Origin: Moritella sp. PE36
GTDB lineage: Bacteria > Pseudomonadota > Gammaproteobacteria > Enterobacterales > Moritellaceae
Length of the DNA: 64,000 bases
Assembly (NCBI RefSeq): GCF_000170855.1
Contig: NZ_ABCQ01000002.1
Location: 186,001-250,000, forward strand
Direction of reading: 5' to 3'
In this document: positions 1 to 64,000 of the stretch, piece by piece
Numbering within the stretch: position 1 is the stretch's first letter
How the letters are laid out: each line of letters starts with the position of its first letter
Program-made: the position numbers and the translations under genes
Notes under the pieces: model-generated
Database searches by the model: none
Told to the model about the DNA's origin: nothing
What the model saw: only the letters and a program-made list of their open reading frames with translations

Positions 1-1245
1 GGTCGTCGAGATTAACCAAGTGTGTGCTGATTTATCAACATGACTGTGGTCTAAATTTGCAACACGCAATGCACTCGACACCGACTGGTCGCTCATATTT
101 TCAGACTGCGATAACTGCCAACGTAATCCTATTTCAGCACCGTTAAATTTTTCACCGTATAGCGGCGGTACATTTCGGGGTTTCTGTTCAGTTACGTCCG
201 TTACATCATCAACCGAAAATAACTGTAACTGCGCTTGTCCACCAACATCCAGCATGATTGGATACTGCGACTGGCTAAAATCGACACGTAATGGCTCTGC
301 GGTGATGGACTGTAAGTTAATGATAGGCGAACAGAATAAATGAAAATTATTAACACCTAAGCTACGTGCTAACTCCACTGGCATGTCGTCTAAAAAAAAT
401 CGGATTTTAAGTGTGTTGGTATTGGCATGCTGCAATGCCGACGATAACGCTAACTTAATCGCATGGAATCGCTCTGCAAACATAAAAAATTCGGTTAATA
501 ACTTAAAACCACCGAAACTACGTACACTATAAGGTAAGACGAATTCTTGCTCTTCAAAACCAACCGGCAAGAGGGCGTCAGCCCCTAATAAAACAACGCT
601 GTCGTCATATTGAATTGAGATCTGTTGGATCCCCGAAAACAAATGATCGTAAAGGCGCAATATTGTAGATGTTTCACCCCGCAAAAATAACGATAATTCC
701 GTCAGTTCCAAATCAGAAAACAGGATCGTTGGATCTGTCGTTGTTAATGTCAGTTCAAGCATCGCTTTCGCATGCTCAGCCCCTTTTGGCTTTTGAATAT
801 CAAAGGGAGCAATAGACGCTGAACAATCCGTTAAGGTGATCGGATATAAATCAACATCTTGCGTTGTGCGGAACACCAAGGTGTCGGTATCGACATCATC
901 AAGTCCTAAGTGCGTTCCGCGAGGCAGAGTGTACTTTGCAGTGACTTCTTCGCGAGGCAGCATTTTAACCATGCTATAAGCAGGCACAGGGCGTAGATAA
1001 TGTGGAAATAAAAGTTGTAACAAGCTATCCGTTAACTGCGGGTAATCCTCATCTAAACGCTGTTGTAAACGAGCATTCAACAAGGCCACGCTATCAATAA
1101 GACGTGTCACTTGCGGGTCATCAATACTATCGCGACTGATCCCAAGTGACTTAGCGGCACCGGGATGGCGTTGAGCAAAGTGACCCGCATCTTGGCGAAT
1201 AAATGCTAACTCTTGTTCAAAATAACTTAATAATGATTCAGACAA
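1..1245 (-). CDS. tssF: T6SS baseplate protein TssF (VasA/ImpG), 5' part only
   Basis: Reading frame open from position 1245 to the left edge (415 codons), so the C-terminal third or so is outside the window (the family is usually near 590 residues). The N-terminus reads LSESLLSYFEQELAFIRQDA, then FAQRHP, and further on LLQLLFPHYLRPVPAY, all typical of TssF. TssF is a baseplate wedge component that works with TssE, TssG and TssK. The likely start is TTG at 1245-1243, because an AAGGA ribosome site lies about 8 bases upstream and no ATG fits; this start overlaps the 3' end of tssE by 8 bases, suggesting translational coupling. The use of TTG is inferred from the ribosome site and homology, so the exact start is moderately certain. 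Confidence 0.9.
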   Translation of the reverse strand, partial: MSESLLSYFEQELAFIRQDAGHFAQRHPGAAKSLGISRDSIDDPQVTRLIDSVALLNARLQQRLDEDYPQLTDSLLQLLFPHYLRPVPAYSMVKMLPREEVTAKYTLPRGTHLGLDDVDTDTLVFRTTQDVDLYPITLTDCSASIAPFDIQKPKGAEHAKAMLELTLTTTDPTILFSDLELTELSLFLRGETSTILRLYDHLFSGIQQISIQYDDSVVLLGADALLPVGFEEQEFVLPYSVRSFGGFKLLTEFFMFAERFHAIKLALSSALQHANTNTLKIRFFLDDMPVELARSLGVNNFHLFCSPIINLQSITAEPLRVDFSQSQYPIMLDVGGQAQLQLFSVDDVTDVTEQKPRNVPPLYGEKFNGAEIGLRWQLSQSENMSDQSVSSALRVANLDHSHVDKSAHTWLISTT

Positions 1246-1660
1246 AGTTAGTTTTCCTTACATCGACACTGCTTGTGGTGAAATCTAAGCTTGAATCAAA
1301 CACAACAAGCTCTTCACCAAACTCGCTGACGATCACGCCTTCGATTCTAAATTTCAGTTTATTCGTGACGACTGACTCTTCTTCCAGCTCAATATTAAGC
1401 TCCTTAATGCGAGGTTCGAATGTCGTAATTAACTGCTTAATACTTTGTAAAATATGTTCACTATTGGCTCTATTCTGGCCTCTCACCGCATGGCTCATAC
1501 CCAGTAAAGCGATAGATTCATCAGTATATTTAGCAACATCATCATCGCCCCAAATGGGCGCTTTAGCAGAAAGTAATGATGCAATATTTTCAATAATAGC
1601 ATCGCGAAGATCATCAATATTCGCAGTCCAATCACCTTTCATTTTTGCAAACAGACTCAT
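1238..1660 (-). CDS. tssE: T6SS baseplate protein TssE (gp25-like)
   Basis: 140 residues, the usual size for TssE. This is the T4 gp25-like wedge protein that joins the baseplate and starts sheath polymerisation. The conserved segment TTFEPRIKELNIEL (about residues 79-92) is the gp25/lysozyme-like family signature, and an SxxNRANSEHIL-like stretch precedes it. It lies between the second tssC-like gene and tssF on the same strand; only a few bases separate it from the upstream gene and it overlaps tssF. Part of one T6SS operon. Confidence is high from motif plus context. Confidence 0.9.
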   Translation of the reverse strand: MSLFAKMKGDWTANIDDLRDAIIENIASLLSAKAPIWGDDDVAKYTDESIALLGMSHAVRGQNRANSEHILQSIKQLITTFEPRIKELNIELEEESVVTNKLKFRIEGVIVSEFGEELVVFDSSLDFTTSSVDVRKTNFV

Positions 1661-1662
1661 GA

Positions 1663-3033
1663 TTATTGCTCCCCTAATTTTGTTGCGGGCACGTCGGTAA
1701 GCAGCACTATGTGGGTGTCTAACATTTCATATTGATATTGCGGCTGTAGGTTTATTTGGCAACGGTATTTTGTTGGATCAAGCAGGTCTTGCGTAAAATT
1801 AACATCAGCGCGTTTAAGGGGATAACGGGCCATGACAGACTCATCACCAAAATCAACGCCACTGATATATTGGTTTAACCATTTTTCTAACGATCGCTGA
1901 CATGTAGACGGGCTATCAAAGCTACCGATTTGGTCGCGGATCTGCGCTTTAATGTAATGACCAAAACGACAGGCCATGAGATTGGTCTGTAACATACCAC
2001 TCATTTTTTCAGTTTCAGTCGTTGCCTTCCACACAGACTGATTACTGAAAATGCCTTTTTGACCGCTGAGATAGACACTTGATAAAGGAACAAACCCTTG
2101 TGCAGACCAAAATTCATCATTTTCACTAAACAGATCAATCCGTGATAACAGTGGCTCTTGCTGACCATTACCGACTTGCACTATCGCGCCGTAACGCCCG
2201 CGTTCATCGTAGGCACGTAAAAAACCAAACCAACTGATACGGTCAAATTCACGGATCACGTTTGCAGCCAATAAATACGCTGCATTTCCCCACAGTACAT
2301 GTTCCGTCAGCGCTCGTTCGTTAAACACAAACCCGGCTTGGCAATGCTGATAAGGGCTTCTTAAATGGTATTCAGGTAACACCAAATTTAAGAAACGACT
2401 CGCACTATGAGAACGCAATAACTGCCAACTTTGTAAATCTGAACTGCTTAAAATACGCTGTATACGTTTATGGTCAGGCATTAATCGAGCGGGTTCGTCA
2501 CCAAAGAAATACGGATCCACGCCAAGGCTTACAGGGCACAACGCACGTTCACCTAATTCACCTAATAACTGCAGTGTGTACAGATCATCAAAATCAGCAT
2601 CATCATCTAAGTCAGACTGAATAAGATGGTCAACAACCAACAGTCCAAAGGGGTGCCCGCCTGCAGTATCGAGTTCTTTTGCGTATATTTTTTGATATAA
2701 CGCACTGCGAGTGACATTGAAAGATTGATTAAGATCGGCAGACACCATGTCCCAGCTAAGGTCTAATAACTTAATGTGCACACGGCGTTGCGAAACTGGC
2801 AGTAAAACTAAGCTATGTAGTCCTAACCAGCGCGCTTCCAATTCTTTGAAATCAGTGGCTTGCATGACAGCAGAAAGTTGCTCGCTCATGACATCATCAA
2901 GTTGCGTGATCAGTTTACTTAACTGTGATTTGAATTCTGAACGATTATCGTTCTGAGCATGGTTTAACAGCATCCGCCACAGCCCTGCATCCGTCAGGAC
3001 GTTGGCGGATGATGTTAGATTTGATGTACTCAT
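1663..3033 (-). CDS. Second TssC-family sheath protein (ImpD-like paralogue)
   Basis: 456 residues, clearly related to the TssC protein encoded immediately upstream. Shared segments include the ARWLGLHSLV region (compare GTWLGLQKLV), the DTAGGHPFGLLVVD segment (compare TAGGQPYGALLGD), and a closing LEKWLNQYI motif. TssC forms the large subunit of the contractile sheath with TssB. Some T6SS clusters carry a second tssC-like gene (impC/impD of Rhizobium is the known case), whose role is less clear; a baseplate-proximal or modified sheath part is possible. It is about 37 residues shorter than TssC and diverged throughout. It has an internal GAGG ribosome site 7 bases before its ATG. It is separated from tssC by a GC-rich hairpin. 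Confidence 0.85.
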   Translation of the reverse strand: MSTSNLTSSANVLTDAGLWRMLLNHAQNDNRSEFKSQLSKLITQLDDVMSEQLSAVMQATDFKELEARWLGLHSLVLLPVSQRRVHIKLLDLSWDMVSADLNQSFNVTRSALYQKIYAKELDTAGGHPFGLLVVDHLIQSDLDDDADFDDLYTLQLLGELGERALCPVSLGVDPYFFGDEPARLMPDHKRIQRILSSSDLQSWQLLRSHSASRFLNLVLPEYHLRSPYQHCQAGFVFNERALTEHVLWGNAAYLLAANVIREFDRISWFGFLRAYDERGRYGAIVQVGNGQQEPLLSRIDLFSENDEFWSAQGFVPLSSVYLSGQKGIFSNQSVWKATTETEKMSGMLQTNLMACRFGHYIKAQIRDQIGSFDSPSTCQRSLEKWLNQYISGVDFGDESVMARYPLKRADVNFTQDLLDPTKYRCQINLQPQYQYEMLDTHIVLLTDVPATKLGEQ

Positions 3034-3047
3034 AACAACCTCAACAA

Positions 3048-3065
3048 CCCGAGGGGTCCCCCGGG
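3048..3065. repeat. GC-rich intercistronic hairpin between tssC and the tssC-like gene
   Basis: CCCGAGGGGTCCCCCGGG: the outer CCCG/CGGG and inner GGGG/CCCC arms pair with one bulged base. It stands out as pure G+C in an AT-rich region. It has no T-tract on either side, so it is not a standard terminator. It sits upstream of the ribosome site of the tssC-like gene and could affect mRNA stability or initiation. Confidence 0.5.
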
Positions 3066-3074
3066 CATCAACTA

Positions 3075-4556
3075 TTAACCTGGAATATTAGCAACCATAC
3101 GTAATGACGATGTTAACTCTTCCATTTGTAACCAAGGGCGTAAATAAGCCACGGCAGAATAACAACCAGGGCGACCCACTTGTTCTTCAACTGTTACTTT
3201 TGCTTCAACCAATGGATGTGTTGATTTTGCTTCATTGCCAATCGCACTTGGATTAACATACTGGTGGAGCCAGTTACTTAGTTCTTTTTCAATAGTACCC
3301 GGATCTAAGTTAGAACCAATACGATCACGGCCCATGACTTTTAGGTACTGTGCGATTCGGCTACTTGCCATGGTGTAAGGCAAGCGTGCTGAAATGGCTG
3401 CGTTTGCAGTCGCATCAGGATCGGTATACGTTTTTGGCTTATGCGCCGTTTGAGCACCCATGAATACGGCGTAGCTCGTATTTTTATAATGCACTAACGG
3501 TAAGAAACCTAAGTCACTCAGTTCTTTTTCACGTTCATCTGTTAGGTTTACTTCAGATGGACATTGTTGAACTAAATCACCCGCTGGTGTGTAGTAAGTA
3601 AAGTTCGGTAGGTTTTCAACTTTACCGCCATTATCATTACCACGAATAGCAGTGCACCAACCGAATTGTGTATATGCTTGCGTTAACAATAAACCGTATT
3701 CAAACGCAGCATTACTCCACACAAGATCATCTTGCGTCTCTGGGTAAGCATTGCCGTTAGCGTCATGTTTCAATTCTTCAAAATCAAATGACTTAACAGG
3801 TACTGTTTGTTTACCATAAGGTAAACGTGCAATTGTTTTTGGTAGTGTTAGTGCAACATAACGCGAATCATCACTTTCACGGAATGCATTCCAGCTAGCG
3901 TAAGCAGGTGAATCAAAACCAGCGGCGACTGGTTTACCTTCGTTAAAGTTAACGAATGAACTAAAATCAAACATGCTTGCATTTGCAGCCGCAATAAATG
4001 GTGAATGAGATGCCGCAGCAACTTCACCCATATAACGCATTAGCGCTACATCTTCATCGCCATAACCAAATTCGTAATCACCCAACAATGCACCGTAAGG
4101 TTGGCCACCAGCTGTACCAAATTCTTCTTGATAAATCATCGTAAATAAACGGCTACGATCAATCGCTGGCGCATCTTCAAATTGCTCTAATAATTCATCT
4201 TTCGTGTAGTCCGCAAGCTTAATCTTTAAGTTTGGGCCTAATTCACTATTTTTAACTAATTTTTGCAGACCTAACCAAGTACCTTCCAGCTTTTGGAACG
4301 CCTTGTTTTGCATCACTGTTGAAAGCTGTTCAGAGATTTTTACGTCTAATGCAGAAATCGCTTTTTCGATTGTTAGTGTTAGGTTTTTATCCCAAGTAAC
4401 AGTACCGTCTAGCGCTTGTAAAGTGAGTACAGATAGTAATTCTTTGGTCGTGTCTGCTGGTGTTTGTGTTGTTGCTGAAATAGCGCGGTCAAGAAAGTTT
4501 AATTCACCTTCTGCGGCACCGGCTTGTTCTGTTGCAGCTTGTTGTTCCGTGCTCAT
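3075..4556 (-). CDS. tssC: T6SS contractile sheath large subunit TssC (VipB)
   Basis: 493 residues, normal length for TssC/VipB. It assembles with TssB into the contractile sheath around the Hcp tube. Family segments are visible: LEGTWLGLQKLV (about 90-101), FGTAGGQPYGALLGDYEFG (about 146-164), MGEVAAASHSPFIAAA, ARLPYTMASSRIAQYLKV near residue 390 and LSNWLHQYVNP near 430. The start codon overlaps the tssB stop as TAATG, the classic coupling that helps make equal amounts of the two subunits. Same strand as hcp and tssA. Confidence 0.96.
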   Translation of the reverse strand: MSTEQQAATEQAGAAEGELNFLDRAISATTQTPADTTKELLSVLTLQALDGTVTWDKNLTLTIEKAISALDVKISEQLSTVMQNKAFQKLEGTWLGLQKLVKNSELGPNLKIKLADYTKDELLEQFEDAPAIDRSRLFTMIYQEEFGTAGGQPYGALLGDYEFGYGDEDVALMRYMGEVAAASHSPFIAAANASMFDFSSFVNFNEGKPVAAGFDSPAYASWNAFRESDDSRYVALTLPKTIARLPYGKQTVPVKSFDFEELKHDANGNAYPETQDDLVWSNAAFEYGLLLTQAYTQFGWCTAIRGNDNGGKVENLPNFTYYTPAGDLVQQCPSEVNLTDEREKELSDLGFLPLVHYKNTSYAVFMGAQTAHKPKTYTDPDATANAAISARLPYTMASSRIAQYLKVMGRDRIGSNLDPGTIEKELSNWLHQYVNPSAIGNEAKSTHPLVEAKVTVEEQVGRPGCYSAVAYLRPWLQMEELTSSLRMVANIPG

Positions 4557-5065
4557 TATTCAGTCTCCCCAGTTTTTACACCTAGCTCTTCAGCTAAATG
4601 TTGAATTGAATCGGTACTTTGTAGTACTTCTTTCAATAAGCGTTCTAGATCACGAGAGCGATCCGCTTTGCTTAGTAATTCTTTTAACTGGTTACGTGTT
4701 TCAACCAATTTTTTTAGGGGAGCAATTTGTTGAACCAAACGTTCAGGATGAAAATCATTCATTGAACTTAGCTTCAGGTTAACTTCAAATTGGCTATCAT
4801 CATTTGTTAATTTGTTGTCAACTTTATATGACAATGACGGGCTAATTTGTCCCATCACAGCATCAAAATTATCTTTATCAACACCAGTGAACTCACGTTC
4901 TTCTAGGTCAATTTTATCACTTTCAGCTTTATGACCAGAGAAGTCACCAATAACACCTACGACAAAGGGCAATTCTTTGGTTTCTGTTGCGCCATTAGTT
5001 TCAACATCATAGGTGATACTGACACGGTTTTTACTTATACGCTTATGTTGTGAGTTGAGAGCCAT
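4556..5065 (-). CDS. tssB: T6SS contractile sheath small subunit TssB (VipA)
   Basis: 169 residues, the expected size. TssB partners TssC in the sheath. The N-terminal RVSITYDVETNGATETKELP and the following PFVVGVIGDFSG are typical of the TssB/VipA family, as is PERLVQQIAPLKKLVETRN in the second half. The ATG has a good AGGGAAG ribosome site, and the stop overlaps the tssC start. It is separated from hcp by a terminator-like hairpin, which may set a lower level for the sheath genes than for hcp. Confidence 0.95.
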   Translation of the reverse strand: MALNSQHKRISKNRVSITYDVETNGATETKELPFVVGVIGDFSGHKAESDKIDLEEREFTGVDKDNFDAVMGQISPSLSYKVDNKLTNDDSQFEVNLKLSSMNDFHPERLVQQIAPLKKLVETRNQLKELLSKADRSRDLERLLKEVLQSTDSIQHLAEELGVKTGETE

Positions 5066-5085
5066 ACTTCCCTACCTTTTATTTT

Positions 5086-5124
5086 AACAAAAATAAAGCG
5101 GTGCGCTGCCTAAGAAACACACCG
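5086..5124 (-). terminator. Terminator or attenuator between hcp and tssB
   Basis: On the minus strand CGGTGTG (5124-5118) pairs with CGCACCG (5105-5099), a 7-bp stem with one G-U pair and a 12-base loop. It is followed by CTTTATTTTTGTT. It sits in the 66-base gap between hcp and tssB. Partial termination here would give more hcp transcript than sheath transcript; this is inferred, not shown. Confidence 0.6.
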
Positions 5125-5131
5125 GTCAAAA

Positions 5132-5650
5132 TTATTTAGTTCCAGAAATTAACTTACCTTGTGGAACGTTGTAAGAAACAAGACCGCCGTCTTCTAGTTT
5201 ACCGCCATCAAGTTCATGACGATGTTTCTTATCAACTTGGATGTAAGAAAGTGAGATGCTTTCGAACGGTTGAGAACCGTCGCTGCCACTTAGGTTGTAT
5301 GAAACAACACGTGCTTTTTTTAGACCTACTTGGTAATAAATTTCAGCACCAGAACCATCACGTGCAGCTTTAGTAAATACGATATCAACATTTTTACCTT
5401 CAACACCAGGACTGAATAGGAACGATAAAAGATCTTCAGAAGCACCACAAAGTTCTTTTGTAATACTTACTTCGCTCATAGCAACCATGCCTGAGTCAGC
5501 ATTATTACCACTACCAATTTCCATTGCTACTTGACGAACAGCGCCCCAGCTATATGAATTCAAAGCAAACCAACCATCTTGTGGTAAACCTTCAATTGTT
5601 GCGCCACCTTTAACTTTAACGCCATCAACTCTCATATATATACTAGCCAT
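5132..5650 (-). CDS. hcp: T6SS inner tube protein Hcp (TssD)
   Basis: 172 residues from the chosen ATG, the typical Hcp size. Hcp hexamers stack into the tube expelled by the T6SS and carry effectors. The start MASIYMRVDGVKVKGGAT, the GWFALNSYSWG segment, and VSITKELCGASEDLLSFLF are standard Hcp features. A longer frame begins at a GTG at 5662, but the ATG at 5650 has GAGGA six bases upstream and matches the family start. It lies between tssA and tssB on the same strand. No C-terminal effector extension is present. Confidence 0.96.
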   Translation of the reverse strand: MASIYMRVDGVKVKGGATIEGLPQDGWFALNSYSWGAVRQVAMEIGSGNNADSGMVAMSEVSITKELCGASEDLLSFLFSPGVEGKNVDIVFTKAARDGSGAEIYYQVGLKKARVVSYNLSGSDGSQPFESISLSYIQVDKKHRHELDGGKLEDGGLVSYNVPQGKLISGTK

Positions 5651-5689
5651 GATATTCCTCACTTATTTCTACTTGGGATTGAAAACCAA

Positions 5690-7042
5690 TTACCAGAGAG
5701 AATTACTACTCGAGGTAGATACTGGTTCTTCTTGAACTTCTTCTACAGAGACAGCCGTTACATTGTTCAAAACAGAGTGACTCGATGTTGTACTGACTGC
5801 TCTCGTGTTGTGTTGCACAGATGTAGATTTATCCACACCTGACAGCGGTAACATTTTTTTGTGCATTGGCTGAATAACATTCGTATCCCCGTTCTCATCA
5901 AGAGCGGATAGATGAAACACTTGTTTAATCGTATCCTCTTGATTTAATAACAGCTCAGACATCAACTCAGGAAGTGATAAATAGCCCCAACGAATTGCTT
6001 TTTCTAACAAATAAGAGACCGGGCTATGTGGTTCTACTTTCCTAAACGATTCAGCTAACGTTCGTAGTTGATGAAACGCATCATCGCGATTGAATTCTTG
6101 ATTATTAACAGGTAAACCATCTAACAAAGCGTAATCAGTAACACTATCTTCTTTAACTTCCATATTCTTTTCGCCGCCATCAACATGATTGATTTCATCT
6201 GTTTCAGGTTGTATATCAGCCTTAATCACGCGTTTTTCTTCACTCTTTAAACCTGAGATGTATTCCATCGCTTTCAATATTTTAGTGATCACGCTGACAA
6301 CAAATTGAAAGCCAGGTTGAGGTAATAAATACTGTTTACATACGCTAGTGACATGTGTTTCAACGGCACGCATAGCCTCTCGTATCGACACTAAATTTTG
6401 CATTAAGCTAGTTACTTTAGCCCTTTCACCCAATGCCACATTTTGGTACTGTTGACGTAACTCAGGTAAACCGCCTTTGCGCTCTACACTTAAATAACGC
6501 GAATAATTTAAGTCCCCAATTAGCGGTAACATTAAGAAAGGTGAATACACTAAGCTACTGTCTTCACTTTCACCGACTAGTTGTACAAAGCCCTTCACTT
6601 TAAATGCGTTAATTTCTTTTAATTTGTCACTTTCTGACTTTATTTTATTGTCAGGGAGTACGGGATGAACCTCGTCCCAATGCCCCTCAACAAGTGCTTG
6701 CAACCATTGACTTGCTTCACGCAGCCCATTTAATGCAGGGTCAATGACTATCTGAGCCGCTAGCAGCCAACCCGCTAGCTCAATATCTTTTGATGTCGTT
6801 TTAAATATTTCAATCAAACTGCTTGATAAAGAACGCCAGTGTTCAACGTTGGCATCTTGTAAACTATCCATTTCTGCAGGATCTGGTGTCTGCATTAATT
6901 GACGCTGAGATGTTTGTGCAACATTAAATTCATTTCTAAGCGGTCTAAACTTTTGTTTATCTGATTTTAAATAAACCCCACAAAATTGGTCATCATCAAT
7001 TGGTAATAAAAGTAATTCATGTAATGTCTGATTGAATAACAT
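5690..7042 (-). CDS. tssA: T6SS protein TssA (ImpA N-terminal domain)
   Basis: 450 residues. TssA proteins cap or prime the growing T6SS tail and bind baseplate and tube components. The N-terminal ImpA domain is visible (DDDQFCGVYLKSDKQ, about 17-31; ELAGWLLAAQIV, about 88-99), then a helical middle region. The segment FRKVEPHSPVSYLLEKAIRW (about residues 338-357), followed by LPELMSELL, is the hallmark of the TssA C-terminal part. A Ser/Thr-rich low-complexity tail ends the protein. It is the first gene of the visible operon, 39 bases before hcp. The promoter region upstream contains GTAAGCG direct repeats (7111-7134). Confidence 0.9.
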   Translation of the reverse strand: MLFNQTLHELLLLPIDDDQFCGVYLKSDKQKFRPLRNEFNVAQTSQRQLMQTPDPAEMDSLQDANVEHWRSLSSSLIEIFKTTSKDIELAGWLLAAQIVIDPALNGLREASQWLQALVEGHWDEVHPVLPDNKIKSESDKLKEINAFKVKGFVQLVGESEDSSLVYSPFLMLPLIGDLNYSRYLSVERKGGLPELRQQYQNVALGERAKVTSLMQNLVSIREAMRAVETHVTSVCKQYLLPQPGFQFVVSVITKILKAMEYISGLKSEEKRVIKADIQPETDEINHVDGGEKNMEVKEDSVTDYALLDGLPVNNQEFNRDDAFHQLRTLAESFRKVEPHSPVSYLLEKAIRWGYLSLPELMSELLLNQEDTIKQVFHLSALDENGDTNVIQPMHKKMLPLSGVDKSTSVQHNTRAVSTTSSHSVLNNVTAVSVEEVQEEPVSTSSSNSLW

Positions 7043-7110
7043 ATATGTTCTGATCTATTTAATTTAGACCTATTGTTCCAACAGGTTGGCAGCTTGTAAA
7101 CAAACTTATC

Positions 7111-7134
7111 GTAAGCGGACGTAAGCGATGTAAG
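7111..7134. promoter_or_regulatory. GTAAGCG direct repeats upstream of tssA (candidate response-regulator box)
   Basis: GTAAGCG at 7111-7117 and 7121-7127, then GTAAG at 7130-7134: three copies on one face of the helix (10 and 9 bp apart). They lie about 70 bases upstream of the tssA ATG. The pattern matches the repeats upstream of the RstA-like regulator gene (12051-12067). Confidence 0.45.
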
Positions 7135-7533
7135 TCAAGTAACGAATCAGGAGGGTAATAAAAATAATTCAAAGTTAATATTAATACAAATAAAATCCCC
7201 AAATAGTGTAACGAACAGAAAGAACAAGAGTAAATATATAACAATCAACATCTTAAATGCGCATGTATCAATGGGTTAATATCACAGCCATCATGGGCAT
7301 CACAAAAAATAAGACCAGTTAATAAAAACCATTAACCTGAAAAAAGTAGAGTAATAACTTTAATAGATAATATAAAACCAGTATTTATTTGTTTTATATG
7401 TAATGAAATTTATTAGACAGTACACTTTATGTTTAGAAATCCAATAAACATTGGAAAACTTACATCAAGTACGTACGAAAGATTAGATGTATTTGGTAGT
7501 CGTCTTAATTTATATTCAATTTATTACAACACC

Positions 7534-7553
7534 TCATTGTAAGTCATTGTAAG
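7534..7553. promoter_or_regulatory. TCATTGTAAG tandem pair upstream of the 7684 gene
   Basis: TCATTGTAAG occurs twice head to tail, giving TGTAA-N5-TGTAA with 10-bp spacing, as at 12051-12067 in inverted orientation. It is about 65-85 bases upstream of a TATAAT hexamer at 7619-7624. Candidate activator site for an OmpR-family regulator. Confidence 0.4.
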
Positions 7554-7618
7554 AGATTAACTCTAATATAAGAAATCGCATGAGTAGTATGTTACGTTTT
7601 GTCTAGCTCGATATTGAG

Positions 7619-7624
7619 TATAAT
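7619..7624 (+). promoter_or_regulatory. TATAAT, possible -10 box for the 7684 gene
   Basis: A perfect -10 hexamer 60 bases before the chosen ATG. No good -35 is found at the right distance (only TTTTGT, 16 bases upstream), which would fit an activator-dependent promoter. Weak evidence on its own. Confidence 0.35.
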
Positions 7625-7683
7625 AATTATATTTTTTTGAGTGAATGGTTTTATTAATTAAAATTATAATAGGAATAGCTAAT

Positions 7684-9471
7684 ATGCCAATTCAAAGTCA
7701 ACCCCACTTAGAATTAGATTTGGGTTTCATCAAAAATAACTTAGGCAAGGCAGGTGTATGCTCGAGAGAATTTGATAAATGGTTAGACCGATTACAAAAA
7801 GCATACGGCAAAGTAAATTCCGTCAGAGCTATTCCGGTACTACAAAGAGGGATTGATGGTGTTTACTCGCTGCTTGAAAGTATGAAGTATCGACATCACA
7901 AAGGTAACAGTAGTGCATATGAATATGGTGCATCTGCTATTACTGAAGACCCTACTTGGCAATGTCTTGTATCTTCTGTCACACATCATTTTCCTGAACA
8001 GGTCAAAGTAGTTAGACCGAGTAGAACACCACATGAGGCAATTAGGGATAAATGTGTTAACCGGACATTTTTTAATTTTATTTTTCAGCAACAACGTCTA
8101 GTTGAAATTATGAAACCTAATATTATTGCCCAAGGTGAGTTAGGTCGTCTACAAGTTCAGATTCTTGAAGCACAGATATCCTCTTTGGAAAAAGCATACA
8201 ATGAGCGAAGTCAGTTCAATGAACAGGTATGGACAATTCTGAATGACTACAAATGTCGTCAGAGTGTCTTTCAGGCTACAGCATCACCGAAAGCAAGTGC
8301 AGAAGCAAAGAGTAATAGCTTATCTGCGGATGCTAGTGTTGAGCTTTTTTCCGGTTTAAAAGTTGAAGTAATTAAAGAGTGGGACTTTGCAAATATAATG
8401 CGTAATAAGGTAACAGTAAACGCATTAATTGGTGGTAATTTTAAGGCAACAGTAAGTGCTAACGCTAAGATAAATGACATTAGTTACGCGAGTGCTAGTG
8501 CCAAAATCGACGAAGCAAAAAAAACCACGAATAAGAGTGGTTTTTCTGATGCCATGCAATTGATACCCGGTATTGATTTAGGTGTAAATGCAGAACTTGC
8601 AGCAATGATGGGGGTAAAAGTTACCGTTAAGCATGAGCTTACTGTGGGTCAAATTATGGCAATGACCAATGAAGCTGAACTGTTTGTTGGTGCAGAGGTA
8701 AAGGCTTCAGCTTCAGCTACGCTGAACTCAAATAACATTTATGGAAAAGATGAAATAATTTTCGGTAAGCTGGGGGCAAGTGCCTTTGCGGGACTAAAAG
8801 CCACAGGCTCGAGTACCGTTACCTTTAAAGCGCGAGGAATCAGTGCAGCATCTGTGAAGGTTTCTGGATCTGTTTCGGCGGGGATAGGCATCACAGCTGA
8901 AATTGAAGCATCGGTTCGAACCTCTGGGGATATCAAATTTAAAATTGCAACAGGGGCAACCGCAGGGATCGGCGCTTCAACGTCACTAGGTGCAAGTGTT
9001 AATCCCGTTGCCCTTAAGGTGATCTTATGGGATGGTTTCGCTCATCACCTGACAACAAAAAAATACCAAATACGCAAGAATGAAAAACTAGACCGAAATT
9101 TAAATACTGTGGCTATTATACGTTGCGGTGAACATGCTCTCATGTCATTAAGTTCTCTAGAAAACGATTATAGAAAAATGGCAGAAGAGCTTTGGAGAAT
9201 CCCGGTAGATGCTAATTATTCTAATGGTGTTTATCATGATGATCTATCTCGAGGAGCCAAACTTAATGATGCTTATATACGTTCGGTTGAGATGAATCGT
9301 GATCGCGGCATGAAGAAAGCCGAGGAGGGAATTATGCGTAGTTCTCAGGTTTTAAGTCAATCGGTTGCAGATAATAAGTCGCATTTAAATAAACAATCTC
9401 GAGGTCGAAAAGCAATACGCAGAACGAAAGGATTACTAGCAATACAACCTCCGGTGGGGGCTTGGGTTTAA
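7684..9471 (+). CDS. Unknown protein beside T6SS operon: helical N-terminus, Ala/Gly/Ser-rich centre
   Basis: 595 residues from the ATG at 7684, preferred over the ATG at 7645 because AGGA lies about 9 bases upstream. I do not recognise a named family. The first ~200 residues look helical and polar, with many aromatic and charged residues. Residues ~205-450 are rich in Ala, Gly, Ser, Val and Lys in alternating patterns (for example AKASASATL, VSGSVSAGIGITAEIEASVR, ATAGIGASTSLGASVN), with a few hydrophobic runs; this resembles amphipathic, possibly membrane-inserting beta or helical hairpin sequence. The last ~130 residues are again charged (RRTKGLLAIQ near the end). There is no signal peptide. 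It is divergent from the T6SS operon and followed by its own terminator. A T6SS effector or accessory protein is a reasonable guess from position and composition, but no catalytic motif supports it. Confidence 0.75.
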   Translation: MPIQSQPHLELDLGFIKNNLGKAGVCSREFDKWLDRLQKAYGKVNSVRAIPVLQRGIDGVYSLLESMKYRHHKGNSSAYEYGASAITEDPTWQCLVSSVTHHFPEQVKVVRPSRTPHEAIRDKCVNRTFFNFIFQQQRLVEIMKPNIIAQGELGRLQVQILEAQISSLEKAYNERSQFNEQVWTILNDYKCRQSVFQATASPKASAEAKSNSLSADASVELFSGLKVEVIKEWDFANIMRNKVTVNALIGGNFKATVSANAKINDISYASASAKIDEAKKTTNKSGFSDAMQLIPGIDLGVNAELAAMMGVKVTVKHELTVGQIMAMTNEAELFVGAEVKASASATLNSNNIYGKDEIIFGKLGASAFAGLKATGSSTVTFKARGISAASVKVSGSVSAGIGITAEIEASVRTSGDIKFKIATGATAGIGASTSLGASVNPVALKVILWDGFAHHLTTKKYQIRKNEKLDRNLNTVAIIRCGEHALMSLSSLENDYRKMAEELWRIPVDANYSNGVYHDDLSRGAKLNDAYIRSVEMNRDRGMKKAEEGIMRSSQVLSQSVADNKSHLNKQSRGRKAIRRTKGLLAIQPPVGAWV

Positions 9472-9497
9472 TGCTATTTTAGCGGATATTTTAACGG

Positions 9498-9536
9498 TAA
9501 AAGCACTGAAGGTGAAAATGTTCAGTGTTTTATTTT
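9498..9536 (+). terminator. Rho-independent terminator after the unknown gene
   Basis: CACTGAA (9504-9510) pairs with TTCAGTG (9521-9527), followed by TTTTATTTT. It is 30 bases past the stop codon. Confidence 0.75.
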
Positions 9537-9805
9537 GGGCCCTTATAACTCCCTGATTTAGCGTTAAATCAGCGAAGAAATAACAGCGGTAAAATAACAT
9601 TAATAAACCTTCTGGAATATCAGTTAAGTAAGCGTTTGACTAATATTATGTCACCAATATCACAATTATCAAATACAGCGCGAAAGTGCATTCTTGTATA
9701 TTTTGAATGTAATATTGTCTATCTGCAACATCATTCAAGTTTTCTTAAACGATTGTAATCAAGTAAAACTGTGAACTTCAATGGAAAGTTACGTCACTGC
9801 GCCAA
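9537..9805. other. Intergenic region, convergent gene ends
   Basis: With the terminator this makes a gap of about 330 bases. It contains a second hairpin, CTGATTTA-gcgt-TAAATCAG at 9553-9572, without a T-tract. I see no gene, repeat or RNA. Confidence 0.5.
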
Positions 9806-11146
9806 TTAACTCTTTAAAACAGGGGTCGACCCTTTTCTTTGTACTGGAATCATGAGTTCAAATTTAGCGCCGCCAAGTTTACTTACTGATGGAGCGATTT
9901 GACCTCCTAAGCATTTTGAAGCACTTTTCGCAATTGATAGGCCGAGTCCTAGCCCCCCCGAGTTACGGCTTCGGCTGTTATCTAAGCGAGAAAAAGGGAT
10001 AAAAATCTTGTGATAGTTCTCGGGAAGGATACCAGGACCATCATCTTCAACTGTTATTCTAATGGTATTAGCGAGTTGTACAACGCTTACTTTAACCGTT
10101 GACTCGGCATAATTTAACATATTTTTTAGTAAATTATCAAATGCTAAGCGCAAATACATCGGGCTGATATTCATTATTATCTCATCGTCAGCACAATAAT
10201 TTACATCAATACTATTATGAGTCTGATATAACGCGATCCGAGACTGAATGAAGTCGGTTATTACAATAGATTGTTCATCACAATTATAATGGGAATATTT
10301 AGCGCTGACGCGTGAAAATGTAGTTATCTGCTCTGATAATTCAACCATGTCATCTACATAATCATCAATACTATCTAGTAGTTCGATATGTTTACGTCTT
10401 GTGAGGTCTTGTTTCAATAGCCCTACAGCCAGTTGTATTCGACTAAGCGGAGTTCTCACTTCATGAGGTAAAGCTTGTGCGAATACCTCACCTTCATCAA
10501 CGCGTTCGTTGATTGCTTTTGCCATGGCATTAAAGCTGATAGATAAGCCATTAAGTAACGTGGTAGCTTGAAGATCTACGCGTATATTCAGATTTCCGCG
10601 ACCAAAGGCATGATTTATTTCAACTAAGTGATTTATCTGAATCTGTAACTTACGGATAGGCCAATATAAATTTAGAGCGATAAGAAAAAGCATGAAAGCA
10701 AACGTACCGAATAAGATAATATCATCTTCAACACGTTCATCATAAAAGTTTTCACTGATTGTGATCGCCGCAATAGCGCTACGGAGTCGATAGACTGCGA
10801 GATATTCGTTATTTTTTTGCATGTAAATATCAACTTTATTAATAGTCTTAATATATTTACATTCCTGGCAAGGAGATAAACTTTTCAATAAGCTAATTTT
10901 TTCAATGTTATAGTCATATGAATCAACCTCGGCACGTTGATAAAAATCATCAGCATTCATCAACACATCATTACGCTGAGATTCTAGCTCTTGGTAAACT
11001 TGCATCGTATTGTTATAAAAATATGCGGTCTTTTCTTGATAAACAAATATACTCGTTAACCATGCTGTTAATAAAATACAAGCACAGATAACGATCACGA
11101 TACAGATATAAATATGCGAAAATAATGAGGTCAGACGATTATTCAT
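9806..11146 (-). CDS. Sensor histidine kinase (RstB-like, HAMP-HisKA-HATPase)
   Basis: 446 residues. Transmembrane helices at about 11-34 and 142-163 enclose a ~105-residue periplasmic domain that includes a CQEC pair at about 93-96. A HAMP region follows (about 164-218), then the H-box FAQALPHEVRTPLSR with the phospho-acceptor His228, the N-box FDNLLKNMLNYAES, the G1 box VEDDGPGILPE and the G2 box GGLGLGLSIAKS. It autophosphorylates and passes phosphate to the response regulator encoded just upstream, with which it overlaps by 8 bases. The layout (periplasmic domain, HAMP, RT-P-L-x-R H-box) resembles RstB. The signal is unknown. Confidence 0.93.
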   Translation of the reverse strand: MNNRLTSLFSHIYICIVIVICACILLTAWLTSIFVYQEKTAYFYNNTMQVYQELESQRNDVLMNADDFYQRAEVDSYDYNIEKISLLKSLSPCQECKYIKTINKVDIYMQKNNEYLAVYRLRSAIAAITISENFYDERVEDDIILFGTFAFMLFLIALNLYWPIRKLQIQINHLVEINHAFGRGNLNIRVDLQATTLLNGLSISFNAMAKAINERVDEGEVFAQALPHEVRTPLSRIQLAVGLLKQDLTRRKHIELLDSIDDYVDDMVELSEQITTFSRVSAKYSHYNCDEQSIVITDFIQSRIALYQTHNSIDVNYCADDEIIMNISPMYLRLAFDNLLKNMLNYAESTVKVSVVQLANTIRITVEDDGPGILPENYHKIFIPFSRLDNSRSRNSGGLGLGLSIAKSASKCLGGQIAPSVSKLGGAKFELMIPVQRKGSTPVLKS

Positions 11147-11825
11147 TGATCAACATATAGCCTTTGTAACGGATCGTTTTTATTATTTTCTGAGTCGAAT
11201 CATCAATATTGAGTTTCTTGCGTAATCCAGATATACGCATATCAATAGAACGATCAGAAAAGCCATGATCAATACCACGCAGTTGTTGGCAGCACTCTTC
11301 CCGGGAAATAACGACCCCCACATTTTTGGTTAATAATAACAGTAGATCATATTCAGAATCGGTGAGTTCTAAAGTTTTCCCTCTAAATTCTACATGTTGC
11401 TTTCTCGGATCAATTTTCAATCTTTTTAGCTGAATTGTCTCACTGCCATTTTGTTGTCTGTTTGAGCGGCGTAACAATGCCGTTATTCGTGCAGCCATTA
11501 TATGAGGACGCACAGGTTTAGTTAAATAATCATCAGCACCAAGTTTGAGTAAGCTAACTTCAGTTAACTCATCATCACTGGCAGTTAATACCAGTATGGG
11601 TTCATTGAAAAAAACTCTAGCTTGTGCACAAATATCTCTGCCTGATAAACCAGGTAGCATTAAATCTAAAATAAGTAGGTCAGGTTGATATTGCTTTATA
11701 GCAGTCAAGGCTATGGCGCCATCATTAATAATCTTAGTTTGATAACCTTCGCCGTTTAAATACATGGCTGTTAATCTTGCTATTTCATGATCATCTTCGA
11801 CGATCAATATTCGTGTACTCGGCAT
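11139..11825 (-). CDS. OmpR-family response regulator (RstA-like)
   Basis: 228 residues. An N-terminal receiver with acidic pocket D11/D12, phosphorylation site D54 in LLILDLMLPG and the conserved Lys in DDYLTKPVRP is followed by a winged-helix DNA-binding domain (ELTDSEYDLLLLL; SDRSIDMRISGLRKKL; KTIRYKGYM). It is the first gene of a two-gene operon with the kinase. Upstream at 12051-12067 are two TTACA half-sites 10 bp apart, close to the RstA box known from E. coli (TACATNTNGTTACA), which supports the RstA-like assignment and suggests autoregulation. The same pattern is found in three other promoters in this window. Confidence 0.93.
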   Translation of the reverse strand: MPSTRILIVEDDHEIARLTAMYLNGEGYQTKIINDGAIALTAIKQYQPDLLILDLMLPGLSGRDICAQARVFFNEPILVLTASDDELTEVSLLKLGADDYLTKPVRPHIMAARITALLRRSNRQQNGSETIQLKRLKIDPRKQHVEFRGKTLELTDSEYDLLLLLTKNVGVVISREECCQQLRGIDHGFSDRSIDMRISGLRKKLNIDDSTQKIIKTIRYKGYMLINE

Positions 11826-12007
11826 TTACCCACCCTTAAATAATATAGATGCTGAGTGAGCCAGTCTAGTGGCACACAAAAGTCGCCGCGAATTATAAAC
11901 ATATTTATGATTCTGTAACCTACCCATTATTGGTACAAAACACAGTGCCAGTTCAAATAACCAAATTAATAGATATTAAGCTATTTAACACCTATTAATT
12001 TGAATAT

Positions 12008-12025
12008 AAAGATATTTATATCTTT
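12008..12025. promoter_or_regulatory. Palindrome AAAGATAT-TT-ATATCTTT
   Basis: Perfect 8-bp arms around a 2-bp centre, about 180 bases upstream of the response-regulator start. It could be an operator for a dimeric regulator; AT-rich chance palindromes of this length are also possible. Confidence 0.3.
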
Positions 12026-12050
12026 GACTAACCCAGATCACGACAGGTCG

Positions 12051-12067
12051 TTACAAACGCTTACAAA
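12051..12067. promoter_or_regulatory. RstA-box-like direct repeat (TTACA-N5-TTACA)
   Basis: TTACAAACGCTTACAAA: TTACA half-sites at 12051-12055 and 12061-12065. Sixteen of 17 bases are the same as at 44744-44760. It resembles the E. coli RstA box in half-site (TACA) and 10-bp phasing. Confidence 0.5.
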
Positions 12068-12236
12068 AAATAAGTTTAGCTTACGTGAAAATTAAATCTT
12101 TCCAGCACCAATTGGATTGACCCGCTAAAACATCAATTTTGTTGGGCTTATAATACTGTGTTATTTTTCATATAATATTGTGTTTAAAATACGACTACGA
12201 CATGATTTTCAATAAAATTATTATAATTAGAGCTAA

Positions 12237-12539
12237 CCACTGCCAATTTTATACTCATTACAAAACTGTCCTTACGCTATGCGCGCACGACTGGGGTTAT
12301 TACTCGCCCAACATGCTTATTTAATGGGTGACAAAGTCAGTTTGGCTGATTACGCAATTTTACCACTCGTCCGTCAGTTTGCCCGTGTTGATCGCCAGTG
12401 GTACTTGCAAGCCCCTCTACCACACTTACGTAATTGGCTGAATAAACATTTACAAGATCAACGCTTTGCTAAGGCAATGGCGAAATACCCGCAGTGGTTA
12501 GAAACTAATGAAGAATTTTTATTTGGACATGCCGACTAA
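12237..12539 (+). pseudogene. Glutathione S-transferase with internal deletion
   Basis: After an in-frame TAA at 12234-12236 the frame reads PLPILYSLQNCPYAMRARLG, which is the start of a GST thioredoxin-fold domain including the CPYAMRAR active-site region. It then jumps directly from GLLLA to QHAYLMGDKVSLADYAI, which is the C-terminal helical domain of the same GST family, ending in KYPQWLETNEEFLFG. Members of this family are around 200-220 residues, so about 110-120 residues in the middle are missing, in frame. There is no normal start codon before PILYS (the place is occupied by TAACCACTG). The ATG at 12279 would yield an 86-residue remnant that lacks most of the glutathione-binding domain. 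Judged non-functional. Confidence 0.75.
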
Positions 12540-12549
12540 AAACAAAAAA

Positions 12550-12579
12550 GGGCAAACATAATATCAATTATGTTTGCCC
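12550..12579. terminator. Bidirectional terminator
   Basis: GGGCAAACATAAT (12550-12562) and ATTATGTTTGCCC (12567-12579) form a perfect 13-bp stem with loop ATCA. An A-run on the left gives a T-tail for minus-strand transcripts. It lies between the GST remnant and the RND gene, which end towards each other. Confidence 0.85.
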
Positions 12580-12620
12580 TTATCGTCAATATTACCGCCA
12601 GTTAGAACGATAATGAAAAA

Positions 12621-15600
12621 TTAAGCTACCTCTTTCACTACATGCACATCACTTACCTGTGTGTTCGTTTTATCTGTTTTAGCAGCAGACATTTTTGTTG
12701 ATTGCTCTGCTAATTCCGCTTCTAACATCGCTTCTACATAACCTGGAGAATGTGTTGAGCCTGAAATCAAACGGTACATTGCAGGGATCACGAATAACGT
12801 AACCAAGGTCGCAAACGCCATACCGAAGAACACCACAGTACCCACAGCAATACGACTTTCCGAGCCTGCGCCAGTAGACAAGATCAATGGCATAGCACCC
12901 GCTAATGTGGTAAATGCGGTCATCAGAATAGGACGTAAACGACGGGCAGACGCATCAATAATCGCTTGTTCAATTGCAACGCCACGATCACGTAGCTGAT
13001 TGGCAAATTCTACAATTAAAATACCATTCTTAGTCACCATACCAATCAACATGATCATGCCAATCTGACTGTAAATATTCAGACCACCACCCATGACATA
13101 CAAGCCTAAGAAGCCACCAAACACGCCCATAGGCACAGTAAACATCACCACCATCGGGTTAATAAAGCTTTCAAACTGCGCCGCTAATACTAAATAAGCC
13201 ACCAGCAGAGCTAAACCAAACACAATTAAAATACTACTTTGGTTTTCTTTAAAGTCTTTTGACTCGCCAGAGTAAGCAATGGAAATATCACTCGGTAATG
13301 ATGCCACGGCTTGCGCATCCAAAAAGTCCAAGACTTCACCTAAGGTATAACCCTCGCCCAAACTACCGCTTAGGGTAATAGATTTTTGCTTATTGCTGTG
13401 CGATAAACGACTTGCCGATGCAACCTCTTCGATTGTGGTAATGGTATCTAACGTGATCAGATCACCTTTAGCACTACGAATATAAATCTGACTTAAATCG
13501 TTAACGTTATTAAAGCTATTTTCATCACCACGCAGGTAAACATCATATTCTTCCCCACGTTCGATATAACTGGTTTCACTGCGGCCACCCAGCATGATCT
13601 CGAGCGTTGTTGATACTTCATCAACACTGATACCTAATTCACCAGCACGCTCTTTATCAATAGTCACCACCAGCTCAGGGGTTTTCTCTGAATAATCCAG
13701 ATCACCACCGACTAAGACGCCTGCCTCTTCTGCTTTGGCTTTCAGTAACTCAGCCCACTTTTCGAGTTCCGAATAATCAGAGCCACCTAATACAAATTGC
13801 ACCGGATCGCTCGATCCACCACGGAAACCAGGCATCATAGGACGTACCATCACATCGGGAATATCTTTTAACGCTTTTGCTACCATGCCTAACGCTTCAC
13901 CCGCGCTAACACTACGGTCGGCCCAGTCTTCAAGAATGATGATAACAAAGCCCGTTTGATCCCCAGCACGGCCACCAAATGCAGGCGCTTGGGTACTAAA
14001 CGATTTAATAACACCTTTTCCAACAAGCGGTAATAAACGCCCCTCAACAATATCCATATTCGCGGTCATACGGTTGAAACTGGTCCCTTCCGCACCTTTA
14101 ACAAACGCGAATAATACCCCGCGATCTTCTTGTGGTGACAGCTGTGATGGCACTTCTTTCATTAACAAGAAACTCCCCGCCACACAGGCGATAATAACCA
14201 CAGGTGCAACCAAGCGATATGCAATTGCTTTGGTGACAATACCGCGATAACCATTTTCTAAGCGCTGGAATAATCCTTCCATCCACACACTAAAACGACT
14301 GGTTTTTTGCTCTGATTTTAACATCTTACTGGCAAGTACAGGGGTTAGTGTCAATGCAATCAACGACGAGAAGATCACTGACATTGCGAGTAATACCGAG
14401 AATTCGGTAAATAACAGCCCGACCATACCATCCATAAACGAAATAGGCAGGAATACCATGACTAGCACCATGGTTGTAGCAACAACCGCAAAGCCCACTT
14501 CTCGCGTGCCTTTATACGCCGCTAATAATGGTTTTTCACCTTGCTCAATGTGATGGAAAATATTCTCGACCACCACAATGGCGTCATCCACCACCAAACC
14601 AATGGATAAGATCAATGCCATTAAGGTGATTAAGTTAATCGAAAAACCAAAATAATAAGCGGCGATAAATGACGAAATCAAAGAAACAGGCACAGTAACT
14701 GCAGGGATCAACGTTGCGCGCGCCTGACCAATAAAGATATACAAGACTAATACCACCAAACCACCGGTGATAAATAGCGTGCTATAAACCTCCGAAATAG
14801 ATTGGTCGATAAACACGGTAGAATCGTAATCCACCGTCAGACTCATACCCTCGGGTAAAAAGGCTTGCATCTTATCGACTTCTGCACGTACCGCAGACGC
14901 GACATCCAAAGGATTGGCATCTGATTGTGTGACCACACCTAAGCTCAGGTTAACGATACCATTACTTTTAAATGACGAACTTTCATTTTCAGCGCCTACA
15001 TACACCTGGGCTACATCGCGTAAATACACCGGATAACCATCACTGGTCGTACGGACAACGAGGTATTCAAAGTCTTGTGGTTGTGCATACAAACGAGCAG
15101 TACGCACTGACATTACCGTGGTATCGTTGCGTACTTCACCACCTGGATTCTCAACGTTTTCAGTTTTTAATGCATCGACGATATCACTGGTGGTAACAGC
15201 ACGGCCAGCCATTAAATCAGGAAACAACTTAACGTACATTACCTGATACAATCCGCCGGATAAATCAACCGAGCTCACCCCCGAGATCAAGCTAAAGCGA
15301 TCTTCCAATACCCGTTGAGCATAATCGGTAAGCTGAGTACGATCCATTACGGTGGAGTTTAAATTGATATAAACCGAGGGTTCACCACTGCCGTTATCTT
15401 TCGATACAATGGGATCATCCGCTTCATCCGGCAAGCTACGCTGCGCTTTGGCAACCGCATCACGAATATCACTGACACCTTCGGTTAAATTCCAGCCCAA
15501 ATCAAACGTCACCGTAATACGCGACATACCATTACGGGTAACCGATCTTACTTCATCGATACCACTAATACCGGTAATTTGATCTTCAATCACCGAGGTG

Positions 15601-15788
15601 ATCTGGCTTTCCATAATAGATGCCGCAGCACCATCATAACGTGTCATCACGGTGACAACAGGGCTTTCAACATCCGGCATTTCGCGTACCGCAAGTTTAC
15701 TAAACGACACAGCGCCAAACACACACAGTAACAAGCTGAGTACAATCGCAACAACCGGTCGTTTAACTGACGTATCAGACAACCACAT
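12621..15788 (-). CDS. RND multidrug efflux pump, inner-membrane subunit (HAE-1 family)
   Basis: 1055 residues, full length for an AcrB/MexF-type pump. The first transmembrane helix follows SDTSVKRPVVAIVLS; the porter-domain start YDGAAASIMESQIT, the transmembrane-4 proton-relay segment GLVVDDAIVVVENIFHH (with the Asp-Asp pair, about residues 400-416), the LPISFMDGMVG segment and the late MIGMVTKNGILIVEFANQ (about 930) are typical. It exports hydrophobic or amphipathic compounds using the proton gradient, with a periplasmic adaptor and an outer-membrane channel. The adaptor gene lies directly upstream and its stop overlaps this start (TAATG). No outer-membrane channel gene is nearby, so a shared TolC is likely. 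Substrates cannot be read from the sequence. Confidence 0.95.
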   Translation of the reverse strand: MWLSDTSVKRPVVAIVLSLLLCVFGAVSFSKLAVREMPDVESPVVTVMTRYDGAAASIMESQITSVIEDQITGISGIDEVRSVTRNGMSRITVTFDLGWNLTEGVSDIRDAVAKAQRSLPDEADDPIVSKDNGSGEPSVYINLNSTVMDRTQLTDYAQRVLEDRFSLISGVSSVDLSGGLYQVMYVKLFPDLMAGRAVTTSDIVDALKTENVENPGGEVRNDTTVMSVRTARLYAQPQDFEYLVVRTTSDGYPVYLRDVAQVYVGAENESSSFKSNGIVNLSLGVVTQSDANPLDVASAVRAEVDKMQAFLPEGMSLTVDYDSTVFIDQSISEVYSTLFITGGLVVLVLYIFIGQARATLIPAVTVPVSLISSFIAAYYFGFSINLITLMALILSIGLVVDDAIVVVENIFHHIEQGEKPLLAAYKGTREVGFAVVATTMVLVMVFLPISFMDGMVGLLFTEFSVLLAMSVIFSSLIALTLTPVLASKMLKSEQKTSRFSVWMEGLFQRLENGYRGIVTKAIAYRLVAPVVIIACVAGSFLLMKEVPSQLSPQEDRGVLFAFVKGAEGTSFNRMTANMDIVEGRLLPLVGKGVIKSFSTQAPAFGGRAGDQTGFVIIILEDWADRSVSAGEALGMVAKALKDIPDVMVRPMMPGFRGGSSDPVQFVLGGSDYSELEKWAELLKAKAEEAGVLVGGDLDYSEKTPELVVTIDKERAGELGISVDEVSTTLEIMLGGRSETSYIERGEEYDVYLRGDENSFNNVNDLSQIYIRSAKGDLITLDTITTIEEVASASRLSHSNKQKSITLSGSLGEGYTLGEVLDFLDAQAVASLPSDISIAYSGESKDFKENQSSILIVFGLALLVAYLVLAAQFESFINPMVVMFTVPMGVFGGFLGLYVMGGGLNIYSQIGMIMLIGMVTKNGILIVEFANQLRDRGVAIEQAIIDASARRLRPILMTAFTTLAGAMPLILSTGAGSESRIAVGTVVFFGMAFATLVTLFVIPAMYRLISGSTHSPGYVEAMLEAELAEQSTKMSAAKTDKTNTQVSDVHVVKEVA

Positions 15789-16852
15789 TAGTTAGTCTCC
15801 TGTTGATCTGTCAAATCTTTCACTTGCAGTCCGTTACGCATATTAACCAGACCTTGTACGACAATGCGATCGCCAATATCGAGTCCATTTTCAATCAATA
15901 CTTGGTCAACAATACGTGCACCTAAGAATACTTGAGTTCGCGTGACTCGCTCATCTTCACCGACAACGTATACAAAACGTTTTGTGCCTGAGTATTCTAT
16001 TGCTTGTACTGGAATAATTGGTTCGTTAATGACAGGAAAAACCACACTTGATGACATCATCATGCCTGGTTTAAGGCGGTTATCGGTATTTTCAAAATTA
16101 ACGCGTACACGTAAATTTAATGTGTCAGGGTTAATACGAGAATCAATCGCAACAACCTCGCCTTTAAAACGCTGCTCATCCCATGCTCGACTCGTTGCCG
16201 TCACGACCATGCCCGTTGATAATTGCGATAAATAACGCTCTGGCACTGCCAGATCAAGCTGCATTGTCGATAAGTCATCCAGCGTTAACAGTTCAGTACC
16301 AACCGACACCATTTTACCGCGACTGAAATCTAATAAACCAACCGTGCCAGCAAAAGGCGCGGTTAAATAATGATCATCCATATTTGCTTGTGCAGCCGCT
16401 AAACGCGCCTTGGCAATATCCACTAACGCAGTTTGTGCGAACACTTCGGTTTGGGTAATTGCATTACTTTTTACCAGCGTTGCATATTCATTAAGCTTAC
16501 GCTGCTCATCGGTAAAATAAGCGTTTGCCTCCATCAAGGCCGCTTGTGCTTTACTGTCATCAAGCTGCACTAATAACTGCCCTGCTGTCACCGTTTGATT
16601 GGCTGTAATCTTGATACTATCAACCTTACCTGCGACTTCTGGTGCCACGCTGACAAATTGTACTGACTGTAACTTACCAATTAACGAAATAGATTGTGAA
16701 ACTTCGTGGTATTGCACGGTATCGGTATAGACAGAAACAACACGATCAGGGCCTTGTCCACCTTTCGCGCCTTTGGCCTGGACCGGTATGGTGTAACTAG
16801 AAAAACTAAACATCAGTGCGCTAATGATCGCAAGGGAGGTACGTTTATGCAT
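15788..16852 (-). CDS. RND efflux periplasmic adaptor (membrane fusion protein)
   Basis: 354 residues from the ATG at 16852. The frame extends 42 codons further, but MHKRTSLAIISALMFSFSSY is a proper signal sequence ending near VQA, so the inner start is chosen. Family features: the biotinyl-lipoyl half-motifs SVAPEVAGKVDSI and AGQLLVQLDD, the helical hairpin (about 105-160), the second lipoyl half LTAPFAGTVGLLDFSRGKMV and the beta-barrel region GEVVAIDSRINPDTLNLRVR. It links the RND pump to the outer-membrane channel and is the first gene of the two-gene operon. No lipobox Cys is present, so it should be a soluble or N-terminally anchored protein. Confidence 0.92.
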   Translation of the reverse strand: MHKRTSLAIISALMFSFSSYTIPVQAKGAKGGQGPDRVVSVYTDTVQYHEVSQSISLIGKLQSVQFVSVAPEVAGKVDSIKITANQTVTAGQLLVQLDDSKAQAALMEANAYFTDEQRKLNEYATLVKSNAITQTEVFAQTALVDIAKARLAAAQANMDDHYLTAPFAGTVGLLDFSRGKMVSVGTELLTLDDLSTMQLDLAVPERYLSQLSTGMVVTATSRAWDEQRFKGEVVAIDSRINPDTLNLRVRVNFENTDNRLKPGMMMSSSVVFPVINEPIIPVQAIEYSGTKRFVYVVGEDERVTRTQVFLGARIVDQVLIENGLDIGDRIVVQGLVNMRNGLQVKDLTDQQETN

Positions 16853-17113
16853 TATGTCTCTTCTATAAAAATGAGCGTGTCTGCCTTCGTCCATGAATAG
16901 CAAATCTAAAATTTTGATACCGTATAATACCGCAAAATAGGCAGGGAAATATGGAGGAAATGAGGAGATTAGGGTCAACTAGTGTAAAGTTTGTCAGGAT
17001 CAAGAAGATATTATAAAAACTATTATTTAACCGGTAAAAAAAACGCTAGTCAGTATCAATTCATCCCATCAATACCAACCCGCATCGTTTCATACTTCGC
17101 CGCTAACGAATGA

Positions 17114-18187
17114 TCAATTCGTACTATTTACTCTATATTGCGCCATCACACCATCTTGCTGTTTAAATTGACTGGTCATGTCACCAACATTGCTTTGCTC
17201 ATCAGCTTTTAAGGTGTAGTTTTTACCATCGTTAAGTTTATTAAAATCAACTTTAAACTGGGTATACACATCACCATACTGATAACGCATATTAAGCTCT
17301 TTCTGCTCTAGATTATAAGTCAGGGTATATTGTGTTGCATAACCTGTCATTTCACCGCCAATGAGTCTATTAGCCGCATCCAGTGGCACTTTATAGGTCG
17401 AGCTGTCAATTTTTGCTAAACCGTTAATAATACTGCTTGGTTCTTGCAGTTGGGATAACATGTATTTATTCCACACAAAACGTTCTGGAGCCCCTACGTT
17501 ACCGTCGAGTGGATAGTCACTGGAAAATTGCGCTTGTTGGGTCGGTTTTTTCGCATCCCAATTATTTAAATGTTCATTAAACTCAGGGCTATTGGTTAAT
17601 ACGTCATATTGCGCACCGTGGTAAATGTTCCACTTGCCATCAATGAATTCTAAAATAGCAGAATCACCACTGGTGTCTTGCAATGAATAATGGCCTTTTA
17701 ACTTAGCGCCACCATGTGAAAACAGCTGTATTTGAATATCTTCAATGCCCACTAACGCTGCTTTTACGCTGCTAAAGTTATCTAAAAAATACGGGATCAC
17801 GCGCGAGTTTTCTAACTGCACTTTATCGGCATTGTATTCACCAGTGCTTTCTTCACCAAGATACAAGGCATTCGCCGCTAATCCAGCTTCATTAAAACCA
17901 TCTATACCTGCTTTGCCATAAAACGTCGTCAGAATAGATGAATACTTAGATGTCCACGTCATTATTTTTTCACCTGACTCAGCACCTCGGTAACTGATAC
18001 CTTTGGCACGCACATCAATCGTTGGGTGTGTTTCAACCATCCAGTCCATGGTACGAGACACAAATACCCCGTGTTCCTCAGTATCCCAAATCAAACGCGA
18101 GCATGCTTGCACCGCAGAAATAGCAGATGTGAATAGTGCCGCGCCAACCGCGATCTTAACCAATGATTTTTTTGCTAATAAAGCCAT
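17114..18187 (-). CDS. Secreted linear-amide hydrolase, choloylglycine hydrolase/penicillin V acylase family
   Basis: 357 residues. A signal peptide (about 1-28) ends at SAVQA, and the mature protein then begins with Cys29 in CSRLIWDTEEHGVFVSRTMDW. An N-terminal Cys exposed by cleavage is the nucleophile of Ntn-hydrolases, and the Arg just after it and the downstream SRTMDW and GFNEAGLAANALYLGE segments fit the Cbh/PVA family (conserved Cys, Arg, Asp). These enzymes cleave amides such as bile salts, penicillin V or acyl-homoserine lactones; Gram-negative members have been linked to quorum quenching, but this substrate is unknown. A LysR gene diverges from it, separated by about 155 bases, and may regulate it. 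Confidence 0.85.
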   Translation of the reverse strand: MALLAKKSLVKIAVGAALFTSAISAVQACSRLIWDTEEHGVFVSRTMDWMVETHPTIDVRAKGISYRGAESGEKIMTWTSKYSSILTTFYGKAGIDGFNEAGLAANALYLGEESTGEYNADKVQLENSRVIPYFLDNFSSVKAALVGIEDIQIQLFSHGGAKLKGHYSLQDTSGDSAILEFIDGKWNIYHGAQYDVLTNSPEFNEHLNNWDAKKPTQQAQFSSDYPLDGNVGAPERFVWNKYMLSQLQEPSSIINGLAKIDSSTYKVPLDAANRLIGGEMTGYATQYTLTYNLEQKELNMRYQYGDVYTQFKVDFNKLNDGKNYTLKADEQSNVGDMTSQFKQQDGVMAQYRVNSTN

Positions 18188-18343
18188 GCTTAACCTACCT
18201 TATAAGATGTTATTCCAGCAATGGAATGTTTCTGGATCTCGAGTATTTACATACAGCCATAATAAAGGTTTAATCTCACAGGTAATCTCAGTTGTGTTGG
18301 GCATTCCCTAACAAAAAGCAAACACACTACAAGGGGATAATAC

Positions 18344-19246
18344 ATGCTTAGATTTAGTTTCGAACAGCTGGCGTCATTCGTGGCTGTGGCTGAAAAAGGC
18401 TCATTTAGTAAAGCTGCGCTGTCACTGGGGAAAGACCGTTCGACCTTGCACCAACACGTCGGCAATTTAGAGATTGATTTAGGCATCACCTTATTTGATC
18501 GCAGTGGGAAATTTCCGAAAATCACGTTTGAAGGCAATAGCTTATTAACCCAAGCTCGACATATTCTTTATCACGCTCAAGTATTACAAAATAGTGGTGA
18601 TAGTTTGGCTGAGGGGTTAGAAGAAAGCCTAACGATCTATCACGATATATCGTTACCTATCTCGGTCATAGAACAAGTACAATTCGCCGTCCACCAGCAA
18701 TACCCACAAACCCAACTGCACTGGATCCATCGCGGGCGTGCAGAATCCATGGACGCTCTTGCAGAGCAACACGCTAATATTGCCATTGTATTGAGCAAAG
18801 GTTCCGGTGTACTACCAAGCAAAGGGCTCACCTTTACTAATCTCGGTTATCTGCCATTTTCTTTCTTTGCCCATAAAGACAGTGTATTAGCGCAACAAAC
18901 AAGTTGTAACTTAGACGATCTAGAAAAGCAGCAACAATACACCGCAGAAAACTACATGGAAGTGGATCTCGGTAACAATACCAAGATCTCAGGACGTATT
19001 GCCACGATCAGCAATATGGATATTATTCTGTCATTACTCAAACAAGGTGGCTGGGCATTACTACCTAACCACTTTGTTAGTTCGTCTTCGTATGTCGATG
19101 CGATCTGTAAACTCAATATTAACTTTATGACGAATGATGGCCGTTGGAGTTTGATATTACTCACCCGTAACCATCAAAATACCGGTAAAGTGCAACGCTA
19201 TGCGATTGAGCAGTTTAAAGCGGCGTTCAAAGTGATCACACAATGA
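18344..19246 (+). CDS. LysR-family transcriptional regulator
   Basis: 300 residues. The N-terminal winged helix reads FSFEQLASFVAVAEKGSFSK, continuing AALSLGKDRSTLHQHVGNLE, and is followed by a periplasmic-binding-like effector domain. The recognition helix (KDRSTLHQHVGNLE) departs from the usual QSAVSxxIxxLE pattern, which may mean an unusual operator. It has a GGGG ribosome site 9 bases before the ATG. It is divergent from the secreted amidase and convergent with the phosphonate-type cluster, so either could be its target; divergent LysR genes usually regulate their divergent neighbour. Confidence 0.88.
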   Translation: MLRFSFEQLASFVAVAEKGSFSKAALSLGKDRSTLHQHVGNLEIDLGITLFDRSGKFPKITFEGNSLLTQARHILYHAQVLQNSGDSLAEGLEESLTIYHDISLPISVIEQVQFAVHQQYPQTQLHWIHRGRAESMDALAEQHANIAIVLSKGSGVLPSKGLTFTNLGYLPFSFFAHKDSVLAQQTSCNLDDLEKQQQYTAENYMEVDLGNNTKISGRIATISNMDIILSLLKQGGWALLPNHFVSSSSYVDAICKLNINFMTNDGRWSLILLTRNHQNTGKVQRYAIEQFKAAFKVITQ

Positions 19247-19285
19247 TTTAGTGCGTTTATTGATGTCAGAATTCTCTTATACGAC

Positions 19286-19350
19286 ACGCTTACACAACAC
19301 AGTTATACAACACAGTTATACAACACAGTTATACAACACACTTACACGAC
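19286..19350. repeat. 13-bp tandem repeat (five units)
   Basis: ACAGTTATACAAC is repeated exactly three times (19299-19337), flanked by one degenerate copy on each side (ACGCTTACACAAC, ACACTTACACGAC). It lies between convergent genes; the last unit covers the stop codon of the HD-domain gene. Copy-number changes could alter the C-terminus or the transcript end. Confidence 0.85.
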
Positions 19351-19881
19351 AAACTGCGCCGCAATACGTAAGTAATGCGCTAAGTCGGGATGCGCTAATT
19401 CAACATGCTTACCAAGATCATCAAATAAGCGTACTTGTAATGCATCTTTATAAAACGCTTGTTGTTCGAACGCGGCAATCTCTTGCGCATTCATAGGCCC
19501 CCCTTGTACCGCAAGGGTATCTTGAGATGCTTGACTCAGTTGACTATGGTATTTCGGCTTTACCGCACACATATAACGCTTGGCTTGCACATGCAGGCCA
19601 ATGCCATCAATGATTTGTTTGGGAAAATACGGTGCTAGAAATTTAGCCCCCACATCTTCGTGATAGCCATCAATACCATGCTCGGTAATATCTTCAGGCA
19701 ATTCTAAGATCAAATGGCCAAAATCATGTAATAACGCCGCGGTAATGATCGCATCACTGCTATTTTTTTGCTCAGCGTAATAGGCTGTCTGCAGCATATG
19801 CTCACCCATGGAAATGTGTTCGCCATAAGCAACGTGACCATTGTCTTCGAACTGCTGTTTAATAAACCCAATAATATCCAT
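19342..19881 (-). CDS. HD-domain oxygenase, PhnZ/TmpB-like
   Basis: 179 residues. The sequence follows the PhnZ family: GEHISMGEHMLQTAYYAEQ (about 20-38) with the first metal ligand His28, then LLHDFGH (His52-Asp53, His56), a GYHEDVGAKFL segment, GLHVQAKRYM and LAVQGGPMNAQE. PhnZ and TmpB are mixed-valent di-iron oxygenases that cleave the C-P bond of alpha-hydroxylated 2-aminoethyl- or trimethylaminoethyl-phosphonate to release phosphate. The gene start overlaps the stop of the upstream dioxygenase gene (TAATG), just as PhnY/PhnZ and TmpA/TmpB pairs are linked. The tyrosine before the GE motif is one position nearer than in PhnZ, as I recall that sequence, so the substrate may differ. The catalytic assignment is inferred from family and context. 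Confidence 0.8.
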   Translation of the reverse strand: MDIIGFIKQQFEDNGHVAYGEHISMGEHMLQTAYYAEQKNSSDAIITAALLHDFGHLILELPEDITEHGIDGYHEDVGAKFLAPYFPKQIIDGIGLHVQAKRYMCAVKPKYHSQLSQASQDTLAVQGGPMNAQEIAAFEQQAFYKDALQVRLFDDLGKHVELAHPDLAHYLRIAAQFVV

Positions 19882-21002
19882 TATTTAATCTCCACGTTAC
19901 CCTGTGATTTCGTCTCTAACTTAGCCTCAAACTTAGTCTCTAGTACGGCTAAGGTGCTTTTTAAAGAATCAATATCGGCATAACAACCTTGTAGATGTCG
20001 TGCGCCTTCTGCTGCCACTTCTCGGCCATGTAAAATACGCTCATTATTAAAGATCATCAGTTCACCCGGTTGCAAGGTACACAAGAACTTACATTCGTCA
20101 CTGTGCAAGATTCGGCTAAAGTTTTGATACGCGTCATAAAATGCAGCCATCTCAGCAAACGGTAATTTAATCGCTTGGATGGCGCGATTATTTAAACGGA
20201 TACGCTCGAGTTCACCACGATTGTTTAACTCAATGATATAACCGGTATGTTCAAGATGGGTATCGGCATTTTTAAAACGATACATCACTGGCGTCGAGGT
20301 TAATAACTGATATTGCTGCGGAAAACGTTGCTGTAATAATTGCGCGGCATAGAAACCATCGGTTAACGCCGTGATCCCGCCTTGCTCTGCACTGATTAAA
20401 CAATGTAACAGCTGTAATGTCGGCACTGGATGGCGATAAGCATTATCGGTATGCAAACTTAATGGCTTTGGGGTATACGCTAAATTAACCGGGTTTTCTT
20501 CCGAGATCACTTCAAAGTGACTGCCGTAATTGGTATCACGCACAAAACCAAATTGCTCGACGACTTTAAATAACTGCTTATCAACATTCGGCACGTCGTG
20601 TAAAAATGCCAAACCAAATCGCTTCACAGCACCTAACCAATCGCGTTTTTTTTCCTTACTACTTAGTACGTCTGGGTAATGAAAGGTAATTGCTGACGTG
20701 TTTAACTGCCCATCCCATAATACTTGCTGATTAAGCGCTGGCGCATCATTAGCGTCTGCCTGCATGCTATCTAAAAAAGTTTGGCTGTAACGGCTTTGAT
20801 GACCATCTTGCCACGTGATCACTAAGTCCCCTTCTTCAATTGTCACCACTTCTGGCTGAATGGTTAAATCTAAATCGAGGATCTCTTGCAAGCGTTGGCC
20901 AGAAGAGTGCAAGCATTCGCTGCAACGGCAATTATCTTTTAACCAAAAATAATGGAATGCTTGATTATTATAAATAAGATGAGAAGAACGTAGTGTAAAC
21001 AT
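19881..21002 (-). CDS. Gamma-butyrobetaine-dioxygenase-like 2-oxoglutarate oxygenase (TmpA-like)
   Basis: 373 residues. The N-terminal ~90 residues hold the zinc-binding domain of gamma-butyrobetaine dioxygenases: WLKDNCRCSECLHSSGQR with Cys25, Cys27 and Cys30. The catalytic TauD-type domain follows, with iron ligands His184-x-Asp186 (LSLHTDNAYRHP) and a distal His in NNERILHGREV (about 330). PhnY-type 2-AEP hydroxylases lack this N-terminal domain; TmpA, which hydroxylates trimethylaminoethylphosphonate before TmpB cleaves it to glycine betaine and phosphate, has it. Because the next gene encodes the HD oxygenase with an overlapping start, a TmpA role is the best reading. Alternative: a true gamma-butyrobetaine (carnitine) hydroxylase. 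AGGA ribosome site 8 bases before the ATG. Confidence 0.8.
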   Translation of the reverse strand: MFTLRSSHLIYNNQAFHYFWLKDNCRCSECLHSSGQRLQEILDLDLTIQPEVVTIEEGDLVITWQDGHQSRYSQTFLDSMQADANDAPALNQQVLWDGQLNTSAITFHYPDVLSSKEKKRDWLGAVKRFGLAFLHDVPNVDKQLFKVVEQFGFVRDTNYGSHFEVISEENPVNLAYTPKPLSLHTDNAYRHPVPTLQLLHCLISAEQGGITALTDGFYAAQLLQQRFPQQYQLLTSTPVMYRFKNADTHLEHTGYIIELNNRGELERIRLNNRAIQAIKLPFAEMAAFYDAYQNFSRILHSDECKFLCTLQPGELMIFNNERILHGREVAAEGARHLQGCYADIDSLKSTLAVLETKFEAKLETKSQGNVEIK

Positions 21003-21114
21003 AAACAGATCCTTGTATTCAAAAACACCAATGCAGCAAGGTCATCATGATCCCTTACTGCACCAGATTAACGCCAAGAGAGCGTTGAATTAATTGCTCA
21101 AATAGTAGTGTTAA

Positions 21115-22125
21115 TTAACCTTTTGATTCTGATTTGCTATTAAATTTATCAGACCACTTAGTTAATACCGCGCTACGGTCATTGGCCATTTTACCAAAGT
21201 CCATATCCACGATGGCATCTTCTACATTTGGATAGTGTGCCACTGCGCCACTTACGTCTTTATGACCAACAACTGGATAAATAGTGTTGTACATCTTGTT
21301 GGCATCCACTGATAACGACCAATCCACCAGCTTTTTAGCCGCGTCTGAGTTGTTATTTACTAAGCCAACAGATTCCGTATCCCAACCAATACCCTTAGGT
21401 AAAATCAGGTCAATCGGCGCGCCTTTTGATTTTAATTTCGAACCACGGATCGCCACAGAAATACCAATCACAGTTTCCCCCATCGCAGACTGTACGCAAG
21501 GTTTAGAGCCTGAATGGGTATAGTGAGCAATATTTTTATCCAATTGCTCCATATACTGCCAACCTTGTTGCTCACCCATCCCTTGTAACCATGCTGTTAC
21601 TTGGATATAACCGGTACCCGATGAACCTGGGTTCGGCATCACAATGTGACCTTTATAAACGGGATCTAATAGATCTTCCCAGGTCTTAGGCTTTGGTAAA
21701 CCAAGCTGTTTGGCAACAATGGTATTGAAACAAACAGTATTGAAGAACGCGTCATTACCAAACCAGGCTTTGTTTTCTTCTGGATCAATCATGTTCGTTT
21801 TTATATCATCAAGATTTGCTGGCGTATAAGGCTTCACAATACCGCTATCTTTCAACAATGCTAATGATGAACCAGCCAGTCCCCACACCACATCCGCTTT
21901 CGAATTTTTACCTTCTGCTAATAACTTTGCCGTCATCACCCCCGTAGAATCACGCACCCATTTAATATCGATATCAGGGTAGCTCTCTTCAAAGGTATTT
22001 TTGAATAAGGCTAACAGGTCAGTTTCAAAAGAGGTATAAACGATCAGATCCTCTTTCGCGAACGCGTTAGAAGAAGCGGCAAAAATAATGGCCGTAGCAA
22101 GTAGTGACTGTTTAAACATGTGCAT
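21115..22125 (-). CDS. Periplasmic solute-binding protein, 2-aminoethylphosphonate (PhnS)-type
   Basis: 336 residues from the ATG at 22125, chosen because AGGA lies about 8 bases upstream. A signal peptide ends near SSNAFA, after which EDLIVYTSFETDLL begins a type-2 periplasmic binding fold of the FbpA/PotD class. The segments ADVVWGLAGSSLALLK, VMPNPGSSGTGYIQVTAWLQ and PKGIGWDTESVGLVNN are like the putative 2-AEP ABC transporter binding proteins. It likely delivers a phosphonate or an organic cation. No ATPase or permease gene lies beside it, so it must use a transporter encoded elsewhere. It is upstream of and co-directional with the two oxygenase genes. Confidence 0.78.
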   Translation of the reverse strand: MHMFKQSLLATAIIFAASSNAFAKEDLIVYTSFETDLLALFKNTFEESYPDIDIKWVRDSTGVMTAKLLAEGKNSKADVVWGLAGSSLALLKDSGIVKPYTPANLDDIKTNMIDPEENKAWFGNDAFFNTVCFNTIVAKQLGLPKPKTWEDLLDPVYKGHIVMPNPGSSGTGYIQVTAWLQGMGEQQGWQYMEQLDKNIAHYTHSGSKPCVQSAMGETVIGISVAIRGSKLKSKGAPIDLILPKGIGWDTESVGLVNNNSDAAKKLVDWSLSVDANKMYNTIYPVVGHKDVSGAVAHYPNVEDAIVDMDFGKMANDRSAVLTKWSDKFNSKSESKG

Positions 22126-22327
22126 CAATAACATCCTGATTGATAAATAAATTGATAAATTAATCGATAACTATCTAAACATTAGATAAGTATTTATGGT
22201 GCACATTCTAGGCTGGATATATGACAGTTTTATGCCGTTATTATTTCGCTAAGATTAAATTGTGTCATTAAAGTTAAACAATCAGATGCTAGTTTATAAG
22301 TGCATTCAGCCAAAATAGAGTACGAAC

Positions 22328-23035
22328 ATGACATCTAACGTTACCACCACCCTTTTAAATACTGTACCTCACACGGTTACAAATACAGTACCTAACTATC
22401 TAAACCCTGATATCGCCGCTGATCTGGCTTTATTCGACATCCCTATTATCGAAGCAACACCAGAAAGCCTAAAAGGTTATGGCTACTTTGTTGACGATCC
22501 TGAAACGTTTGACATTGAGATCACCCGCTGGCCAGCACGAGGTTGGCGACAAGTAGATGAAGATACAGGAGATGAAGGTGGCGTGACTGAAGGCACCTTT
22601 ATTAGTACTTGGAAAGGGGATTATCTGTTTGGTCGCAATAAAGCCGTCGACGGGCATTATATTATCGGTTATAACCAGCGCCCAGAAATCGCTGTCGATA
22701 CCCATAATGACAAACCAAGCCAACTGCTCTTATGGCATGCTAACTATCACCCCGATGGTGGTCAGATGTTTTACCCCAAAAACAATCAGCCATTCTTATT
22801 ACCATTAGCCTTACCGGGTGATGATGTGAAACCACAAGATTTTGTGTGTTTCTATTTCAGTGGTGAGCGCGGTGCCTATATCCATGCCGATATTTGGCAC
22901 GAAGGGGTATTTGCAATTGCAGGAGAACAAGAATTCGCCGATAAACAAGGCGCTGTACACGCCCGAGTATCGGTTGATTTTGGTAAAGAATTTAACTGTT
23001 TATTGCGTGTTGATTTAACTCAGTTGCCGAAATAA
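22328..23035 (+). CDS. Ureidoglycolate-lyase-family (AllA-like) protein
   Basis: 235 residues. The segments WHANYHPDGGQMFYPKNNQP, PLALPGDDVKPQDFVCFYFS and IHADIWHEGVFAIAGE place it in the AllA/ureidoglycolate lyase cupin-like family, including the His-rich site expected to bind metal. Classical AllA splits ureidoglycolate into glyoxylate and urea in purine use, but it is normally ~165 residues; this longer form with an N-terminal extension occurs away from allantoin genes. It diverges from the phosphonate-type binding protein across ~200 bases, so a role in the same substrate pathway is plausible but unproven. Confidence 0.7.
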   Translation: MTSNVTTTLLNTVPHTVTNTVPNYLNPDIAADLALFDIPIIEATPESLKGYGYFVDDPETFDIEITRWPARGWRQVDEDTGDEGGVTEGTFISTWKGDYLFGRNKAVDGHYIIGYNQRPEIAVDTHNDKPSQLLLWHANYHPDGGQMFYPKNNQPFLLPLALPGDDVKPQDFVCFYFSGERGAYIHADIWHEGVFAIAGEQEFADKQGAVHARVSVDFGKEFNCLLRVDLTQLPK

Positions 23036-23061
23036 TATGCCGTAACGTTTAACCGTGAACA

Positions 23062-23697
23062 TTAACGATAAAGCGCATCAATTTCGCCATTTTTAATACG
23101 CATATTCACCCGTAGTAGAGCATGTTGGGCTACAGTCAAAACGTCTTTCATGCTCTCATAACAAGCTTGCTCACTCTTACCATAAGCAAAAAAGTTTAAC
23201 GTCACTTGATAACCCATACCGCCGGTATCCGGTTTATCTCCCAACGCCAAATAGCAAGTTGGTGATTGCGACAAGCCAATCGCGCCAGCGTTAAAGCTCG
23301 GTTTCATCGACGATGCCATTGATTGAATATTATTCATTAACCAATGGATACTTTTGTCCTGACAATTTTCAGGAATATCGCGGAACAAGATCATTAATCG
23401 CGCACTGCATTTTTTCGCATACGGGTACTGCTGGTCGGTATTATCTTCAGCTGCATTAAACACACAATCGTTACTTTCCAATAACGAGCTGGCACCATTC
23501 ACCCATTCAATTAAGCTATAAAACTGTTCAACAAAATCCCACTTTTTAAACGGTAACAGATCTTCTAATGCACTACGGATCAACTGAGGCTGTAGTTTAA
23601 AATCCATATATACACTCGACTCATCCGATACCATGCTAGTCCACGGGTGAGATCTTAACGCTGAGTTATCAATTTTTTTGGAAATAAAAGCGTCCAC
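23062..23697 (-). CDS. Conserved hypothetical protein
   Basis: 211 residues, starting at a GTG with AAGG 9 bases upstream. I do not recognise the family. It has no signal peptide and no membrane segment. Notable segments are LLPFKKWDFVEQFYSLIEW (about 48-66), SARLMILFRDIPENCQDKS, and LNFFAYGKSEQACYESMK near the end; overall composition is that of a soluble alpha/beta cytoplasmic protein. It converges with the ureidoglycolate-lyase-like gene with only a short gap, and lies ~75 bases upstream of the start of the intergenic spacer before the DUF3859 gene. Confidence 0.6.
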   Translation of the reverse strand: MDAFISKKIDNSALRSHPWTSMVSDESSVYMDFKLQPQLIRSALEDLLPFKKWDFVEQFYSLIEWVNGASSLLESNDCVFNAAEDNTDQQYPYAKKCSARLMILFRDIPENCQDKSIHWLMNNIQSMASSMKPSFNAGAIGLSQSPTCYLALGDKPDTGGMGYQVTLNFFAYGKSEQACYESMKDVLTVAQHALLRVNMRIKNGEIDALYR

Positions 23698-23770
23698 AGT
23701 TGCTGCCTTTGTTGGTTATACCCATGTTACTTCAAGATATTTGGGTAAATACGATAATGAGAATTGGATT

Positions 23771-24166
23771 TTAACAGTGTTCCAGCGATATATTAAAAGT
23801 TTTATCCGCTAAAATTTTGTTATCAAGTTCAATCGTCATACGCCAGTCACCACATTTATCCGCAATGGGAGACCACACCGTATCACCTAAATAAAATTGC
23901 CAATCGTTATTCGTCACATGTACTTCGCCAGTAAATGGCGCCCGCACATTACCCTCTGCATCTAAAATACCAGGATGAGCAATACAAAAACGGATCTTAG
24001 CACCACGGGCTTTTTTAATATTCACGATAAAACCAAACTCAATATCAATTTCAGCCGGAATGTCGGTGGTGAACTTTTCAATACTCGGTAAGTCTTTTGA
24101 TTTACTCTGCCACTGAGAATGGATGCCATATGTTTGCATTTTAGTGACGGGTTTGTATTTGGCCAT
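23771..24166 (-). CDS. DUF3859 family protein
   Basis: 131 residues. The beta-rich sequence with DIPAEIDIEFGFIVNIKKAR, KIRFCIAHPGILDAEGNV and GDWRMTIELDNKILADKTF looks like the DUF3859 family of gammaproteobacteria. Function unknown. No signal peptide. AGGTGAAGCA precedes the ATG as a ribosome site. Probably a single-gene unit. Confidence 0.65.
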   Translation of the reverse strand: MAKYKPVTKMQTYGIHSQWQSKSKDLPSIEKFTTDIPAEIDIEFGFIVNIKKARGAKIRFCIAHPGILDAEGNVRAPFTGEVHVTNNDWQFYLGDTVWSPIADKCGDWRMTIELDNKILADKTFNISLEHC

Positions 24167-24271
24167 TGCTTCACCTAGGGATAATCAGAAATTAATACGA
24201 TCAATAACACCGTATAATACCGATGACGAGTGCTTGTGGAAAGATGTAAAACATCACCCTGCAAGGACAAA

Positions 24272-26176
24272 TTAATTACCGCTGCCCAAGCAACTTAAAA
24301 ATATCGCGATATTAAACGGCTTTTGCATAAAGACAATATCAGAATGACATTCACTACCTGCTATCTCATTTTTATCATTAGCCGACAAAATAACATATTG
24401 GGTTTGCGTATTAGCTTGAATACATTTCATTTTGGCAATTAATTCCAAGCCATTCATCTCATCTAACTGATAATCAACAATCACAACATCGGGTTCGGTA
24501 TTAACCAATTGGGTTAACGCAACGTTCGAGTTATTCGCGCAAACCGTATTAAACTGCTGTTCTGCCAGCATCGCGCTGCATACTTCGAGGTTAAAACTGT
24601 TATCGTCGACAATTAAAATACGCATATCACCATCATTAACGGGGTTTAATTGTGGTGATAACCTTGATGGATCAAACTGACAGGGGAAGTGAAACATAAT
24701 TTTAGTGCCTTCATTTTTCACACTGTGCAACCTTAACTTACCGCCAATCTGGGTCAATAATTGGTTACAAGTATAAAGCCCTAAACCAATACTCGAGACT
24801 TTTTTTTGCTTCGACTCAGCATCGACCGAGAAAGGGTTAATTAACAACTCCTTGGTTGATTTTGACATACCGAATCCAGAGTCTTGGATCAAAATACGTA
24901 AGTAATAACCCCGGATGATTGATTCCTTGTTAAACGCAGGGCGCTGACACATATCAATATGGCAACGTACAGTCTGACCCGTACTGTACTTCAATGCATT
25001 ATTGATCATGTTAGTAATGACTTGAAATAACTTAGAGCTATCCACACTGATGACTGCAGGTAACTTGTCACTGACATGAAAATCTAATATTTTCCCGGCC
25101 GGAATACTCAACTTATTATAATAATCTTGGATGTTACCTATGTATTTCAAGGTATTAATCGGCGCATTATTTAACACTAACGTACTCGTGGTGGATTTAC
25201 TGTAATTCAGGGTGTTTTCTGCCACCGAATACAGCAAATTAGCCGACCACAGCATCTTATCAATAATAACACTGTGTTCATCACTGATCTTAGGCATATC
25301 TCTCAGCATCTGGCTGTAGCCTAATAACGCATTAATCGGTGTTCTGATCTCATGATTAATGCTCGATACCATCGCGACATTGAATTTATTCTCTCGCTCA
25401 ATACGGTTAAATAAATGCTTATTGACCAATTTAAAATACAGCAATACAGCGATCAGAGCACAAATAAACAAGATGGCTAACAGCACGCAGATAAATTCAA
25501 TCAATCTTGTCGAGGATACTTGAGACTCAATACCCAGAGTATAATAAAAATTATACTCTGGAATACTGATATCTAAGTCTGTGCGGTAACGAAGAAAATC
25601 TGGCATCATATTAATTGACTGCATCGTACAGTAATTATTCTCAACAAATAATTTCAATGATGAGTATTGTAAGCACGTATCTTTTAATTTATTGATGTTA
25701 AATAACAAGCTCTCGAGTGGGATAGCATAAAATAAATACGGCATGTTTGGCTCATCAATATCGAGTACAATTAATCGATAATGAGGTAATAAGCCATTCA
25801 AGCGGCCATGCTTATCTCGGCTTGTTACTAACGTATCTAATTGTGGGATAAATGTACGGTCCGAGATATAACCTAACGCCAATTCGGGTGTTAATGTAAA
25901 GAGTAACGCAGCTCTTTCATCTAGCAACTCCCGAGTAAATATTTCAAACTCTGCTCTTTTTACGCTTTTAGATGATTTAAAAAAAGATTGCATCGCATTC
26001 ATAATGAGCTTGTGCTGAAAATAGTTTTCTTGGTTAAATGCCATTAGCATCGATACTTTTTTGTCATGATTATAGTTAAATTTATTCAAACCATGACTGG
26101 TAAATACAACAACAATCACAGTAGTAACAAGCAGACAAATGCAAACATAACTGCGCAGATTAAATTTATAATTCAT
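24272..26176 (-). CDS. Hybrid sensor histidine kinase (HisKA-HATPase-REC)
   Basis: 634 residues from the ATG at 26176 (a TTG two codons earlier is also possible). A membrane helix near the N-terminus (about 8-28) and one near 230-252 enclose a ~200-residue periplasmic sensor. Then come the H-box SSINHEIRTPINALLGYSQM, the N-box TNMINNALKYSTG, the G1 box DSGFGMSKSTKELL, the G2 box GLGLYTCNQLLTQIGG and a C-terminal receiver (RILIVDDNSFNLEV; VVIVDYQLDEMNG with the phospho-Asp; FMQKPFN). It is the last gene of a four-gene unit with an Hpt protein and a REC-EAL protein, a set like VieS/VieA of Vibrio. It probably relays phosphate through the Hpt to the REC-EAL protein. Confidence 0.9.
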   Translation of the reverse strand: MNYKFNLRSYVCICLLVTTVIVVVFTSHGLNKFNYNHDKKVSMLMAFNQENYFQHKLIMNAMQSFFKSSKSVKRAEFEIFTRELLDERAALLFTLTPELALGYISDRTFIPQLDTLVTSRDKHGRLNGLLPHYRLIVLDIDEPNMPYLFYAIPLESLLFNINKLKDTCLQYSSLKLFVENNYCTMQSINMMPDFLRYRTDLDISIPEYNFYYTLGIESQVSSTRLIEFICVLLAILFICALIAVLLYFKLVNKHLFNRIERENKFNVAMVSSINHEIRTPINALLGYSQMLRDMPKISDEHSVIIDKMLWSANLLYSVAENTLNYSKSTTSTLVLNNAPINTLKYIGNIQDYYNKLSIPAGKILDFHVSDKLPAVISVDSSKLFQVITNMINNALKYSTGQTVRCHIDMCQRPAFNKESIIRGYYLRILIQDSGFGMSKSTKELLINPFSVDAESKQKKVSSIGLGLYTCNQLLTQIGGKLRLHSVKNEGTKIMFHFPCQFDPSRLSPQLNPVNDGDMRILIVDDNSFNLEVCSAMLAEQQFNTVCANNSNVALTQLVNTEPDVVIVDYQLDEMNGLELIAKMKCIQANTQTQYVILSANDKNEIAGSECHSDIVFMQKPFNIAIFLSCLGSGN

Positions 26177-26459
26177 CAGCAATCGCTACCACTTGCCCGT
26201 GAATATGCTCAACCATACAATGTAATTGTTGACGCCTTGTTATCACCTCAATCTGTGCATCAAACTCAAGAGATAAATAACGGCATATCCCTTTAAGCTG
26301 ATGTTTTAGCGCATTAAGCTGGTCAATATTTTCAACTAATCCAGTTTCAGAGCTAATGTTAACAAGCTCCCCGACTAATGCTTGGTATAAAGGTAACCGC
26401 CTTTCTTGACTATAATGCCAGAAAAAATGACGCACGTTATCACTGATATCAATGAACAT
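26166..26459 (-). CDS. Histidine phosphotransfer (Hpt) domain protein
   Basis: 97 residues. The phospho-acceptor motif NALKHQLKGICRYL carries the HxLKG signature of Hpt domains. The ATG at 26459 overlaps the end of the REC-EAL gene by 11 bases, and its stop overlaps the hybrid kinase start, so the three are translationally coupled. A frame starting at 26483 exists but has no better ribosome site. It should carry phosphate from the hybrid kinase receiver to the REC of the EAL protein. Confidence 0.85.
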   Translation of the reverse strand: MFIDISDNVRHFFWHYSQERRLPLYQALVGELVNISSETGLVENIDQLNALKHQLKGICRYLSLEFDAQIEVITRRQQLHCMVEHIHGQVVAIADEL

Positions 26460-27651
26460 TTGCGGCAATGTCCTTATGCACATAACGATTAACCCAGGCT
26501 GTTAAATAGCGGCCTTCAATCGGCGGACTATATACATACCCTTGCGCGATATCACAACCTAGTTCAGCTAAAATATTAAGCACGTTTTCAGTCTCAATAC
26601 CTTCGGCAACGACACTCACCGACATTTTTTTAGCTAAGGCGATCGTCGACTCAACAATGAGGTGATGTTGTTCATTGGTATCAATATCACAGACAAAAGA
26701 GCGATCAATTTTAATTTCATTAAAAGGAATGATATCTAAGCGTTCATAAGTCGAATAGCTTTTACCAAAATCATCCAGTGAAATACCGATGTCATTAATA
26801 ATCAGTCGGGCGATAGAATTCAATACACTGGCTTGATTAATGATTGCTTGTGATTCGGTCAGTTCTAAAGTTAATTTGATACCAGCATGTGCTTGTTTAT
26901 GGCGGATTATATAGTCAATCAAGTTATCGCAGCCTAAGTCTTCTGCGGTAACATTAATCGATAATGTATAACTTGATAACGTCTTTTCATAAGCCCAGAA
27001 TTTGAATGCTTTCGCGACAATTATCTTAGTGAAATCAACATTCAGTCCTGCTTTATCAATCAAAGGTAAAAACGTATCGGGATAAATATAACCATTTTCA
27101 TCGTACATTCTAGCTAACACTTCAAAGCCGATGATACTGTTACTTTTCATATCAACTTGAGGTTGAAAGCAAAGTAATACTTGTTCATCGTCAAGCAGCT
27201 GGTTTATGTCATAATCAGAGACATTTTCGGGTGATTTAACGACCATTTCATGGTCATGCTGACGTTGCAAACGGGCTGCTTCCGCTAATATAAAGTCCAT
27301 ATTAATCGGTTTTTCAAAAACGCCGACTAGGTTCAGTTTCAAACTACTAGCAATACTACCCACTAGCGCCAAAGTACGTTTATCCGAAGAACTAATCACA
27401 GCTAAGGGAATATCGGCATAACTCGGGTGCTCAGATAAAAAATTAATCACCTCCATGCCATCACAGTGATCCATTTTTAAATCCAAGATCAGTAAATCAA
27501 TATTACCTTCTATAGCCACAATCGCTTCAATACCTTGATTTGCATCCTCAGCTTCAAACGTCTTAAAATCATGTTCGAAGGTACTCTCGATAAGATCGGC
27601 TTTAATCGCTTCTCGGACAAATTTTTGGTCATCGATAATCAAAATATTCAT
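26449..27651 (-). CDS. Response regulator with EAL (cyclic-di-GMP phosphodiesterase) domain
   Basis: 400 residues. N-terminal receiver: ILIIDDQKFVREAI and LLILDLKMDHCDG with the phospho-Asp, then VFEKP. The C-terminal EAL domain begins LLCFQPQVDMKSNSIIGFEV, continuing LARM (the EAL position reads EVLAR), and keeps the catalytic acidic residues in LELTES, SLDDFGKSYST and VVAEGIET. It should hydrolyse c-di-GMP under phosphorelay control. The ATG at 27651 has GGAG six bases upstream and is preferred over the upstream ATG at 27675. It is 10 bases downstream of the XRE regulator gene. Unlike VieA there is no C-terminal DNA-binding domain; that role may fall to the upstream gene. Confidence 0.9.
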   Translation of the reverse strand: MNILIIDDQKFVREAIKADLIESTFEHDFKTFEAEDANQGIEAIVAIEGNIDLLILDLKMDHCDGMEVINFLSEHPSYADIPLAVISSSDKRTLALVGSIASSLKLNLVGVFEKPINMDFILAEAARLQRQHDHEMVVKSPENVSDYDINQLLDDEQVLLCFQPQVDMKSNSIIGFEVLARMYDENGYIYPDTFLPLIDKAGLNVDFTKIIVAKAFKFWAYEKTLSSYTLSINVTAEDLGCDNLIDYIIRHKQAHAGIKLTLELTESQAIINQASVLNSIARLIINDIGISLDDFGKSYSTYERLDIIPFNEIKIDRSFVCDIDTNEQHHLIVESTIALAKKMSVSVVAEGIETENVLNILAELGCDIAQGYVYSPPIEGRYLTAWVNRYVHKDIAANVH

Positions 27652-27661
27652 AATTACTCCG

Positions 27662-28612
27662 CTATATACCGACATTCGTAGGCTGCAATTCTCGTGTAGG
27701 TATAACAGAAAGCATCAGCATATTTCGGTTTGCCATGACTTCAGAACGACTCATAATAAACGAATAGTTCTGAATGATTTTAGATTGGTGTTCAATTGGT
27801 TTAACTTTAAACATGGGGATCTTCATCTGCATTAATTTTTGTTTCAATTTGCTATCACAAGTACTAAAACTTAAATATTCAATCGCTTTATCTGTTGCTA
27901 ACTGATTAAGGTAGACAGACATCATATGATTATCAATTGCAGGGGAAACACCAAACGAAGAAAGTACCACCAACACATTCGCGCGATCTTGTTTCGCAAC
28001 GTTCAGTAGTTCCATAATACCGATACTGCAATTCATGAACTCAAATAATGCTTTGGTATTTACTTTACAAAAAAGGCAATGCCCTACTAATTGGCTAAAA
28101 TTGCAAAATGCCGAGACTAAATTAAGCGGTTTTAGTAATGCTGTTGAGGTCACTTCTTGGTGTGTAGGAAATAAACGCGGGTTACCTTCATACATTAAGC
28201 AAAGTTTTAACATCGATGCAAAATTAATGTGGTCAGGCAGCATTGACTTGGTATGGTATTGATCATTTTTATAATAAGGATGTGCTGCTTTGTCATTTTT
28301 CTCGCTACCAGAAAGCTGAATGGCGTATAAGCTTTCTTTGACAAAATCAATATCTGAACTATAGATATTAAACAGATCATCACCAAACACTTCGGCTATT
28401 TCTGACTGTTTTGTTAAAGACGGTGTGTTAATACCACGTTCCCAACGACTAATTGAGATCGTATCTAAGCTATCAAAAGAATGACTTCTTTCATTTAATA
28501 ACGCCCGTAACCCTTCTTGTGAAAGGTTATGCTCTGTGCGTATTTTTCTTAAAAAACTTGAGAATACCCTCATTATTATTGTTTTTTGATAAGAGTATTT
28601 TTTGTATCCCAT
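27662..28612 (-). CDS. XRE-family HTH regulator with unknown C-terminal domain
   Basis: 316 residues from the ATG at 28612, which has GGAAG six bases upstream. The helix-turn-helix covers about 14-70: FLRKIRTEHNLSQEGLRALL followed by ISRWERGINTPSLTKQSEIA. The rest (about 95-316) is not recognised; it contains several Cys (AFCNFSQLVGHCLFCKV) and a C-terminal region ending in VIPTRELQP. It is the first gene of the four-gene signalling unit and may be its regulator or the output of the c-di-GMP branch. Confidence 0.75.
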   Translation of the reverse strand: MGYKKYSYQKTIIMRVFSSFLRKIRTEHNLSQEGLRALLNERSHSFDSLDTISISRWERGINTPSLTKQSEIAEVFGDDLFNIYSSDIDFVKESLYAIQLSGSEKNDKAAHPYYKNDQYHTKSMLPDHINFASMLKLCLMYEGNPRLFPTHQEVTSTALLKPLNLVSAFCNFSQLVGHCLFCKVNTKALFEFMNCSIGIMELLNVAKQDRANVLVVLSSFGVSPAIDNHMMSVYLNQLATDKAIEYLSFSTCDSKLKQKLMQMKIPMFKVKPIEHQSKIIQNYSFIMSRSEVMANRNMLMLSVIPTRELQPTNVGI

Positions 28613-28961
28613 CTTCGCTTCCAATTATATCTAATGCCCTTATCACTAACCTAATCACTGTCATTACTCAACGACATTAAACACTAAGTTTGAAACAAAA
28701 ACACTACCAATCAATAAAAAATCAAATATATGTTTATACATGCACTAGTTCCACAGTAATAACTTTAACTTTTTTAAAAAAAATGCCTACATGCTAAACA
28801 ATATCACCATTATCTCAACGACTAGGCAGATAGTTACACATATCCATAAAGTATTACTCTAGCGTCAAATGTGACTACTCGTTATGATTTCCATCACCAC
28901 AATGGAGCACCACGCGCTGTGTCAGCACATCAAAAATTATAATGAACATGGAGTTTATGAT
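28613..28961. other. Divergent intergenic region upstream of gbpA and the signalling operon
   Basis: About 350 AT-rich bases. An inverted pair TGCCTA/TAGGCA spaced by ~36 bases (28782-28829) is the only structure I see. Promoters for both directions must be here but no clear -35/-10 pair stands out. Confidence 0.4.
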
Positions 28962-30386
28962 ATGAAAAAAATAATATTAACGTCACTCAGTGCTTTGGCG
29001 GTGTCTGCCGCTTTAGTACCGACAGTCGCGATTGCACACGGCTATGTTGCAGGCCAGTTTCCTTCACGCGTTAATTTATGTCATTCAGACAATGGCTCTA
29101 AAAACGATTGTGCGAGCGCGTCATACGATAGACAAAGCTTAGAGGCGCCGAAAGGCTTTCCAGCGACGGGTCCTGTTGATGGAAAGATCGCATCGGCACA
29201 AAAAGGCGGGTCCTTTGATGTGCTTGATCTGCAATCATCAAACCAATGGTATAAAACTAAGATCCAAGCGGGTTTGAATGATTTTCACTGGTTTAGCACA
29301 GCGAACCATAAAACCACCGATTACGTTTATTACATCACCAAGCCTGACTGGGACCAAAACGCGCCACTAACCCGCGCATCTTTTGATTTAGCCAATCCTT
29401 TCTGTGTCATTGATATGGACGGTCAACAACCACTGAAAAATTTAGGTAACCCACATAGCTGCAACGTGCCAGCGCGCAGTGGTTATCAAGTTATTCTTTC
29501 CGTTTGGACCATCGATGATACTGCGAATGCGTTCTATAATGTTATCGATGTAGAATTTGAGGACGGTGTAACGCCACCGCCACTACCCGATGTCTGGCAG
29601 CAAAGCACCACAATTACCCCACAAGCAGACTTAGTCGTTGGCGATAAAGTCAAAGCCCGCTTCTTTGATTCCTCAGTTGGCTCATTTACTCGCGAAACGA
29701 CCATTGAAATTAACTCTGCTGCCAATGGTCAAAAGAATACTTGGTCTTACAACCTCGCCACTGCGATTAATGCCAATCAAACCGATGCGCAAGCGGGTTC
29801 CAAAAGTGACAACGATATGTTTACCCCTGTTTACGGTAACAACCCTATCTACTTAAAAACGGACTCTAACCTTAGCTCTGTTGAAGTTGACATTATTAAA
29901 GCTGAAGTCCCTGTTGATGACAGTATTAGCGTTTTAGGCCTAAAAGATGAATATGTCATCGACAATAATGCGGTAGATATTACCTTTAGTATTGAAGCGG
30001 TTGGTAACTTAAATGTCACCAATACTATCTTTGATGCCAATAATAACGCCATCGCCTCAGAGTCTAAAAATGTGAATGACACGGTTGAGCACTTTACAAT
30101 ATCACTCAACAATGCAACCGCAGGTATCTTTAAACTGGTCTCAATTGCCAACTCAAACGATAACAGCAACCTATCACTGCAAGAATCAAATAACTTCAAA
30201 ATCCTTGCCGCTGACATTCCGGGTGACTGCCAAGATATTCAAGCAATTGATATCAGCAAGCAATACCAACCAGGTAATGAAGTTTCATACCAAGGTAATG
30301 TTTACCGTGCAGAGCGTTGGACGGATGTAGGCAGAACACCGGATACCCAGTACTCAGGTTGGGTATTAATAGGCTCTTGTGAATAA
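28962..30386 (+). CDS. gbpA: GbpA-like lytic chitin monooxygenase (AA10) with chitin-binding domain
   Basis: 474 residues from the ATG at 28962 with GGAG 8 bases upstream; the frame continues 26 codons further but lacks a signal sequence there. Signal peptide 1-25 (ending TVAIA); the mature protein starts with His26 (HGYVAGQFPSRVN), the copper-histidine-brace residue of AA10 enzymes; the second His is likely His116 (TANHKTTDY). AA10 domain ~26-200, a GbpA domain 2 (~205-310), a third domain (~315-415) and a C-terminal CBM5/12-type chitin-binding module with AERWTDVGRTPDTQYSGWVL. It oxidatively cleaves chitin and, in Vibrio, also aids attachment to chitin and mucin. The length is close to the four-domain V. 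cholerae GbpA. Confidence 0.92.
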   Translation: MKKIILTSLSALAVSAALVPTVAIAHGYVAGQFPSRVNLCHSDNGSKNDCASASYDRQSLEAPKGFPATGPVDGKIASAQKGGSFDVLDLQSSNQWYKTKIQAGLNDFHWFSTANHKTTDYVYYITKPDWDQNAPLTRASFDLANPFCVIDMDGQQPLKNLGNPHSCNVPARSGYQVILSVWTIDDTANAFYNVIDVEFEDGVTPPPLPDVWQQSTTITPQADLVVGDKVKARFFDSSVGSFTRETTIEINSAANGQKNTWSYNLATAINANQTDAQAGSKSDNDMFTPVYGNNPIYLKTDSNLSSVEVDIIKAEVPVDDSISVLGLKDEYVIDNNAVDITFSIEAVGNLNVTNTIFDANNNAIASESKNVNDTVEHFTISLNNATAGIFKLVSIANSNDNSNLSLQESNNFKILAADIPGDCQDIQAIDISKQYQPGNEVSYQGNVYRAERWTDVGRTPDTQYSGWVLIGSCE

Positions 30387-30417
30387 GCCCCTATACACGA
30401 CTCCTTAGCAAGAACAT

Positions 30418-30452
30418 AAACCACGCGTGATGATTAATATTGCGCGCGGTTT
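30418..30452. terminator. Probable terminator between gbpA and the glutathione synthetase gene
   Basis: AAACCACGCG (30418-30427) pairs with CGCGCGGTTT (30443-30452) with one mismatch, a 16-base loop, and short T/A flanks. It lies between two convergent genes. Confidence 0.5.
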
Positions 30453-30472
30453 AATTCCTTCCGCGATAAGTA

Positions 30473-31918
30473 CTAACGATAAACCAGTGAATCGACTGCT
30501 CCCTGTCCACTATGAACCCCGCCTTCCATAACGTTCGCCGGTTTACTCCGCACTAAATACCCCGCCACAGCATCATCAATAGCAACACCATCAATGTTGA
30601 CGGTAAAAATACCGATTTCACTGATCATATCGCCAATCATGCTCGCTTCACCATTGCGAATAATCATGGTCGGGTGCGAACGAGGCAGGGGCATGATTTT
30701 GCGCATCAACGACCAAGACTCATACTCAACTTCATCAAGTGTTCTTAGTTTAGTCACAATATCCTCACCAAACACACAATGACCACCGCCTTCGCCCTGA
30801 TTTTTTAACACCCAATTATCGAGTCCGGTTGTCATCAAATGCGCCATTGAATCAGCATGCAATGGCAGCATCTCACCAAAAAAGGGTTTAATGGTCAATG
30901 CTTCTTGCTCAGTTAACCCAAGTTTCATCAGCGCTTGTGCAGGCAAATTAGATAACAACATTTGTACCCGTTTACTCGATGCCAGTTGCTGAGCGATGGT
31001 CGCATTCATGGCAATATCATGCTGCTCGAGCATCATGCGCACCGACATCAAGGTTTTGCAGCAATACTTTTCGATAATGGTTTTATCATAATAATCACAC
31101 TGCTGATAACCGGCACGCAGATAGACCACATCAATTGGCTCATCATTTAATAACAGACGATGGTTATCGCCAGTCGACAATTGGCCGTGTAACTCGGTAA
31201 ATGTTTTCCTTAACGTACGAATACCTTTTGCATGTAACGCATATTCTAATAAATGCTGGTCATAGACATTATCTTCATGCGCTTGCACTACCATGACAAA
31301 CGTCGGTTTACCCGCATCCTTGTGTTTTTGTTTAATCATACGTGCAGACTTAGCGATACCATCAGCGAGTTTTTCAATTGCATCATTAGCGATAAATTCA
31401 GGCGGAATTTGTGCGCTAGGTTGGCATTGTGAATGATGATGCTCTGTATAAGTTTGAAATAAATCCGCATGCTGCGCCGCAATATAACGATGCAATTCAG
31501 ATGCACGTTGACCAAAAGGCCCCATACCAGCAGCAATGCCATTAAACTCAATCAACTTAGGGCCTAATTGCTGATCATCCATAAAGTCAGTTCTCATGAT
31601 CAGTAAAGGCGTCGCTCGACGAGATTGGGTTAACGATAACTTATTATGTAATGTTAATAATGCCGAAAATAAAGGATCGGTATCGGCAATAGGTGCTATA
31701 GCGTGTTGAATAAAGTCGTCATCTTTGGAAATAGCATGTAATAATTGACCAAATAATCTAGCCGCCTGCTGCAGCGCCTCAAAACGTACTTTATCGATAC
31801 TGCTTGGCGTTAAGGTAAACGGACAATGCAAACTACTGGCATTACTTTGCTTGAACACTAACGAGTGCGCTAATGCCCATTCAACACTATCGGTAACCGC
31901 TATTTCTACATTCTTCAT
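30473..31918 (-). CDS. Eukaryotic-type glutathione synthetase
   Basis: 481 residues from the ATG at 31918 (AGGG about 8 bases upstream; a 28-codon extension upstream is not needed). Motifs of the eukaryotic GSH2/GSS fold: LIEFNGIAAGMGPFGQRASE (about 125-145; compare the ...EINTIASSF... region), the glycine-rich loop VLKNQGEGGGHCVFGEDI (~370) and the C-terminal RSKPANVMEGGVHSGQGAVD with the Ala/Gly-rich ATP lid. Eukaryotic glutathione synthetase is ~474 residues and ligates glycine to gamma-Glu-Cys. Bacteria normally use the unrelated GshB or GshF, so this is an unusual or acquired gene. Two ArsR-type operators lie in its promoter, which suggests induction by metals or metalloids. The exact product could be glutathione or another thiol peptide. 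Confidence 0.8.
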   Translation of the reverse strand: MKNVEIAVTDSVEWALAHSLVFKQSNASSLHCPFTLTPSSIDKVRFEALQQAARLFGQLLHAISKDDDFIQHAIAPIADTDPLFSALLTLHNKLSLTQSRRATPLLIMRTDFMDDQQLGPKLIEFNGIAAGMGPFGQRASELHRYIAAQHADLFQTYTEHHHSQCQPSAQIPPEFIANDAIEKLADGIAKSARMIKQKHKDAGKPTFVMVVQAHEDNVYDQHLLEYALHAKGIRTLRKTFTELHGQLSTGDNHRLLLNDEPIDVVYLRAGYQQCDYYDKTIIEKYCCKTLMSVRMMLEQHDIAMNATIAQQLASSKRVQMLLSNLPAQALMKLGLTEQEALTIKPFFGEMLPLHADSMAHLMTTGLDNWVLKNQGEGGGHCVFGEDIVTKLRTLDEVEYESWSLMRKIMPLPRSHPTMIIRNGEASMIGDMISEIGIFTVNIDGVAIDDAVAGYLVRSKPANVMEGGVHSGQGAVDSLVYR

Positions 31919-31970
31919 ACTGTCGACCCTATTGCAAACAATGTTAAAGCACCACGAATAAGCGACGCCA

Positions 31971-31998
31971 ACTATTTCCATGAAACTAGAAATATAGA
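31971..31998. promoter_or_regulatory. ArsR-type operator 1 upstream of the glutathione synthetase gene
   Basis: TATTTC (31973-31978), 10-base spacer, GAAATATA (31989-31996); an exact match to the TATATTTC-N10-GAAATATA pattern except at two left outer bases. It is 55 bases upstream of the synthetase ATG. Confidence 0.7.
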
Positions 31999-32020
31999 TC
32001 AACTAATTTTAACTGTCAAA

Positions 32021-32046
32021 TATATTTCCATAAATGCAGAACTATA
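32021..32046. promoter_or_regulatory. ArsR-type operator 2 upstream of the glutathione synthetase gene
   Basis: TATATTTC (32021-32028), N10, GAACTATA (32039-32046); one mismatch to the consensus. It lies 42 bases beyond operator 1. Confidence 0.65.
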
Positions 32047-32155
32047 TGAAACACAAAAAAGACAAGGAATTAAAAACACCACTCAGAATAGGTGGTGTAA
32101 AAGCTTAATAAAAACAATAGTTAAAACCATCATTTAAAAAACAGTTAAAAATGTA

Positions 32156-32500
32156 CTAACACTGCTTTTCGTTACCAATGCTGTCGTTGCTGTCATTGCA
32201 AATAGTGTTCTTCACTTCATCAATACAACATTCATCTTGTAAAAAACCAATCACAGATTGTAATTTGTCATATTCAGCCACACAGTACAAGGTACGTCCT
32301 TCACGGCGCTGTGACAGTAATCCTGCAGACGCTAAGCTAGAAATATGGTGTGATAACGTCGACCCTGGAATGGATAATTGTGATTGCAAACCACCCACAG
32401 CAATACCTTGATATCCGGCACGAATAATACTTTTAAAAATAGCTAATCGTGTTGGATGCCCCAGTTCTTTCAGCGCTTTCGCAATTACATCAATATCCAT
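32156..32500 (-). CDS. ArsR-family metalloregulator
   Basis: 114 residues. Winged helix-turn-helix: LGHPTRLAIFKSIIRAGYQG, then the recognition region SIPGSTLSHHISSLASAGLL and the wing RREGRTLYCV. Sensing is likely through C-terminal cysteines: Cys91-Cys92 (DECCIDEV), Cys101 and Cys114; the classical ELCVCDL site of ArsR is absent. In the metal-free state it should repress its targets and release them when metal or metalloid (arsenic, antimony and other thiophilic ions are candidates) binds. An operator with the same pattern as those at the synthetase and permease genes is just upstream (32532-32557). GGAG ribosome site before the ATG. Confidence 0.88.
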   Translation of the reverse strand: MDIDVIAKALKELGHPTRLAIFKSIIRAGYQGIAVGGLQSQLSIPGSTLSHHISSLASAGLLSQRREGRTLYCVAEYDKLQSVIGFLQDECCIDEVKNTICNDSNDSIGNEKQC

Positions 32501-32531
32501 TATTATATCTCCACCATATCCGCTAACAACA

Positions 32532-32557
32532 TATATTTCGATACTAGCAGAAACATA
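32532..32557. promoter_or_regulatory. ArsR-type operator upstream of the arsR gene
   Basis: TATATTTC (32532-32539), N10, GAAACATA (32550-32557); one mismatch. It is 32 bases upstream of the arsR ATG, so autorepression is expected. Confidence 0.7.
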
Positions 32558-32596
32558 TTCACAGCACCAATAGTTAACGAGATAACAACAGACGAA

Positions 32597-33562
32597 TTAA
32601 TCCGTACGATTAGTGATACTTGTATTACCGGTTACTTTCAAAACCAGTTTTTCACTGATTTCTTGCTTTAATTCATCAAGCCACTCATAACGTTTACGAT
32701 ACATTGCACGTTTGCTACGTTTAAGATCTTCCGGTGATTTTCTCACTTCAAGCAAATCGAGTTGATACAGATTTCTGTTATATTTAGTCGCACCTAGCGA
32801 CTCCCAATGATTGTTATAATTTGTTTTAACTTTATCATTACCACTATAACGTTTTGCTGTGTACATATGCGCTTCACTAGTGACAAGTAGAAGCTGGTTA
32901 ACATCCCAAACATTAGCAATAATAGTCAGTATTTTAACCATCAGATCTTTAGGTCTCTGACCAAAATGTTGTTTCGTAAAATACTTAATTTTATCGTTAA
33001 CTTCAAGCCCGCTTTTCGGTCCCTGGATACCGCCAACCGTAATCGTTCGACCAGTCACTGCATCATCAAAAATGCTGAAAGTAATAGAGTAAAAAAGATT
33101 ACCATTCGTATCCAGCAACTTCATGCACAAGTCCCCCTCTTTGTGATTTGGTGCATAATAGCCAAGCGTCACACGGTATTCATCTTCTCCAACAGTAAAT
33201 TTGGTTACTTCGATTCCCTGACTTTTTTCATAAATAGCAAGTCCAGTGTGCGCAGGTAAACATTGACTAATAAAGCGATAATGCCCAACCACTAATTTAG
33301 TGCGACGTGCAATCCCATTACCCATATGAAGATAAGGACGAAATATTTTCCCCAAAAAACGCACATCTTGCTGTAATAATAACTGGAGAAAAGAAGAATC
33401 AATACCACGCTGAAACTGACGAAAATACGGATAATAAATTCTTGCGCGCAATACAAATTTAGAACGATAGCTTTTCTGCTTCTGTTTTAAATTAGAACAC
33501 TGATTCTCGCTCGAATCTGGGTAGGCAAGCCAACTTAACTCTCGGATACTTTTACTGTGCAT
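32597..33562 (-). CDS. VirK/YbjX family (DUF535) protein
   Basis: 321 residues from the ATG at 33562 (AAGG 8 bases upstream; the earlier GTG at 33586 is less likely). Family signatures: a central LVVGHYRFI segment, VTLGYYAPNHKEGDLCMKLL, TVGGIQGPKSG (about 200-210) and the C-terminal KRAMYRKRYEWLDELKQEI. VirK/YbjX proteins are cytosolic or envelope-associated proteins of unclear biochemical role linked to resistance to antimicrobial peptides and PhoP control in enterics. A second copy is at 44954-45892. It lies next to arsR but shows no operator of that type. Confidence 0.8.
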   Translation of the reverse strand: MHSKSIRELSWLAYPDSSENQCSNLKQKQKSYRSKFVLRARIYYPYFRQFQRGIDSSFLQLLLQQDVRFLGKIFRPYLHMGNGIARRTKLVVGHYRFISQCLPAHTGLAIYEKSQGIEVTKFTVGEDEYRVTLGYYAPNHKEGDLCMKLLDTNGNLFYSITFSIFDDAVTGRTITVGGIQGPKSGLEVNDKIKYFTKQHFGQRPKDLMVKILTIIANVWDVNQLLLVTSEAHMYTAKRYSGNDKVKTNYNNHWESLGATKYNRNLYQLDLLEVRKSPEDLKRSKRAMYRKRYEWLDELKQEISEKLVLKVTGNTSITNRTD

Positions 33563-33740
33563 TCTTGATACCTTAATTATGGACACTACTCATAAAATAT
33601 TTAAGTTCCATCACACCAACTACGGTTTTTAGTTTCGCGGCTAAATTTGATTACAACAAAAATTAGCACACGACTAAGCAGGGGAAATGACTTTACTACT
33701 CTAAATTAGTGGCCATATATACACTCAAAATACCTAATCG

Positions 33741-33782
33741 GAAATAAAAAGACTGTAAGCGTATGTCAATACACTTACAGTC
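33741..33782 (-). terminator. Terminator after the DUF2237 gene
   Basis: GACTGTAAG (33751-33759) and CTTACAGTC (33774-33782) form a stem extended by GTAT/ATAC past one mismatch; on the minus strand it is followed by TTTTTATTTC. Confidence 0.8.
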
Positions 33783-33828
33783 TCAAAGGCATTTACAGTG
33801 AAAATACTAAGGTAATATCCTTAATTGA

Positions 33829-34206
33829 TTAACTCAAATCCATGGTATAGCGTTTAAGTAATTCCATTGGCACGATCTCTAATGCACGTATATGGGTTCT
33901 TTTTAAATACACTCTCGGCGCCATCTTATCTTCTAACGCTTGTAACCAGCGCGCGGCACACAAGCACCAACGATCACCCGCTCGCAAACCGTGAAAACCA
34001 GATTCTGGCACTGGGGTTGATAAATCATTACCTTTAAAACGAGAGTATTCTAAAAATTCAGCCGACACTTCAATGCACACCGTATGTGAACCCGCATCTT
34101 GGCTGCAGGTATTACAGGCACCATCACGATAAAAACCAGTCATAGGATCATCGCCACATAATTCCAACGCTTCGCCAAATACATTGACTGAATCATACAT
34201 TTCCAT
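33829..34206 (-). CDS. DUF2237 family protein
   Basis: 125 residues. It contains all the family landmarks: NVFGEALELCGDDPMTGFYR, ACNTCSQDAGSHTVC, GNDLSTPVPESGFHGLRAGD and WCLCAARWLQALE. The paired CxxC-like and WCLCA cysteines are conserved in the family, so a metal or redox role is possible; biochemical function is unknown. Followed by a strong terminator, so probably transcribed alone. Confidence 0.88.
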   Translation of the reverse strand: MEMYDSVNVFGEALELCGDDPMTGFYRDGACNTCSQDAGSHTVCIEVSAEFLEYSRFKGNDLSTPVPESGFHGLRAGDRWCLCAARWLQALEDKMAPRVYLKRTHIRALEIVPMELLKRYTMDLS

Positions 34207-34332
34207 TACAAACGCCTTTTATAGTAAGAGTTAGATTACTTAAAATTAAAGTAAAGTTGAAACTTGATAACCCTAGCACTTATTATTTTAACCGTCTATG
34301 GTGCTAATTTGATGATGTCATTACGCTGCCAT

Positions 34333-34392
34333 TAGCAATCGCGTAAATAGCCTAGCAATCGTGTAAATAGTCTAACAATCACTTATAATGAC
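34333..34392. repeat. 20-bp tandem repeat upstream of the hydrolase gene
   Basis: TAGCAATCGCGTAAATAGCC, TAGCAATCGTGTAAATAGTC and a weaker TAACAATCACTTATAATGAC: three consecutive 20-bp units. The last unit carries a TATAAT-like -10, so the repeat overlaps the likely promoter of the 34442 gene. Confidence 0.7.
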
Positions 34393-34441
34393 CTTTTAAT
34401 GCGTCCTTGCGCATAGATACTATTCACGGTATAGGAAGATC

Positions 34442-35080
34442 ATGGAACTCATTTATAACGGCCCTGTTGATGGCCCATTATTTGTATTTGCTCACGGTGC
34501 TGGCGCGCCTGCGAGTGCTGACTTTATGGAAACCATCGCCAAAGGATTAGCCTTACAGGGAATACGCGTCGCACGTTTCAATTTTCCTTATATGCAGCAA
34601 CGTGTTGATAATGGTACTCGCCGACCACCAGAGCGTGCGCCGAAACTAATCGCGCAGTACCAACAGCTTATTGCCAGCATTGACCAACCTATGGTGATTG
34701 GTGGCAAATCAATGGGTGGACGCATGGCCAGTCTAGTGGCATCCGATCCAACCACAGATGAGTTATCCGTTAATTCAAAAATAAAAGGCATCGCCTGTTT
34801 AGGTTTTCCTTTTCATCCCGCCAATAAACCCGAAACATTACGCACCGAGCACTTCCCCTTGATTAAACAAGCGGTTTTTATTGCTCAAGGTGAGCGAGAC
34901 AAATTAGGGTCCAAAGAAGACGTGGCGAGTTATGGCTTACCAGATAATATTGAATGGCTATGGCTAGAAGATGGCGATCATGATTTAAAACCAAGAGTAA
35001 AAAGTGGTTTTACCCATCAAGCACACCTGCAGAAAACCATCATCAGCATGGCCGAGTTCATCAAAAAAGCACTGCTTTAA
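34442..35080 (+). CDS. Alpha/beta-hydrolase, KANL3/Tex30-like family
   Basis: 212 residues. N-terminal LFVFAHGAGAPASADFM is the oxyanion-side loop; the nucleophile elbow is GGKSMGGRMASL with Ser at about residue 86; the catalytic His is in DGDHDLKPR (about 180), and an Asp is at GERDKLGS. These bacterial members are small soluble serine hydrolases of unassigned substrate. AGGA lies close before the ATG. Preceded by a 20-bp tandem repeat. Confidence 0.85.
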   Translation: MELIYNGPVDGPLFVFAHGAGAPASADFMETIAKGLALQGIRVARFNFPYMQQRVDNGTRRPPERAPKLIAQYQQLIASIDQPMVIGGKSMGGRMASLVASDPTTDELSVNSKIKGIACLGFPFHPANKPETLRTEHFPLIKQAVFIAQGERDKLGSKEDVASYGLPDNIEWLWLEDGDHDLKPRVKSGFTHQAHLQKTIISMAEFIKKALL

Positions 35081-35334
35081 CACGATACTACCGTATCCAA
35101 CGTTGAGGGGAGAGCATCCCTATCCGACCAAATCAATTCTCAGGTCTCGACATTGACCACAATGCCTGGAAAAAGAAGAAATAAGAAATAGGAGAGATGA
35201 TTAGCTAACTGAGGAATATTAATCCCCACTTTATTGGCTTCTAAGGTGAAAGTGCTAATGTTAGTTAAATAGGATCGGTGTTTTTATTGCACCTGTGATT
35301 TGGCTTTGTTAGTCCTTCATGGCGGTTTAACATT

Positions 35335-36054
35335 ATGATTAAAATAATATACGGTTTAATTGTCTCGGCACTGATGGCACTGCTTATTTCCTGTGGCAGC
35401 GATAACATCTCAAGCGAACGAGTACCTAATGGGGTATTTAATGGTGTATTAGCGGGAGAAGATACCGTCGTATTAGTGTGGGACAATACTGCACATGTAT
35501 TAGCAACGGATGATTCCCAGTTGGAGATTAACTTTACCGTATCAAGATTAAGCTCAACCGGCAATAATTCTGATGTGACCACTAGACACGTCACTGGTCA
35601 CGGGCGTAAGTATGACAGTAATAACGATACATTCAGTGAGATTACTATTTCAGGTTCATTTACTCATACCGACATGAATACGACCTTTGAGCTGACCATT
35701 ACAGACGCTAATAATAGTGAAGATAAACTGTTCCTGTTAACCTCCTCGACATCGAATGATAGTGCAAGCTTTGCGCTGTTAGATGGGACTTATTTAATAC
35801 GGGATATAGGTGGTTTAATGGTCATTGATGATATGGGTATTATCAGCGGCTCCGATAACAATGATTGTGAATATGAAGGTGATGTCGAGATCCCAGATCC
35901 AAACATCAACATCTATCAAGTTTTTATGACTGTGCGTAATTGTTCATTGAATGGCCACTATACTGGGTTAGGGACTCTTGATCAGTCGATTGATACTTTT
36001 ATGTTTAGTATGATTAATACCGAGCGGTTACTTCAATATAACTTGCAACGATAA
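35335..36054 (+). CDS. Putative lipoprotein, unknown function
   Basis: 239 residues. The signal peptide ends with the lipobox LISC, Cys20, followed by GSDN; the +2 Gly suggests outer-membrane sorting. The mature part is rich in Asn, Asp, Ser and Thr with a beta-strand pattern and contains three Cys. I recognise no domain. It is isolated: the hydrolase gene ends 250 bases before, and a bidirectional terminator follows. Confidence 0.7.
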   Translation: MIKIIYGLIVSALMALLISCGSDNISSERVPNGVFNGVLAGEDTVVLVWDNTAHVLATDDSQLEINFTVSRLSSTGNNSDVTTRHVTGHGRKYDSNNDTFSEITISGSFTHTDMNTTFELTITDANNSEDKLFLLTSSTSNDSASFALLDGTYLIRDIGGLMVIDDMGIISGSDNNDCEYEGDVEIPDPNINIYQVFMTVRNCSLNGHYTGLGTLDQSIDTFMFSMINTERLLQYNLQR

Positions 36055-36096
36055 CAGTAATATAGATTACAACAATAACAGCCAATAGTTGATAAA

Positions 36097-36124
36097 GCCC
36101 ATTGCTGTAACTAAGGCAATGGGC
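36097..36124. terminator. Bidirectional terminator
   Basis: GCCCATTGC (36097-36105) and GCAATGGGC (36116-36124): perfect 9-bp stem, 10-base loop, with TTTATC on the minus-strand exit side. It separates the convergent lipoprotein and FMN-reductase genes. Confidence 0.75.
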
Positions 36125-36136
36125 CCGTAACCGCTA

Positions 36137-36670
36137 TTACTTCAAATGATCCAAATGACTGACAGCGTCTTGCAGTTGCTCATTAAGTTCTGCATGTTTC
36201 AATATTTTTTTCTCGCTATCGAAATTGTCATAAAAACTGGGAATAGCCAGGCTAGCTTTAACAACCCCACTAAAATAAGGGGCCGATTGTACTGCGGTCG
36301 CTAATACTGACGTACCACCCATCGAACCTGGTGATGTTGATAACAGCACCATGGGTTTGTTTTGAAAAACTTTCGGTTCGATACGCGAGCACCAGTCAAA
36401 AATGTTTTTATAAGCCACAGTATAAGAGCCATTATGTTCCGCAAAGGCAATAAGAATGCCGCAACTTCCCGCTATTTTAGCCAAAAAATCTTTAGCCAGT
36501 TGTGGATGACCGATCTCTTCTTCTTTATCCTGACCGTACAAAGGTAATTCATAATCATTGAGGTCTAATATTTCAACCTGTACATTTTTCAATAAGCTGG
36601 CGCTGTACTCAACCAGTTGCCTGTTAATAGATTTGCTATGATTGGTTGCCGCGAACGCAATAATTTTCAT
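36137..36670 (-). CDS. NAD(P)H-dependent FMN reductase family protein
   Basis: 177 residues from the ATG at 36670, with AGGTGG close upstream (an in-frame GTG at 36679 is inside that ribosome site). The flavodoxin-like fold is shown by IIAFAATNHSKSINRQLVEY, EHNGSYTVAYKNIFDWCSRI and LLSTSPGSMGGTSVL (FMN phosphate loop and the flavin-binding second loop). It reduces FMN or quinones with NAD(P)H; the specific role is unknown. It is followed 110 bases away by an Lrp-type gene on the same strand. Confidence 0.85.
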   Translation of the reverse strand: MKIIAFAATNHSKSINRQLVEYSASLLKNVQVEILDLNDYELPLYGQDKEEEIGHPQLAKDFLAKIAGSCGILIAFAEHNGSYTVAYKNIFDWCSRIEPKVFQNKPMVLLSTSPGSMGGTSVLATAVQSAPYFSGVVKASLAIPSFYDNFDSEKKILKHAELNEQLQDAVSHLDHLK

Positions 36671-36782
36671 ATTTTCCACCTGTATTTTTCACCTGTATGC
36701 TCCACAGGAAATAGTGAAACCAAGTTAATTCTGGTACAACAATTGGCAGAGGTCAAAATGAAATACTCAATATGTCCTATCG

Positions 36783-37247
36783 CTAATCGGGGATAATCGC
36801 ACAGGTATCGTATTTGACTCGGTTCATCGAAATCTGGGTTTTAAAATTCTTCATATTCGGTTCACTGTATAAGTGACGTAGGCAAAAATCATCATACTGC
36901 TGCATATTTTCAACTGTCACCAATAACACAAAATCCACGTCACCCGTGACTTGATAACATTCTCTGACTTCGCTGGCCAAGCGGATATGTTTAATAAAAC
37001 CATCATTCAGATCTAATCTATCTCGTTCCATTTCCACATTTACAATCATGTGTAAACACGCACCGAGTTTGTCTTGGTTTAGCAATACCACCTGGCTGGC
37101 TATAATACCTTCACTTTTTAACTTCTTCACACGCTTAAAACAAGCCGGAGGCGATAAACCAATCAGAGAAGCAAGTTGGAGATTACTCACCGAGGCATCT
37201 TGCTGTAACTGGCGCAAAATGGCTTTATCAATCCGATCGAGAAACAT
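36783..37247 (-). CDS. Lrp/AsnC-family transcriptional regulator
   Basis: 154 residues. N-terminal helix-turn-helix: QQDASVSNLQLASLIGLSPP followed by ACFKRVKKLKSEGII. C-terminal RAM (effector) domain: VNVEMERDRLDLNDGF and CYQVTGDVDFVLLVTV. It probably senses an amino acid or small metabolite. The gene is divergent from a membrane protein gene (37380), about 130 bases away, which is the likely target. Confidence 0.92.
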   Translation of the reverse strand: MFLDRIDKAILRQLQQDASVSNLQLASLIGLSPPACFKRVKKLKSEGIIASQVVLLNQDKLGACLHMIVNVEMERDRLDLNDGFIKHIRLASEVRECYQVTGDVDFVLLVTVENMQQYDDFCLRHLYSEPNMKNFKTQISMNRVKYDTCAIIPD

Positions 37248-37379
37248 AATTAACTTAACCTTGGTAAATAAGAAATATATAGAAACATTTGTACCTGATT
37301 ATTGAAATAATTTCTAGCAGCTTGCATATAATAGACGCCATAAAACATTAATTAACCTCACAGACATGGAAACAGTCAC

Positions 37380-38333
37380 ATGCTAACAAGCTTAAAATCT
37401 TTATTTCTCGACGTCGGGCGTGTTTATCTCACACTGCTTAAAGTCATGGTACCCGCGCTTATTATCGTTAAAGTATTAGATATGATTGGCGGTACTGTGT
37501 GGTTAGGAAAGCTGTTAGCGCCGCTGATGAGCTTGGTTGGTTTACCCGAAGCGATGGGCTTGGTATGGGCAACTGCTATGCTCACCAATATCTATACGGG
37601 AATGGCGGTATTTTTTGATTTAGCTGGCGACAATCCACTCACCGTCGCCCAAGTATCAGTCCTTGGCATCATGATGCTACTCGCACATGCATTACCTATT
37701 GAAGGTGCTGTCGCTAAACTATCGGGTATCTCTTGGCGCGTAACCTTACCACTACGCATTGGCGGCGGTTTTATACTGGGTATGATCACCAATCAAGTGT
37801 ATCTACTGGGAAACTGGCAGCAGCAACCTGCCGAGATCGTTTGGCAACCGACCCCCGCCTCATCAAGTTTGTTTGATTGGGGAATAGCGCAATTAACCAT
37901 GTTGGCCTCTATCTTTTTTATCATTGCCGCATTGATGATATTACTGCGGTTATTAAAATGGTGTGGTATCGAAAAACTGATCCAAGCCCTGCTATCGCCG
38001 TTTTTAAAAGCCTTAACCATAGGTAAAGAAACCACCAATGTCTGTGTGATTGGTTTAGTTTTGGGCTTAAGTTTTGGTGCCGGATTATTAATTGATGAGG
38101 CGCGTACAGGTAAAATCAGTAAGCGTGATATTTTCCTCGCGGTATGCTTTTTAGGATTAACCCACAGCATTATTGAAGATACTATTTTGATCTTATTATT
38201 AGGTGCTGACTTGATGTCTGTTTTATGGGGGCGTTTGCTGTTTGGTTTTATTGTTATTGCAATATTAGCGCGTTTTATCGAGCAAAAATCTCCTTCCTGC
38301 TCGACCAATAAACCAATTGAAAAGGTTTCTTAA
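37380..38333 (+). CDS. Nucleoside-recognition (Gate) domain membrane protein
   Basis: 317 residues with about eight predicted membrane helices. The sequence AMLTNIYTGMAVFFDLAG and the SFGAGLLIDEARTGKISKRD loop are typical of the nucleoside-recognition domain permease-like family (SpmA/YjiH-like). It probably moves a small solute, possibly amino-acid related given the divergent Lrp gene. Substrate unknown. It ends 6 bases before the convergent ChaN-like gene. Confidence 0.78.
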   Translation: MLTSLKSLFLDVGRVYLTLLKVMVPALIIVKVLDMIGGTVWLGKLLAPLMSLVGLPEAMGLVWATAMLTNIYTGMAVFFDLAGDNPLTVAQVSVLGIMMLLAHALPIEGAVAKLSGISWRVTLPLRIGGGFILGMITNQVYLLGNWQQQPAEIVWQPTPASSSLFDWGIAQLTMLASIFFIIAALMILLRLLKWCGIEKLIQALLSPFLKALTIGKETTNVCVIGLVLGLSFGAGLLIDEARTGKISKRDIFLAVCFLGLTHSIIEDTILILLLGADLMSVLWGRLLFGFIVIAILARFIEQKSPSCSTNKPIEKVS

Positions 38334-38339
38334 ACGAGT

Positions 38340-39368
38340 TTACTCAATACAAGTTAACTTGTCATTACGCTTAGATAAGCCCTTAAATGATGCCATCATG
38401 TTGGCTTCTTTCACGAACTTCTTAGGTGGCGTAATCACCTGAAGGCGATAGTCGCTTGATGACGTTGCAGTTGACGTCATCGCGCTATTCACGTTTACAG
38501 GCGTAACAATAACCACGTTCAACTCGGGTGCGCGCGCCAAAATACTGGCCGCCGTCCCCAAGCCATTCTCGGTATGGAATTTACCGGCAATATGCATGAC
38601 TTGTTTATGGGGGTTAGTCGCCAAATAGTTAACAATACTTTCAGCCATGGTTTCATCCCACGTCACTTGCGAAGCAAATTTATGCTCATTTTGGCTTTCA
38701 TCACCATGATGCATCGACGCCATAAAATGGGTTTTGTACGGTGAGTCTTGGGTATTGATATTCGCCGCTAACCACGTGCGTTCATCCGCAGGTAATTTGT
38801 CCACATAGCTAATACCTTCTTTGCCGATACAACGGATGATATTTTTCGGTGCATTGGCAGCGATAATATCTATTTCCTTGGTCTTTGCTAGCTCAACAAG
38901 CGGACGATAATCACTGTTATAATTTGGCCAAGTATTCGCTTGTTTTATTAGCGTCCCTTCCCCTATTTCACCCGCTAAGTAAGCATTCACAATCGCTTGT
39001 TTATCGCGAGTAAACTGCTCCATTGATAGGGTCACATTGCCGTTAGCCGCAATCATGGCTTGTAATAATTCAGTTTGAAAGCGATGAATACCAGCATGAG
39101 TATGCCACTCACCCACCAGCACCACATCGGCATTTTGAATGTCTGCAACAAAGTCTTTTAAGTTAATATCCTGACCCGATGGCGACTGTAAATCATAGTC
39201 ATAGTAAGTAGTCACTTCCGATGAGATGAACGTTTTATCCACCACTCCCAAGGAGGGATTGATTGTGCAACCAGCAAGTATGGAAACAAGTACGGCACTG
39301 ATACAACTGCGTTTATAATTTTTGAATACAGGTACTGATGGAGAAGATAGTTGAGAAAAAGTAAACAT
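38340..39368 (-). CDS. ChaN-family haem-binding lipoprotein
   Basis: 342 residues from the ATG at 39368, selected because AGGGTG lies 6 bases upstream and the lipobox SILAGC (Cys34) fits a type II signal peptide; the longer frame starting at 39518 would run through the LysR gene end. The domain begins DVVLVGEWHTHAGIHRFQTE and carries the SMEQF and NAPKNIIRCIGKEG segments, plus HIAGKFHTENGLG near the C-terminus, all ChaN-like. ChaN proteins bind haem dimers in the periplasm for iron uptake. No other haem transport genes are visible here. Confidence 0.85.
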   Translation of the reverse strand: MFTFSQLSSPSVPVFKNYKRSCISAVLVSILAGCTINPSLGVVDKTFISSEVTTYYDYDLQSPSGQDINLKDFVADIQNADVVLVGEWHTHAGIHRFQTELLQAMIAANGNVTLSMEQFTRDKQAIVNAYLAGEIGEGTLIKQANTWPNYNSDYRPLVELAKTKEIDIIAANAPKNIIRCIGKEGISYVDKLPADERTWLAANINTQDSPYKTHFMASMHHGDESQNEHKFASQVTWDETMAESIVNYLATNPHKQVMHIAGKFHTENGLGTAASILARAPELNVVIVTPVNVNSAMTSTATSSSDYRLQVITPPKKFVKEANMMASFKGLSKRNDKLTCIE

Positions 39369-39486
39369 ATAACACCCTAATAATAGCGACCACCAATAGT
39401 AATGCATCTCACTTACAATGACAAATGGCGTATTATATCGCCCTTTAAATAATAAGCATTCATACAGGGCTCGATTTAAAATTCGC

Positions 39487-40362
39487 TTATGACAGCAAAC
39501 ATTGCTTCGTCGCAGCAATAACTGTTTTCACGCGACTCGGTATAAACTTATTTAAGTGCCCCCCAAGATACAAGGTTTCAGCAACAGGTATTGCGAGATG
39601 GTGGATCGTCACCTTTTCTGGTGAAGGGAAAGCAGCGACCGCATGTGCAGGCAATACCGTAAAACCAAGTCCCATACTCACAGGTTCTAAGATCAGATTT
39701 ATCTGATTAGAAAACCCCGTTTTTTTAAACTGATTATAATGTTTAAACTCTGGATAATTAACCCCTAATAGCAAGCTCGAATGGTAAGCACCATCAGGAT
39801 GATCAATAAAGCCTAATTGCGTTAATACTTGCCAACTTGGATCAACTACATCGGCAGGCGTCACTAACAATAACGCTTCTTCAGCAACTGGTTTCAGGCT
39901 CACTTCTGCTAATGTCGATGCGCGAGTCATAAAGCCAATATCAACACTGTGTTCGGCAATGGCTTTTTCTATCGCGGCATTCGGCGCAAAGCGATAATCA
40001 ATCACCAATTTCGGGTGCTCAGCTTGCAACGTCAGTAAATAACGATATAACTTCAAACCAATACTACCGGGTGACATAACTCTGACCAGACCTTCAAAAT
40101 CAGGGTCGGTCGTCACTCGTTGCTCGAGCTCAGATAATGAGTTAATGATCTGTTTACCTTCCACGTATAAGCGCTGACCCGCATCAGTGAGGGTGAACTG
40201 CTTACCTTCACGGATCAGTAAGTCTTGGCCTAACTGCGTTTCCAATTTTCGGATATGCTGGCTAATACCCGATTGGGTCATGTTGAGGCGATCTGCACTA
40301 CGGGTAAAATGGCCGACTTCCACTAGCGTACAAAAACTACGAAGTAAAACAGGATTAATCAT
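39487..40362 (-). CDS. LysR-family transcriptional regulator
   Basis: 291 residues. Helix-turn-helix: LLRSFCTLVEVGHFTRSADR and LNMTQSGISQHIRKLETQLG; then a typical effector domain (VRVMSPGSIGLKLYRY and so on). Its last residues run just short of the ChaN-like gene region on the same strand. Adjacent to RsuA by 5 bases upstream, so co-transcription with rsuA is possible. Confidence 0.9.
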   Translation of the reverse strand: MINPVLLRSFCTLVEVGHFTRSADRLNMTQSGISQHIRKLETQLGQDLLIREGKQFTLTDAGQRLYVEGKQIINSLSELEQRVTTDPDFEGLVRVMSPGSIGLKLYRYLLTLQAEHPKLVIDYRFAPNAAIEKAIAEHSVDIGFMTRASTLAEVSLKPVAEEALLLVTPADVVDPSWQVLTQLGFIDHPDGAYHSSLLLGVNYPEFKHYNQFKKTGFSNQINLILEPVSMGLGFTVLPAHAVAAFPSPEKVTIHHLAIPVAETLYLGGHLNKFIPSRVKTVIAATKQCLLS

Positions 40363-40367
40363 TACGT

Positions 40368-41057
40368 TTATGCTCCAAATGAATTTACTTCTCTATCGGT
40401 TAAATAACGCCACTGCCCGACTTCAACATCCAACTGTATTGCACCAATTTTTTCACGGTGTAGACTCACAACTCGATTCCCCACAGCCGAAAACATGCGT
40501 TTTACCTGATGGAATTTACCTTCAGTGATAGTCAGTAATACTTCTTTCGATGAGACAACCTCTAAGATTGCCGGACGGGTTAATTGCTGTTCGCCTTGTA
40601 ATTGCACGCCATGGGCAAATTTAGCCACGACATCATCGCCAATAGGGCGCGATAAGCCAACACGATAAACTTTCTGACAATGTTTGGTTGGGGTAATAAT
40701 ATTAAATGACCAACGGCCATCATCTGTCACTAATACTAGTCCGGTAGTATCGGCATCCAATCGTCCGGCAACATGTAATTCTGATGCATTTTCAACATCG
40801 ATATAATTAAATAATGACGGGTAAGCTTCATCAATATTAGAGCAAATAGTATCCGCAGGTTTGTGCAAGAGGATATAACGGGACGGCCTTGCGGTGAGCA
40901 CCTCGCCATTAAAACTGATGTGGTTGTTTTCATGTACTTGTGTAGCAACATCTAAAATGACATCGTGATTAACCGATACACAGCCGCCAGTGATCATAGC
41001 GGTTGCGTCGACTCGGGTTAACTCGGTACTTTTACAAACAAACTTATCAAGACGCAT
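40368..41057 (-). CDS. rsuA: RsuA-family pseudouridine synthase (16S rRNA)
   Basis: 229 residues. N-terminal S4 RNA-binding domain (MRLDKFVCKSTELTRVDATA), then the catalytic motif VAGRLDADTTGLVLVTDDG with Asp101 as nucleophile, and TEGKFHQVKRMFSAVGNRV near the C-terminus. RsuA makes pseudouridine 516 in 16S rRNA. Adjacent family members RluE/RluF look similar, so the rRNA target is inferred. A terminator lies between this gene and the cbiM-like gene upstream. Confidence 0.87.
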   Translation of the reverse strand: MRLDKFVCKSTELTRVDATAMITGGCVSVNHDVILDVATQVHENNHISFNGEVLTARPSRYILLHKPADTICSNIDEAYPSLFNYIDVENASELHVAGRLDADTTGLVLVTDDGRWSFNIITPTKHCQKVYRVGLSRPIGDDVVAKFAHGVQLQGEQQLTRPAILEVVSSKEVLLTITEGKFHQVKRMFSAVGNRVVSLHREKIGAIQLDVEVGQWRYLTDREVNSFGA

Positions 41058-41129
41058 TAACAGAATTCTATAATCAGATAAAGACCGCTATTATCCGTGT
41101 TCTCATGATTAAGTAAAATAATTAATCTG

Positions 41130-41162
41130 CTTGCCCTCTCTAATATTTATAGAGAGGGCAAG
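41130..41162 (-). terminator. Terminator after the cbiM-like gene
   Basis: CTTGCCCTCTCT (41130-41141) and AGAGAGGGCAAG (41151-41162): perfect 12-bp stem, 9-base loop; the downstream minus-strand sequence is only partly T-rich. Confidence 0.65.
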
Positions 41163-41192
41163 TGATATTAACCGCAATCGGATTTATTATAT

Positions 41193-41873
41193 TTAGCTTG
41201 CTGCACTAAACACACGGTTTGCAATGAATGGCGTGTTGGCAAGTTTAGGGAACTGCTTGGCAAGCGCTAATACAGCCAAATCAACGAATGGTTCGACAAT
41301 AATGACCGTCATGTATGCTAATCCAAAAGAAGAGATAGAGGCGACATTTTCAGCGCCAAAACCTTGGCCATAGAACGCCCAAAAACCAACCCAAGAAACG
41401 ATACCACCTTGGTAAGCAGTAGACAGTTTAAATGCTTGTGAATAAGACAGGTCTTTATAAGCGGTTTTAGGATCAATGATCTTTTTAGCCAGATAAGACA
41501 TAACAACTAACGGCATAATTAACGTCGTTACATTCATGCCAAACTGAGGTAAATCAAACGGTGCAAAAAATACGCCCTGAATTAACAAGCCCATAATGAG
41601 ACCAATGGCAGCAGGCGCAATCCCAAAGATAAGGAGTAATGTCGACCCCATAATGAGATGTACTTCCGATACCCCAACAGCTTCATGTGGCAACACTTCA
41701 AAAGACAGAAAGACACAAATAATGGCGAGTAACGACTTGAATAATAAAGACGTCATCCCCTGGTCTTTAATATGTTCCCATGTAAATTTGGCACTTAATC
41801 CAATCGCTGCACCAGCAGAAATATAAGACAGTCCAACTTTACTTGCTTCAACCATTCCTGGTTCAATATGCAT
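41193..41873 (-). CDS. CbiM-like ECF transporter component under cobalamin riboswitch
   Basis: 226 residues with about six membrane helices. It starts MHIEPGMVEASKVG, keeping the N-terminal Met-His that ligates the metal in CbiM/NikM, and has SEVHLIMGSTLLLIFGIAPA typical of the family. CbiM with CbiN is the substrate-capture part of cobalt (or nickel) ECF importers, which also need the CbiQ membrane and CbiO ATPase proteins. None of these are next to it, so partners must be encoded elsewhere or the protein works without them. Control by a B12 riboswitch (42046-42176) supports cobalt uptake. The ATG has a GAGGAA ribosome site. Confidence 0.82.
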   Translation of the reverse strand: MHIEPGMVEASKVGLSYISAGAAIGLSAKFTWEHIKDQGMTSLLFKSLLAIICVFLSFEVLPHEAVGVSEVHLIMGSTLLLIFGIAPAAIGLIMGLLIQGVFFAPFDLPQFGMNVTTLIMPLVVMSYLAKKIIDPKTAYKDLSYSQAFKLSTAYQGGIVSWVGFWAFYGQGFGAENVASISSFGLAYMTVIIVEPFVDLAVLALAKQFPKLANTPFIANRVFSAAS

Positions 41874-42045
41874 AACTTTTCCTCGTAATTTAAAATATAA
41901 TAAAATACGAAAGAACGACGACAGGGGTCAACTATAACTAGCATATGAACAATATAACTAGAATAAGTAAAATATAACTAAAATATGTAGCTAATAACCA
42001 CTTGCCCAAGCCCTCCGCTTGTTCACGTTATTCTTAAATTCTTAA

Positions 42046-42176
42046 GGTCGGTCTCCGGACTTATGAATAATAAAACATTCAATTACCGTTGCGGGGGCAG
42101 CGTTGGATTCACACCAACTTCCCTGCTGAATTTAAGTAAAAACTCAGCACCAGAAGAACAAGCGAGGAAGCTACAC
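42046..42176 (-). promoter_or_regulatory. Cobalamin (B12) riboswitch
   Basis: Read on the minus strand: GGTGCTGAG, then AGGGAAGTTGGTGTGAATCC, AACGCTGCCCCCGCAACGGT and the closing B12-box-like AAGTCCGGAGACCGACC (42062-42046). These are the conserved core elements of the cobalamin riboswitch. It lies about 170 bases upstream of the cbiM-like gene and should repress it when adenosylcobalamin is abundant. The rest of the 490-base gap (41874-42365) is AT-rich with no gene. Confidence 0.93.
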
Positions 42177-42365
42177 ATTTTTTTCATTGCCGTCAATTTA
42201 AAGGCGAAAACATAAAACACAGTTAAATCAGAATAAGTATTTGAAAAAAATAAAAAATAAGCATTATAAATTAATTCAACACAGCCATTCAGGCTAAATG
42301 GAATGAAAACTAAAAGTATAAAGATTTTTATAATAATTATAAAACCTTAACTCGTTTAAAAATCG

Positions 42366-43286
42366 CTACAATACCGATTCTAACCGGGGATGTAAGTGCG
42401 TCTGTAACACTTCTAATACCTTCTTTCTTAACCATTGTAAGGCCGGATCTCGGTCATTACGTAAATGCCAAGACATTGATACCGGACCAGGTGCTAAGTC
42501 AAAAGGTAACTTGCGGACAACTAACCGACCAGCTTTAACACTGTCTAAGATCACCGGTAATGGAATAGTTGTGATCAAGTCCGAGTTCTCCAGTAACTTA
42601 GGTAAGTTATAGCAATGATTAACCGTCATCGCGATACGTCGTTCAAGGCCATGTTTGCTTAATATGGTATCAACACCACCGGATGCATCGCCCGACAATG
42701 ACATCAATAAGTGCTCCGCTTGCGCAAATGTGGTTAAGTCTAAGGTTTGATTGACCAACGGATGTTCGGGCCGCATTACGCAGACAAAATGGTTATCAAA
42801 CAGCCATTGCGTCTTCACTCTCTCATTACTGCCTTCGTAATAATCGAGCACCATATCAACATCTGCATCCAATAATAATCGTTCACCATTTACAACATAG
42901 GGCACGGCATGAATATTGATATCAGGCGCTTGCTCCTCAATCAATTTTCGTAATGGCAGCCAAAATATATCAACCATCCAATCTGTCAGCGCAATACGAA
43001 AAGTGCGCTTGATACCACGAATATCAAATACCTGCTGCTGAGTCGCGTTTTTGATCGAATGTAACGGCGCTTCAATATCTCGCCACATCGTTTCGGCAAA
43101 AGGAGTTGGCCGTATCCCCCGCCCTTTTTTAACAAATAATGGGTCCTGCCAAACATGGCGCATACGAGAAACAGCATTAGACACAGATGGCTGTGTCATC
43201 GATAACCGTTGTGCAGCAAGCGTAATGGATTGCTCTTGCATGATGGCATCAAAAATAACCATCAAATTTAGATCTACATTTGCCAT
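42366..43286 (-). CDS. LysR-family transcriptional regulator
   Basis: 306 residues from the ATG at 43286 (MANVDLNLMVIFDAIMQEQS), which matches the LysR N-terminus. The frame continues 49 codons further upstream, but that extension has no homology and overlaps the fragment of an alcohol dehydrogenase on the other strand. DNA-binding helix AQRLSMTQPSVSNAVSRMRH; effector domain with TVNHCYNLPKLLENSD. It resembles the NodD/LeuO-like subgroup. Target unknown; the adjacent oxidoreductase remnant may once have been divergently paired with it. Confidence 0.87.
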   Translation of the reverse strand: MANVDLNLMVIFDAIMQEQSITLAAQRLSMTQPSVSNAVSRMRHVWQDPLFVKKGRGIRPTPFAETMWRDIEAPLHSIKNATQQQVFDIRGIKRTFRIALTDWMVDIFWLPLRKLIEEQAPDINIHAVPYVVNGERLLLDADVDMVLDYYEGSNERVKTQWLFDNHFVCVMRPEHPLVNQTLDLTTFAQAEHLLMSLSGDASGGVDTILSKHGLERRIAMTVNHCYNLPKLLENSDLITTIPLPVILDSVKAGRLVVRKLPFDLAPGPVSMSWHLRNDRDPALQWLRKKVLEVLQTHLHPRLESVL

Positions 43287-43337
43287 ATCATTGTTTTTAT
43301 TAAGTAACAGATAACAACCAGTGTAATTTAACATATT

Positions 43338-43511
43338 GACAACATCAATACTCAGTGTTGGTGGGTAACACCGAACGCGACCGATTTGCAAAGCATTGCC
43401 ACACTCATCGACAATGGCCAGATGAGCGTACACATAGATAGAGTGTTTCCATTAGAAGATGCTAAGCAAGCGCATGCACTCAATGAGTTACAGCGCGCAC
43501 GTGGAAAAATC
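43338..43511 (+). pseudogene. C-terminal fragment of a zinc-type alcohol dehydrogenase/quinone oxidoreductase
   Basis: Translating the plus strand in one frame gives NINTQCWWVTPNATDLQSIA, then TLIDNGQMSVHIDRVFPLED and AKQAHALNELQRARGKI. This is the end of an MDR-superfamily oxidoreductase (compare the usual ...LIDxGKLxVHxDxVFPLxxAxxAHxxxExGxARGKIV ending). Only about 58 residues remain, with no start codon and no cofactor domain; after GKI the frame runs antisense into the neighbouring gene. Interpreted as a deletion remnant. An intact MDR gene is present at 50942. Confidence 0.6.
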
Positions 43512-43533
43512 GAGCGACAGTTATCGCTTAAGT

Positions 43534-43851
43534 TCAACCGACAAGCTTATAAGACACCACATATAACTGTTCAATACCCGGGTAAATATCTTGGATCACG
43601 TCTTTCAGTACGGCTAATGTCATGTTTTCTTGCTCGGCATGAAAGTTAGACAGCTCAGTAAATAAAATAGGCTCTACAGCGAGGATGGATAGTTGGCAAA
43701 ACTCACGGCCACCTTCTAACGTAGAAACCGTCACAGTCGAACCCGGGACATAATTATTTTCAGATTCATCACGAATGGTAATGGTTTTTTTACCAGAAAG
43801 AATGTCAGTTTCAAAACGTTCGAAAAAGGTCATGGTGGTTGGTTGTGTCAT
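43534..43851 (-). CDS. yqfB: N4-acetylcytidine amidohydrolase (YqfB, ASCH domain)
   Basis: 105 residues, the same as E. coli YqfB. FFERFETDILSGKKTITIRD (Lys and Thr of the active site), HAEQENMTLAVLKDVIQDIY (with the catalytic Glu) and PGIEQLYVVSYKL at the end align with YqfB throughout. It hydrolyses N4-acetylcytidine to cytidine and acetate in the cytoplasm. It lies between an alcohol-dehydrogenase remnant and the PACE transporter gene. Confidence 0.93.
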   Translation of the reverse strand: MTQPTTMTFFERFETDILSGKKTITIRDESENNYVPGSTVTVSTLEGGREFCQLSILAVEPILFTELSNFHAEQENMTLAVLKDVIQDIYPGIEQLYVVSYKLVG

Positions 43852-43955
43852 GATGATTTCAACTATAAAGATAAGAGATAGTTATTGTATCAACAGAAAA
43901 CTGCATTGCGCTAATATTTATGTATAAACGCTATTTAAGGTTGGAAAAGAGTAAA

Positions 43956-43983
43956 CAAAAACGGTGACTACATTTAGCCACCG
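43956..43983 (-). terminator. Terminator after the PACE transporter gene
   Basis: On the minus strand CGGTGGCT pairs with AGTCACCG (43983-43976 and 43969-43962) with one mismatch, followed by TTTTTGTTT. Confidence 0.75.
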
Positions 43984-43997
43984 CTTTATAAATTGGC

Positions 43998-44420
43998 CTA
44001 TTGAGCAGTCACCGCAGGCACTGGAAATATCTTGTCATACGCTAAGTTATAGCCATAAGCGTAAAACAAATAGAAAACAACCATACCGATATCAAGCACA
44101 AACGCATTCCATAAACTCAGATCTAAGAACCACGCCATAAACGGAATAGTTAAAAACAGTAAACCGCCTTCAAACCCTAAGCTGTGCACAATACGGATCA
44201 GGGTGGTTTTCGTCACGGTCCCCATTTTTTTCAACATGTATTTATCAAAACCAATGTTGTAAACATAATTCCAGCCCGTCGCCACAACCGAGAACAATAC
44301 GCCCATAGCTCCAACATGACCAAGCTCAAAACCTAATTGACTTAATATACCCATGATCGCCACTAAACCAATTATTTCAAATAAAATAGCGTGTCTAATA
44401 CGGTCTAATCTTGTTCTCAT
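43998..44420 (-). CDS. PACE-family multidrug/biogenic-amine efflux transporter
   Basis: 140 residues, four membrane helices, with the paired bacterial-transmembrane-pair domains: RTRLDRIRHAILFEIIGLVA, VVATGWNYVYNIGFDKYMLK, then the second half starting RIVHSLGFEGGLLFL and ending YAYGYNLAYDKIFPV. PACE proteins such as AceI export chlorhexidine and biocides or natural polyamines in exchange for protons. A LysR regulator often diverges from such genes; none does here. It is followed by its own terminator. Confidence 0.88.
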   Translation of the reverse strand: MRTRLDRIRHAILFEIIGLVAIMGILSQLGFELGHVGAMGVLFSVVATGWNYVYNIGFDKYMLKKMGTVTKTTLIRIVHSLGFEGGLLFLTIPFMAWFLDLSLWNAFVLDIGMVVFYLFYAYGYNLAYDKIFPVPAVTAQ

Positions 44421-44689
44421 CTGTTGTTCTCCACATCATCAATCTGCATGTCACAACAATTGTCGTAATCATACTTTTATAAATATTTATTATGACGGCT
44501 ATTCTATAGCTAAAAACCATAACTAAAAGTTAGTTTCCATCTGTTTTTCGGATACATAGAAGGCGTCACGATTAGATGTCCTGACAAAGGCAGGATGGCA
44601 TTAAAGCACTCAATATTCAACGGACCATGGTTTTCTAAGTTGGAATAACAAGATATTGATGAAAGGAATTTGTATCTAATTCACGATGA

Positions 44690-44733
44690 GTAATGCCAAT
44701 AGTATACAACTACCATGATCTGATTGGCATTAC
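44690..44733. repeat. Perfect 11-bp inverted repeat
   Basis: GTAATGCCAAT (44690-44700) and ATTGGCATTAC (44723-44733), spaced by 22 bases. No T-tract follows on the plus strand, so an operator or a transcript hairpin is more likely than a terminator. Confidence 0.55.
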
Positions 44734-44743
44734 CCCAGACCTC

Positions 44744-44760
44744 TTACAAACGCATACAAA
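44744..44760. promoter_or_regulatory. RstA-box-like direct repeat upstream of the DUF535 gene
   Basis: TTACAAACGCATACAAA: half-sites TTACA and ATACA 10 bp apart; 16 of 17 bases are identical with 12051-12067 upstream of the response regulator. Confidence 0.5.
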
Positions 44761-44953
44761 ATATTCTTAGTTAAAAATAACTATTTGCTATAAATTTACA
44801 CAATTGAATAAAGATACCCAAACAAACATAAACCAAGCATGACGGTCTTACTCAAACTCCGAATTGTCACCGATCGGACAGTGCAGAAATATTAAATACA
44901 GTACAGTTGAAATACCAACCATTAACGCTCTTTTTACTAGGAATAACAAACTG

Positions 44954-45892
44954 ATGTCTACAACTAACATCTTTGACTTCGCCGATCAGATTTACCCTAA
45001 TGCAAAAGGGATGAGAAAAATACAAAAGAAAGGGCGCTTCTATTTTTGGGCGGTAACAAACAGTAAAGCTGTCAATGCGATGGTGACTCTTTTTTCCCGT
45101 GAAAATTTAAAGCCAATATTAAAAAACACCCCAGAGGTAATAGAAAAGCCGCTAAAACCTTATCTTTGTGTTAACTGGTCAAGTACGGAACGTGTTGAGC
45201 ACTTAACACAACATTACCAGTTTATTGATGATACTTTTGGGAAACACGCGAGTACTATTGTTTCTGATGATGGTGTGACCATCTTAGCGTTCAAAAGTTT
45301 AAGCGAACAAACATATCGAATTCAGCTACATCGAGGCACAAGCCGAGAAGGTGGTATTGGTATTCGTTTAGTTAACGATAAGGACCAAAGTGTCTATGCT
45401 TTAGCATGTAATATCTCCGGTACACATACTAAAACAATGCATATTGGTATGTTACAAGGTCCTCGTGATTCAGTAGAAAATCGCCATGCGCTGATTAAAG
45501 AATTAACCAAATCACTGCACGGTTTACGCACTAAATCATTATTGGTTGAAATGGCGTTAATGCTGTCCCGTATTTTAGGGATCAGTGAAGTAAAAGCGAT
45601 TTCTAACAAAGGCCATATTTATCAAGCTATACGTTATATTGGCTCAAAACGAAACTCAGTGACCTTTGATTACGATGGTTTGTGGGACGAGTTTGAAGCG
45701 ACAAAACTCGACCCATACATGTTTGGCTTGTCAGTGTTTACCCCACGAAAAGATCCGCTAACATTGAAAAAAACCAAACGAAAAATGTACACGAAGCGAT
45801 ACCAATGGCTAGATGACACTGAAGTAGAGATGGCGACAAATTTAGCGCCTTGGCTGGTAAATCCAATAATGCAAAACGAACAAGCAGCCTAA
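44954..45892 (+). CDS. VirK/YbjX family (DUF535) protein
   Basis: 312 residues from the ATG at 44954 (MSTTNIFDFADQIYPNAKGM). A 30-codon longer frame begins with TTG and is less likely. Family segments: LCVNWSSTERVEHLTQHYQF, QLHRGTSREGGIGIRLVND, HIGMLQGPRDSVENRHALIK and the C-terminal KRKMYTKRYQWLDDTEVEM. Clearly a paralogue of the gene at 32597-33562, but quite diverged. Function as for that family: envelope or antimicrobial-peptide resistance, unproven here. It has the RstA-box-like repeat in its promoter. Confidence 0.82.
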   Translation: MSTTNIFDFADQIYPNAKGMRKIQKKGRFYFWAVTNSKAVNAMVTLFSRENLKPILKNTPEVIEKPLKPYLCVNWSSTERVEHLTQHYQFIDDTFGKHASTIVSDDGVTILAFKSLSEQTYRIQLHRGTSREGGIGIRLVNDKDQSVYALACNISGTHTKTMHIGMLQGPRDSVENRHALIKELTKSLHGLRTKSLLVEMALMLSRILGISEVKAISNKGHIYQAIRYIGSKRNSVTFDYDGLWDEFEATKLDPYMFGLSVFTPRKDPLTLKKTKRKMYTKRYQWLDDTEVEMATNLAPWLVNPIMQNEQAA

Positions 45893-45913
45893 GAACATAA
45901 TCAACAGCTAGGT

Positions 45914-45945
45914 ACAAGTTCACAACATTAAGCTTGTGAATTTGT
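45914..45945. terminator. Bidirectional terminator between the DUF535 and GNAT genes
   Basis: ACAAGTTCACAA (45914-45925) and TTGTGAATTTGT (45934-45945): 12-bp stem with one G-U pair. It overlaps the last codons of the GNAT gene. Confidence 0.6.
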
Positions 45946-46449
45946 ATTCAGTTTATAAATGCGATCGGCATATAATATGCCGCCTATGTTATACGCTTGC
46001 GGTATCACTTCATTAAGCTTAAATCCACACTTCGCCAATACCTTTTCTGAAGCACTATTACCTTCAGTAACAATACCTTGAAATACCGAGATAAGGTGCA
46101 CGCGCATTGCCCAATTGATAAGTCCCTGTAATGATTCAGTCGCATAACCCTGACCAAAATATTCCGGTAATAACAGATAACCGACTTCTGCAGATCGGCC
46201 ATCATAATCGAACCCCGTGATGCCAACCGCCGTATTGGTTTCAACATCGGTGATCAGCAAACACAGCCAAGCACCAGAAGTGACAGACCAGTGAGGTAAA
46301 CGCGATTCAAATTTAGCGCGAATATCATCGTCACTTGGTTGATCAAAACATTTTTCAATCACACGCGATTCGGTATGTAACCGTAAAAACAACGGCCAAT
46401 CTTGTGCCGTTATTTGACGCATACTTAAGCGCGAGGTCGTGATCAGCAT
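45928..46449 (-). CDS. GNAT-family N-acetyltransferase (RimJ/RimL-like)
   Basis: 173 residues. Opening TSRLSMRQITAQDWPLFLRL is typical of the RimJ/RimL group. The acetyl-CoA pyrophosphate loop is in LPEYFGQGYATESLQGLINW, and the end ASEKVLAKCGFKLNEVIP is the usual last motif. It acetylates an amine of unknown identity (ribosomal proteins, small molecules). The ATG is next to the convergent terminator region. Confidence 0.88.
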   Translation of the reverse strand: MLITTSRLSMRQITAQDWPLFLRLHTESRVIEKCFDQPSDDDIRAKFESRLPHWSVTSGAWLCLLITDVETNTAVGITGFDYDGRSAEVGYLLLPEYFGQGYATESLQGLINWAMRVHLISVFQGIVTEGNSASEKVLAKCGFKLNEVIPQAYNIGGILYADRIYKLNTNSQA

Positions 46450-46577
46450 ATTACTTCCTTTACCACATCATGTGATTTAACAGCCTAAACAATTATCGCA
46501 GTATCATATATTTCAAATTGTATTTTTACAAAGTAAACCTAAGTAACTATTTTATGAAGTAAATCTAAGCACCGCTT

Positions 46578-46901
46578 TTATAGAGAGAACCTAAATACCA
46601 TAAAAGCACACATACCTATAAACACCACAGCTAAGGTATTCTTTATCTTTAAACTTAATAACACAGTCAATACACCTGCATATAAAAACGGACTATTAAA
46701 AAACCCGGCCTCACTGCTTTGATGTCCTAAAAATACAATAGGCACCCACATTGCGGTTAATACAGCGGGGGCTGTAAAGCTCAATGCCCGCTTTATTCTC
46801 GGACTTAATTCAAATGAAACAACTCGAGATAAAAACAAATACCGACATGAAAACGTAATGCATGCCATCCCACCTAATACTAGCCAAAAATTATCCATCA
46901 T
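46578..46901 (-). CDS. azlD: AzlD-family branched-chain amino acid export subunit
   Basis: 107 residues with three to four membrane helices. Sequence MACITFSCRYLFLSRVVSFE and the SFTAPAVLTAMWVPIVFLG segment fit AzlD, the small partner of AzlC. Together they export branched-chain amino acids and analogues. Its ATG lies just past the azlC stop (the ribosome site AAGGA is inside the end of azlC). The first two codons are both Met. Confidence 0.88.
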   Translation of the reverse strand: MMDNFWLVLGGMACITFSCRYLFLSRVVSFELSPRIKRALSFTAPAVLTAMWVPIVFLGHQSSEAGFFNSPFLYAGVLTVLLSLKIKNTLAVVFIGMCAFMVFRFSL

Positions 46902-46902
46902 G

Positions 46903-47619
46903 TTATTCCTTAATTGGGGTGAAATAGCCCGCTAACATGCCAGTGATAGTTGCAATAATCAGCGCAGAATCAGGGATGTAAATAGATAATACTAAGGCAC
47001 TAAAGCCACTCACAATGACAGCAATAAGTATGGATATATCTTTGATTGACGGGATCACAATAGCAATAAAGGTCGCCGCTATCGCAAACTCTAGCCCTAA
47101 ACTTTCCAGATTAGGAATGTATTGCCCCGCTACAATGCCAGCAAACGTTGAGACATTCCAAACGACATAAAATGTAATACCAGCGCTTATCGCATATAAC
47201 GCCGAGAAGGTCTTATGTTTCTCGATGTAAGCACAAGTGACAGCAAACATTTCATCAGTGAGAAAAAAGGCAATACAACTGCGTGATAAAAAAGATCGCT
47301 GCCGAACATGCTCTCTAAATACCGCTGAATATAAAAGATGGCGAGAACTGATCACAAAGGTAGATGAAAAAATAGATGAGATGGCTCCCGCAGCGCCCAA
47401 AATAGTAATACTGGCGAGCTGTGCCGCTCCAGCAAAAACCAATAACGACATTAACTGAGCCTGGATCGCGGTAAGTCCTATGTTAATTGCTAGCGAACCG
47501 CATAAGATCCCCCACGGTACCGTTGCCAGTGCCAGCGGCATAATATCTATCACCGCACGATTAATTGTTTTCACATCGCTTGTTATAGGGCTGTAAGCGA
47601 CATCAGTTTCATTTAGCAT
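46903..47619 (-). CDS. azlC: AzlC-family branched-chain amino acid exporter
   Basis: 238 residues, about seven helices. The family opening IDIMPLALATVPWGILCGSL and the FAGAAQLASITILGAAG segment and SSRHLLYSAVF motif identify AzlC (YgaZ-like). It works with AzlD encoded immediately downstream. A GGAG ribosome site precedes its ATG. The AraC regulator just upstream on the same strand may control it. Confidence 0.92.
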   Translation of the reverse strand: MLNETDVAYSPITSDVKTINRAVIDIMPLALATVPWGILCGSLAINIGLTAIQAQLMSLLVFAGAAQLASITILGAAGAISSIFSSTFVISSRHLLYSAVFREHVRQRSFLSRSCIAFFLTDEMFAVTCAYIEKHKTFSALYAISAGITFYVVWNVSTFAGIVAGQYIPNLESLGLEFAIAATFIAIVIPSIKDISILIAVIVSGFSALVLSIYIPDSALIIATITGMLAGYFTPIKE

Positions 47620-47663
47620 AAGTAAACTCCTTCAATATTTAGAAGTAGCTTAAAGTTAAAGTG

Positions 47664-48521
47664 CTAAAGCATCTTGTACAAAACTGCTTGTTTTTGAAAT
47701 TTACTCGGTGATGTACCCATCGCTTTTTTAAAATGTCGATTGAAATGACTCTGGTCGTGAAAACCACAATCGGCGGCCACTTGCACGGGTTTAACACCGA
47801 GCATTAACAATGTTTTAGCCTTCTTTAATCGCATCTGTATCTGATAACTATGCGGGGCAATATAGAACACTTTTTTAAATTGACGGATGAAATGAAACTG
47901 ACTGAGTCCAGCCATCGCCGCCAGCGTTATTAATGACACATCCTCTTCAGGATACGCATCAAGATATTCTTTCACTAACAATAATCTCTGCTTGCTACCC
48001 GATATATCACTAGGTGTGTTTTTCATCGATGAATGGCGCAGGGTCATATGCATCATGATGCTGTATAAGATCGTTTCAATGAGTAACTTTGAGGCATTAC
48101 TATCGATCTGAGCAAAGAGTAATCTTAATTGCGCTGATAACTGTGGGTCTTTAACCACGGCATGATTAAAATAAGGTGCGTTAAACTGACCATCATAGAG
48201 ATCATTCGTCATACTCTCAAAATGTGACGGATGCGGATACATCGCCCGATACCGCCAACCGTCTTGTGTCGCCGACTCCCCCGTATGGACATCGTCGGCA
48301 TTGACGAAAATAATCGAATTTTCATCGGCAATATGGGTACTGCCACTGCGTTCAAACCGTTGTGCGCCTTTATCGATAACACCTATCGTATAACCTTCAT
48401 GTACGTGTTTAGAAAATGTCTGTTCTTGATAGTCAGCATCGACAATTTCCAACCCGTTAAAGGCATCTACAATTTTGAATTCAGCTTTTTCCTTGCTGAT
48501 GTGAGGCATCTTCTTACTCAT
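47664..48521 (-). CDS. AraC-family regulator with cupin sensor domain
   Basis: 285 residues. N-terminal cupin-like sensor (FSKHVHEGYTIGVIDKGAQR, about residues 34-53; DENSIIFVNADDVHTGES). The C-terminal double helix-turn-helix carries VSLITLAAMAGLSQFHFIRQ and VAADCGFHDQSHFNRHFKKA, followed by GTSPSKFQKQ. A start four codons later (48509) is also possible because the first ATG has AGG directly adjacent. It sits 45 bases upstream of azlC on the same strand, so it is likely to regulate the azlCD genes. Confidence 0.9.
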   Translation of the reverse strand: MSKKMPHISKEKAEFKIVDAFNGLEIVDADYQEQTFSKHVHEGYTIGVIDKGAQRFERSGSTHIADENSIIFVNADDVHTGESATQDGWRYRAMYPHPSHFESMTNDLYDGQFNAPYFNHAVVKDPQLSAQLRLLFAQIDSNASKLLIETILYSIMMHMTLRHSSMKNTPSDISGSKQRLLLVKEYLDAYPEEDVSLITLAAMAGLSQFHFIRQFKKVFYIAPHSYQIQMRLKKAKTLLMLGVKPVQVAADCGFHDQSHFNRHFKKAMGTSPSKFQKQAVLYKML

Positions 48522-48595
48522 CCTATTAAAGCGTTATTTTATAGTACAATATTGCTCATATTTTTGAAGGTATATTGGCTAAAGTGGCCTTTATA

Positions 48596-49471
48596 TTAAT
48601 TCACCTGCGCCAGAGTAAATTTAACAAAACGTCGATTAGCCAAAGACAAATACCCATCTTTACGCCACGCAAGTGCCAGATTCAAATAAATAGGCGGATC
48701 AAACGGAATTCCTTTAACGTCCGCTTCTTGATCTGTGACTAACTCCAATAATGCGGTAATGGCAAATTCATTCTTCACGATATTAAGGATCATGGTGATC
48801 AAGTTTGTTTCAAAGGAATAATTCGCGGTCATATTATTTGCTTTACACAAACCATCAATCACTTCGCGATGAAAATAACCAGCCTTAAACATCACTAATT
48901 CATGGGTGAAAAAATCTGCATAAGTCACCGATTCAGCCTCTGCCAAAGCATGATTCTTACCAACAGCAGCCACCATCTGGGGACGAATTAAGCGCTGAAC
49001 TTGTAAGCTTTCAGGCACATGATCATCGACAATAACCCCGAGATCTAATTCACCAGAGAGTAATTTTTCTTTAATAGTTTGCGTACCAGCTTCGACAATA
49101 CTCAGGTTTAAATTAGGGTACTTAAACTTAAAGGCCATTAAGATCTCAGGAAAAAAGTACGATCCCATCATCCCCGGAATACCAATTCTGACCTCACCTT
49201 GTTCGAGGTCGCGTAAATCGTTTAATGCCATTTCAGCATCCACGATACGAGCCAGAATATCCTTGCTGTGAACCAGTAATACTTCACCTTCTTTGGTGAC
49301 AACCACGCCTTTGCTGCTGCGGATCAATAACGGCATACCTATTTGCTGTTCAAATTTACGCATGGCAATACTCAGCGCCGATTGGGCAATTCCAAGATGC
49401 TCGGCCGCCTTGGTATAACTGCCCTGTGCAACAATCGTGGCAAAATAATGCAGTATTTTAGAATTAAGCAT
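48596..49471 (-). CDS. LysR-family transcriptional regulator
   Basis: 291 residues. Helix-turn-helix: LHYFATIVAQGSYTKAAEHL, GIAQSALSIAMRKFEQQIGM; effector domain VRIGIPGMMGSYFFPEILMA. It is divergent from the MFS gene at 49624 with a 150-base spacer, which is the normal pairing for a LysR regulator and its target exporter. Confidence 0.92.
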   Translation of the reverse strand: MLNSKILHYFATIVAQGSYTKAAEHLGIAQSALSIAMRKFEQQIGMPLLIRSSKGVVVTKEGEVLLVHSKDILARIVDAEMALNDLRDLEQGEVRIGIPGMMGSYFFPEILMAFKFKYPNLNLSIVEAGTQTIKEKLLSGELDLGVIVDDHVPESLQVQRLIRPQMVAAVGKNHALAEAESVTYADFFTHELVMFKAGYFHREVIDGLCKANNMTANYSFETNLITMILNIVKNEFAITALLELVTDQEADVKGIPFDPPIYLNLALAWRKDGYLSLANRRFVKFTLAQVN

Positions 49472-49623
49472 AACTAAAATAGATACCTTCTATGATATTT
49501 ATATATTTTTCATATTAGCACTACTCCACTACTCTATAAGCATTGTTAGTACCGCATGAGCCTAAAAAAGTAGATCATGCTATTCCCTCAACTATTTACC
49601 TTAGTTATCAGCAGGACGGATAA

Positions 49624-50832
49624 ATGATTGCGCTACATTCTCAAGATTATAAAAAAGTAACACTGGGGCTTGGTCTCGGCTCATTTCTGGTGTTTTGCAA
49701 TTTATATTATTTTCAGCCGCTACTGCCGTATTTCATGGTTAAGTTTAACGCCACTGAATTACAAGTTAACTGGTTATTCTCTAGCACCACCTTAGCCATC
49801 GCGATATCCTTACTGCCTTGGGCCATCTTATCTGAAGTGATTGGCCGCCGCCCCATCATGCGCTGCAGCTTAGTGCTTATTCCCTGCATCAATTTTTTAA
49901 TGTTTATTAGCCCTGATTTACACACGTTAATTTTATTGCGTGCATTACTCGGTATTGCGCTCGCGGGATTCATTGCCGTGGCAGTGGCGTATATGGCAGA
50001 AGAGTTCGCGCCACCCGCATTGTTGATCGCAGTGGGCGGTTACATCAGTGCCAATACCTTAGGTGGCATTATTGGTCGGATATATGGCGGAGTGATGACA
50101 GATGCGATAGGACTACAGTGGACTATTCTAGCAATGTCGGTGATCAGTGGTATTGCACTATTAATCATATTTCCACTGATATTAAAACAACGCCATTTTA
50201 CTGCCCAGCAAGGACGATTGCGTACACACGGAAAACAAATCATCAAACATATCAAAACACCCACGCTGTTTTTTGCGATGTTGATTGGTGGGCTCAATTT
50301 TTCCGTGTTCATTAATATCTTTTCAGTGATGGGATTTAAGTTATCTGCCGCACCTATCTCCTTACCTGCCAGCTTATTGTCACTGGTATTCCTGTGTTAC
50401 CTCAGCGGTACATTGTCAGCAAAGTTCAGTGGCCGCTGGCTGCATAACAATTCCTTATTCAGCGGGCTATTACTCGGCATCGGCATTAGTCTGGTCGGGC
50501 TCATCATCCTATCACTGCAAACTATGCTCACGATCATTATTGGTTTATTAGTATTAAGCGCAGGGGCATTCTTTATTCATGCTCTCGCTTACAGTCATAT
50601 TGGCCGCAGTGCAACGCAAGGTAAATCAACTGCAACCGCGCTATACCTAGTGATGTATTATTCGGGTGGTAGTGTCGGGGGCTTTATCCTTATCTACTGC
50701 TGGCAAGTCGGTGGATGGTGGACGGTATTAACCGCAACAAGCATCATTCATACTCTCATGGTGGCGTTGGTCTTTGCGCTGAGATTTGTATCTCGTCGCG
50801 ATACTCCCCCCGTTATCACCACCTTTGCCTAA
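49624..50832 (+). CDS. MFS transporter (YnfM-like)
   Basis: 402 residues with 12 predicted helices. N-terminal LGLGLGSFLVFCNLYYFQPL and the motif-A-like loop LPWAILSEVIGRRPIMRCSL (between TM2 and TM3) are typical of the drug:H+ antiporter MFS group. It probably exports a small compound and is regulated by the divergent LysR. AGGACGG lies just before the ATG. The substrate is unknown. Confidence 0.87.
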   Translation: MIALHSQDYKKVTLGLGLGSFLVFCNLYYFQPLLPYFMVKFNATELQVNWLFSSTTLAIAISLLPWAILSEVIGRRPIMRCSLVLIPCINFLMFISPDLHTLILLRALLGIALAGFIAVAVAYMAEEFAPPALLIAVGGYISANTLGGIIGRIYGGVMTDAIGLQWTILAMSVISGIALLIIFPLILKQRHFTAQQGRLRTHGKQIIKHIKTPTLFFAMLIGGLNFSVFINIFSVMGFKLSAAPISLPASLLSLVFLCYLSGTLSAKFSGRWLHNNSLFSGLLLGIGISLVGLIILSLQTMLTIIIGLLVLSAGAFFIHALAYSHIGRSATQGKSTATALYLVMYYSGGSVGGFILIYCWQVGGWWTVLTATSIIHTLMVALVFALRFVSRRDTPPVITTFA

Positions 50833-50941
50833 AAAGCAAAAGTAGTTTGCTTATAGGGTTATTGTTGGCGGAGGAAACAAAGCATAGAATTGCCCCATCT
50901 TGTTAAGCAAGTCCCAAACAATTCTATAAAAGGCATCAACC

Positions 50942-51919
50942 ATGAAAGCAATGATCATCAAAGAAATCGGTTCAAGCGACGTTTTTCAATTAGTAGAAAA
51001 AGCAAAACCAACATTAAAATCAGGCCACATGGTTGTTGAAGTAAAAGCAACCAGCGTAAACCCACTTGATACTATGTTACGTTCAATTGACCTGCCTTGG
51101 TCTGCAAACTTACCAGAAGTATTACACGGTGATGTTGCCGGTATCGTGGTTGAAGTAAGCGAAGACGTTACCAACTTCAACGTTGGTGACGAAGTTTACG
51201 GTATGGCAGGCGGTATTAACGGTGTTGACGGTGCACTCGCAGAGTTCATGTTAGTAGATGCTCGTTTAATGGCGCAAAAGCCGAAAACACTAACCATGAA
51301 ACAAGCAGCTGCATTACCGCTTGTTGCTATCACGTCATACGAAGCGCTAGTACACAAAATGAATGTACAAGCCGGTGATAACGTACTTATTCATGGCGCA
51401 ACGGGTGGCGTAGGTCACATCGCAGTACAACTTGCAAAAGTACTTGGCGCAACCGTAACTGCAACTCACTCAACCGCGAACGCAGAATTAGCAAAAACGG
51501 TAGGTGCAGATAACTTAGTCGATTTCAGCACAGAAACAGTGGCTGACTATGTGCAAGCGCACACTGGCGGTACTGGTTTTGATAAGATCTTTGATACTGT
51601 GGCTGGCGACAACATTCAAAAATCATTTGAAGCAGCGAAATTCAATGGTCACGTAGCAACAATTCTGCCGATTGAAAACGTACTACAAGTGGCACTAAAA
51701 AGCTTGTCGTTCCACAGTATATTAATGCTAATTCCATTATGTCACGGCATTAACCACGAGTCACACGGCCTTATCTTAACTGAAATTGCCGCACTTGTTG
51801 ATGCAGGTAAGATCACACCAATCATTGATGACAGCAACTTCTCTATCTGGGAAGTAGCACAAGCACACGATCACCTAGGCTCAGGTAAAGCGATAGGTAA
51901 AGTGACGTTAACAGCGTAA
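50942..51919 (+). CDS. NADP-dependent zinc-type quinone oxidoreductase (MDR family)
   Basis: 325 residues. The N-terminal GroES-like domain (VEVKATSVNPLDTMLRSIDL) and Rossmann motif IHGATGGVGHIAVQLAKVLG identify the MDR superfamily; ends AHDHLGSGKAIGKVTLTA. It reduces quinones or similar substrates with NADPH. No structural-zinc Cys cluster is seen. AGGCATC is a good ribosome site. It is followed by a strong terminator. The fragment at 43338 belongs to the same superfamily, but its sequence differs. Confidence 0.9.
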   Translation: MKAMIIKEIGSSDVFQLVEKAKPTLKSGHMVVEVKATSVNPLDTMLRSIDLPWSANLPEVLHGDVAGIVVEVSEDVTNFNVGDEVYGMAGGINGVDGALAEFMLVDARLMAQKPKTLTMKQAAALPLVAITSYEALVHKMNVQAGDNVLIHGATGGVGHIAVQLAKVLGATVTATHSTANAELAKTVGADNLVDFSTETVADYVQAHTGGTGFDKIFDTVAGDNIQKSFEAAKFNGHVATILPIENVLQVALKSLSFHSILMLIPLCHGINHESHGLILTEIAALVDAGKITPIIDDSNFSIWEVAQAHDHLGSGKAIGKVTLTA

Positions 51920-51971
51920 TTATCTGCACTGTTTTAAGACCCTGACTGTTTTAAGATCCAGAATAATTTAA

Positions 51972-52016
51972 AAGCACCACTGCGACTGTAGATAACCGTC
52001 GCGGTGGTGCTTTTTT
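51972..52016. terminator. Strong terminator after the oxidoreductase gene
   Basis: AAGCACCACTGCGAC (51972-51986) and GTCGCGGTGGTGCTT (51998-52012) form a 15-bp stem with one G-U pair, followed by TTTTTT. It lies between the oxidoreductase gene and the convergent lysE-like gene. Confidence 0.9.
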
Positions 52017-52028
52017 ATTAAGCTAAGA

Positions 52029-52637
52029 CTACATCGCTACACGCGCAGCAACCGCCAGCAATATCACGCCAGTTACCTTATCAATCTTATGCACATTATT
52101 TCTTAATTTATCCAACATCGACGACTGTGATAACACCACTGCAATAAGGCAATACCACAAGGTATCAAACGTAAATACCGTTGCCACCATGATCAGATTT
52201 TGTAACCAGCCAGCATCCGCTTCGACAAATTGACCAAATAACGCTAAAAAGAATATCGCTAATTTAGGATTCAGAAACGCGATCATAAAACCTTGTACGA
52301 TACTGTCTTTTAGGGTCACCACTTCTTGCTGTTGAGCAACATCCCCTAACGCCGGTTTTGACGTTAACGCCTTATAAGCCAAGCGTAATAACATCGCCAC
52401 ACCAGCATATTTAATGACATTAAATAACCAAGGCGTTTGTTGGATCACAATAGCTAAACCAACCACAGTTAACGTCGCATACACACCAACTCCTACACCG
52501 TGGGCAATACTGGCTGCAACACCGTTAACCCGACCACCTGAAATAGTATGCTTTAATACCACCGCCAGACTCGGACCCGGTGTCATCGCGCCCATCATGC
52601 AAATCAGTGCTAAAGACAGCCATGCAGTGAATTCCAT
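52029..52637 (-). CDS. LysE-family amino-acid exporter
   Basis: 202 residues with six helices. N-terminal LALICMMGAMTPGPSLAVVL (the TPGP motif), the middle SIVQGFMIAFLNPKLAIFFL (NPK motif) and end VTGVILLAVAARVAM are typical of LysE/RhtB exporters. It exports an amino acid or derivative. GAGGGG lies before the ATG. It is divergent in genome order from the LysR at 52722, but both are on the minus strand with the LysR upstream, so the LysR may control it. Confidence 0.9.
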   Translation of the reverse strand: MEFTAWLSLALICMMGAMTPGPSLAVVLKHTISGGRVNGVAASIAHGVGVGVYATLTVVGLAIVIQQTPWLFNVIKYAGVAMLLRLAYKALTSKPALGDVAQQQEVVTLKDSIVQGFMIAFLNPKLAIFFLALFGQFVEADAGWLQNLIMVATVFTFDTLWYCLIAVVLSQSSMLDKLRNNVHKIDKVTGVILLAVAARVAM

Positions 52638-52721
52638 ACCTAACCCCTCATTTATTTTATATCAGTTTAATTAATTTCCCTCATATTAACGCAGCCAAAG
52701 CATGAGTAAAAACTGTATTTA

Positions 52722-53675
52722 CTACTTATCGGTATGAAGTAATTTCATACCCAGTGTTTTAGTACGTTCAAGATGATTTTTTAGGAATGGATGACACAAC
52801 TCTCTAAACCAAGTGTGTTCTGGATCTTGATGGTGTTTTGCATGCCACAACAAGTAATACTGCTGTGGTTTTAATTCGATCGGCAGTGCTATGATCCGAA
52901 GATTGTATGTCTGGGCAAAGTCTGCCGCGATATGCAATGGTGTCGTCAACAAGGTATCGGTCTTTAATAACAGTTCAATCGCAGACTGAAAAAACGGTAC
53001 CGATGCAAAGACTTGGCGCTGTTGGCCAAGCGCTGATAATGCCAGATCCACGGTGCTATCTTTATCACCACCACCGCTGATCAGGACATGTTTGGCATTA
53101 ATATATTCCGCCACCGATAAATCATCACCCTGACACAAAGGATGTTGACGGCGGCACACGACCACCAGCTGATCTTCACCGATACTCTTGCCATGTAAAT
53201 TTTCAGGCACAACATCGGTAATAGTACTGACTAGATCTAACGACATGTCAGCTAGCTCAGTTAACTTGTCTTTATGCCAAAGTTGGAATTCAACGCTGGC
53301 ATTAGATGCATCGACAGCCAACTCACAGCATATTGACGGTAAGATAGCTTGCGCAACATAATCACTCGAGGCAAGTGTAAATTGGCGTTGGCACAAACTT
53401 AGATCCATCACACTCGGCAAATACAAATTATCCAAGGTTCGCATCAATATCGGTAACTGCGTTTTTAATTCTTCGCCCTTACGTGTCAGTACAAAGTGGT
53501 TGCCCTCTCGGATCACGATCTTGTCATGAAATGCAGCGCGAATTTGCGTTAGGGTTTTACTTATCGCCGACTGCGTGACATTGAGTTGTCGTGCCGACTC
53601 GGTCAAATTACGGGTTTGTAATATCGAAATTAACGCCGGTAATAATTTGTAGTTATTCAAAGCAGCACTCGCCAT
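52722..53675 (-). CDS. LysR-family transcriptional regulator
   Basis: 317 residues. Helix-turn-helix: LPALISILQTRNLTESARQL, NVTQSAISKTLTQIRAAFHD; then the effector domain including QRQFTLASSDYVAQAILP. It is 85 bases upstream of the LysE-type gene on the same strand, and divergent from the 2-oxoglutarate oxygenase gene at 53859, so either could be its target. Confidence 0.9.
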   Translation of the reverse strand: MASAALNNYKLLPALISILQTRNLTESARQLNVTQSAISKTLTQIRAAFHDKIVIREGNHFVLTRKGEELKTQLPILMRTLDNLYLPSVMDLSLCQRQFTLASSDYVAQAILPSICCELAVDASNASVEFQLWHKDKLTELADMSLDLVSTITDVVPENLHGKSIGEDQLVVVCRRQHPLCQGDDLSVAEYINAKHVLISGGGDKDSTVDLALSALGQQRQVFASVPFFQSAIELLLKTDTLLTTPLHIAADFAQTYNLRIIALPIELKPQQYYLLWHAKHHQDPEHTWFRELCHPFLKNHLERTKTLGMKLLHTDK

Positions 53676-53858
53676 ACAAAAGAATCAGTTAGCCATAATA
53701 ACGTAAATTTTCTTGTCGTGATTTTAAAAGTTAACTATCTGACCTTGCTCATTAAATAATGATATTGCGATTTAGCTAGCTGGAACGCCGCTTATTAGTC
53801 TTTTTTCATGTGCTAAAATTGATATCAACTGAGCAAACAGTGTGAAAGTAGGTGAACG

Positions 53859-54680
53859 ATGAACAGACTCGATATCGCAGACTTAATTATCGATAAAATA
53901 ACTGAGCAAGCTGAAACAGTCAAAGATATGTATGAGAGCTCTGTCAGTAATATTGGTTACTTCTATATTGATAACTTCCTTCCCGTTGATTTAGCCACAA
54001 AAATATACGATGTATTTCCCAGCTATAACGACATGATGCTCATTGGTGGCAAATATAACCTCAGAGAATACAAATACGTCACCGCACAAATGAATGATCA
54101 CCATCCACTATTAGAAGAAACTATTTTTGCATTTCAAGATCATCGTATTCTTGCCTTAGTTAAAAATATTTGTGGTATTGATAGCCTCTATCCCGATGAA
54201 AATCTGTATGCGGGGGGGATTTCATTGATGCACCAAGGCCAGTTCCTCAACCCGCATTTAGACAATTCACATGAAAAAGACCGCAAACAATGGCGTGTTC
54301 TCAACCTCTTATATTATGTAACACCAGATTGGCAGCAGGCCAACGGCGGTAATTTAGAACTCTGGCCCGATGGCATCGAAAACAAACAGCTCACCATAGA
54401 TAGCTCATTCAATCGACTCATCGTCATGGCCACACATGACAAATCATGGCACTCCGTTAGCCCTATCACCGCCGATAAAAATAGAACCTGTGTATCAAAT
54501 TATTACTTTTCAGATACTGCGCTCAAACCCACAGATCAATTCCATGTCACTTCATTTCGCGGCAGACCCGATCAGGGCGTCAGAGATGTGGCTTTACAAG
54601 CTGATAATGCGTTGCGTCAAGGCGTGCGAAAACTGTTTCCTTTGGGAATGATAAAAACCAAGCAGATTTATAAAAAGTAA
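53859..54680 (+). CDS. 2-oxoglutarate/Fe(II)-dependent oxygenase (prolyl-hydroxylase-like)
   Basis: 273 residues. Iron ligands: His133-x-Asp135 in NPHLDNSHEKD and His198 in DKSWHSVSPI; 2-oxoglutarate-binding Arg209 in DKNRTCVSNYYFSD. The N-terminal YFYIDNFLPVDLATKIYDVF fits the P4H-type family often found beside sugar or peptide biosynthesis genes, but none is close here. The substrate is unknown. GTAGGTGAACG precedes the ATG. Divergent from a LysR gene. Confidence 0.85.
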   Translation: MNRLDIADLIIDKITEQAETVKDMYESSVSNIGYFYIDNFLPVDLATKIYDVFPSYNDMMLIGGKYNLREYKYVTAQMNDHHPLLEETIFAFQDHRILALVKNICGIDSLYPDENLYAGGISLMHQGQFLNPHLDNSHEKDRKQWRVLNLLYYVTPDWQQANGGNLELWPDGIENKQLTIDSSFNRLIVMATHDKSWHSVSPITADKNRTCVSNYYFSDTALKPTDQFHVTSFRGRPDQGVRDVALQADNALRQGVRKLFPLGMIKTKQIYKK

Positions 54681-54949
54681 GTAAATAAATTTAAACGTTA
54701 GATAAAAGTGCAGGTTTACAACATCTAAATAAACACAGATAAATAAGGAGTAAATTGCACTTTAATTTCTGACAACCAATTAGAATAAACATACTTACAT
54801 ACAGTTTAACTAATAAAAACAACAAGATATAAAGTATTTTATTGTTTTCATTCTAATGATAACATTTACTTCTTAAGCAATAGACAACCGACCTATTTAA
54901 AGTATGATGCTGCAAAAACTCATATCCCCATACTCTAAATAAGGTTAAT

Positions 54950-56884
54950 ATGAAAAAAACTCTTCTTGCGTTATGCGTTAGTTCAATACTTGTTGGCTGT
55001 GGTTCAGATTCTGATTCATCGACGGATACACCCACGAATCCACCATCAAATGGGCAAGTAATAGCTTTATTCATGGATGTTCAACCAGTAATGGGGGCTG
55101 ATTACAATTGTGATACTGGTGATACAGGTTCTACATCTGAATTAGGTCAATTTACTGTTACTGAAGGTGCGATTTGCGACTTTGAATTAGATGGTTATGC
55201 TATCGGCTCTAACCGCGAAGGGATTACGAGTAAAAATAATCAGATCACAGCTTACTCACTAGATGCTCAAACTGATCAACGTGTCGCTACTTTGAACACT
55301 GTAGCTCCAACTCCAGAGCAGTACGCAGCAAACATTTCAGCTCTTCTTCAGTCTATCGATGTAATCCAAACAGATGACAAACTTGATACGAGTGATGTTG
55401 TTGGTGAAAGCTTAATTGAAGCTGAACCTCTAGCGGCTATTGATGATATGACATTTGAAGCAGCTCTAATCACTGTTGAAGTTGAGGTTGAAGTTGATGG
55501 TAAACCAACTGTCGTTCCTCTTCCAACAGAAAATATTAAAGCGCCTTCAGAAGCAAAAGATGATCTAAATAATCAATATACCAGTGAAAATATAGCGCAA
55601 ATAGTTTTAGATCTTCAGGACTTATTAACAGGCAACATAACAACTGTTGATATTGAAGCTAAACTAAATGAATACAGAACATTGCTTGAAAGTTCAGATA
55701 GTAGTAATGGCTACCACCAAAAAGCATTTGATGCCATCTTAGAAATTGCGGAAATAGCGAACATGGAAGAAGTGGCTGCTCGCGTAGATATCACAGGTTC
55801 CGATTATTCAGAAATGCTATCAACAGTCATTGAGTCTTCATTCACCCCTGATGTAATCATCGAATTAATCGAAACGCCTATTGGTACAACAGAAGACGTA
55901 TCTAAAATTCTTACTGAAGCTGCTAATCGCTTAGTACATGCAAGTGAAAGACTTGCTGCAGCAATGCCTGGCGAAGGTTATGTATTACCTTATTCTGAAG
56001 AATCTGATGAAGCTTTAACTTATCAAGACTCTCTTGTCATCCGAACTGCAGCTCTTGGCGCAGCGAATGTATTATATACGCTTTCAGCTTATAGCGCGGG
56101 TGATGATACTTATTACCTTCCTCAATCAGAAACATTTAAAGATATTGATGCGGTAAATGAAACATACACTTGGAATGAAAACCCTCCTATTAGTTGGGAC
56201 GATGTTCAACTAGATATTGATGCTGAGTTTGATTTATATTCATATGACCCTAGTGGTTACTATGCCGATTCATCATTATTTAGTTATAGAAAAAATGCTG
56301 CTCAACTATTAACATCAGCAAAATCAGCACTTACTAATGCAGTAACGGTTTCTAAACTTATTAATTTATCAAGCTTTGTGGACGAAGAAGATGTTGAAGA
56401 AATTGCAAAAATTATTTCAGATCTCGATAACCATTTAGATAATCCATCTTCATCTCTATCTATCGATGAAGATGGTGAGTTAACATATATTAATCTTCAT
56501 GCGTTCTACAACACTCAAACCGGTATCGACAGCTCTGATTTTAATATAACAACAAATAGCTATACATGTGATACATCAGATCTTGGCAATAATCAGGCAC
56601 AATATGATATTGCCCTTTCTAAAATATTTTCAGAACCGACATGCTCACACCAAGCAAATTATAAAATGATTGATTTGTGGGGGAATGAATATACCAACTG
56701 GGATGTTATTAAAGTTATAAACAACACCTACACTGAAGATTCTTCGATTACAACTTTCATCCCTGCCGTAGATGCTGATTTTGAAGTAAATATAACAGAA
56801 TCAAATAACTCAACAATTCTTGATGTTGTTTGGTGTGGTATTGATGAAGATACTGAAGAAAAAGTAAGTTGCGTTGAAGAATAA
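54950..56884 (+). CDS. Large acidic lipoprotein, unknown function
   Basis: 644 residues. The lipobox is SILVGC (Cys17), followed by GSDSDSSTDTPTNPPSNG, a Ser/Thr/Asp-rich linker typical of surface lipoproteins. The rest is strongly acidic and shows no domain I can name; three CxxxxC-like spaced Cys pairs occur (YNCDTGDTG..., YTCDTSD..., TCSHQANY...). Codon use is AT-rich and similar to the neighbour at 56905. AAGG is just before the ATG. The next gene starts 20 bases later, but a strong terminator overlaps its beginning, so they may be only partly co-transcribed. Confidence 0.8.
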   Translation: MKKTLLALCVSSILVGCGSDSDSSTDTPTNPPSNGQVIALFMDVQPVMGADYNCDTGDTGSTSELGQFTVTEGAICDFELDGYAIGSNREGITSKNNQITAYSLDAQTDQRVATLNTVAPTPEQYAANISALLQSIDVIQTDDKLDTSDVVGESLIEAEPLAAIDDMTFEAALITVEVEVEVDGKPTVVPLPTENIKAPSEAKDDLNNQYTSENIAQIVLDLQDLLTGNITTVDIEAKLNEYRTLLESSDSSNGYHQKAFDAILEIAEIANMEEVAARVDITGSDYSEMLSTVIESSFTPDVIIELIETPIGTTEDVSKILTEAANRLVHASERLAAAMPGEGYVLPYSEESDEALTYQDSLVIRTAALGAANVLYTLSAYSAGDDTYYLPQSETFKDIDAVNETYTWNENPPISWDDVQLDIDAEFDLYSYDPSGYYADSSLFSYRKNAAQLLTSAKSALTNAVTVSKLINLSSFVDEEDVEEIAKIISDLDNHLDNPSSSLSIDEDGELTYINLHAFYNTQTGIDSSDFNITTNSYTCDTSDLGNNQAQYDIALSKIFSEPTCSHQANYKMIDLWGNEYTNWDVIKVINNTYTEDSSITTFIPAVDADFEVNITESNNSTILDVVWCGIDEDTEEKVSCVEE

Positions 56885-56904
56885 CACTTCACTTAACGCT
56901 TATT

Positions 56905-57384
56905 ATGCTTAGATTTTTACTTTGTATAATAATATTAACACCATCATTGGCAAATGCCCTTGATGGTGTTTTTATTATGGATAATGCCACAGAGACACAG
57001 TACAGCTTGCATACTAAAGGTGTATATAAAGTTTATTATAAGATAAAAACTAAAGAGCGAATTAATACTAAAAACAAACAAACACTTAAGCTAAGTTCGA
57101 AAAAAAATACTGCTAAGCAAGTGCTTCAATATAAATCCGGTAGCCTTTCATTTGCGAATGTAGAAATCCATTTTAAATTAGCTTATTACTATCGAGGTGT
57201 TTTTTATATGGAGCAAGCAAGAGGTGTTATAGACGGAGTTCATTTTAACACTCGAGAACTTTCATTTAATGATACGAAGCAACACCTTAATGCTGAGCGG
57301 ATTGTATTTACGAAACAGAATAAAATTTCAATTACCAAACAATTTTCTAGATTAGTACCTAATGATCTAGTATTACAGCAATAG
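56905..57384 (+). CDS. Small secreted protein, unknown function
   Basis: 159 residues with a signal peptide (MLRFLLCIIILTPSLANA). The mature part is basic and Lys/Thr/Tyr-rich, with beta-strand character; no family recognised. It follows the large lipoprotein closely and may be its partner. The hairpin of an intrinsic terminator lies inside its signal-peptide region (56937-56976), so expression would depend on read-through or on a promoter inside the upstream gene. Confidence 0.6.
   Translation: MLRFLLCIIILTPSLANALDGVFIMDNATETQYSLHTKGVYKVYYKIKTKERINTKNKQTLKLSSKKNTAKQVLQYKSGSLSFANVEIHFKLAYYYRGVFYMEQARGVIDGVHFNTRELSFNDTKQHLNAERIVFTKQNKISITKQFSRLVPNDLVLQQ
56937..56976 (+). terminator. Intrinsic terminator inside the start of the small secreted gene
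   Basis: AACACCATCA (56937-56946) and TGATGGTGTT (56961-56970) form a perfect 10-bp stem; the loop contains a further GGC/GCC pairing. TTTTTATT follows directly. It lies about 50 bases past the stop of the large lipoprotein gene. Confidence 0.8.
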
Positions 57385-57515
57385 CCCAAAAAAAAATCGT
57401 AAACCTGCCCATTTTAATAAAATTTTAGCTAAACCCAATTACCAGCCATTTCTATCGTCCATAATTAAATTGATTGAAGCGTTACTTCGCGTTCACTTAC
57501 CCGCAAGGATCAGCA

Positions 57516-58037
57516 ATGGACAATACAGTCAAAAAAATCGGACTCAGTGGCTCCTGCTATTGGTGTACCGAGGCTATCTTTTTATCGCTGCGCGGTGTGA
57601 CGAAAGTAGAACAAGGCTGGTTATCTTCTTTTGCTGACGATGATTGGTTTTCAGAAGGTATTATTGTCACGTTCATGCCCGACGTGATTAGTTTAAAAAA
57701 TATCATATCCATTCATTTACACACTCATAGCTGTGCCAAAGCCCATTCCATGCGCGATAAATATCGCAGCGCCGTCTATGCCATGGATCCTTATCAGAAC
57801 ACTGAAATAAAACATAATCTAGCATTATTACAAGATGAATTTGAACTGCCTTTGATCACCCGCGCTTATGCATTTAATCAATTTAAACCGTCAGATGGAT
57901 CCATGCAAAACTATTATTACAGCGATCCACAACGGCCATTTTGTGAAAACATCATCACCCCTAAATTAAAGAAATTATTCGCTAGCCATGCTCATTTAAT
58001 GAATAAAGACAAATTGGCAACAACACTCAGCGCATAA
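57516..58037 (+). CDS. MsrA-like peptide methionine sulfoxide reductase (divergent)
   Basis: 173 residues from the ATG at 57516 with AAGGA close upstream. The catalytic centre reads GLSGSCYWCTEAIFLSLRGV, matching the usual GGCFWGVE site with one Cys as nucleophile; WFSEGIIVTFMPDVISLKNI and MRDKYRSAVYA also match MsrA (compare GTQYRSAIY). Missing or altered are the GGY segment and the HD/ND motif. It should reduce methionine-S-sulfoxide in proteins, but the divergence could mean a different substrate. Confidence 0.68.
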   Translation: MDNTVKKIGLSGSCYWCTEAIFLSLRGVTKVEQGWLSSFADDDWFSEGIIVTFMPDVISLKNIISIHLHTHSCAKAHSMRDKYRSAVYAMDPYQNTEIKHNLALLQDEFELPLITRAYAFNQFKPSDGSMQNYYYSDPQRPFCENIITPKLKKLFASHAHLMNKDKLATTLSA

Positions 58038-58061
58038 ATATAGCGACGATTAAAAAATAAT

Positions 58062-58230
58062 TGGTGGTTAAACTAGCAACCATCAGTGCGCTAACAAGCA
58101 GCTTGGATGAAGGTGGTTAATTTGAAGTTAAAGTACCAGTAGCAAATGTAGATACCGGTATGTCGAACCGTAATGACCGCCTTAATTCATTATTCTTTAA
58201 CTCTGCAATCCAACTATTGCGATTAGCGGC
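58062..58230 (+). pseudogene. YceI-family fragment with in-frame stop
   Basis: One plus-strand frame reads KLATISALTSSLDEGG, then a TAA stop, then FEVKVPVANVDTGMSNRNDR and LNSLFFNSA. This is the central region of a YceI-type (lipid-binding, beta-barrel) periplasmic protein, where a conserved (V)DTG-x-x-x-RN-x-R segment is typical. There is no start codon or signal peptide and the sequence ends within about 55 residues. Judged a degraded remnant. Confidence 0.55.
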
Positions 58231-58269
58231 CTTTGAAATAGCGGTTCACCCTTTTCCAGCCCCTCATAT

Positions 58270-59052
58270 TTAAACTGACTGTTTCATATATTGTTTCGGT
58301 GGTCTGCCTAACGTCTTCTTAAAAAAGGTAATAAAAGCACTGACCGACTCATAACCTAAATCTTCTGATACTCGTTGTACCGATTCATTTGATGACAGTT
58401 TTTGCAATGCCATTACCAAGTGTAGTTGCCCACGCCAACGACCAAATGTCATCCCCACCTCTTGCTTCACCAATCGAGAAAATGTTCTTTCACTCATCGC
58501 AAATAACGACGCCCACTCCCCGACTGTTTTGCGGTCGGCTGGATTAGCCAATAACAAATGAGCAATCTTATTGAGTCTCGGTTCTGCAGGGATAGGAAAA
58601 TCAAAGTGCTCTTTCGGCATACGGATCAGCTCATCAATCAATACTTGCGCGAGTCTCACTGTCGCGTCATCAGATGCATAGTCCTGCTTCTTACTTGCTA
58701 AACTAATAATGAGTTCACGCAGTAAAGGCGAGATTGATAATGTGCAACTTTTATCGGGTATGCCGGGAATATCAGGATCAACAAATAACATACAGACATC
58801 TGAACTTAACGAAATATGATTGCTGTGTGACACTTGGCTTGGGATCCATACCGCACAATTTGCCGGCACCATCCATATGGCATCCGCAATTGAACAACGG
58901 ACAAAACCTGTTAACGGCATCACTAATTGACACTTCACGTGTTGATGAACAGGCATTTCCAGACCACGTTCAAGACTCGACGTACGTAATGCATTAACAC
59001 TTTCGACGTACTCATCCGAATCAAAATCTAAAGCAATATTAGGTAACGTCAT
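58270..59052 (-). CDS. AraC-family regulator, NimR-like
   Basis: 260 residues. N-terminal cupin (MPVHQHVKCQLVMPLTGFVR and WMVPANCAVWIPSQVSHSNH); C-terminal helix-turn-helix with VGEWASLFAMSERTFSRLVK and VSEDLGYESVSAFITFFKKT. E. coli NimR (YeaM) has the same design and controls the divergent exporter NimT. Here the CynX/NimT-like MFS gene is also divergent, about 100 bases away, so the pair is probably equivalent. Confidence 0.85.
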   Translation of the reverse strand: MTLPNIALDFDSDEYVESVNALRTSSLERGLEMPVHQHVKCQLVMPLTGFVRCSIADAIWMVPANCAVWIPSQVSHSNHISLSSDVCMLFVDPDIPGIPDKSCTLSISPLLRELIISLASKKQDYASDDATVRLAQVLIDELIRMPKEHFDFPIPAEPRLNKIAHLLLANPADRKTVGEWASLFAMSERTFSRLVKQEVGMTFGRWRGQLHLVMALQKLSSNESVQRVSEDLGYESVSAFITFFKKTLGRPPKQYMKQSV

Positions 59053-59148
59053 ACACTGTCCGTATTTAGCAATAAAATGTCAATATACACAAATTCAGTA
59101 TAATCGGATATGGATAATATAGTGGCATAGCTTCAAGAGGACGCAAAT

Positions 59149-60420
59149 ATGTCACACAATTCTGCACGCAACATTGTTCAGCCCGCACTGGTTATTATCG
59201 GCATTTTACTTATAGCCAGTAATCTCCGAGGTCCTATAACAGGCATAGGACCAATCTTAGCATTCATCTCTGACGATCTTAATTTGTCAGCCACGCAAGC
59301 CGGTATGTTAACCACACTACCACTGCTCGCCTTTGCTATTTTTTCACCTCTTTCATCGGGACTAGCTCGTAAGATCGGCCTTGAACCATCATTAATGTTG
59401 GCACTGCTTGCTATCACTAGCGGTATTGTTATCCGCTCTGCAGGCTCAACACTAACCCTGTACTTAGGCACTTGTATCATCGGCATCGGTATTGCGATAG
59501 GCAATGTACTCTTACCCAGCTTGCTAAAACGCGACTTTCCCAACAAAGTACCGACATTGACCGCTATTTATGTATTAATGATGGGGGTTGGCGCAACCAT
59601 TAGTTCAAGCACCACAATCCCGATGCTTAACCTGGCTAATTCGCTTAATGTTACGGCGATCCCAGATTGGGCATTCGCATTAGCCACTACGCTCGTCCTG
59701 CCTCTTATCACGATGCTAGTTTGGCTACCACAAACAAGCCATCACACAAAACCGGCTACGGACACTGCCGACATTGATAGCCATAGTTATATGTGGCGTT
59801 CTGCAGCCGCTTGGCAAGTCTCTGGGTTCTTGGCGTTAAACTCATTTATTATGTACGCCTTTATTGCTTGGTTACCGAGTATCTTAGTGAGCAATGGTTA
59901 TTCAGAACATCAAGCGGGTTACATCCATGGGATTCTACAACTCGCCTCTGCAGCACCGGCTATCGTATTAATTCCACTCATGGCAAAGGTAAAAGATAAA
60001 CGTGTACTTAGCTTAATAATGACAATACTGGCATTCATTGGGATCACCGGGTTACTCATGATGCCCCAACACGCGGTCGCCTGGGTGATGATGCTTGGTT
60101 TTAGCTGTGGGGGTGGTTTTATTCTCGGATTATCCTTTGTCGGCCTGCGTACTCATAACGCACACCAAGCAGCCGCATTGTCAGGGATGGCACAATGCAT
60201 AGGTTATCTATTTGCAGCAACGGGGCCGATTATTTTTGGTTCACTGCATGAAACAACAGGTAGTTGGGATATGCCCTTAATCATCACTGCTGGTATCAGT
60301 ATTATATGGGCAAGCTTAGCGGTGAAGGCAGGCAGATCAGCGGTCATTACCCACCAGCTCAATCCATCGGATAATCTACCAAGCGAGCAAACGAGTAATC
60401 CAGTGATCAATGAACTTTAG
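59149..60420 (+). CDS. CynX/NimT-family MFS transporter
   Basis: 423 residues with 12 helices. The family opening ASNLRGPITGIGPILAFISD and LPLLAFAIFSPLSSGLARKI are characteristic of CynX/NimT. NimT of E. coli exports 2-nitroimidazole and is repressed by NimR. The divergent NimR-like gene supports that role; the natural substrate is unknown. AAGAGGACGC lies before the ATG. It ends 4 bases from the convergent tag gene. Confidence 0.87.
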   Translation: MSHNSARNIVQPALVIIGILLIASNLRGPITGIGPILAFISDDLNLSATQAGMLTTLPLLAFAIFSPLSSGLARKIGLEPSLMLALLAITSGIVIRSAGSTLTLYLGTCIIGIGIAIGNVLLPSLLKRDFPNKVPTLTAIYVLMMGVGATISSSTTIPMLNLANSLNVTAIPDWAFALATTLVLPLITMLVWLPQTSHHTKPATDTADIDSHSYMWRSAAAWQVSGFLALNSFIMYAFIAWLPSILVSNGYSEHQAGYIHGILQLASAAPAIVLIPLMAKVKDKRVLSLIMTILAFIGITGLLMMPQHAVAWVMMLGFSCGGGFILGLSFVGLRTHNAHQAAALSGMAQCIGYLFAATGPIIFGSLHETTGSWDMPLIITAGISIIWASLAVKAGRSAVITHQLNPSDNLPSEQTSNPVINEL

Positions 60421-60424
60421 CTAA

Positions 60425-60988
60425 TTATTTCAACTCGTGATGACGGAAGCAATCGGTGGTGTGATCGTTAACCATGCCGATTGCTTGCATAAAGGCATAA
60501 CAGATCGTGGGCCCGACAAAGTTAAAACCCCGCTTCTTCAAATCTTTACTCATGGCTTCTGAGAGTTCAGTTTTAGCGGGTATTCCAGCCTGTGAGGGTA
60601 AATCGTTTTGCAGGGTAACACCGTTAACAAAAGCCCAAATATAAGCATCAAACGAACCAAACTCGGCTTGAATATTCAAAAAGCCCTTGGCATTTTTTAT
60701 CGCTGATCTTATCTTTAAGGTATTACGGACAATCCCCTCATTAGCAAGTAGGCGCTTAACATCGTCTTCGGTGTAATTGGCGATAATCGTATAATCAAAC
60801 TGATGAAAAGCGTTTCGATAGTTTTCACGTTTTCTTAATATGGTGATCCAGCTGAGTCCGGCTTGCGCACCTTCTAAGATCAGAAATTCAAATAAGCGTT
60901 GTTCGTCATGAACTGGCAGGCCCCACTCTTCATCATGATAAGCTACGTATAATGGGTCTTCCCCACACCAAGTACATCTGTTTTTCAT
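60425..60988 (-). CDS. tag: DNA-3-methyladenine glycosylase I
   Basis: 187 residues from the ATG at 60988 (AAGGA 7 bases upstream; the frame extends further only to a weaker start). It matches Tag of E. coli along its length: CTWCGEDPLYVAYHDEEWG (zinc Cys and His), LEGAQAGLSWITILRKRENY with the catalytic Glu, and RGFNFVGPTICYAFMQAIG; zinc ligands near the C-terminus in DHTTDCFRHHE. It removes 3-methyladenine from DNA to start base-excision repair. Confidence 0.95.
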   Translation of the reverse strand: MKNRCTWCGEDPLYVAYHDEEWGLPVHDEQRLFEFLILEGAQAGLSWITILRKRENYRNAFHQFDYTIIANYTEDDVKRLLANEGIVRNTLKIRSAIKNAKGFLNIQAEFGSFDAYIWAFVNGVTLQNDLPSQAGIPAKTELSEAMSKDLKKRGFNFVGPTICYAFMQAIGMVNDHTTDCFRHHELK

Positions 60989-61016
60989 TATTTGTCCTTT
61001 AGTCGCGATAAACAAA

Positions 61017-61541
61017 TCAGCAGCCAGCTGTTTCAACAGTAAATTCTTGAGTCTCGCTGGTATGGTGATATTCGGCGTAACATAAATCGTTGCTCAAATC
61101 CCCTGTGCCATAACCAATACGCGAGTAGCCATTATCTTCGAAAACGGTAATTTCAGAATAAGTCGCGGTTCGAGAGATATTATTTTTAATCACATCCAGT
61201 GGGGCGCCTAATTCTAGGAAGGTCTCAATAAAGTAGGTATTTGGCGTTAGGGCTTCACTTTTCGTTTCTGGATAGCCACGATAAAACTGATAATCCCCAT
61301 AGTCGGTTGCGATGGTGACATCATCACCCAATAGATTGTCGATTTGGGATTTCATATGCAGCAATCGCACAGTCGCCCTCAGGCTACCGTGAAAATTTTC
61401 AACCGTTTCTTTTTTTGCATCATCTTTTAAATCAATAAAACGTGGTACAGCCGTTGCCGTAAGCACACCAAGCACAATAATAGTAATAACCAATTCAATT
61501 AGCGTAAAACCCTTATTCTTTTTAGACGCAGTAAAGTCCAT
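61017..61541 (-). CDS. Type IV pilin-like protein (prepilin)
   Basis: 174 residues. A class III signal KKNKG-FTLIELVITIIVLG with cleavage after Gly11 and Glu5 of the mature protein is present; the hydrophobic N-terminal helix follows. A Cys near 152 and the C-terminal Cys174 can form the usual disulfide loop. MSHA-type or general pseudopilin. No other pilus gene lies nearby, so it is an isolated minor pilin or an orphan of a larger system. The ribosome site GAGAG is supplied by the last copy of a 20-bp repeat. Confidence 0.83.
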   Translation of the reverse strand: MDFTASKKNKGFTLIELVITIIVLGVLTATAVPRFIDLKDDAKKETVENFHGSLRATVRLLHMKSQIDNLLGDDVTIATDYGDYQFYRGYPETKSEALTPNTYFIETFLELGAPLDVIKNNISRTATYSEITVFEDNGYSRIGYGTGDLSNDLCYAEYHHTSETQEFTVETAGC

Positions 61542-61546
61542 TTTCT

Positions 61547-61606
61547 CTCTCTGTTAAACGTTTGTGCTCTCTGTTAGAGATTTGTACTCTCTGTTAGAAA
61601 TTTGCA
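61547..61606. repeat. 20-bp tandem repeat upstream of the pilin gene
   Basis: CTCTCTGTTAAACGTTTGTG, CTCTCTGTTAGAGATTTGTA, CTCTCTGTTAGAAATTTGCA: three units. On the minus strand each holds an AACAGAGAG that resembles a Shine-Dalgarno sequence; the copy next to the gene serves as its ribosome site. Confidence 0.75.
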
Positions 61607-61711
61607 ACAGTATGCCCCATAAAATACTTAGTACCATATGTTAATTACAAAATAATTAATTCATCTTTAACTATTTTACTATGTGATTAATAATAGCCTG
61701 ATTTCTTTAAG

Positions 61712-61753
61712 CAAAAATAAAAAAGCGCCACACCGATAGCGATGTCACGCTTT
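61712..61753 (-). terminator. Terminator after the permease gene
   Basis: On the minus strand AAAGCGTGACATCG (61753-61740) pairs with CGGTGTGGCGCTTT (61735-61722), mostly paired with two G-U pairs and one mismatch, followed by TTTTATTTTTG. Confidence 0.8.
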
Positions 61754-61771
61754 CTTAACTAAAAATATCGC

Positions 61772-62689
61772 TTAGAAAATGAACTGATATAGAAAACCAG
61801 CACCTACAGCCATCCCTAAGATAACGAACAAGAACGCGGCGATCATTTGGTTTTTAAAGATAGATTTAAGCAAAATAACTTCTGTTAAACTCGCGCCTGC
61901 ACTGCCAATGATTAATGCCATGACTGCGCCAAGACTCATACCTTTTGCCGCTAACGCTGCACTTAATGGGATCACTGCTTCTGCTCGAATATAAAGTGGG
62001 ATCCCAATGACTGCAGCAACCGGAATAGCGAACGGGTTATCTTCACTCGCGATACGCGCAACAAATTCCGTTGGCATAAAACCGTAAATCATTGAGCCCA
62101 GCGCAATACCACCGATTAAATAAGGTAACACTTTTTTAAAGTCAGCCCAGGTACTGTGCCAGATCTTCATCCACTTGCTTACCGGTGCTTGTTTACCGCC
62201 ACACGCAGATGCACACCCTTTGGCTTCTGGTTCAATATACGCTTGTGGTTTGACGTATTTTTCAAAACCCAGTTTTTCTAAGGTATAACCAGCGATAACT
62301 GATACGCTCATTGCAATAGTAAAGTAAAACACTGTTATCTTCATACCAAAGGTAACGGCAAACAACCCGATGATAATGGGGTTTAATAGCGGGCTGGCAA
62401 ACAAGAACACCATCATAGGACCGAACCCTGCTTTGGCGCGTAACAAACCTTTCAGGAAAGGAATTGTAGAGCATGAACAGAACGGTGTGATCGCCCCTAA
62501 CAAACCGGCAACGATATAACCTTTACCGTTTTTACCACTCAGGATACTTTGGATCTTGGCTGGCGGGATATACTCTTGCAGCACACCGACTAGATAACTA
62601 ATCAGTAAAAAAAGCACCGTTAACTCTGCGGCTAAAAAAGCAAACATACCTAAGGTATCCATCACCATTGCTTGTGTAATGTTGAACAT
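61772..62689 (-). CDS. ArsP/YraQ-type permease (DUF318 family)
   Basis: 305 residues from the ATG at 62689. About eight membrane helices. The signature AITPFCSCSTIPFLKGLLRA (about 77-96), with the paired Cys in CSCS, and VIGIPLYIRAEAVIPLSAAL identify the ArsP/YraQ permease family; a GCASACGGK loop with more Cys lies in the middle (about 163-171). ArsP exports trivalent organoarsenicals; others may handle metal ions. Two ArsR-type operators overlap its promoter, exactly the pattern used at the arsR and glutathione synthetase genes 30 kb away. Export of a metal- or metalloid-related compound is therefore likely. Confidence 0.82.
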   Translation of the reverse strand: MFNITQAMVMDTLGMFAFLAAELTVLFLLISYLVGVLQEYIPPAKIQSILSGKNGKGYIVAGLLGAITPFCSCSTIPFLKGLLRAKAGFGPMMVFLFASPLLNPIIIGLFAVTFGMKITVFYFTIAMSVSVIAGYTLEKLGFEKYVKPQAYIEPEAKGCASACGGKQAPVSKWMKIWHSTWADFKKVLPYLIGGIALGSMIYGFMPTEFVARIASEDNPFAIPVAAVIGIPLYIRAEAVIPLSAALAAKGMSLGAVMALIIGSAGASLTEVILLKSIFKNQMIAAFLFVILGMAVGAGFLYQFIF

Positions 62690-62701
62690 TATTTTTATCT
62701 C

Positions 62702-62727
62702 TATATTTCTGGAATGTTCGAAATATA
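62702..62727. promoter_or_regulatory. ArsR-type operator 1 upstream of the permease gene
   Basis: TATATTTC (62702-62709), spacer of 10, GAAATATA (62720-62727): the perfect form of the inverted repeat, 12 bases from the ATG. Confidence 0.8.
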
Positions 62728-62752
62728 AACCTATCAATAAATCATGTCAAAC

Positions 62753-62776
62753 TATTTCCATAAATATCGAAATATA
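62753..62776. promoter_or_regulatory. ArsR-type operator 2 upstream of the permease gene
   Basis: TATTTC (62753-62758), spacer of 10, GAAATATA (62769-62776). The sequence around its left arm (AACTATTTCCAT) is the same as at the synthetase operator 1. Confidence 0.7.
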
Positions 62777-62812
62777 TATCGCCATAAATAATATGGCCAT
62801 CGTCAGCCAAAC

Positions 62813-63832
62813 TTAACGACATTCAGCCGGTGATTTAATCACTCGAACTAAAACACTATGAGTTAGCCATATCGCCAACGACGTCAGGATAACGGCCAAG
62901 GTAATCGAGCTAAAACGATAAATAATCGAAAAGAAAGCATCTTTCTGTCCCGGCTGGAAAGCGGTGGTAAGAGGCACAGATAACGCGGCCAGCGCCGAGA
63001 AACCAAGGCCAGATTTAACCCCACCTAATGATAATAACCGGGCAAATAAACCAGCGAAAATTGCATACGCCATTAAAAATAACAGCCCATTATTAGCCCA
63101 ACTTGATAAGCCTAATTGAATCACCATACCGGTCAAACAACCTAAAAATGTGCCGCTTATTCGAATTTTAGCCGCTGCCATTGAACCAATAAAGGTCATT
63201 GGCGTGAGGACAATAAAAATAGACGCTTGCGCAGATAAAGAATCACTCAGATCACCAAACTGAAAAATCAGAAACGCCAACATGGATATGATCCAGCCCA
63301 TTGCGGTTTGTCGTAACAAGCCAATATGATCGTGTTGTACTACGCCATTACTGATGTGTGAGGCCCTATCCTCTGCTTCGGGCACAGGTTCGGGAAATAA
63401 ATAATACGCCAGCGCACAAATAGGATAGATAGCAAACGCACTGACCCACAATGTCAGCGTGAACTCTTCAATATCAAAACTCGGATAACTGATAAAATTA
63501 AGGGTAATAGACCCCACCAGCAAGCCCGTAAACCCAAACAGATAACCGCTTGGTTTGGTCATAGCGATGCATTTACTGAGAAATAACATCGCCACAGCAA
63601 CAGTCATCAAAAAAGGGTAAGGTTGCAAGAACCCGGAAATAAAATTCACTTCCAGCGTCACCCAAATAATACCGAAAACCATTTGGTTGACTAAGCTACA
63701 ATGCCAATCATCCGCACGGGCGATAATAAACGCGGGTAATAACACCGCAAAAAATCCATACGACCAACCAAACACCATACTTAACGCCAAGCCAAACACA
63801 CAAGCAAACCAAATTCGCATCGTTTTCATCAT
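62813..63832 (-). CDS. DUF2955 family inner-membrane protein
   Basis: 339 residues with about ten helices, of the FUSC/YccS-like type. Regions such as FGLALSMVFGWSYGFFAVLL, AMLFLSKCIAMTKPSGYLFG and IFIVLTPMTFIGSMAAAKIR fit the DUF2955 family, which is usually encoded with HlyD-type adaptors in putative efflux systems. GGGG precedes the ATG. No adaptor is visible in the window; one could lie further right. Confidence 0.75.
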   Translation of the reverse strand: MMKTMRIWFACVFGLALSMVFGWSYGFFAVLLPAFIIARADDWHCSLVNQMVFGIIWVTLEVNFISGFLQPYPFLMTVAVAMLFLSKCIAMTKPSGYLFGFTGLLVGSITLNFISYPSFDIEEFTLTLWVSAFAIYPICALAYYLFPEPVPEAEDRASHISNGVVQHDHIGLLRQTAMGWIISMLAFLIFQFGDLSDSLSAQASIFIVLTPMTFIGSMAAAKIRISGTFLGCLTGMVIQLGLSSWANNGLLFLMAYAIFAGLFARLLSLGGVKSGLGFSALAALSVPLTTAFQPGQKDAFFSIIYRFSSITLAVILTSLAIWLTHSVLVRVIKSPAECR

Positions 63833-64000
63833 ACTAACCCCAAGAAACTCAATAGCACCAGATAAACCTAGGTGAACTTAATCGCGCCAAAATATCTTAA
63901 TAAACCGAATTAATAAACATAGTGCAGTAGACCAGCAAGATTAATTTGCATACTGGCCAAAGTTTTCCACCAGACATTATCAACAGGGTAAAGCACCACT
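63833..64000. other. Right-edge sequence, no gene visible
   Basis: About 170 bases upstream of the DUF2955 gene; no frame or structure I can support. A promoter for that gene may be here. Confidence 0.4.

Follow-up and report, generated by a model that had tools for sequence, protein, structure and literature searches.

Five 26-bp inverted repeats in a stretch of Moritella sp. PE36 DNA are probably the operators of the SpArsR-like ArsR encoded beside them. Judged by sequence, this repressor would control its own gene (arsR), a permease gene (arsP) and a gene for a eukaryotic-type glutathione synthetase (gss, protein GSS) in a response to arsenicals. The DNA analyzed is a window of 64,000 nt (assembly GCF_000170855.1, contig NZ_ABCQ01000002.1, positions 186,001–250,000, forward strand). 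All coordinates are window positions, where position 1 is the first letter of the window. Genome-wide motif counts refer to the 5,223,088 bases of the 5.2-Mb genome. Within the window, arsR and arsP are about 30 kb apart. The features are as follows.

30473–31918, minus strand: gss, eukaryotic-type glutathione synthetase family, 481 aa, start ATG at 31918
31971–31996, no strand: candidate operator G1, 2 mismatches to the 26-mer consensus, 22.2 bits, covers the -10 of the gss promoter
31991–32019, minus strand: sigma-70-like gss promoter, TTGACA-17-TATATT, 11/12 consensus match
32021–32046, no strand: candidate operator G2, 1 mismatch, 22.4 bits, 1 bp upstream of the gss -35, 50 bp from G1
32156–32500, minus strand: arsR, SpArsR-like ArsR/SmtB repressor, 114 aa, NF033788 60.6 bits (cut-off 55)
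32502–32529, minus strand: promoter-like sequence of arsR, TTGTTA-16-TATAAT, 10/12 consensus match
32532–32557, no strand: candidate operator R, 1 mismatch, 22.6 bits, 2 bp upstream of the arsR -35-like box
61772–62692, minus strand: arsP, ArsP/DUF318-type permease, 306 aa, start ATG at 62692, PF03773 (ArsP_1) 177.5 bits (cut-off 32.3)
62702–62727, no strand: candidate operator P1, 0 mismatches, 28.5 bits, covers the -10 of the arsP promoter
62722–62750, minus strand: sigma-70-like arsP promoter, TTGACA-17-TATATT, 11/12 consensus match
62751–62776, no strand: candidate operator P2, 2 mismatches, 26.4 bits, abuts the arsP -35, 49 bp from P1

The five inverted repeats described in the initial annotation are all present, and each is a full 26-mer. 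ArsR/SmtB-family repressors typically have dyads of this length and kind, known as 12-2-12 operators in SmtB-style naming. A search of the window with up to 3 mismatches finds exclusively these five sites (expected 1.01 ± 1.05; one of 100 shuffles reaches 5). The bare core TTTC-N10-GAA occurs in the window at chance frequency (12 seen, 12.2 expected) and was dropped as evidence. The whole-genome scan that the annotation had proposed gives a divided answer. The exact form TATTTC-N10-GAAATA is present at three places in the genome, all of them among the five sites, but the plain consensus with up to 3 mismatches is found at 59 places versus 76 for the reversed control. It is no commoner than the control and was abandoned as a genome-wide regulon finder. 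A 12-base form with up to 1 mismatch likewise has 39 places versus 50 for its control. A form restricted at the inner bases has seven places at up to 1 mismatch, including the five sites (control 15); the two others, each with 1 mismatch, are at C96:41004 and C107:32459. A weight matrix trained on arsR and arsP loci from other genera picks out exactly the five sites in the window at 22–28 bits, with the next best at 8.7 and no other above 9, although this test is not fully independent because the training sites, while from other genomes, were chosen by likeness to the consensus. Forty Markov shuffles of the window yield three sites of at least 14 bits in total, the best at 21.2. What sets the five apart is where they lie, how they pair and their fine sequence.

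The gss and arsP promoters have a common layout. In both, an operator pair 49–50 bp apart flanks the TTGACA box, and one of the two operators lies over the -10 box. The arsP promoter has the same offset in other Moritella. Promoter-like sites as such are no richer than in shuffles in the gss promoter stretch (4 versus 3.4), and the arsP stretch has 2 versus 1.5. Across genomes, 61 unique operator pairs are less than 250 bp apart, and 41 of them have a tandem spacing of 49–52 bp. A perfect TTGACA is present in 27 of 53 tandem gaps, compared with 0.8 in shuffled gaps. Matches at 5 of 6 positions are rarer in the gaps than in shuffles (9 versus 13.5), and in 17 of the 53 gaps TTGACA is matched at only 4 of 6 positions.

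Comparison of 119 genomes shows an ArsR match of at least 100 bits in 35. The arsP gene (E <= 1e-60) is found in 30 genomes, often adjoining arsR; by hand count these are 30 of the 35 genomes with ArsR and none of the 84 without. ArsR is present in 18 of 19 genomes that have GSS versus 17 of 100 that do not (hand count). Genome G007 has arsR and GSS and no arsP match at this threshold. Thirty further arsR loci were examined; 27, some of them with neither arsP nor GSS closer than 1.5 kb, have a predicted operator within 300 bp of arsR, and three lack one. These loci have no 60-mer in common with the training loci. Of the 49 sites in them, 3 are identical to a training site, and one locus (L189) duplicates another (L012). 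The shared regulon of arsR, permease and GSS gene proposed in the annotation is supported by loci from other families, in that the same predicted operator is located before arsR, arsP and, in some relatives, GSS.

The 80 named GSS loci share neither a 60-mer nor an identical site with the training loci. In 17 of them an operator of at least 14 bits is within 400 bp of GSS, other loci have it at arsP-GSS or ABC-GSS operons, and 52 have no site of at least 14 bits at all. All but one of the 53 sites of at least 14 bits in these 870 kb were assigned by hand to arsR, arsP, GSS or an ABC-ABC-GSS operon, the exception being position 4060 of L163. The site in L177, 391 bp ahead of the ABC gene, might instead act on the gene that flanks it on the opposite side. 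Some GSS genes adjoin the sigma factor SigZ. GSS is therefore not tied to this ArsR everywhere, given these neighbors and the 52 loci without a site. Presence of ArsR (E <= 1e-15) was rejected as a predictor of the operator at GSS: among 37 loci chosen from the 80, ArsR is found with 15 of 15 that have the operator and 21 of 22 that do not, the 22 including L171 and L177 (site before ABC genes) and L163 (unassigned site). Several relatives are located among arsenic genes. Shewanella sp. ANA-3 has arsP-GSS beside arr-like and ars genes, Aeromonas has the order arsR-arsD-arsA-acr3-arsC-SigZ-like-GSS-permease, and a plasmid of Citrobacter arsenatis has GSS divergent from arsC and an ArsR-like gene. 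The Moritella sp. PE36 genome has an acr3 elsewhere (C119), and no match to ArsI (C-As lyase, NF041414) was found in it. Judged from predicted sites, wiring like that of Moritella recurs in other marine bacteria.

ArsR scores above the cut-off of PF12840 (43.3 bits, cut-off 27) and slightly below that of PF01022 (20.0 bits, cut-off 22). It has no ELCVCD sequence, as the annotation had stated, and the absence of this metal site of the DNA-binding domain rules out an R773-type ArsR. The annotation's cysteine list holds in part: all 30 aligned rows carry C91 and C92, but C101 and C114 are local and not conserved across the rows, and C73, invariant in all 30, had been missed. The best PDB match is 6j05 ('Transcriptional regulator ArsR'), which we take to be AfArsR of Acidithiobacillus ferrooxidans. 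Its Cys-Cys pair (C95/C96) aligns with C91-C92. The third cysteine of AfArsR (Cys102) is 6 residues past the second in the published passages on it, whereas C101 of Moritella is 9 past. By cysteine layout the repressor belongs to the SpArsR type, since the Shewanella profunda ortholog has C83, C101 and C102, in agreement with Cys101/Cys102 in the published passages on SpArsR. That protein is described in passages of two papers as a methylarsenite-specific repressor (PMC13236881, PMC11868830). The type is reported to lack a third cysteine nearby, whereas Moritella sp. PE36 ArsR has C101 and C114; it is for this reason called SpArsR-like, with no claim of methylarsenite selectivity. Seven Moritella without type-A GSS have an ArsR with no third cysteine within 12 residues of the pair. 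A third C-terminal cysteine is present in 16 of 20 genomes in which GSS has its own operator versus 4 of 21 without, in 1 of 7 with arsP-GSS clusters, and in neither of the two with ABC-ABC-GSS, a pair shown apart. These counts cover genomes with a fetched ArsR locus (13 of the 15 and 15 of the 22 chosen ones), and the duplicated Moritella dasanensis genome (L189, L012) is counted once. They give only a hint of a link between the third cysteine and the GSS operator, one that is clustered by descent and broken by loci of the Shewanella ANA-3 type.

The permease carries the motif PFCSCSTIP, and candidate operators are located on its promoter in Moritella sp. PE36 as well as in relatives. The ArsP_1 family is broad. 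Identity with the SO_0444 Cu/Zn efflux protein or with SaoE was rejected (98.2 bits, equivalog cut-off 300, and 96 bits, equivalog cut-off 325). ArsP of Campylobacter jejuni is a methylarsenite permease, and the Moritella protein resembles it in the PF03773 domain and the motif, a likeness drawn by description.

GSS displays the GS fold across its full length. Its score against the NCBIfam equivalog TIGR01986 is 223.7 bits, below the cut-off of 329.8. Both gshA and gshB are also present in the genome; GSS is an extra enzyme, and a role as filler for missing canonical glutathione genes is ruled out. The glutamate of gamma-Glu-Cys is held by R, E, two Q, N and Y, according to passages of PMC5919673. 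The corresponding pocket is kept in GSS: all 30 aligned rows retain Q212, E215, N217, Q221, R268, Y271 and the Cys-side R109, the residues having been matched by reading of the alignment. Alignment A1 has E in place of Q212 in two distant rows. The glycine site is different. The Ala-Ala of eukaryotic glutathione synthetases and the Leu-Pro of homoglutathione synthetase (compared structures 2hgs, 5oes, 3kal) are replaced by His-Ser in Moritella GSS. The His is found in 16 of 16 and 30 of 30 rows of two alignments, and of 101 rows 98 have His-Ser, two have His-Arg/Lys and one (L149) is unreadable. This bacterial branch is also found on plasmids, with a homologue in 352 of 72,556 records, mostly Escherichia and Salmonella.

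Comparison shows the operators and their promoter layout, a conserved regulon, conserved cysteines, the enzyme fold and its conserved pocket residues; from these we infer binding, inducer, transported compound and product as follows. ArsR dimers would bind the 26-bp sites. Two dimers 49–50 bp apart would flank the -35 and cover the -10 of both arsP and gss, and it is proposed that they thereby exclude RNA polymerase. The single site abutting the -35-like box of arsR would provide autoregulation. By homology, a trivalent arsenical, most likely methylarsenite, would bind the vicinal C91-C92 pair and release the repressor; the extra C-terminal cysteine suggests that As(III) is perhaps an inducer as well. 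Higher levels of ArsP would then export the arsenical, and GSS would add an amino acid to gamma-Glu-Cys, giving more thiol to bind or escort it.

The product of GSS is the main point on which interpretations differ. The chances are about even that, within a real regulon, the enzyme makes ordinary glutathione as a stress-inducible second synthetase, which would aid arsenate reduction and As-thiol formation. The conserved glutamate-holding residues are consistent with this, as is the proximity of Aeromonas GSS to a glutaredoxin-type arsC. A nematode enzyme with altered acceptor residues still prefers glycine in the published passages on it, and As(III) raises the level of GshB protein in E. coli, in that case without dependence on ArsR, according to passages of PMC12821715. 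However, gshA and gshB are already present, and His-Ser replaces Ala-Ala at the two residues that contribute to the choice of terminal amino acid. A less likely possibility is a dedicated inducible metalloid thiol: GSS might couple gamma-Glu-Cys to one or more non-glycine amino acids, and the glutathione analogue might be exported as a conjugate by the permease or a linked ABC exporter pair. It is improbable that GSS works in reverse, with arsenate for phosphate, to cleave a glutathione-like peptide and promote arsenate reduction, since the sensor is of the trivalent-organoarsenical type.

The signal and the regulator can also be questioned. A real regulon whose signal is a soft metal(loid) or thiol-reactive agent other than an arsenical (Sb, Bi, Hg, Cu/Zn) seems unlikely; the breadth of ArsP_1 and the permease's scores with the Cu/Zn and SaoE families, far under cut-off, would allow it, but the ArsR is of SpArsR type and relatives of the module sit inside ars gene clusters. 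That a different regulator binds the sites, with ArsR just a neighbor or co-regulated gene, is quite improbable. The SigZ neighbors of some GSS relatives fit such a regulator, but the site precedes arsR in most further loci, even those without arsP or GSS nearby, and the dyads have the length typical of ArsR/SmtB. Chance AT-rich palindromes are hardly credible. Loose matches are indeed common genome-wide, as in the control, but placement, pairing and promoter design are conserved across families. ArsR control of the three genes in an arsenical response is the preferred reading.

Part of this system has precedents. SpArsR-arsP of Shewanella putrefaciens 200 has a related ArsR and the same kind of permease partner, and SpArsR, the subject of work by Chen et al., reportedly has arsP as a target. 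The Moritella regulon differs in its added eukaryotic-type GSS and in the distance of 30 kb between arsR and arsP. According to a figure legend in PMC6429310, maps of the ars/arr modules of Shewanella ANA-3 and O23S and Aeromonas O23A show a gene labelled 'glutathione synthetase' and one for a permease next to ars genes, so that this neighborhood is already in print; the passages on these modules, including the section on plasmid pSheB, give no operator, regulon or enzyme type. A search of open-licence papers recognized no ArsR regulon with GSS. The annotation's view that the combination is not a described system must be narrowed accordingly: the ArsR-ArsP half is known and the gene maps of PMC6429310 show the neighborhood, but GSS, extra to gshA/gshB, is new as a recurrent member of an ArsR regulon.

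The predicted regulon gives an organoarsenical-type system an enzyme, beyond a pump, and provides a context for the bacterial branch of eukaryotic-type glutathione synthetases. The operator design is useful for listing targets in other genomes. If GSS does make a dedicated metalloid thiol, it would represent a bacterial counterpart to plant homoglutathione and phytochelatin chemistry, under the control of an ArsR sensor.

The five-site observation is confirmed. The sites of the form TATATTTC-N10-GAAATATA are all present and are the sole matches with three or fewer mismatches in the 64-kb window, where 1.0 would be expected. The short core alone occurs in the window at chance level (12 versus 12.2 expected). 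In the whole-genome scan suggested in the initial annotation, the loose consensus shows no enrichment over the 5.22 Mb (59 places versus 76 for a reversed control), but exact TATTTC-N10-GAAATA is found at three places genome-wide, every one among the window's sites. A pattern that restricts the inner positions and tolerates one mismatch has seven places, five of them the window's sites; the control has 15. The remaining two, G000:C96:41004 and G000:C107:32459, are one-mismatch operator-like places elsewhere in the source genome.

A weight matrix was trained on 42 unique sites near arsR and arsP in loci outside the genus. It finds exactly the five sites in the window (22.2–28.5 bits; next best 8.7), but is not blind to the window's consensus because the training sites were chosen by no more than three mismatches to it. 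Forty Markov shuffles of the window give a total of 3 sites of at least 14 bits, the top one 21.2. The test set, 80 named synthetase-found loci kept out of 168, has no 60-mer and no identical site in common with the training loci. These loci (870 kb) contain 53 sites of at least 14 bits, spread over 28 loci; the other 52 have none. By hand assignment, all sites except L163 position 4060 precede arsR, arsP, the synthetase gene or an ABC-ABC-synthetase operon; the L177 site, at a distance of 391 bp from the ABC gene, may instead serve the gene on the opposite side. In 17 of the 80 loci the 400 bp upstream of the synthetase gene contain a predicted operator, as they do in 23 of 101 rows with 21 further rows included (L105 and L037 represent a single genome). 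A site is also present in L149, which is left out of the synthetase count, as its gene start is unsure. ArsR presence in a genome does not predict an operator at the synthetase gene. At arsR itself, 27 of 30 further loci from other genomes have a site within 300 bp, the three without being L193, L215 and L217. No 60-mer is common to these 30 and the training loci; of the 49 sites in them, 3 are identical to a training site, and one locus (L189) repeats an earlier-seen Moritella locus.

The synthetase and arsP promoters are alike. Both have a sigma-70-like TTGACA-17-TATATT (11/12 matches), with the first operator ending 0–1 bp ahead of the -35 box and the second spanning the -10 box; operator spacing is 50 bp and 49 bp, respectively. 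A spacing of 49–52 bp is found in 41 of 61 unique site pairs less than 250 bp apart. A perfect TTGACA lies in the gap, 0–3 bp from the first operator, in 27 of 53 unique tandem pairs (0.8 in shuffled gaps), pairs that are not independent events because related genomes recur in the set. Another 9 pairs have 5/6 matches, versus 13.5 in shuffles, and 17 only 4/6. The arsR gene has a single predicted operator, 2 bp ahead of a -35-like box. The layout is consistent with repression through blockage of RNA polymerase.

Other genes in the window are as follows.

32597–33586 and 44864–45892: two DUF535 (PF04393) genes, one adjoining arsR
19342–22134: by eye, putative dioxygenase, HD-domain protein and periplasmic binding protein genes, consecutive; the row resembles an oxidative phosphonate-degradation set
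1–7042: partial type VI secretion gene cluster, by eye

The permease belongs to ArsP_1 (PF03773); against the Cu/Zn and SaoE family models it scores below cut-off. By hand counting, with thresholds set in the present analysis, ArsR (at least 100 bits) is found in 35 of 119 related genomes and arsP (E <= 1e-60) in 30 of these 35, versus 0 of the other 84 genomes. ArsR is present in 18 of 19 genomes with the synthetase versus 17 of 100 without. The arsR and arsP genes adjoin in many genomes; they are separate in Moritella, yet a predicted operator is kept at both. One Moritella genome has a second arsR-arsP pair (G004:C1:2758302-2759644), with identities of 66% and 88% to the pair in the window.

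The window's ArsR is above the cut-off of the metalloregulator model. Of the four cysteines initially singled out, C91 and C92 are invariant in 30 aligned rows and C101 and C114 are not; C73 is also invariant. The closest solved relative by sequence, 6j05, has a Cys-Cys that aligns to C91-C92. Two reports describe SpArsR of Shewanella putrefaciens 200 as a methylarsenite-specific repressor with Cys101/Cys102, without the third cysteine of Acidithiobacillus ferrooxidans AfArsR (PMC13236881, PMC11868830). A Shewanella profunda ortholog has cysteines at 83, 101 and 102, the latter two in agreement with SpArsR. The window's ArsR, unlike SpArsR, has a third cysteine. Reportedly, arsP is among the targets of SpArsR, and an extra cysteine put into that protein makes it As(III)-responsive. 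With one doubly counted genome removed, a third C-terminal cysteine is found in 16 of 20 genomes whose synthetase gene has its own predicted operator, in 4 of 21 where that gene has no operator or that are Moritella without the type-A gene, in 1 of 7 arsP-synthetase clusters and in 0 of 2 ABC-ABC-synthetase operons. This pattern, clustered by descent, suggests that the third cysteine may go with the synthetase operator.

A Moritella sp. MAG encodes a synthetase 96% identical to the window's. In Shewanella sp. ANA-3, arsP and then the synthetase gene are divergent from arsR; neighbours are molybdopterin oxidoreductase and Fe-S protein genes (arrA/arrB by position), arsD and, by eye, an ArsA-like ORF. 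Aeromonas has arsD-arsA-acr3-arsC, a SigZ-like factor (below its cut-off) and then the synthetase gene. On a Citrobacter arsenatis plasmid the synthetase gene and an ArsR-like gene with arsC are divergently oriented. A Salmonella plasmid has an arsR gene, 61% identical, paired with a permease gene; the pair has two predicted operators (28.8 and 25.2 bits). The synthetase gene of this plasmid, about 3 kb away, has no operator of its own. Homologues occur in 352 of 72,556 plasmid records (by first word, 208 Escherichia, 102 Salmonella and 20 Klebsiella), where the product is annotated as 'glutathione synthase'; two of four stretches viewed (L185–L188) adjoin IS26 and drug-resistance genes. A drawing of the synthetase gene neighbourhood is already in print (PMC6429310, figure legend).

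Two further contexts recur.

ABC half-transporter gene pair immediately 5' of the synthetase gene (14 of the 80 named loci; Aliivibrio, Photobacterium, Enterovibrio and others): L136, L138, L145, L151, L152, L155, L159, L164, L171, L175, L177, L179, L180, L182
Type-B synthetase genes flanked by a gene for the ECF sigma factor SigZ (upstream) and one for a PatB-like C-S lyase (downstream): L041, L043, L144, L166, L167, L181

L154 has one clear ABC gene, and L171 and L177 have an ArsR-type predicted operator ahead of the first ABC gene. The L041 lyase and the L043 sigma factor were identified by eye. SigZ is a possible second regulator for this enzyme family, and both contexts would be in keeping with a function in the synthesis and transport of thiol conjugates.

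As(III) is reported to raise ordinary GshB in E. coli independently of ArsR (PMC12821715); thiol supply under arsenic therefore needs no such wiring. The proposed shared ArsR regulon is supported, with corrections. The sequence comparisons support an SpArsR-arsP-type regulon in which the eukaryotic-type glutathione synthetase would be a recurrent member with a shared tandem-operator promoter. The ArsR-ArsP half is already known; new here are the synthetase as a recurrent putative member and the predicted promoter that it shares.
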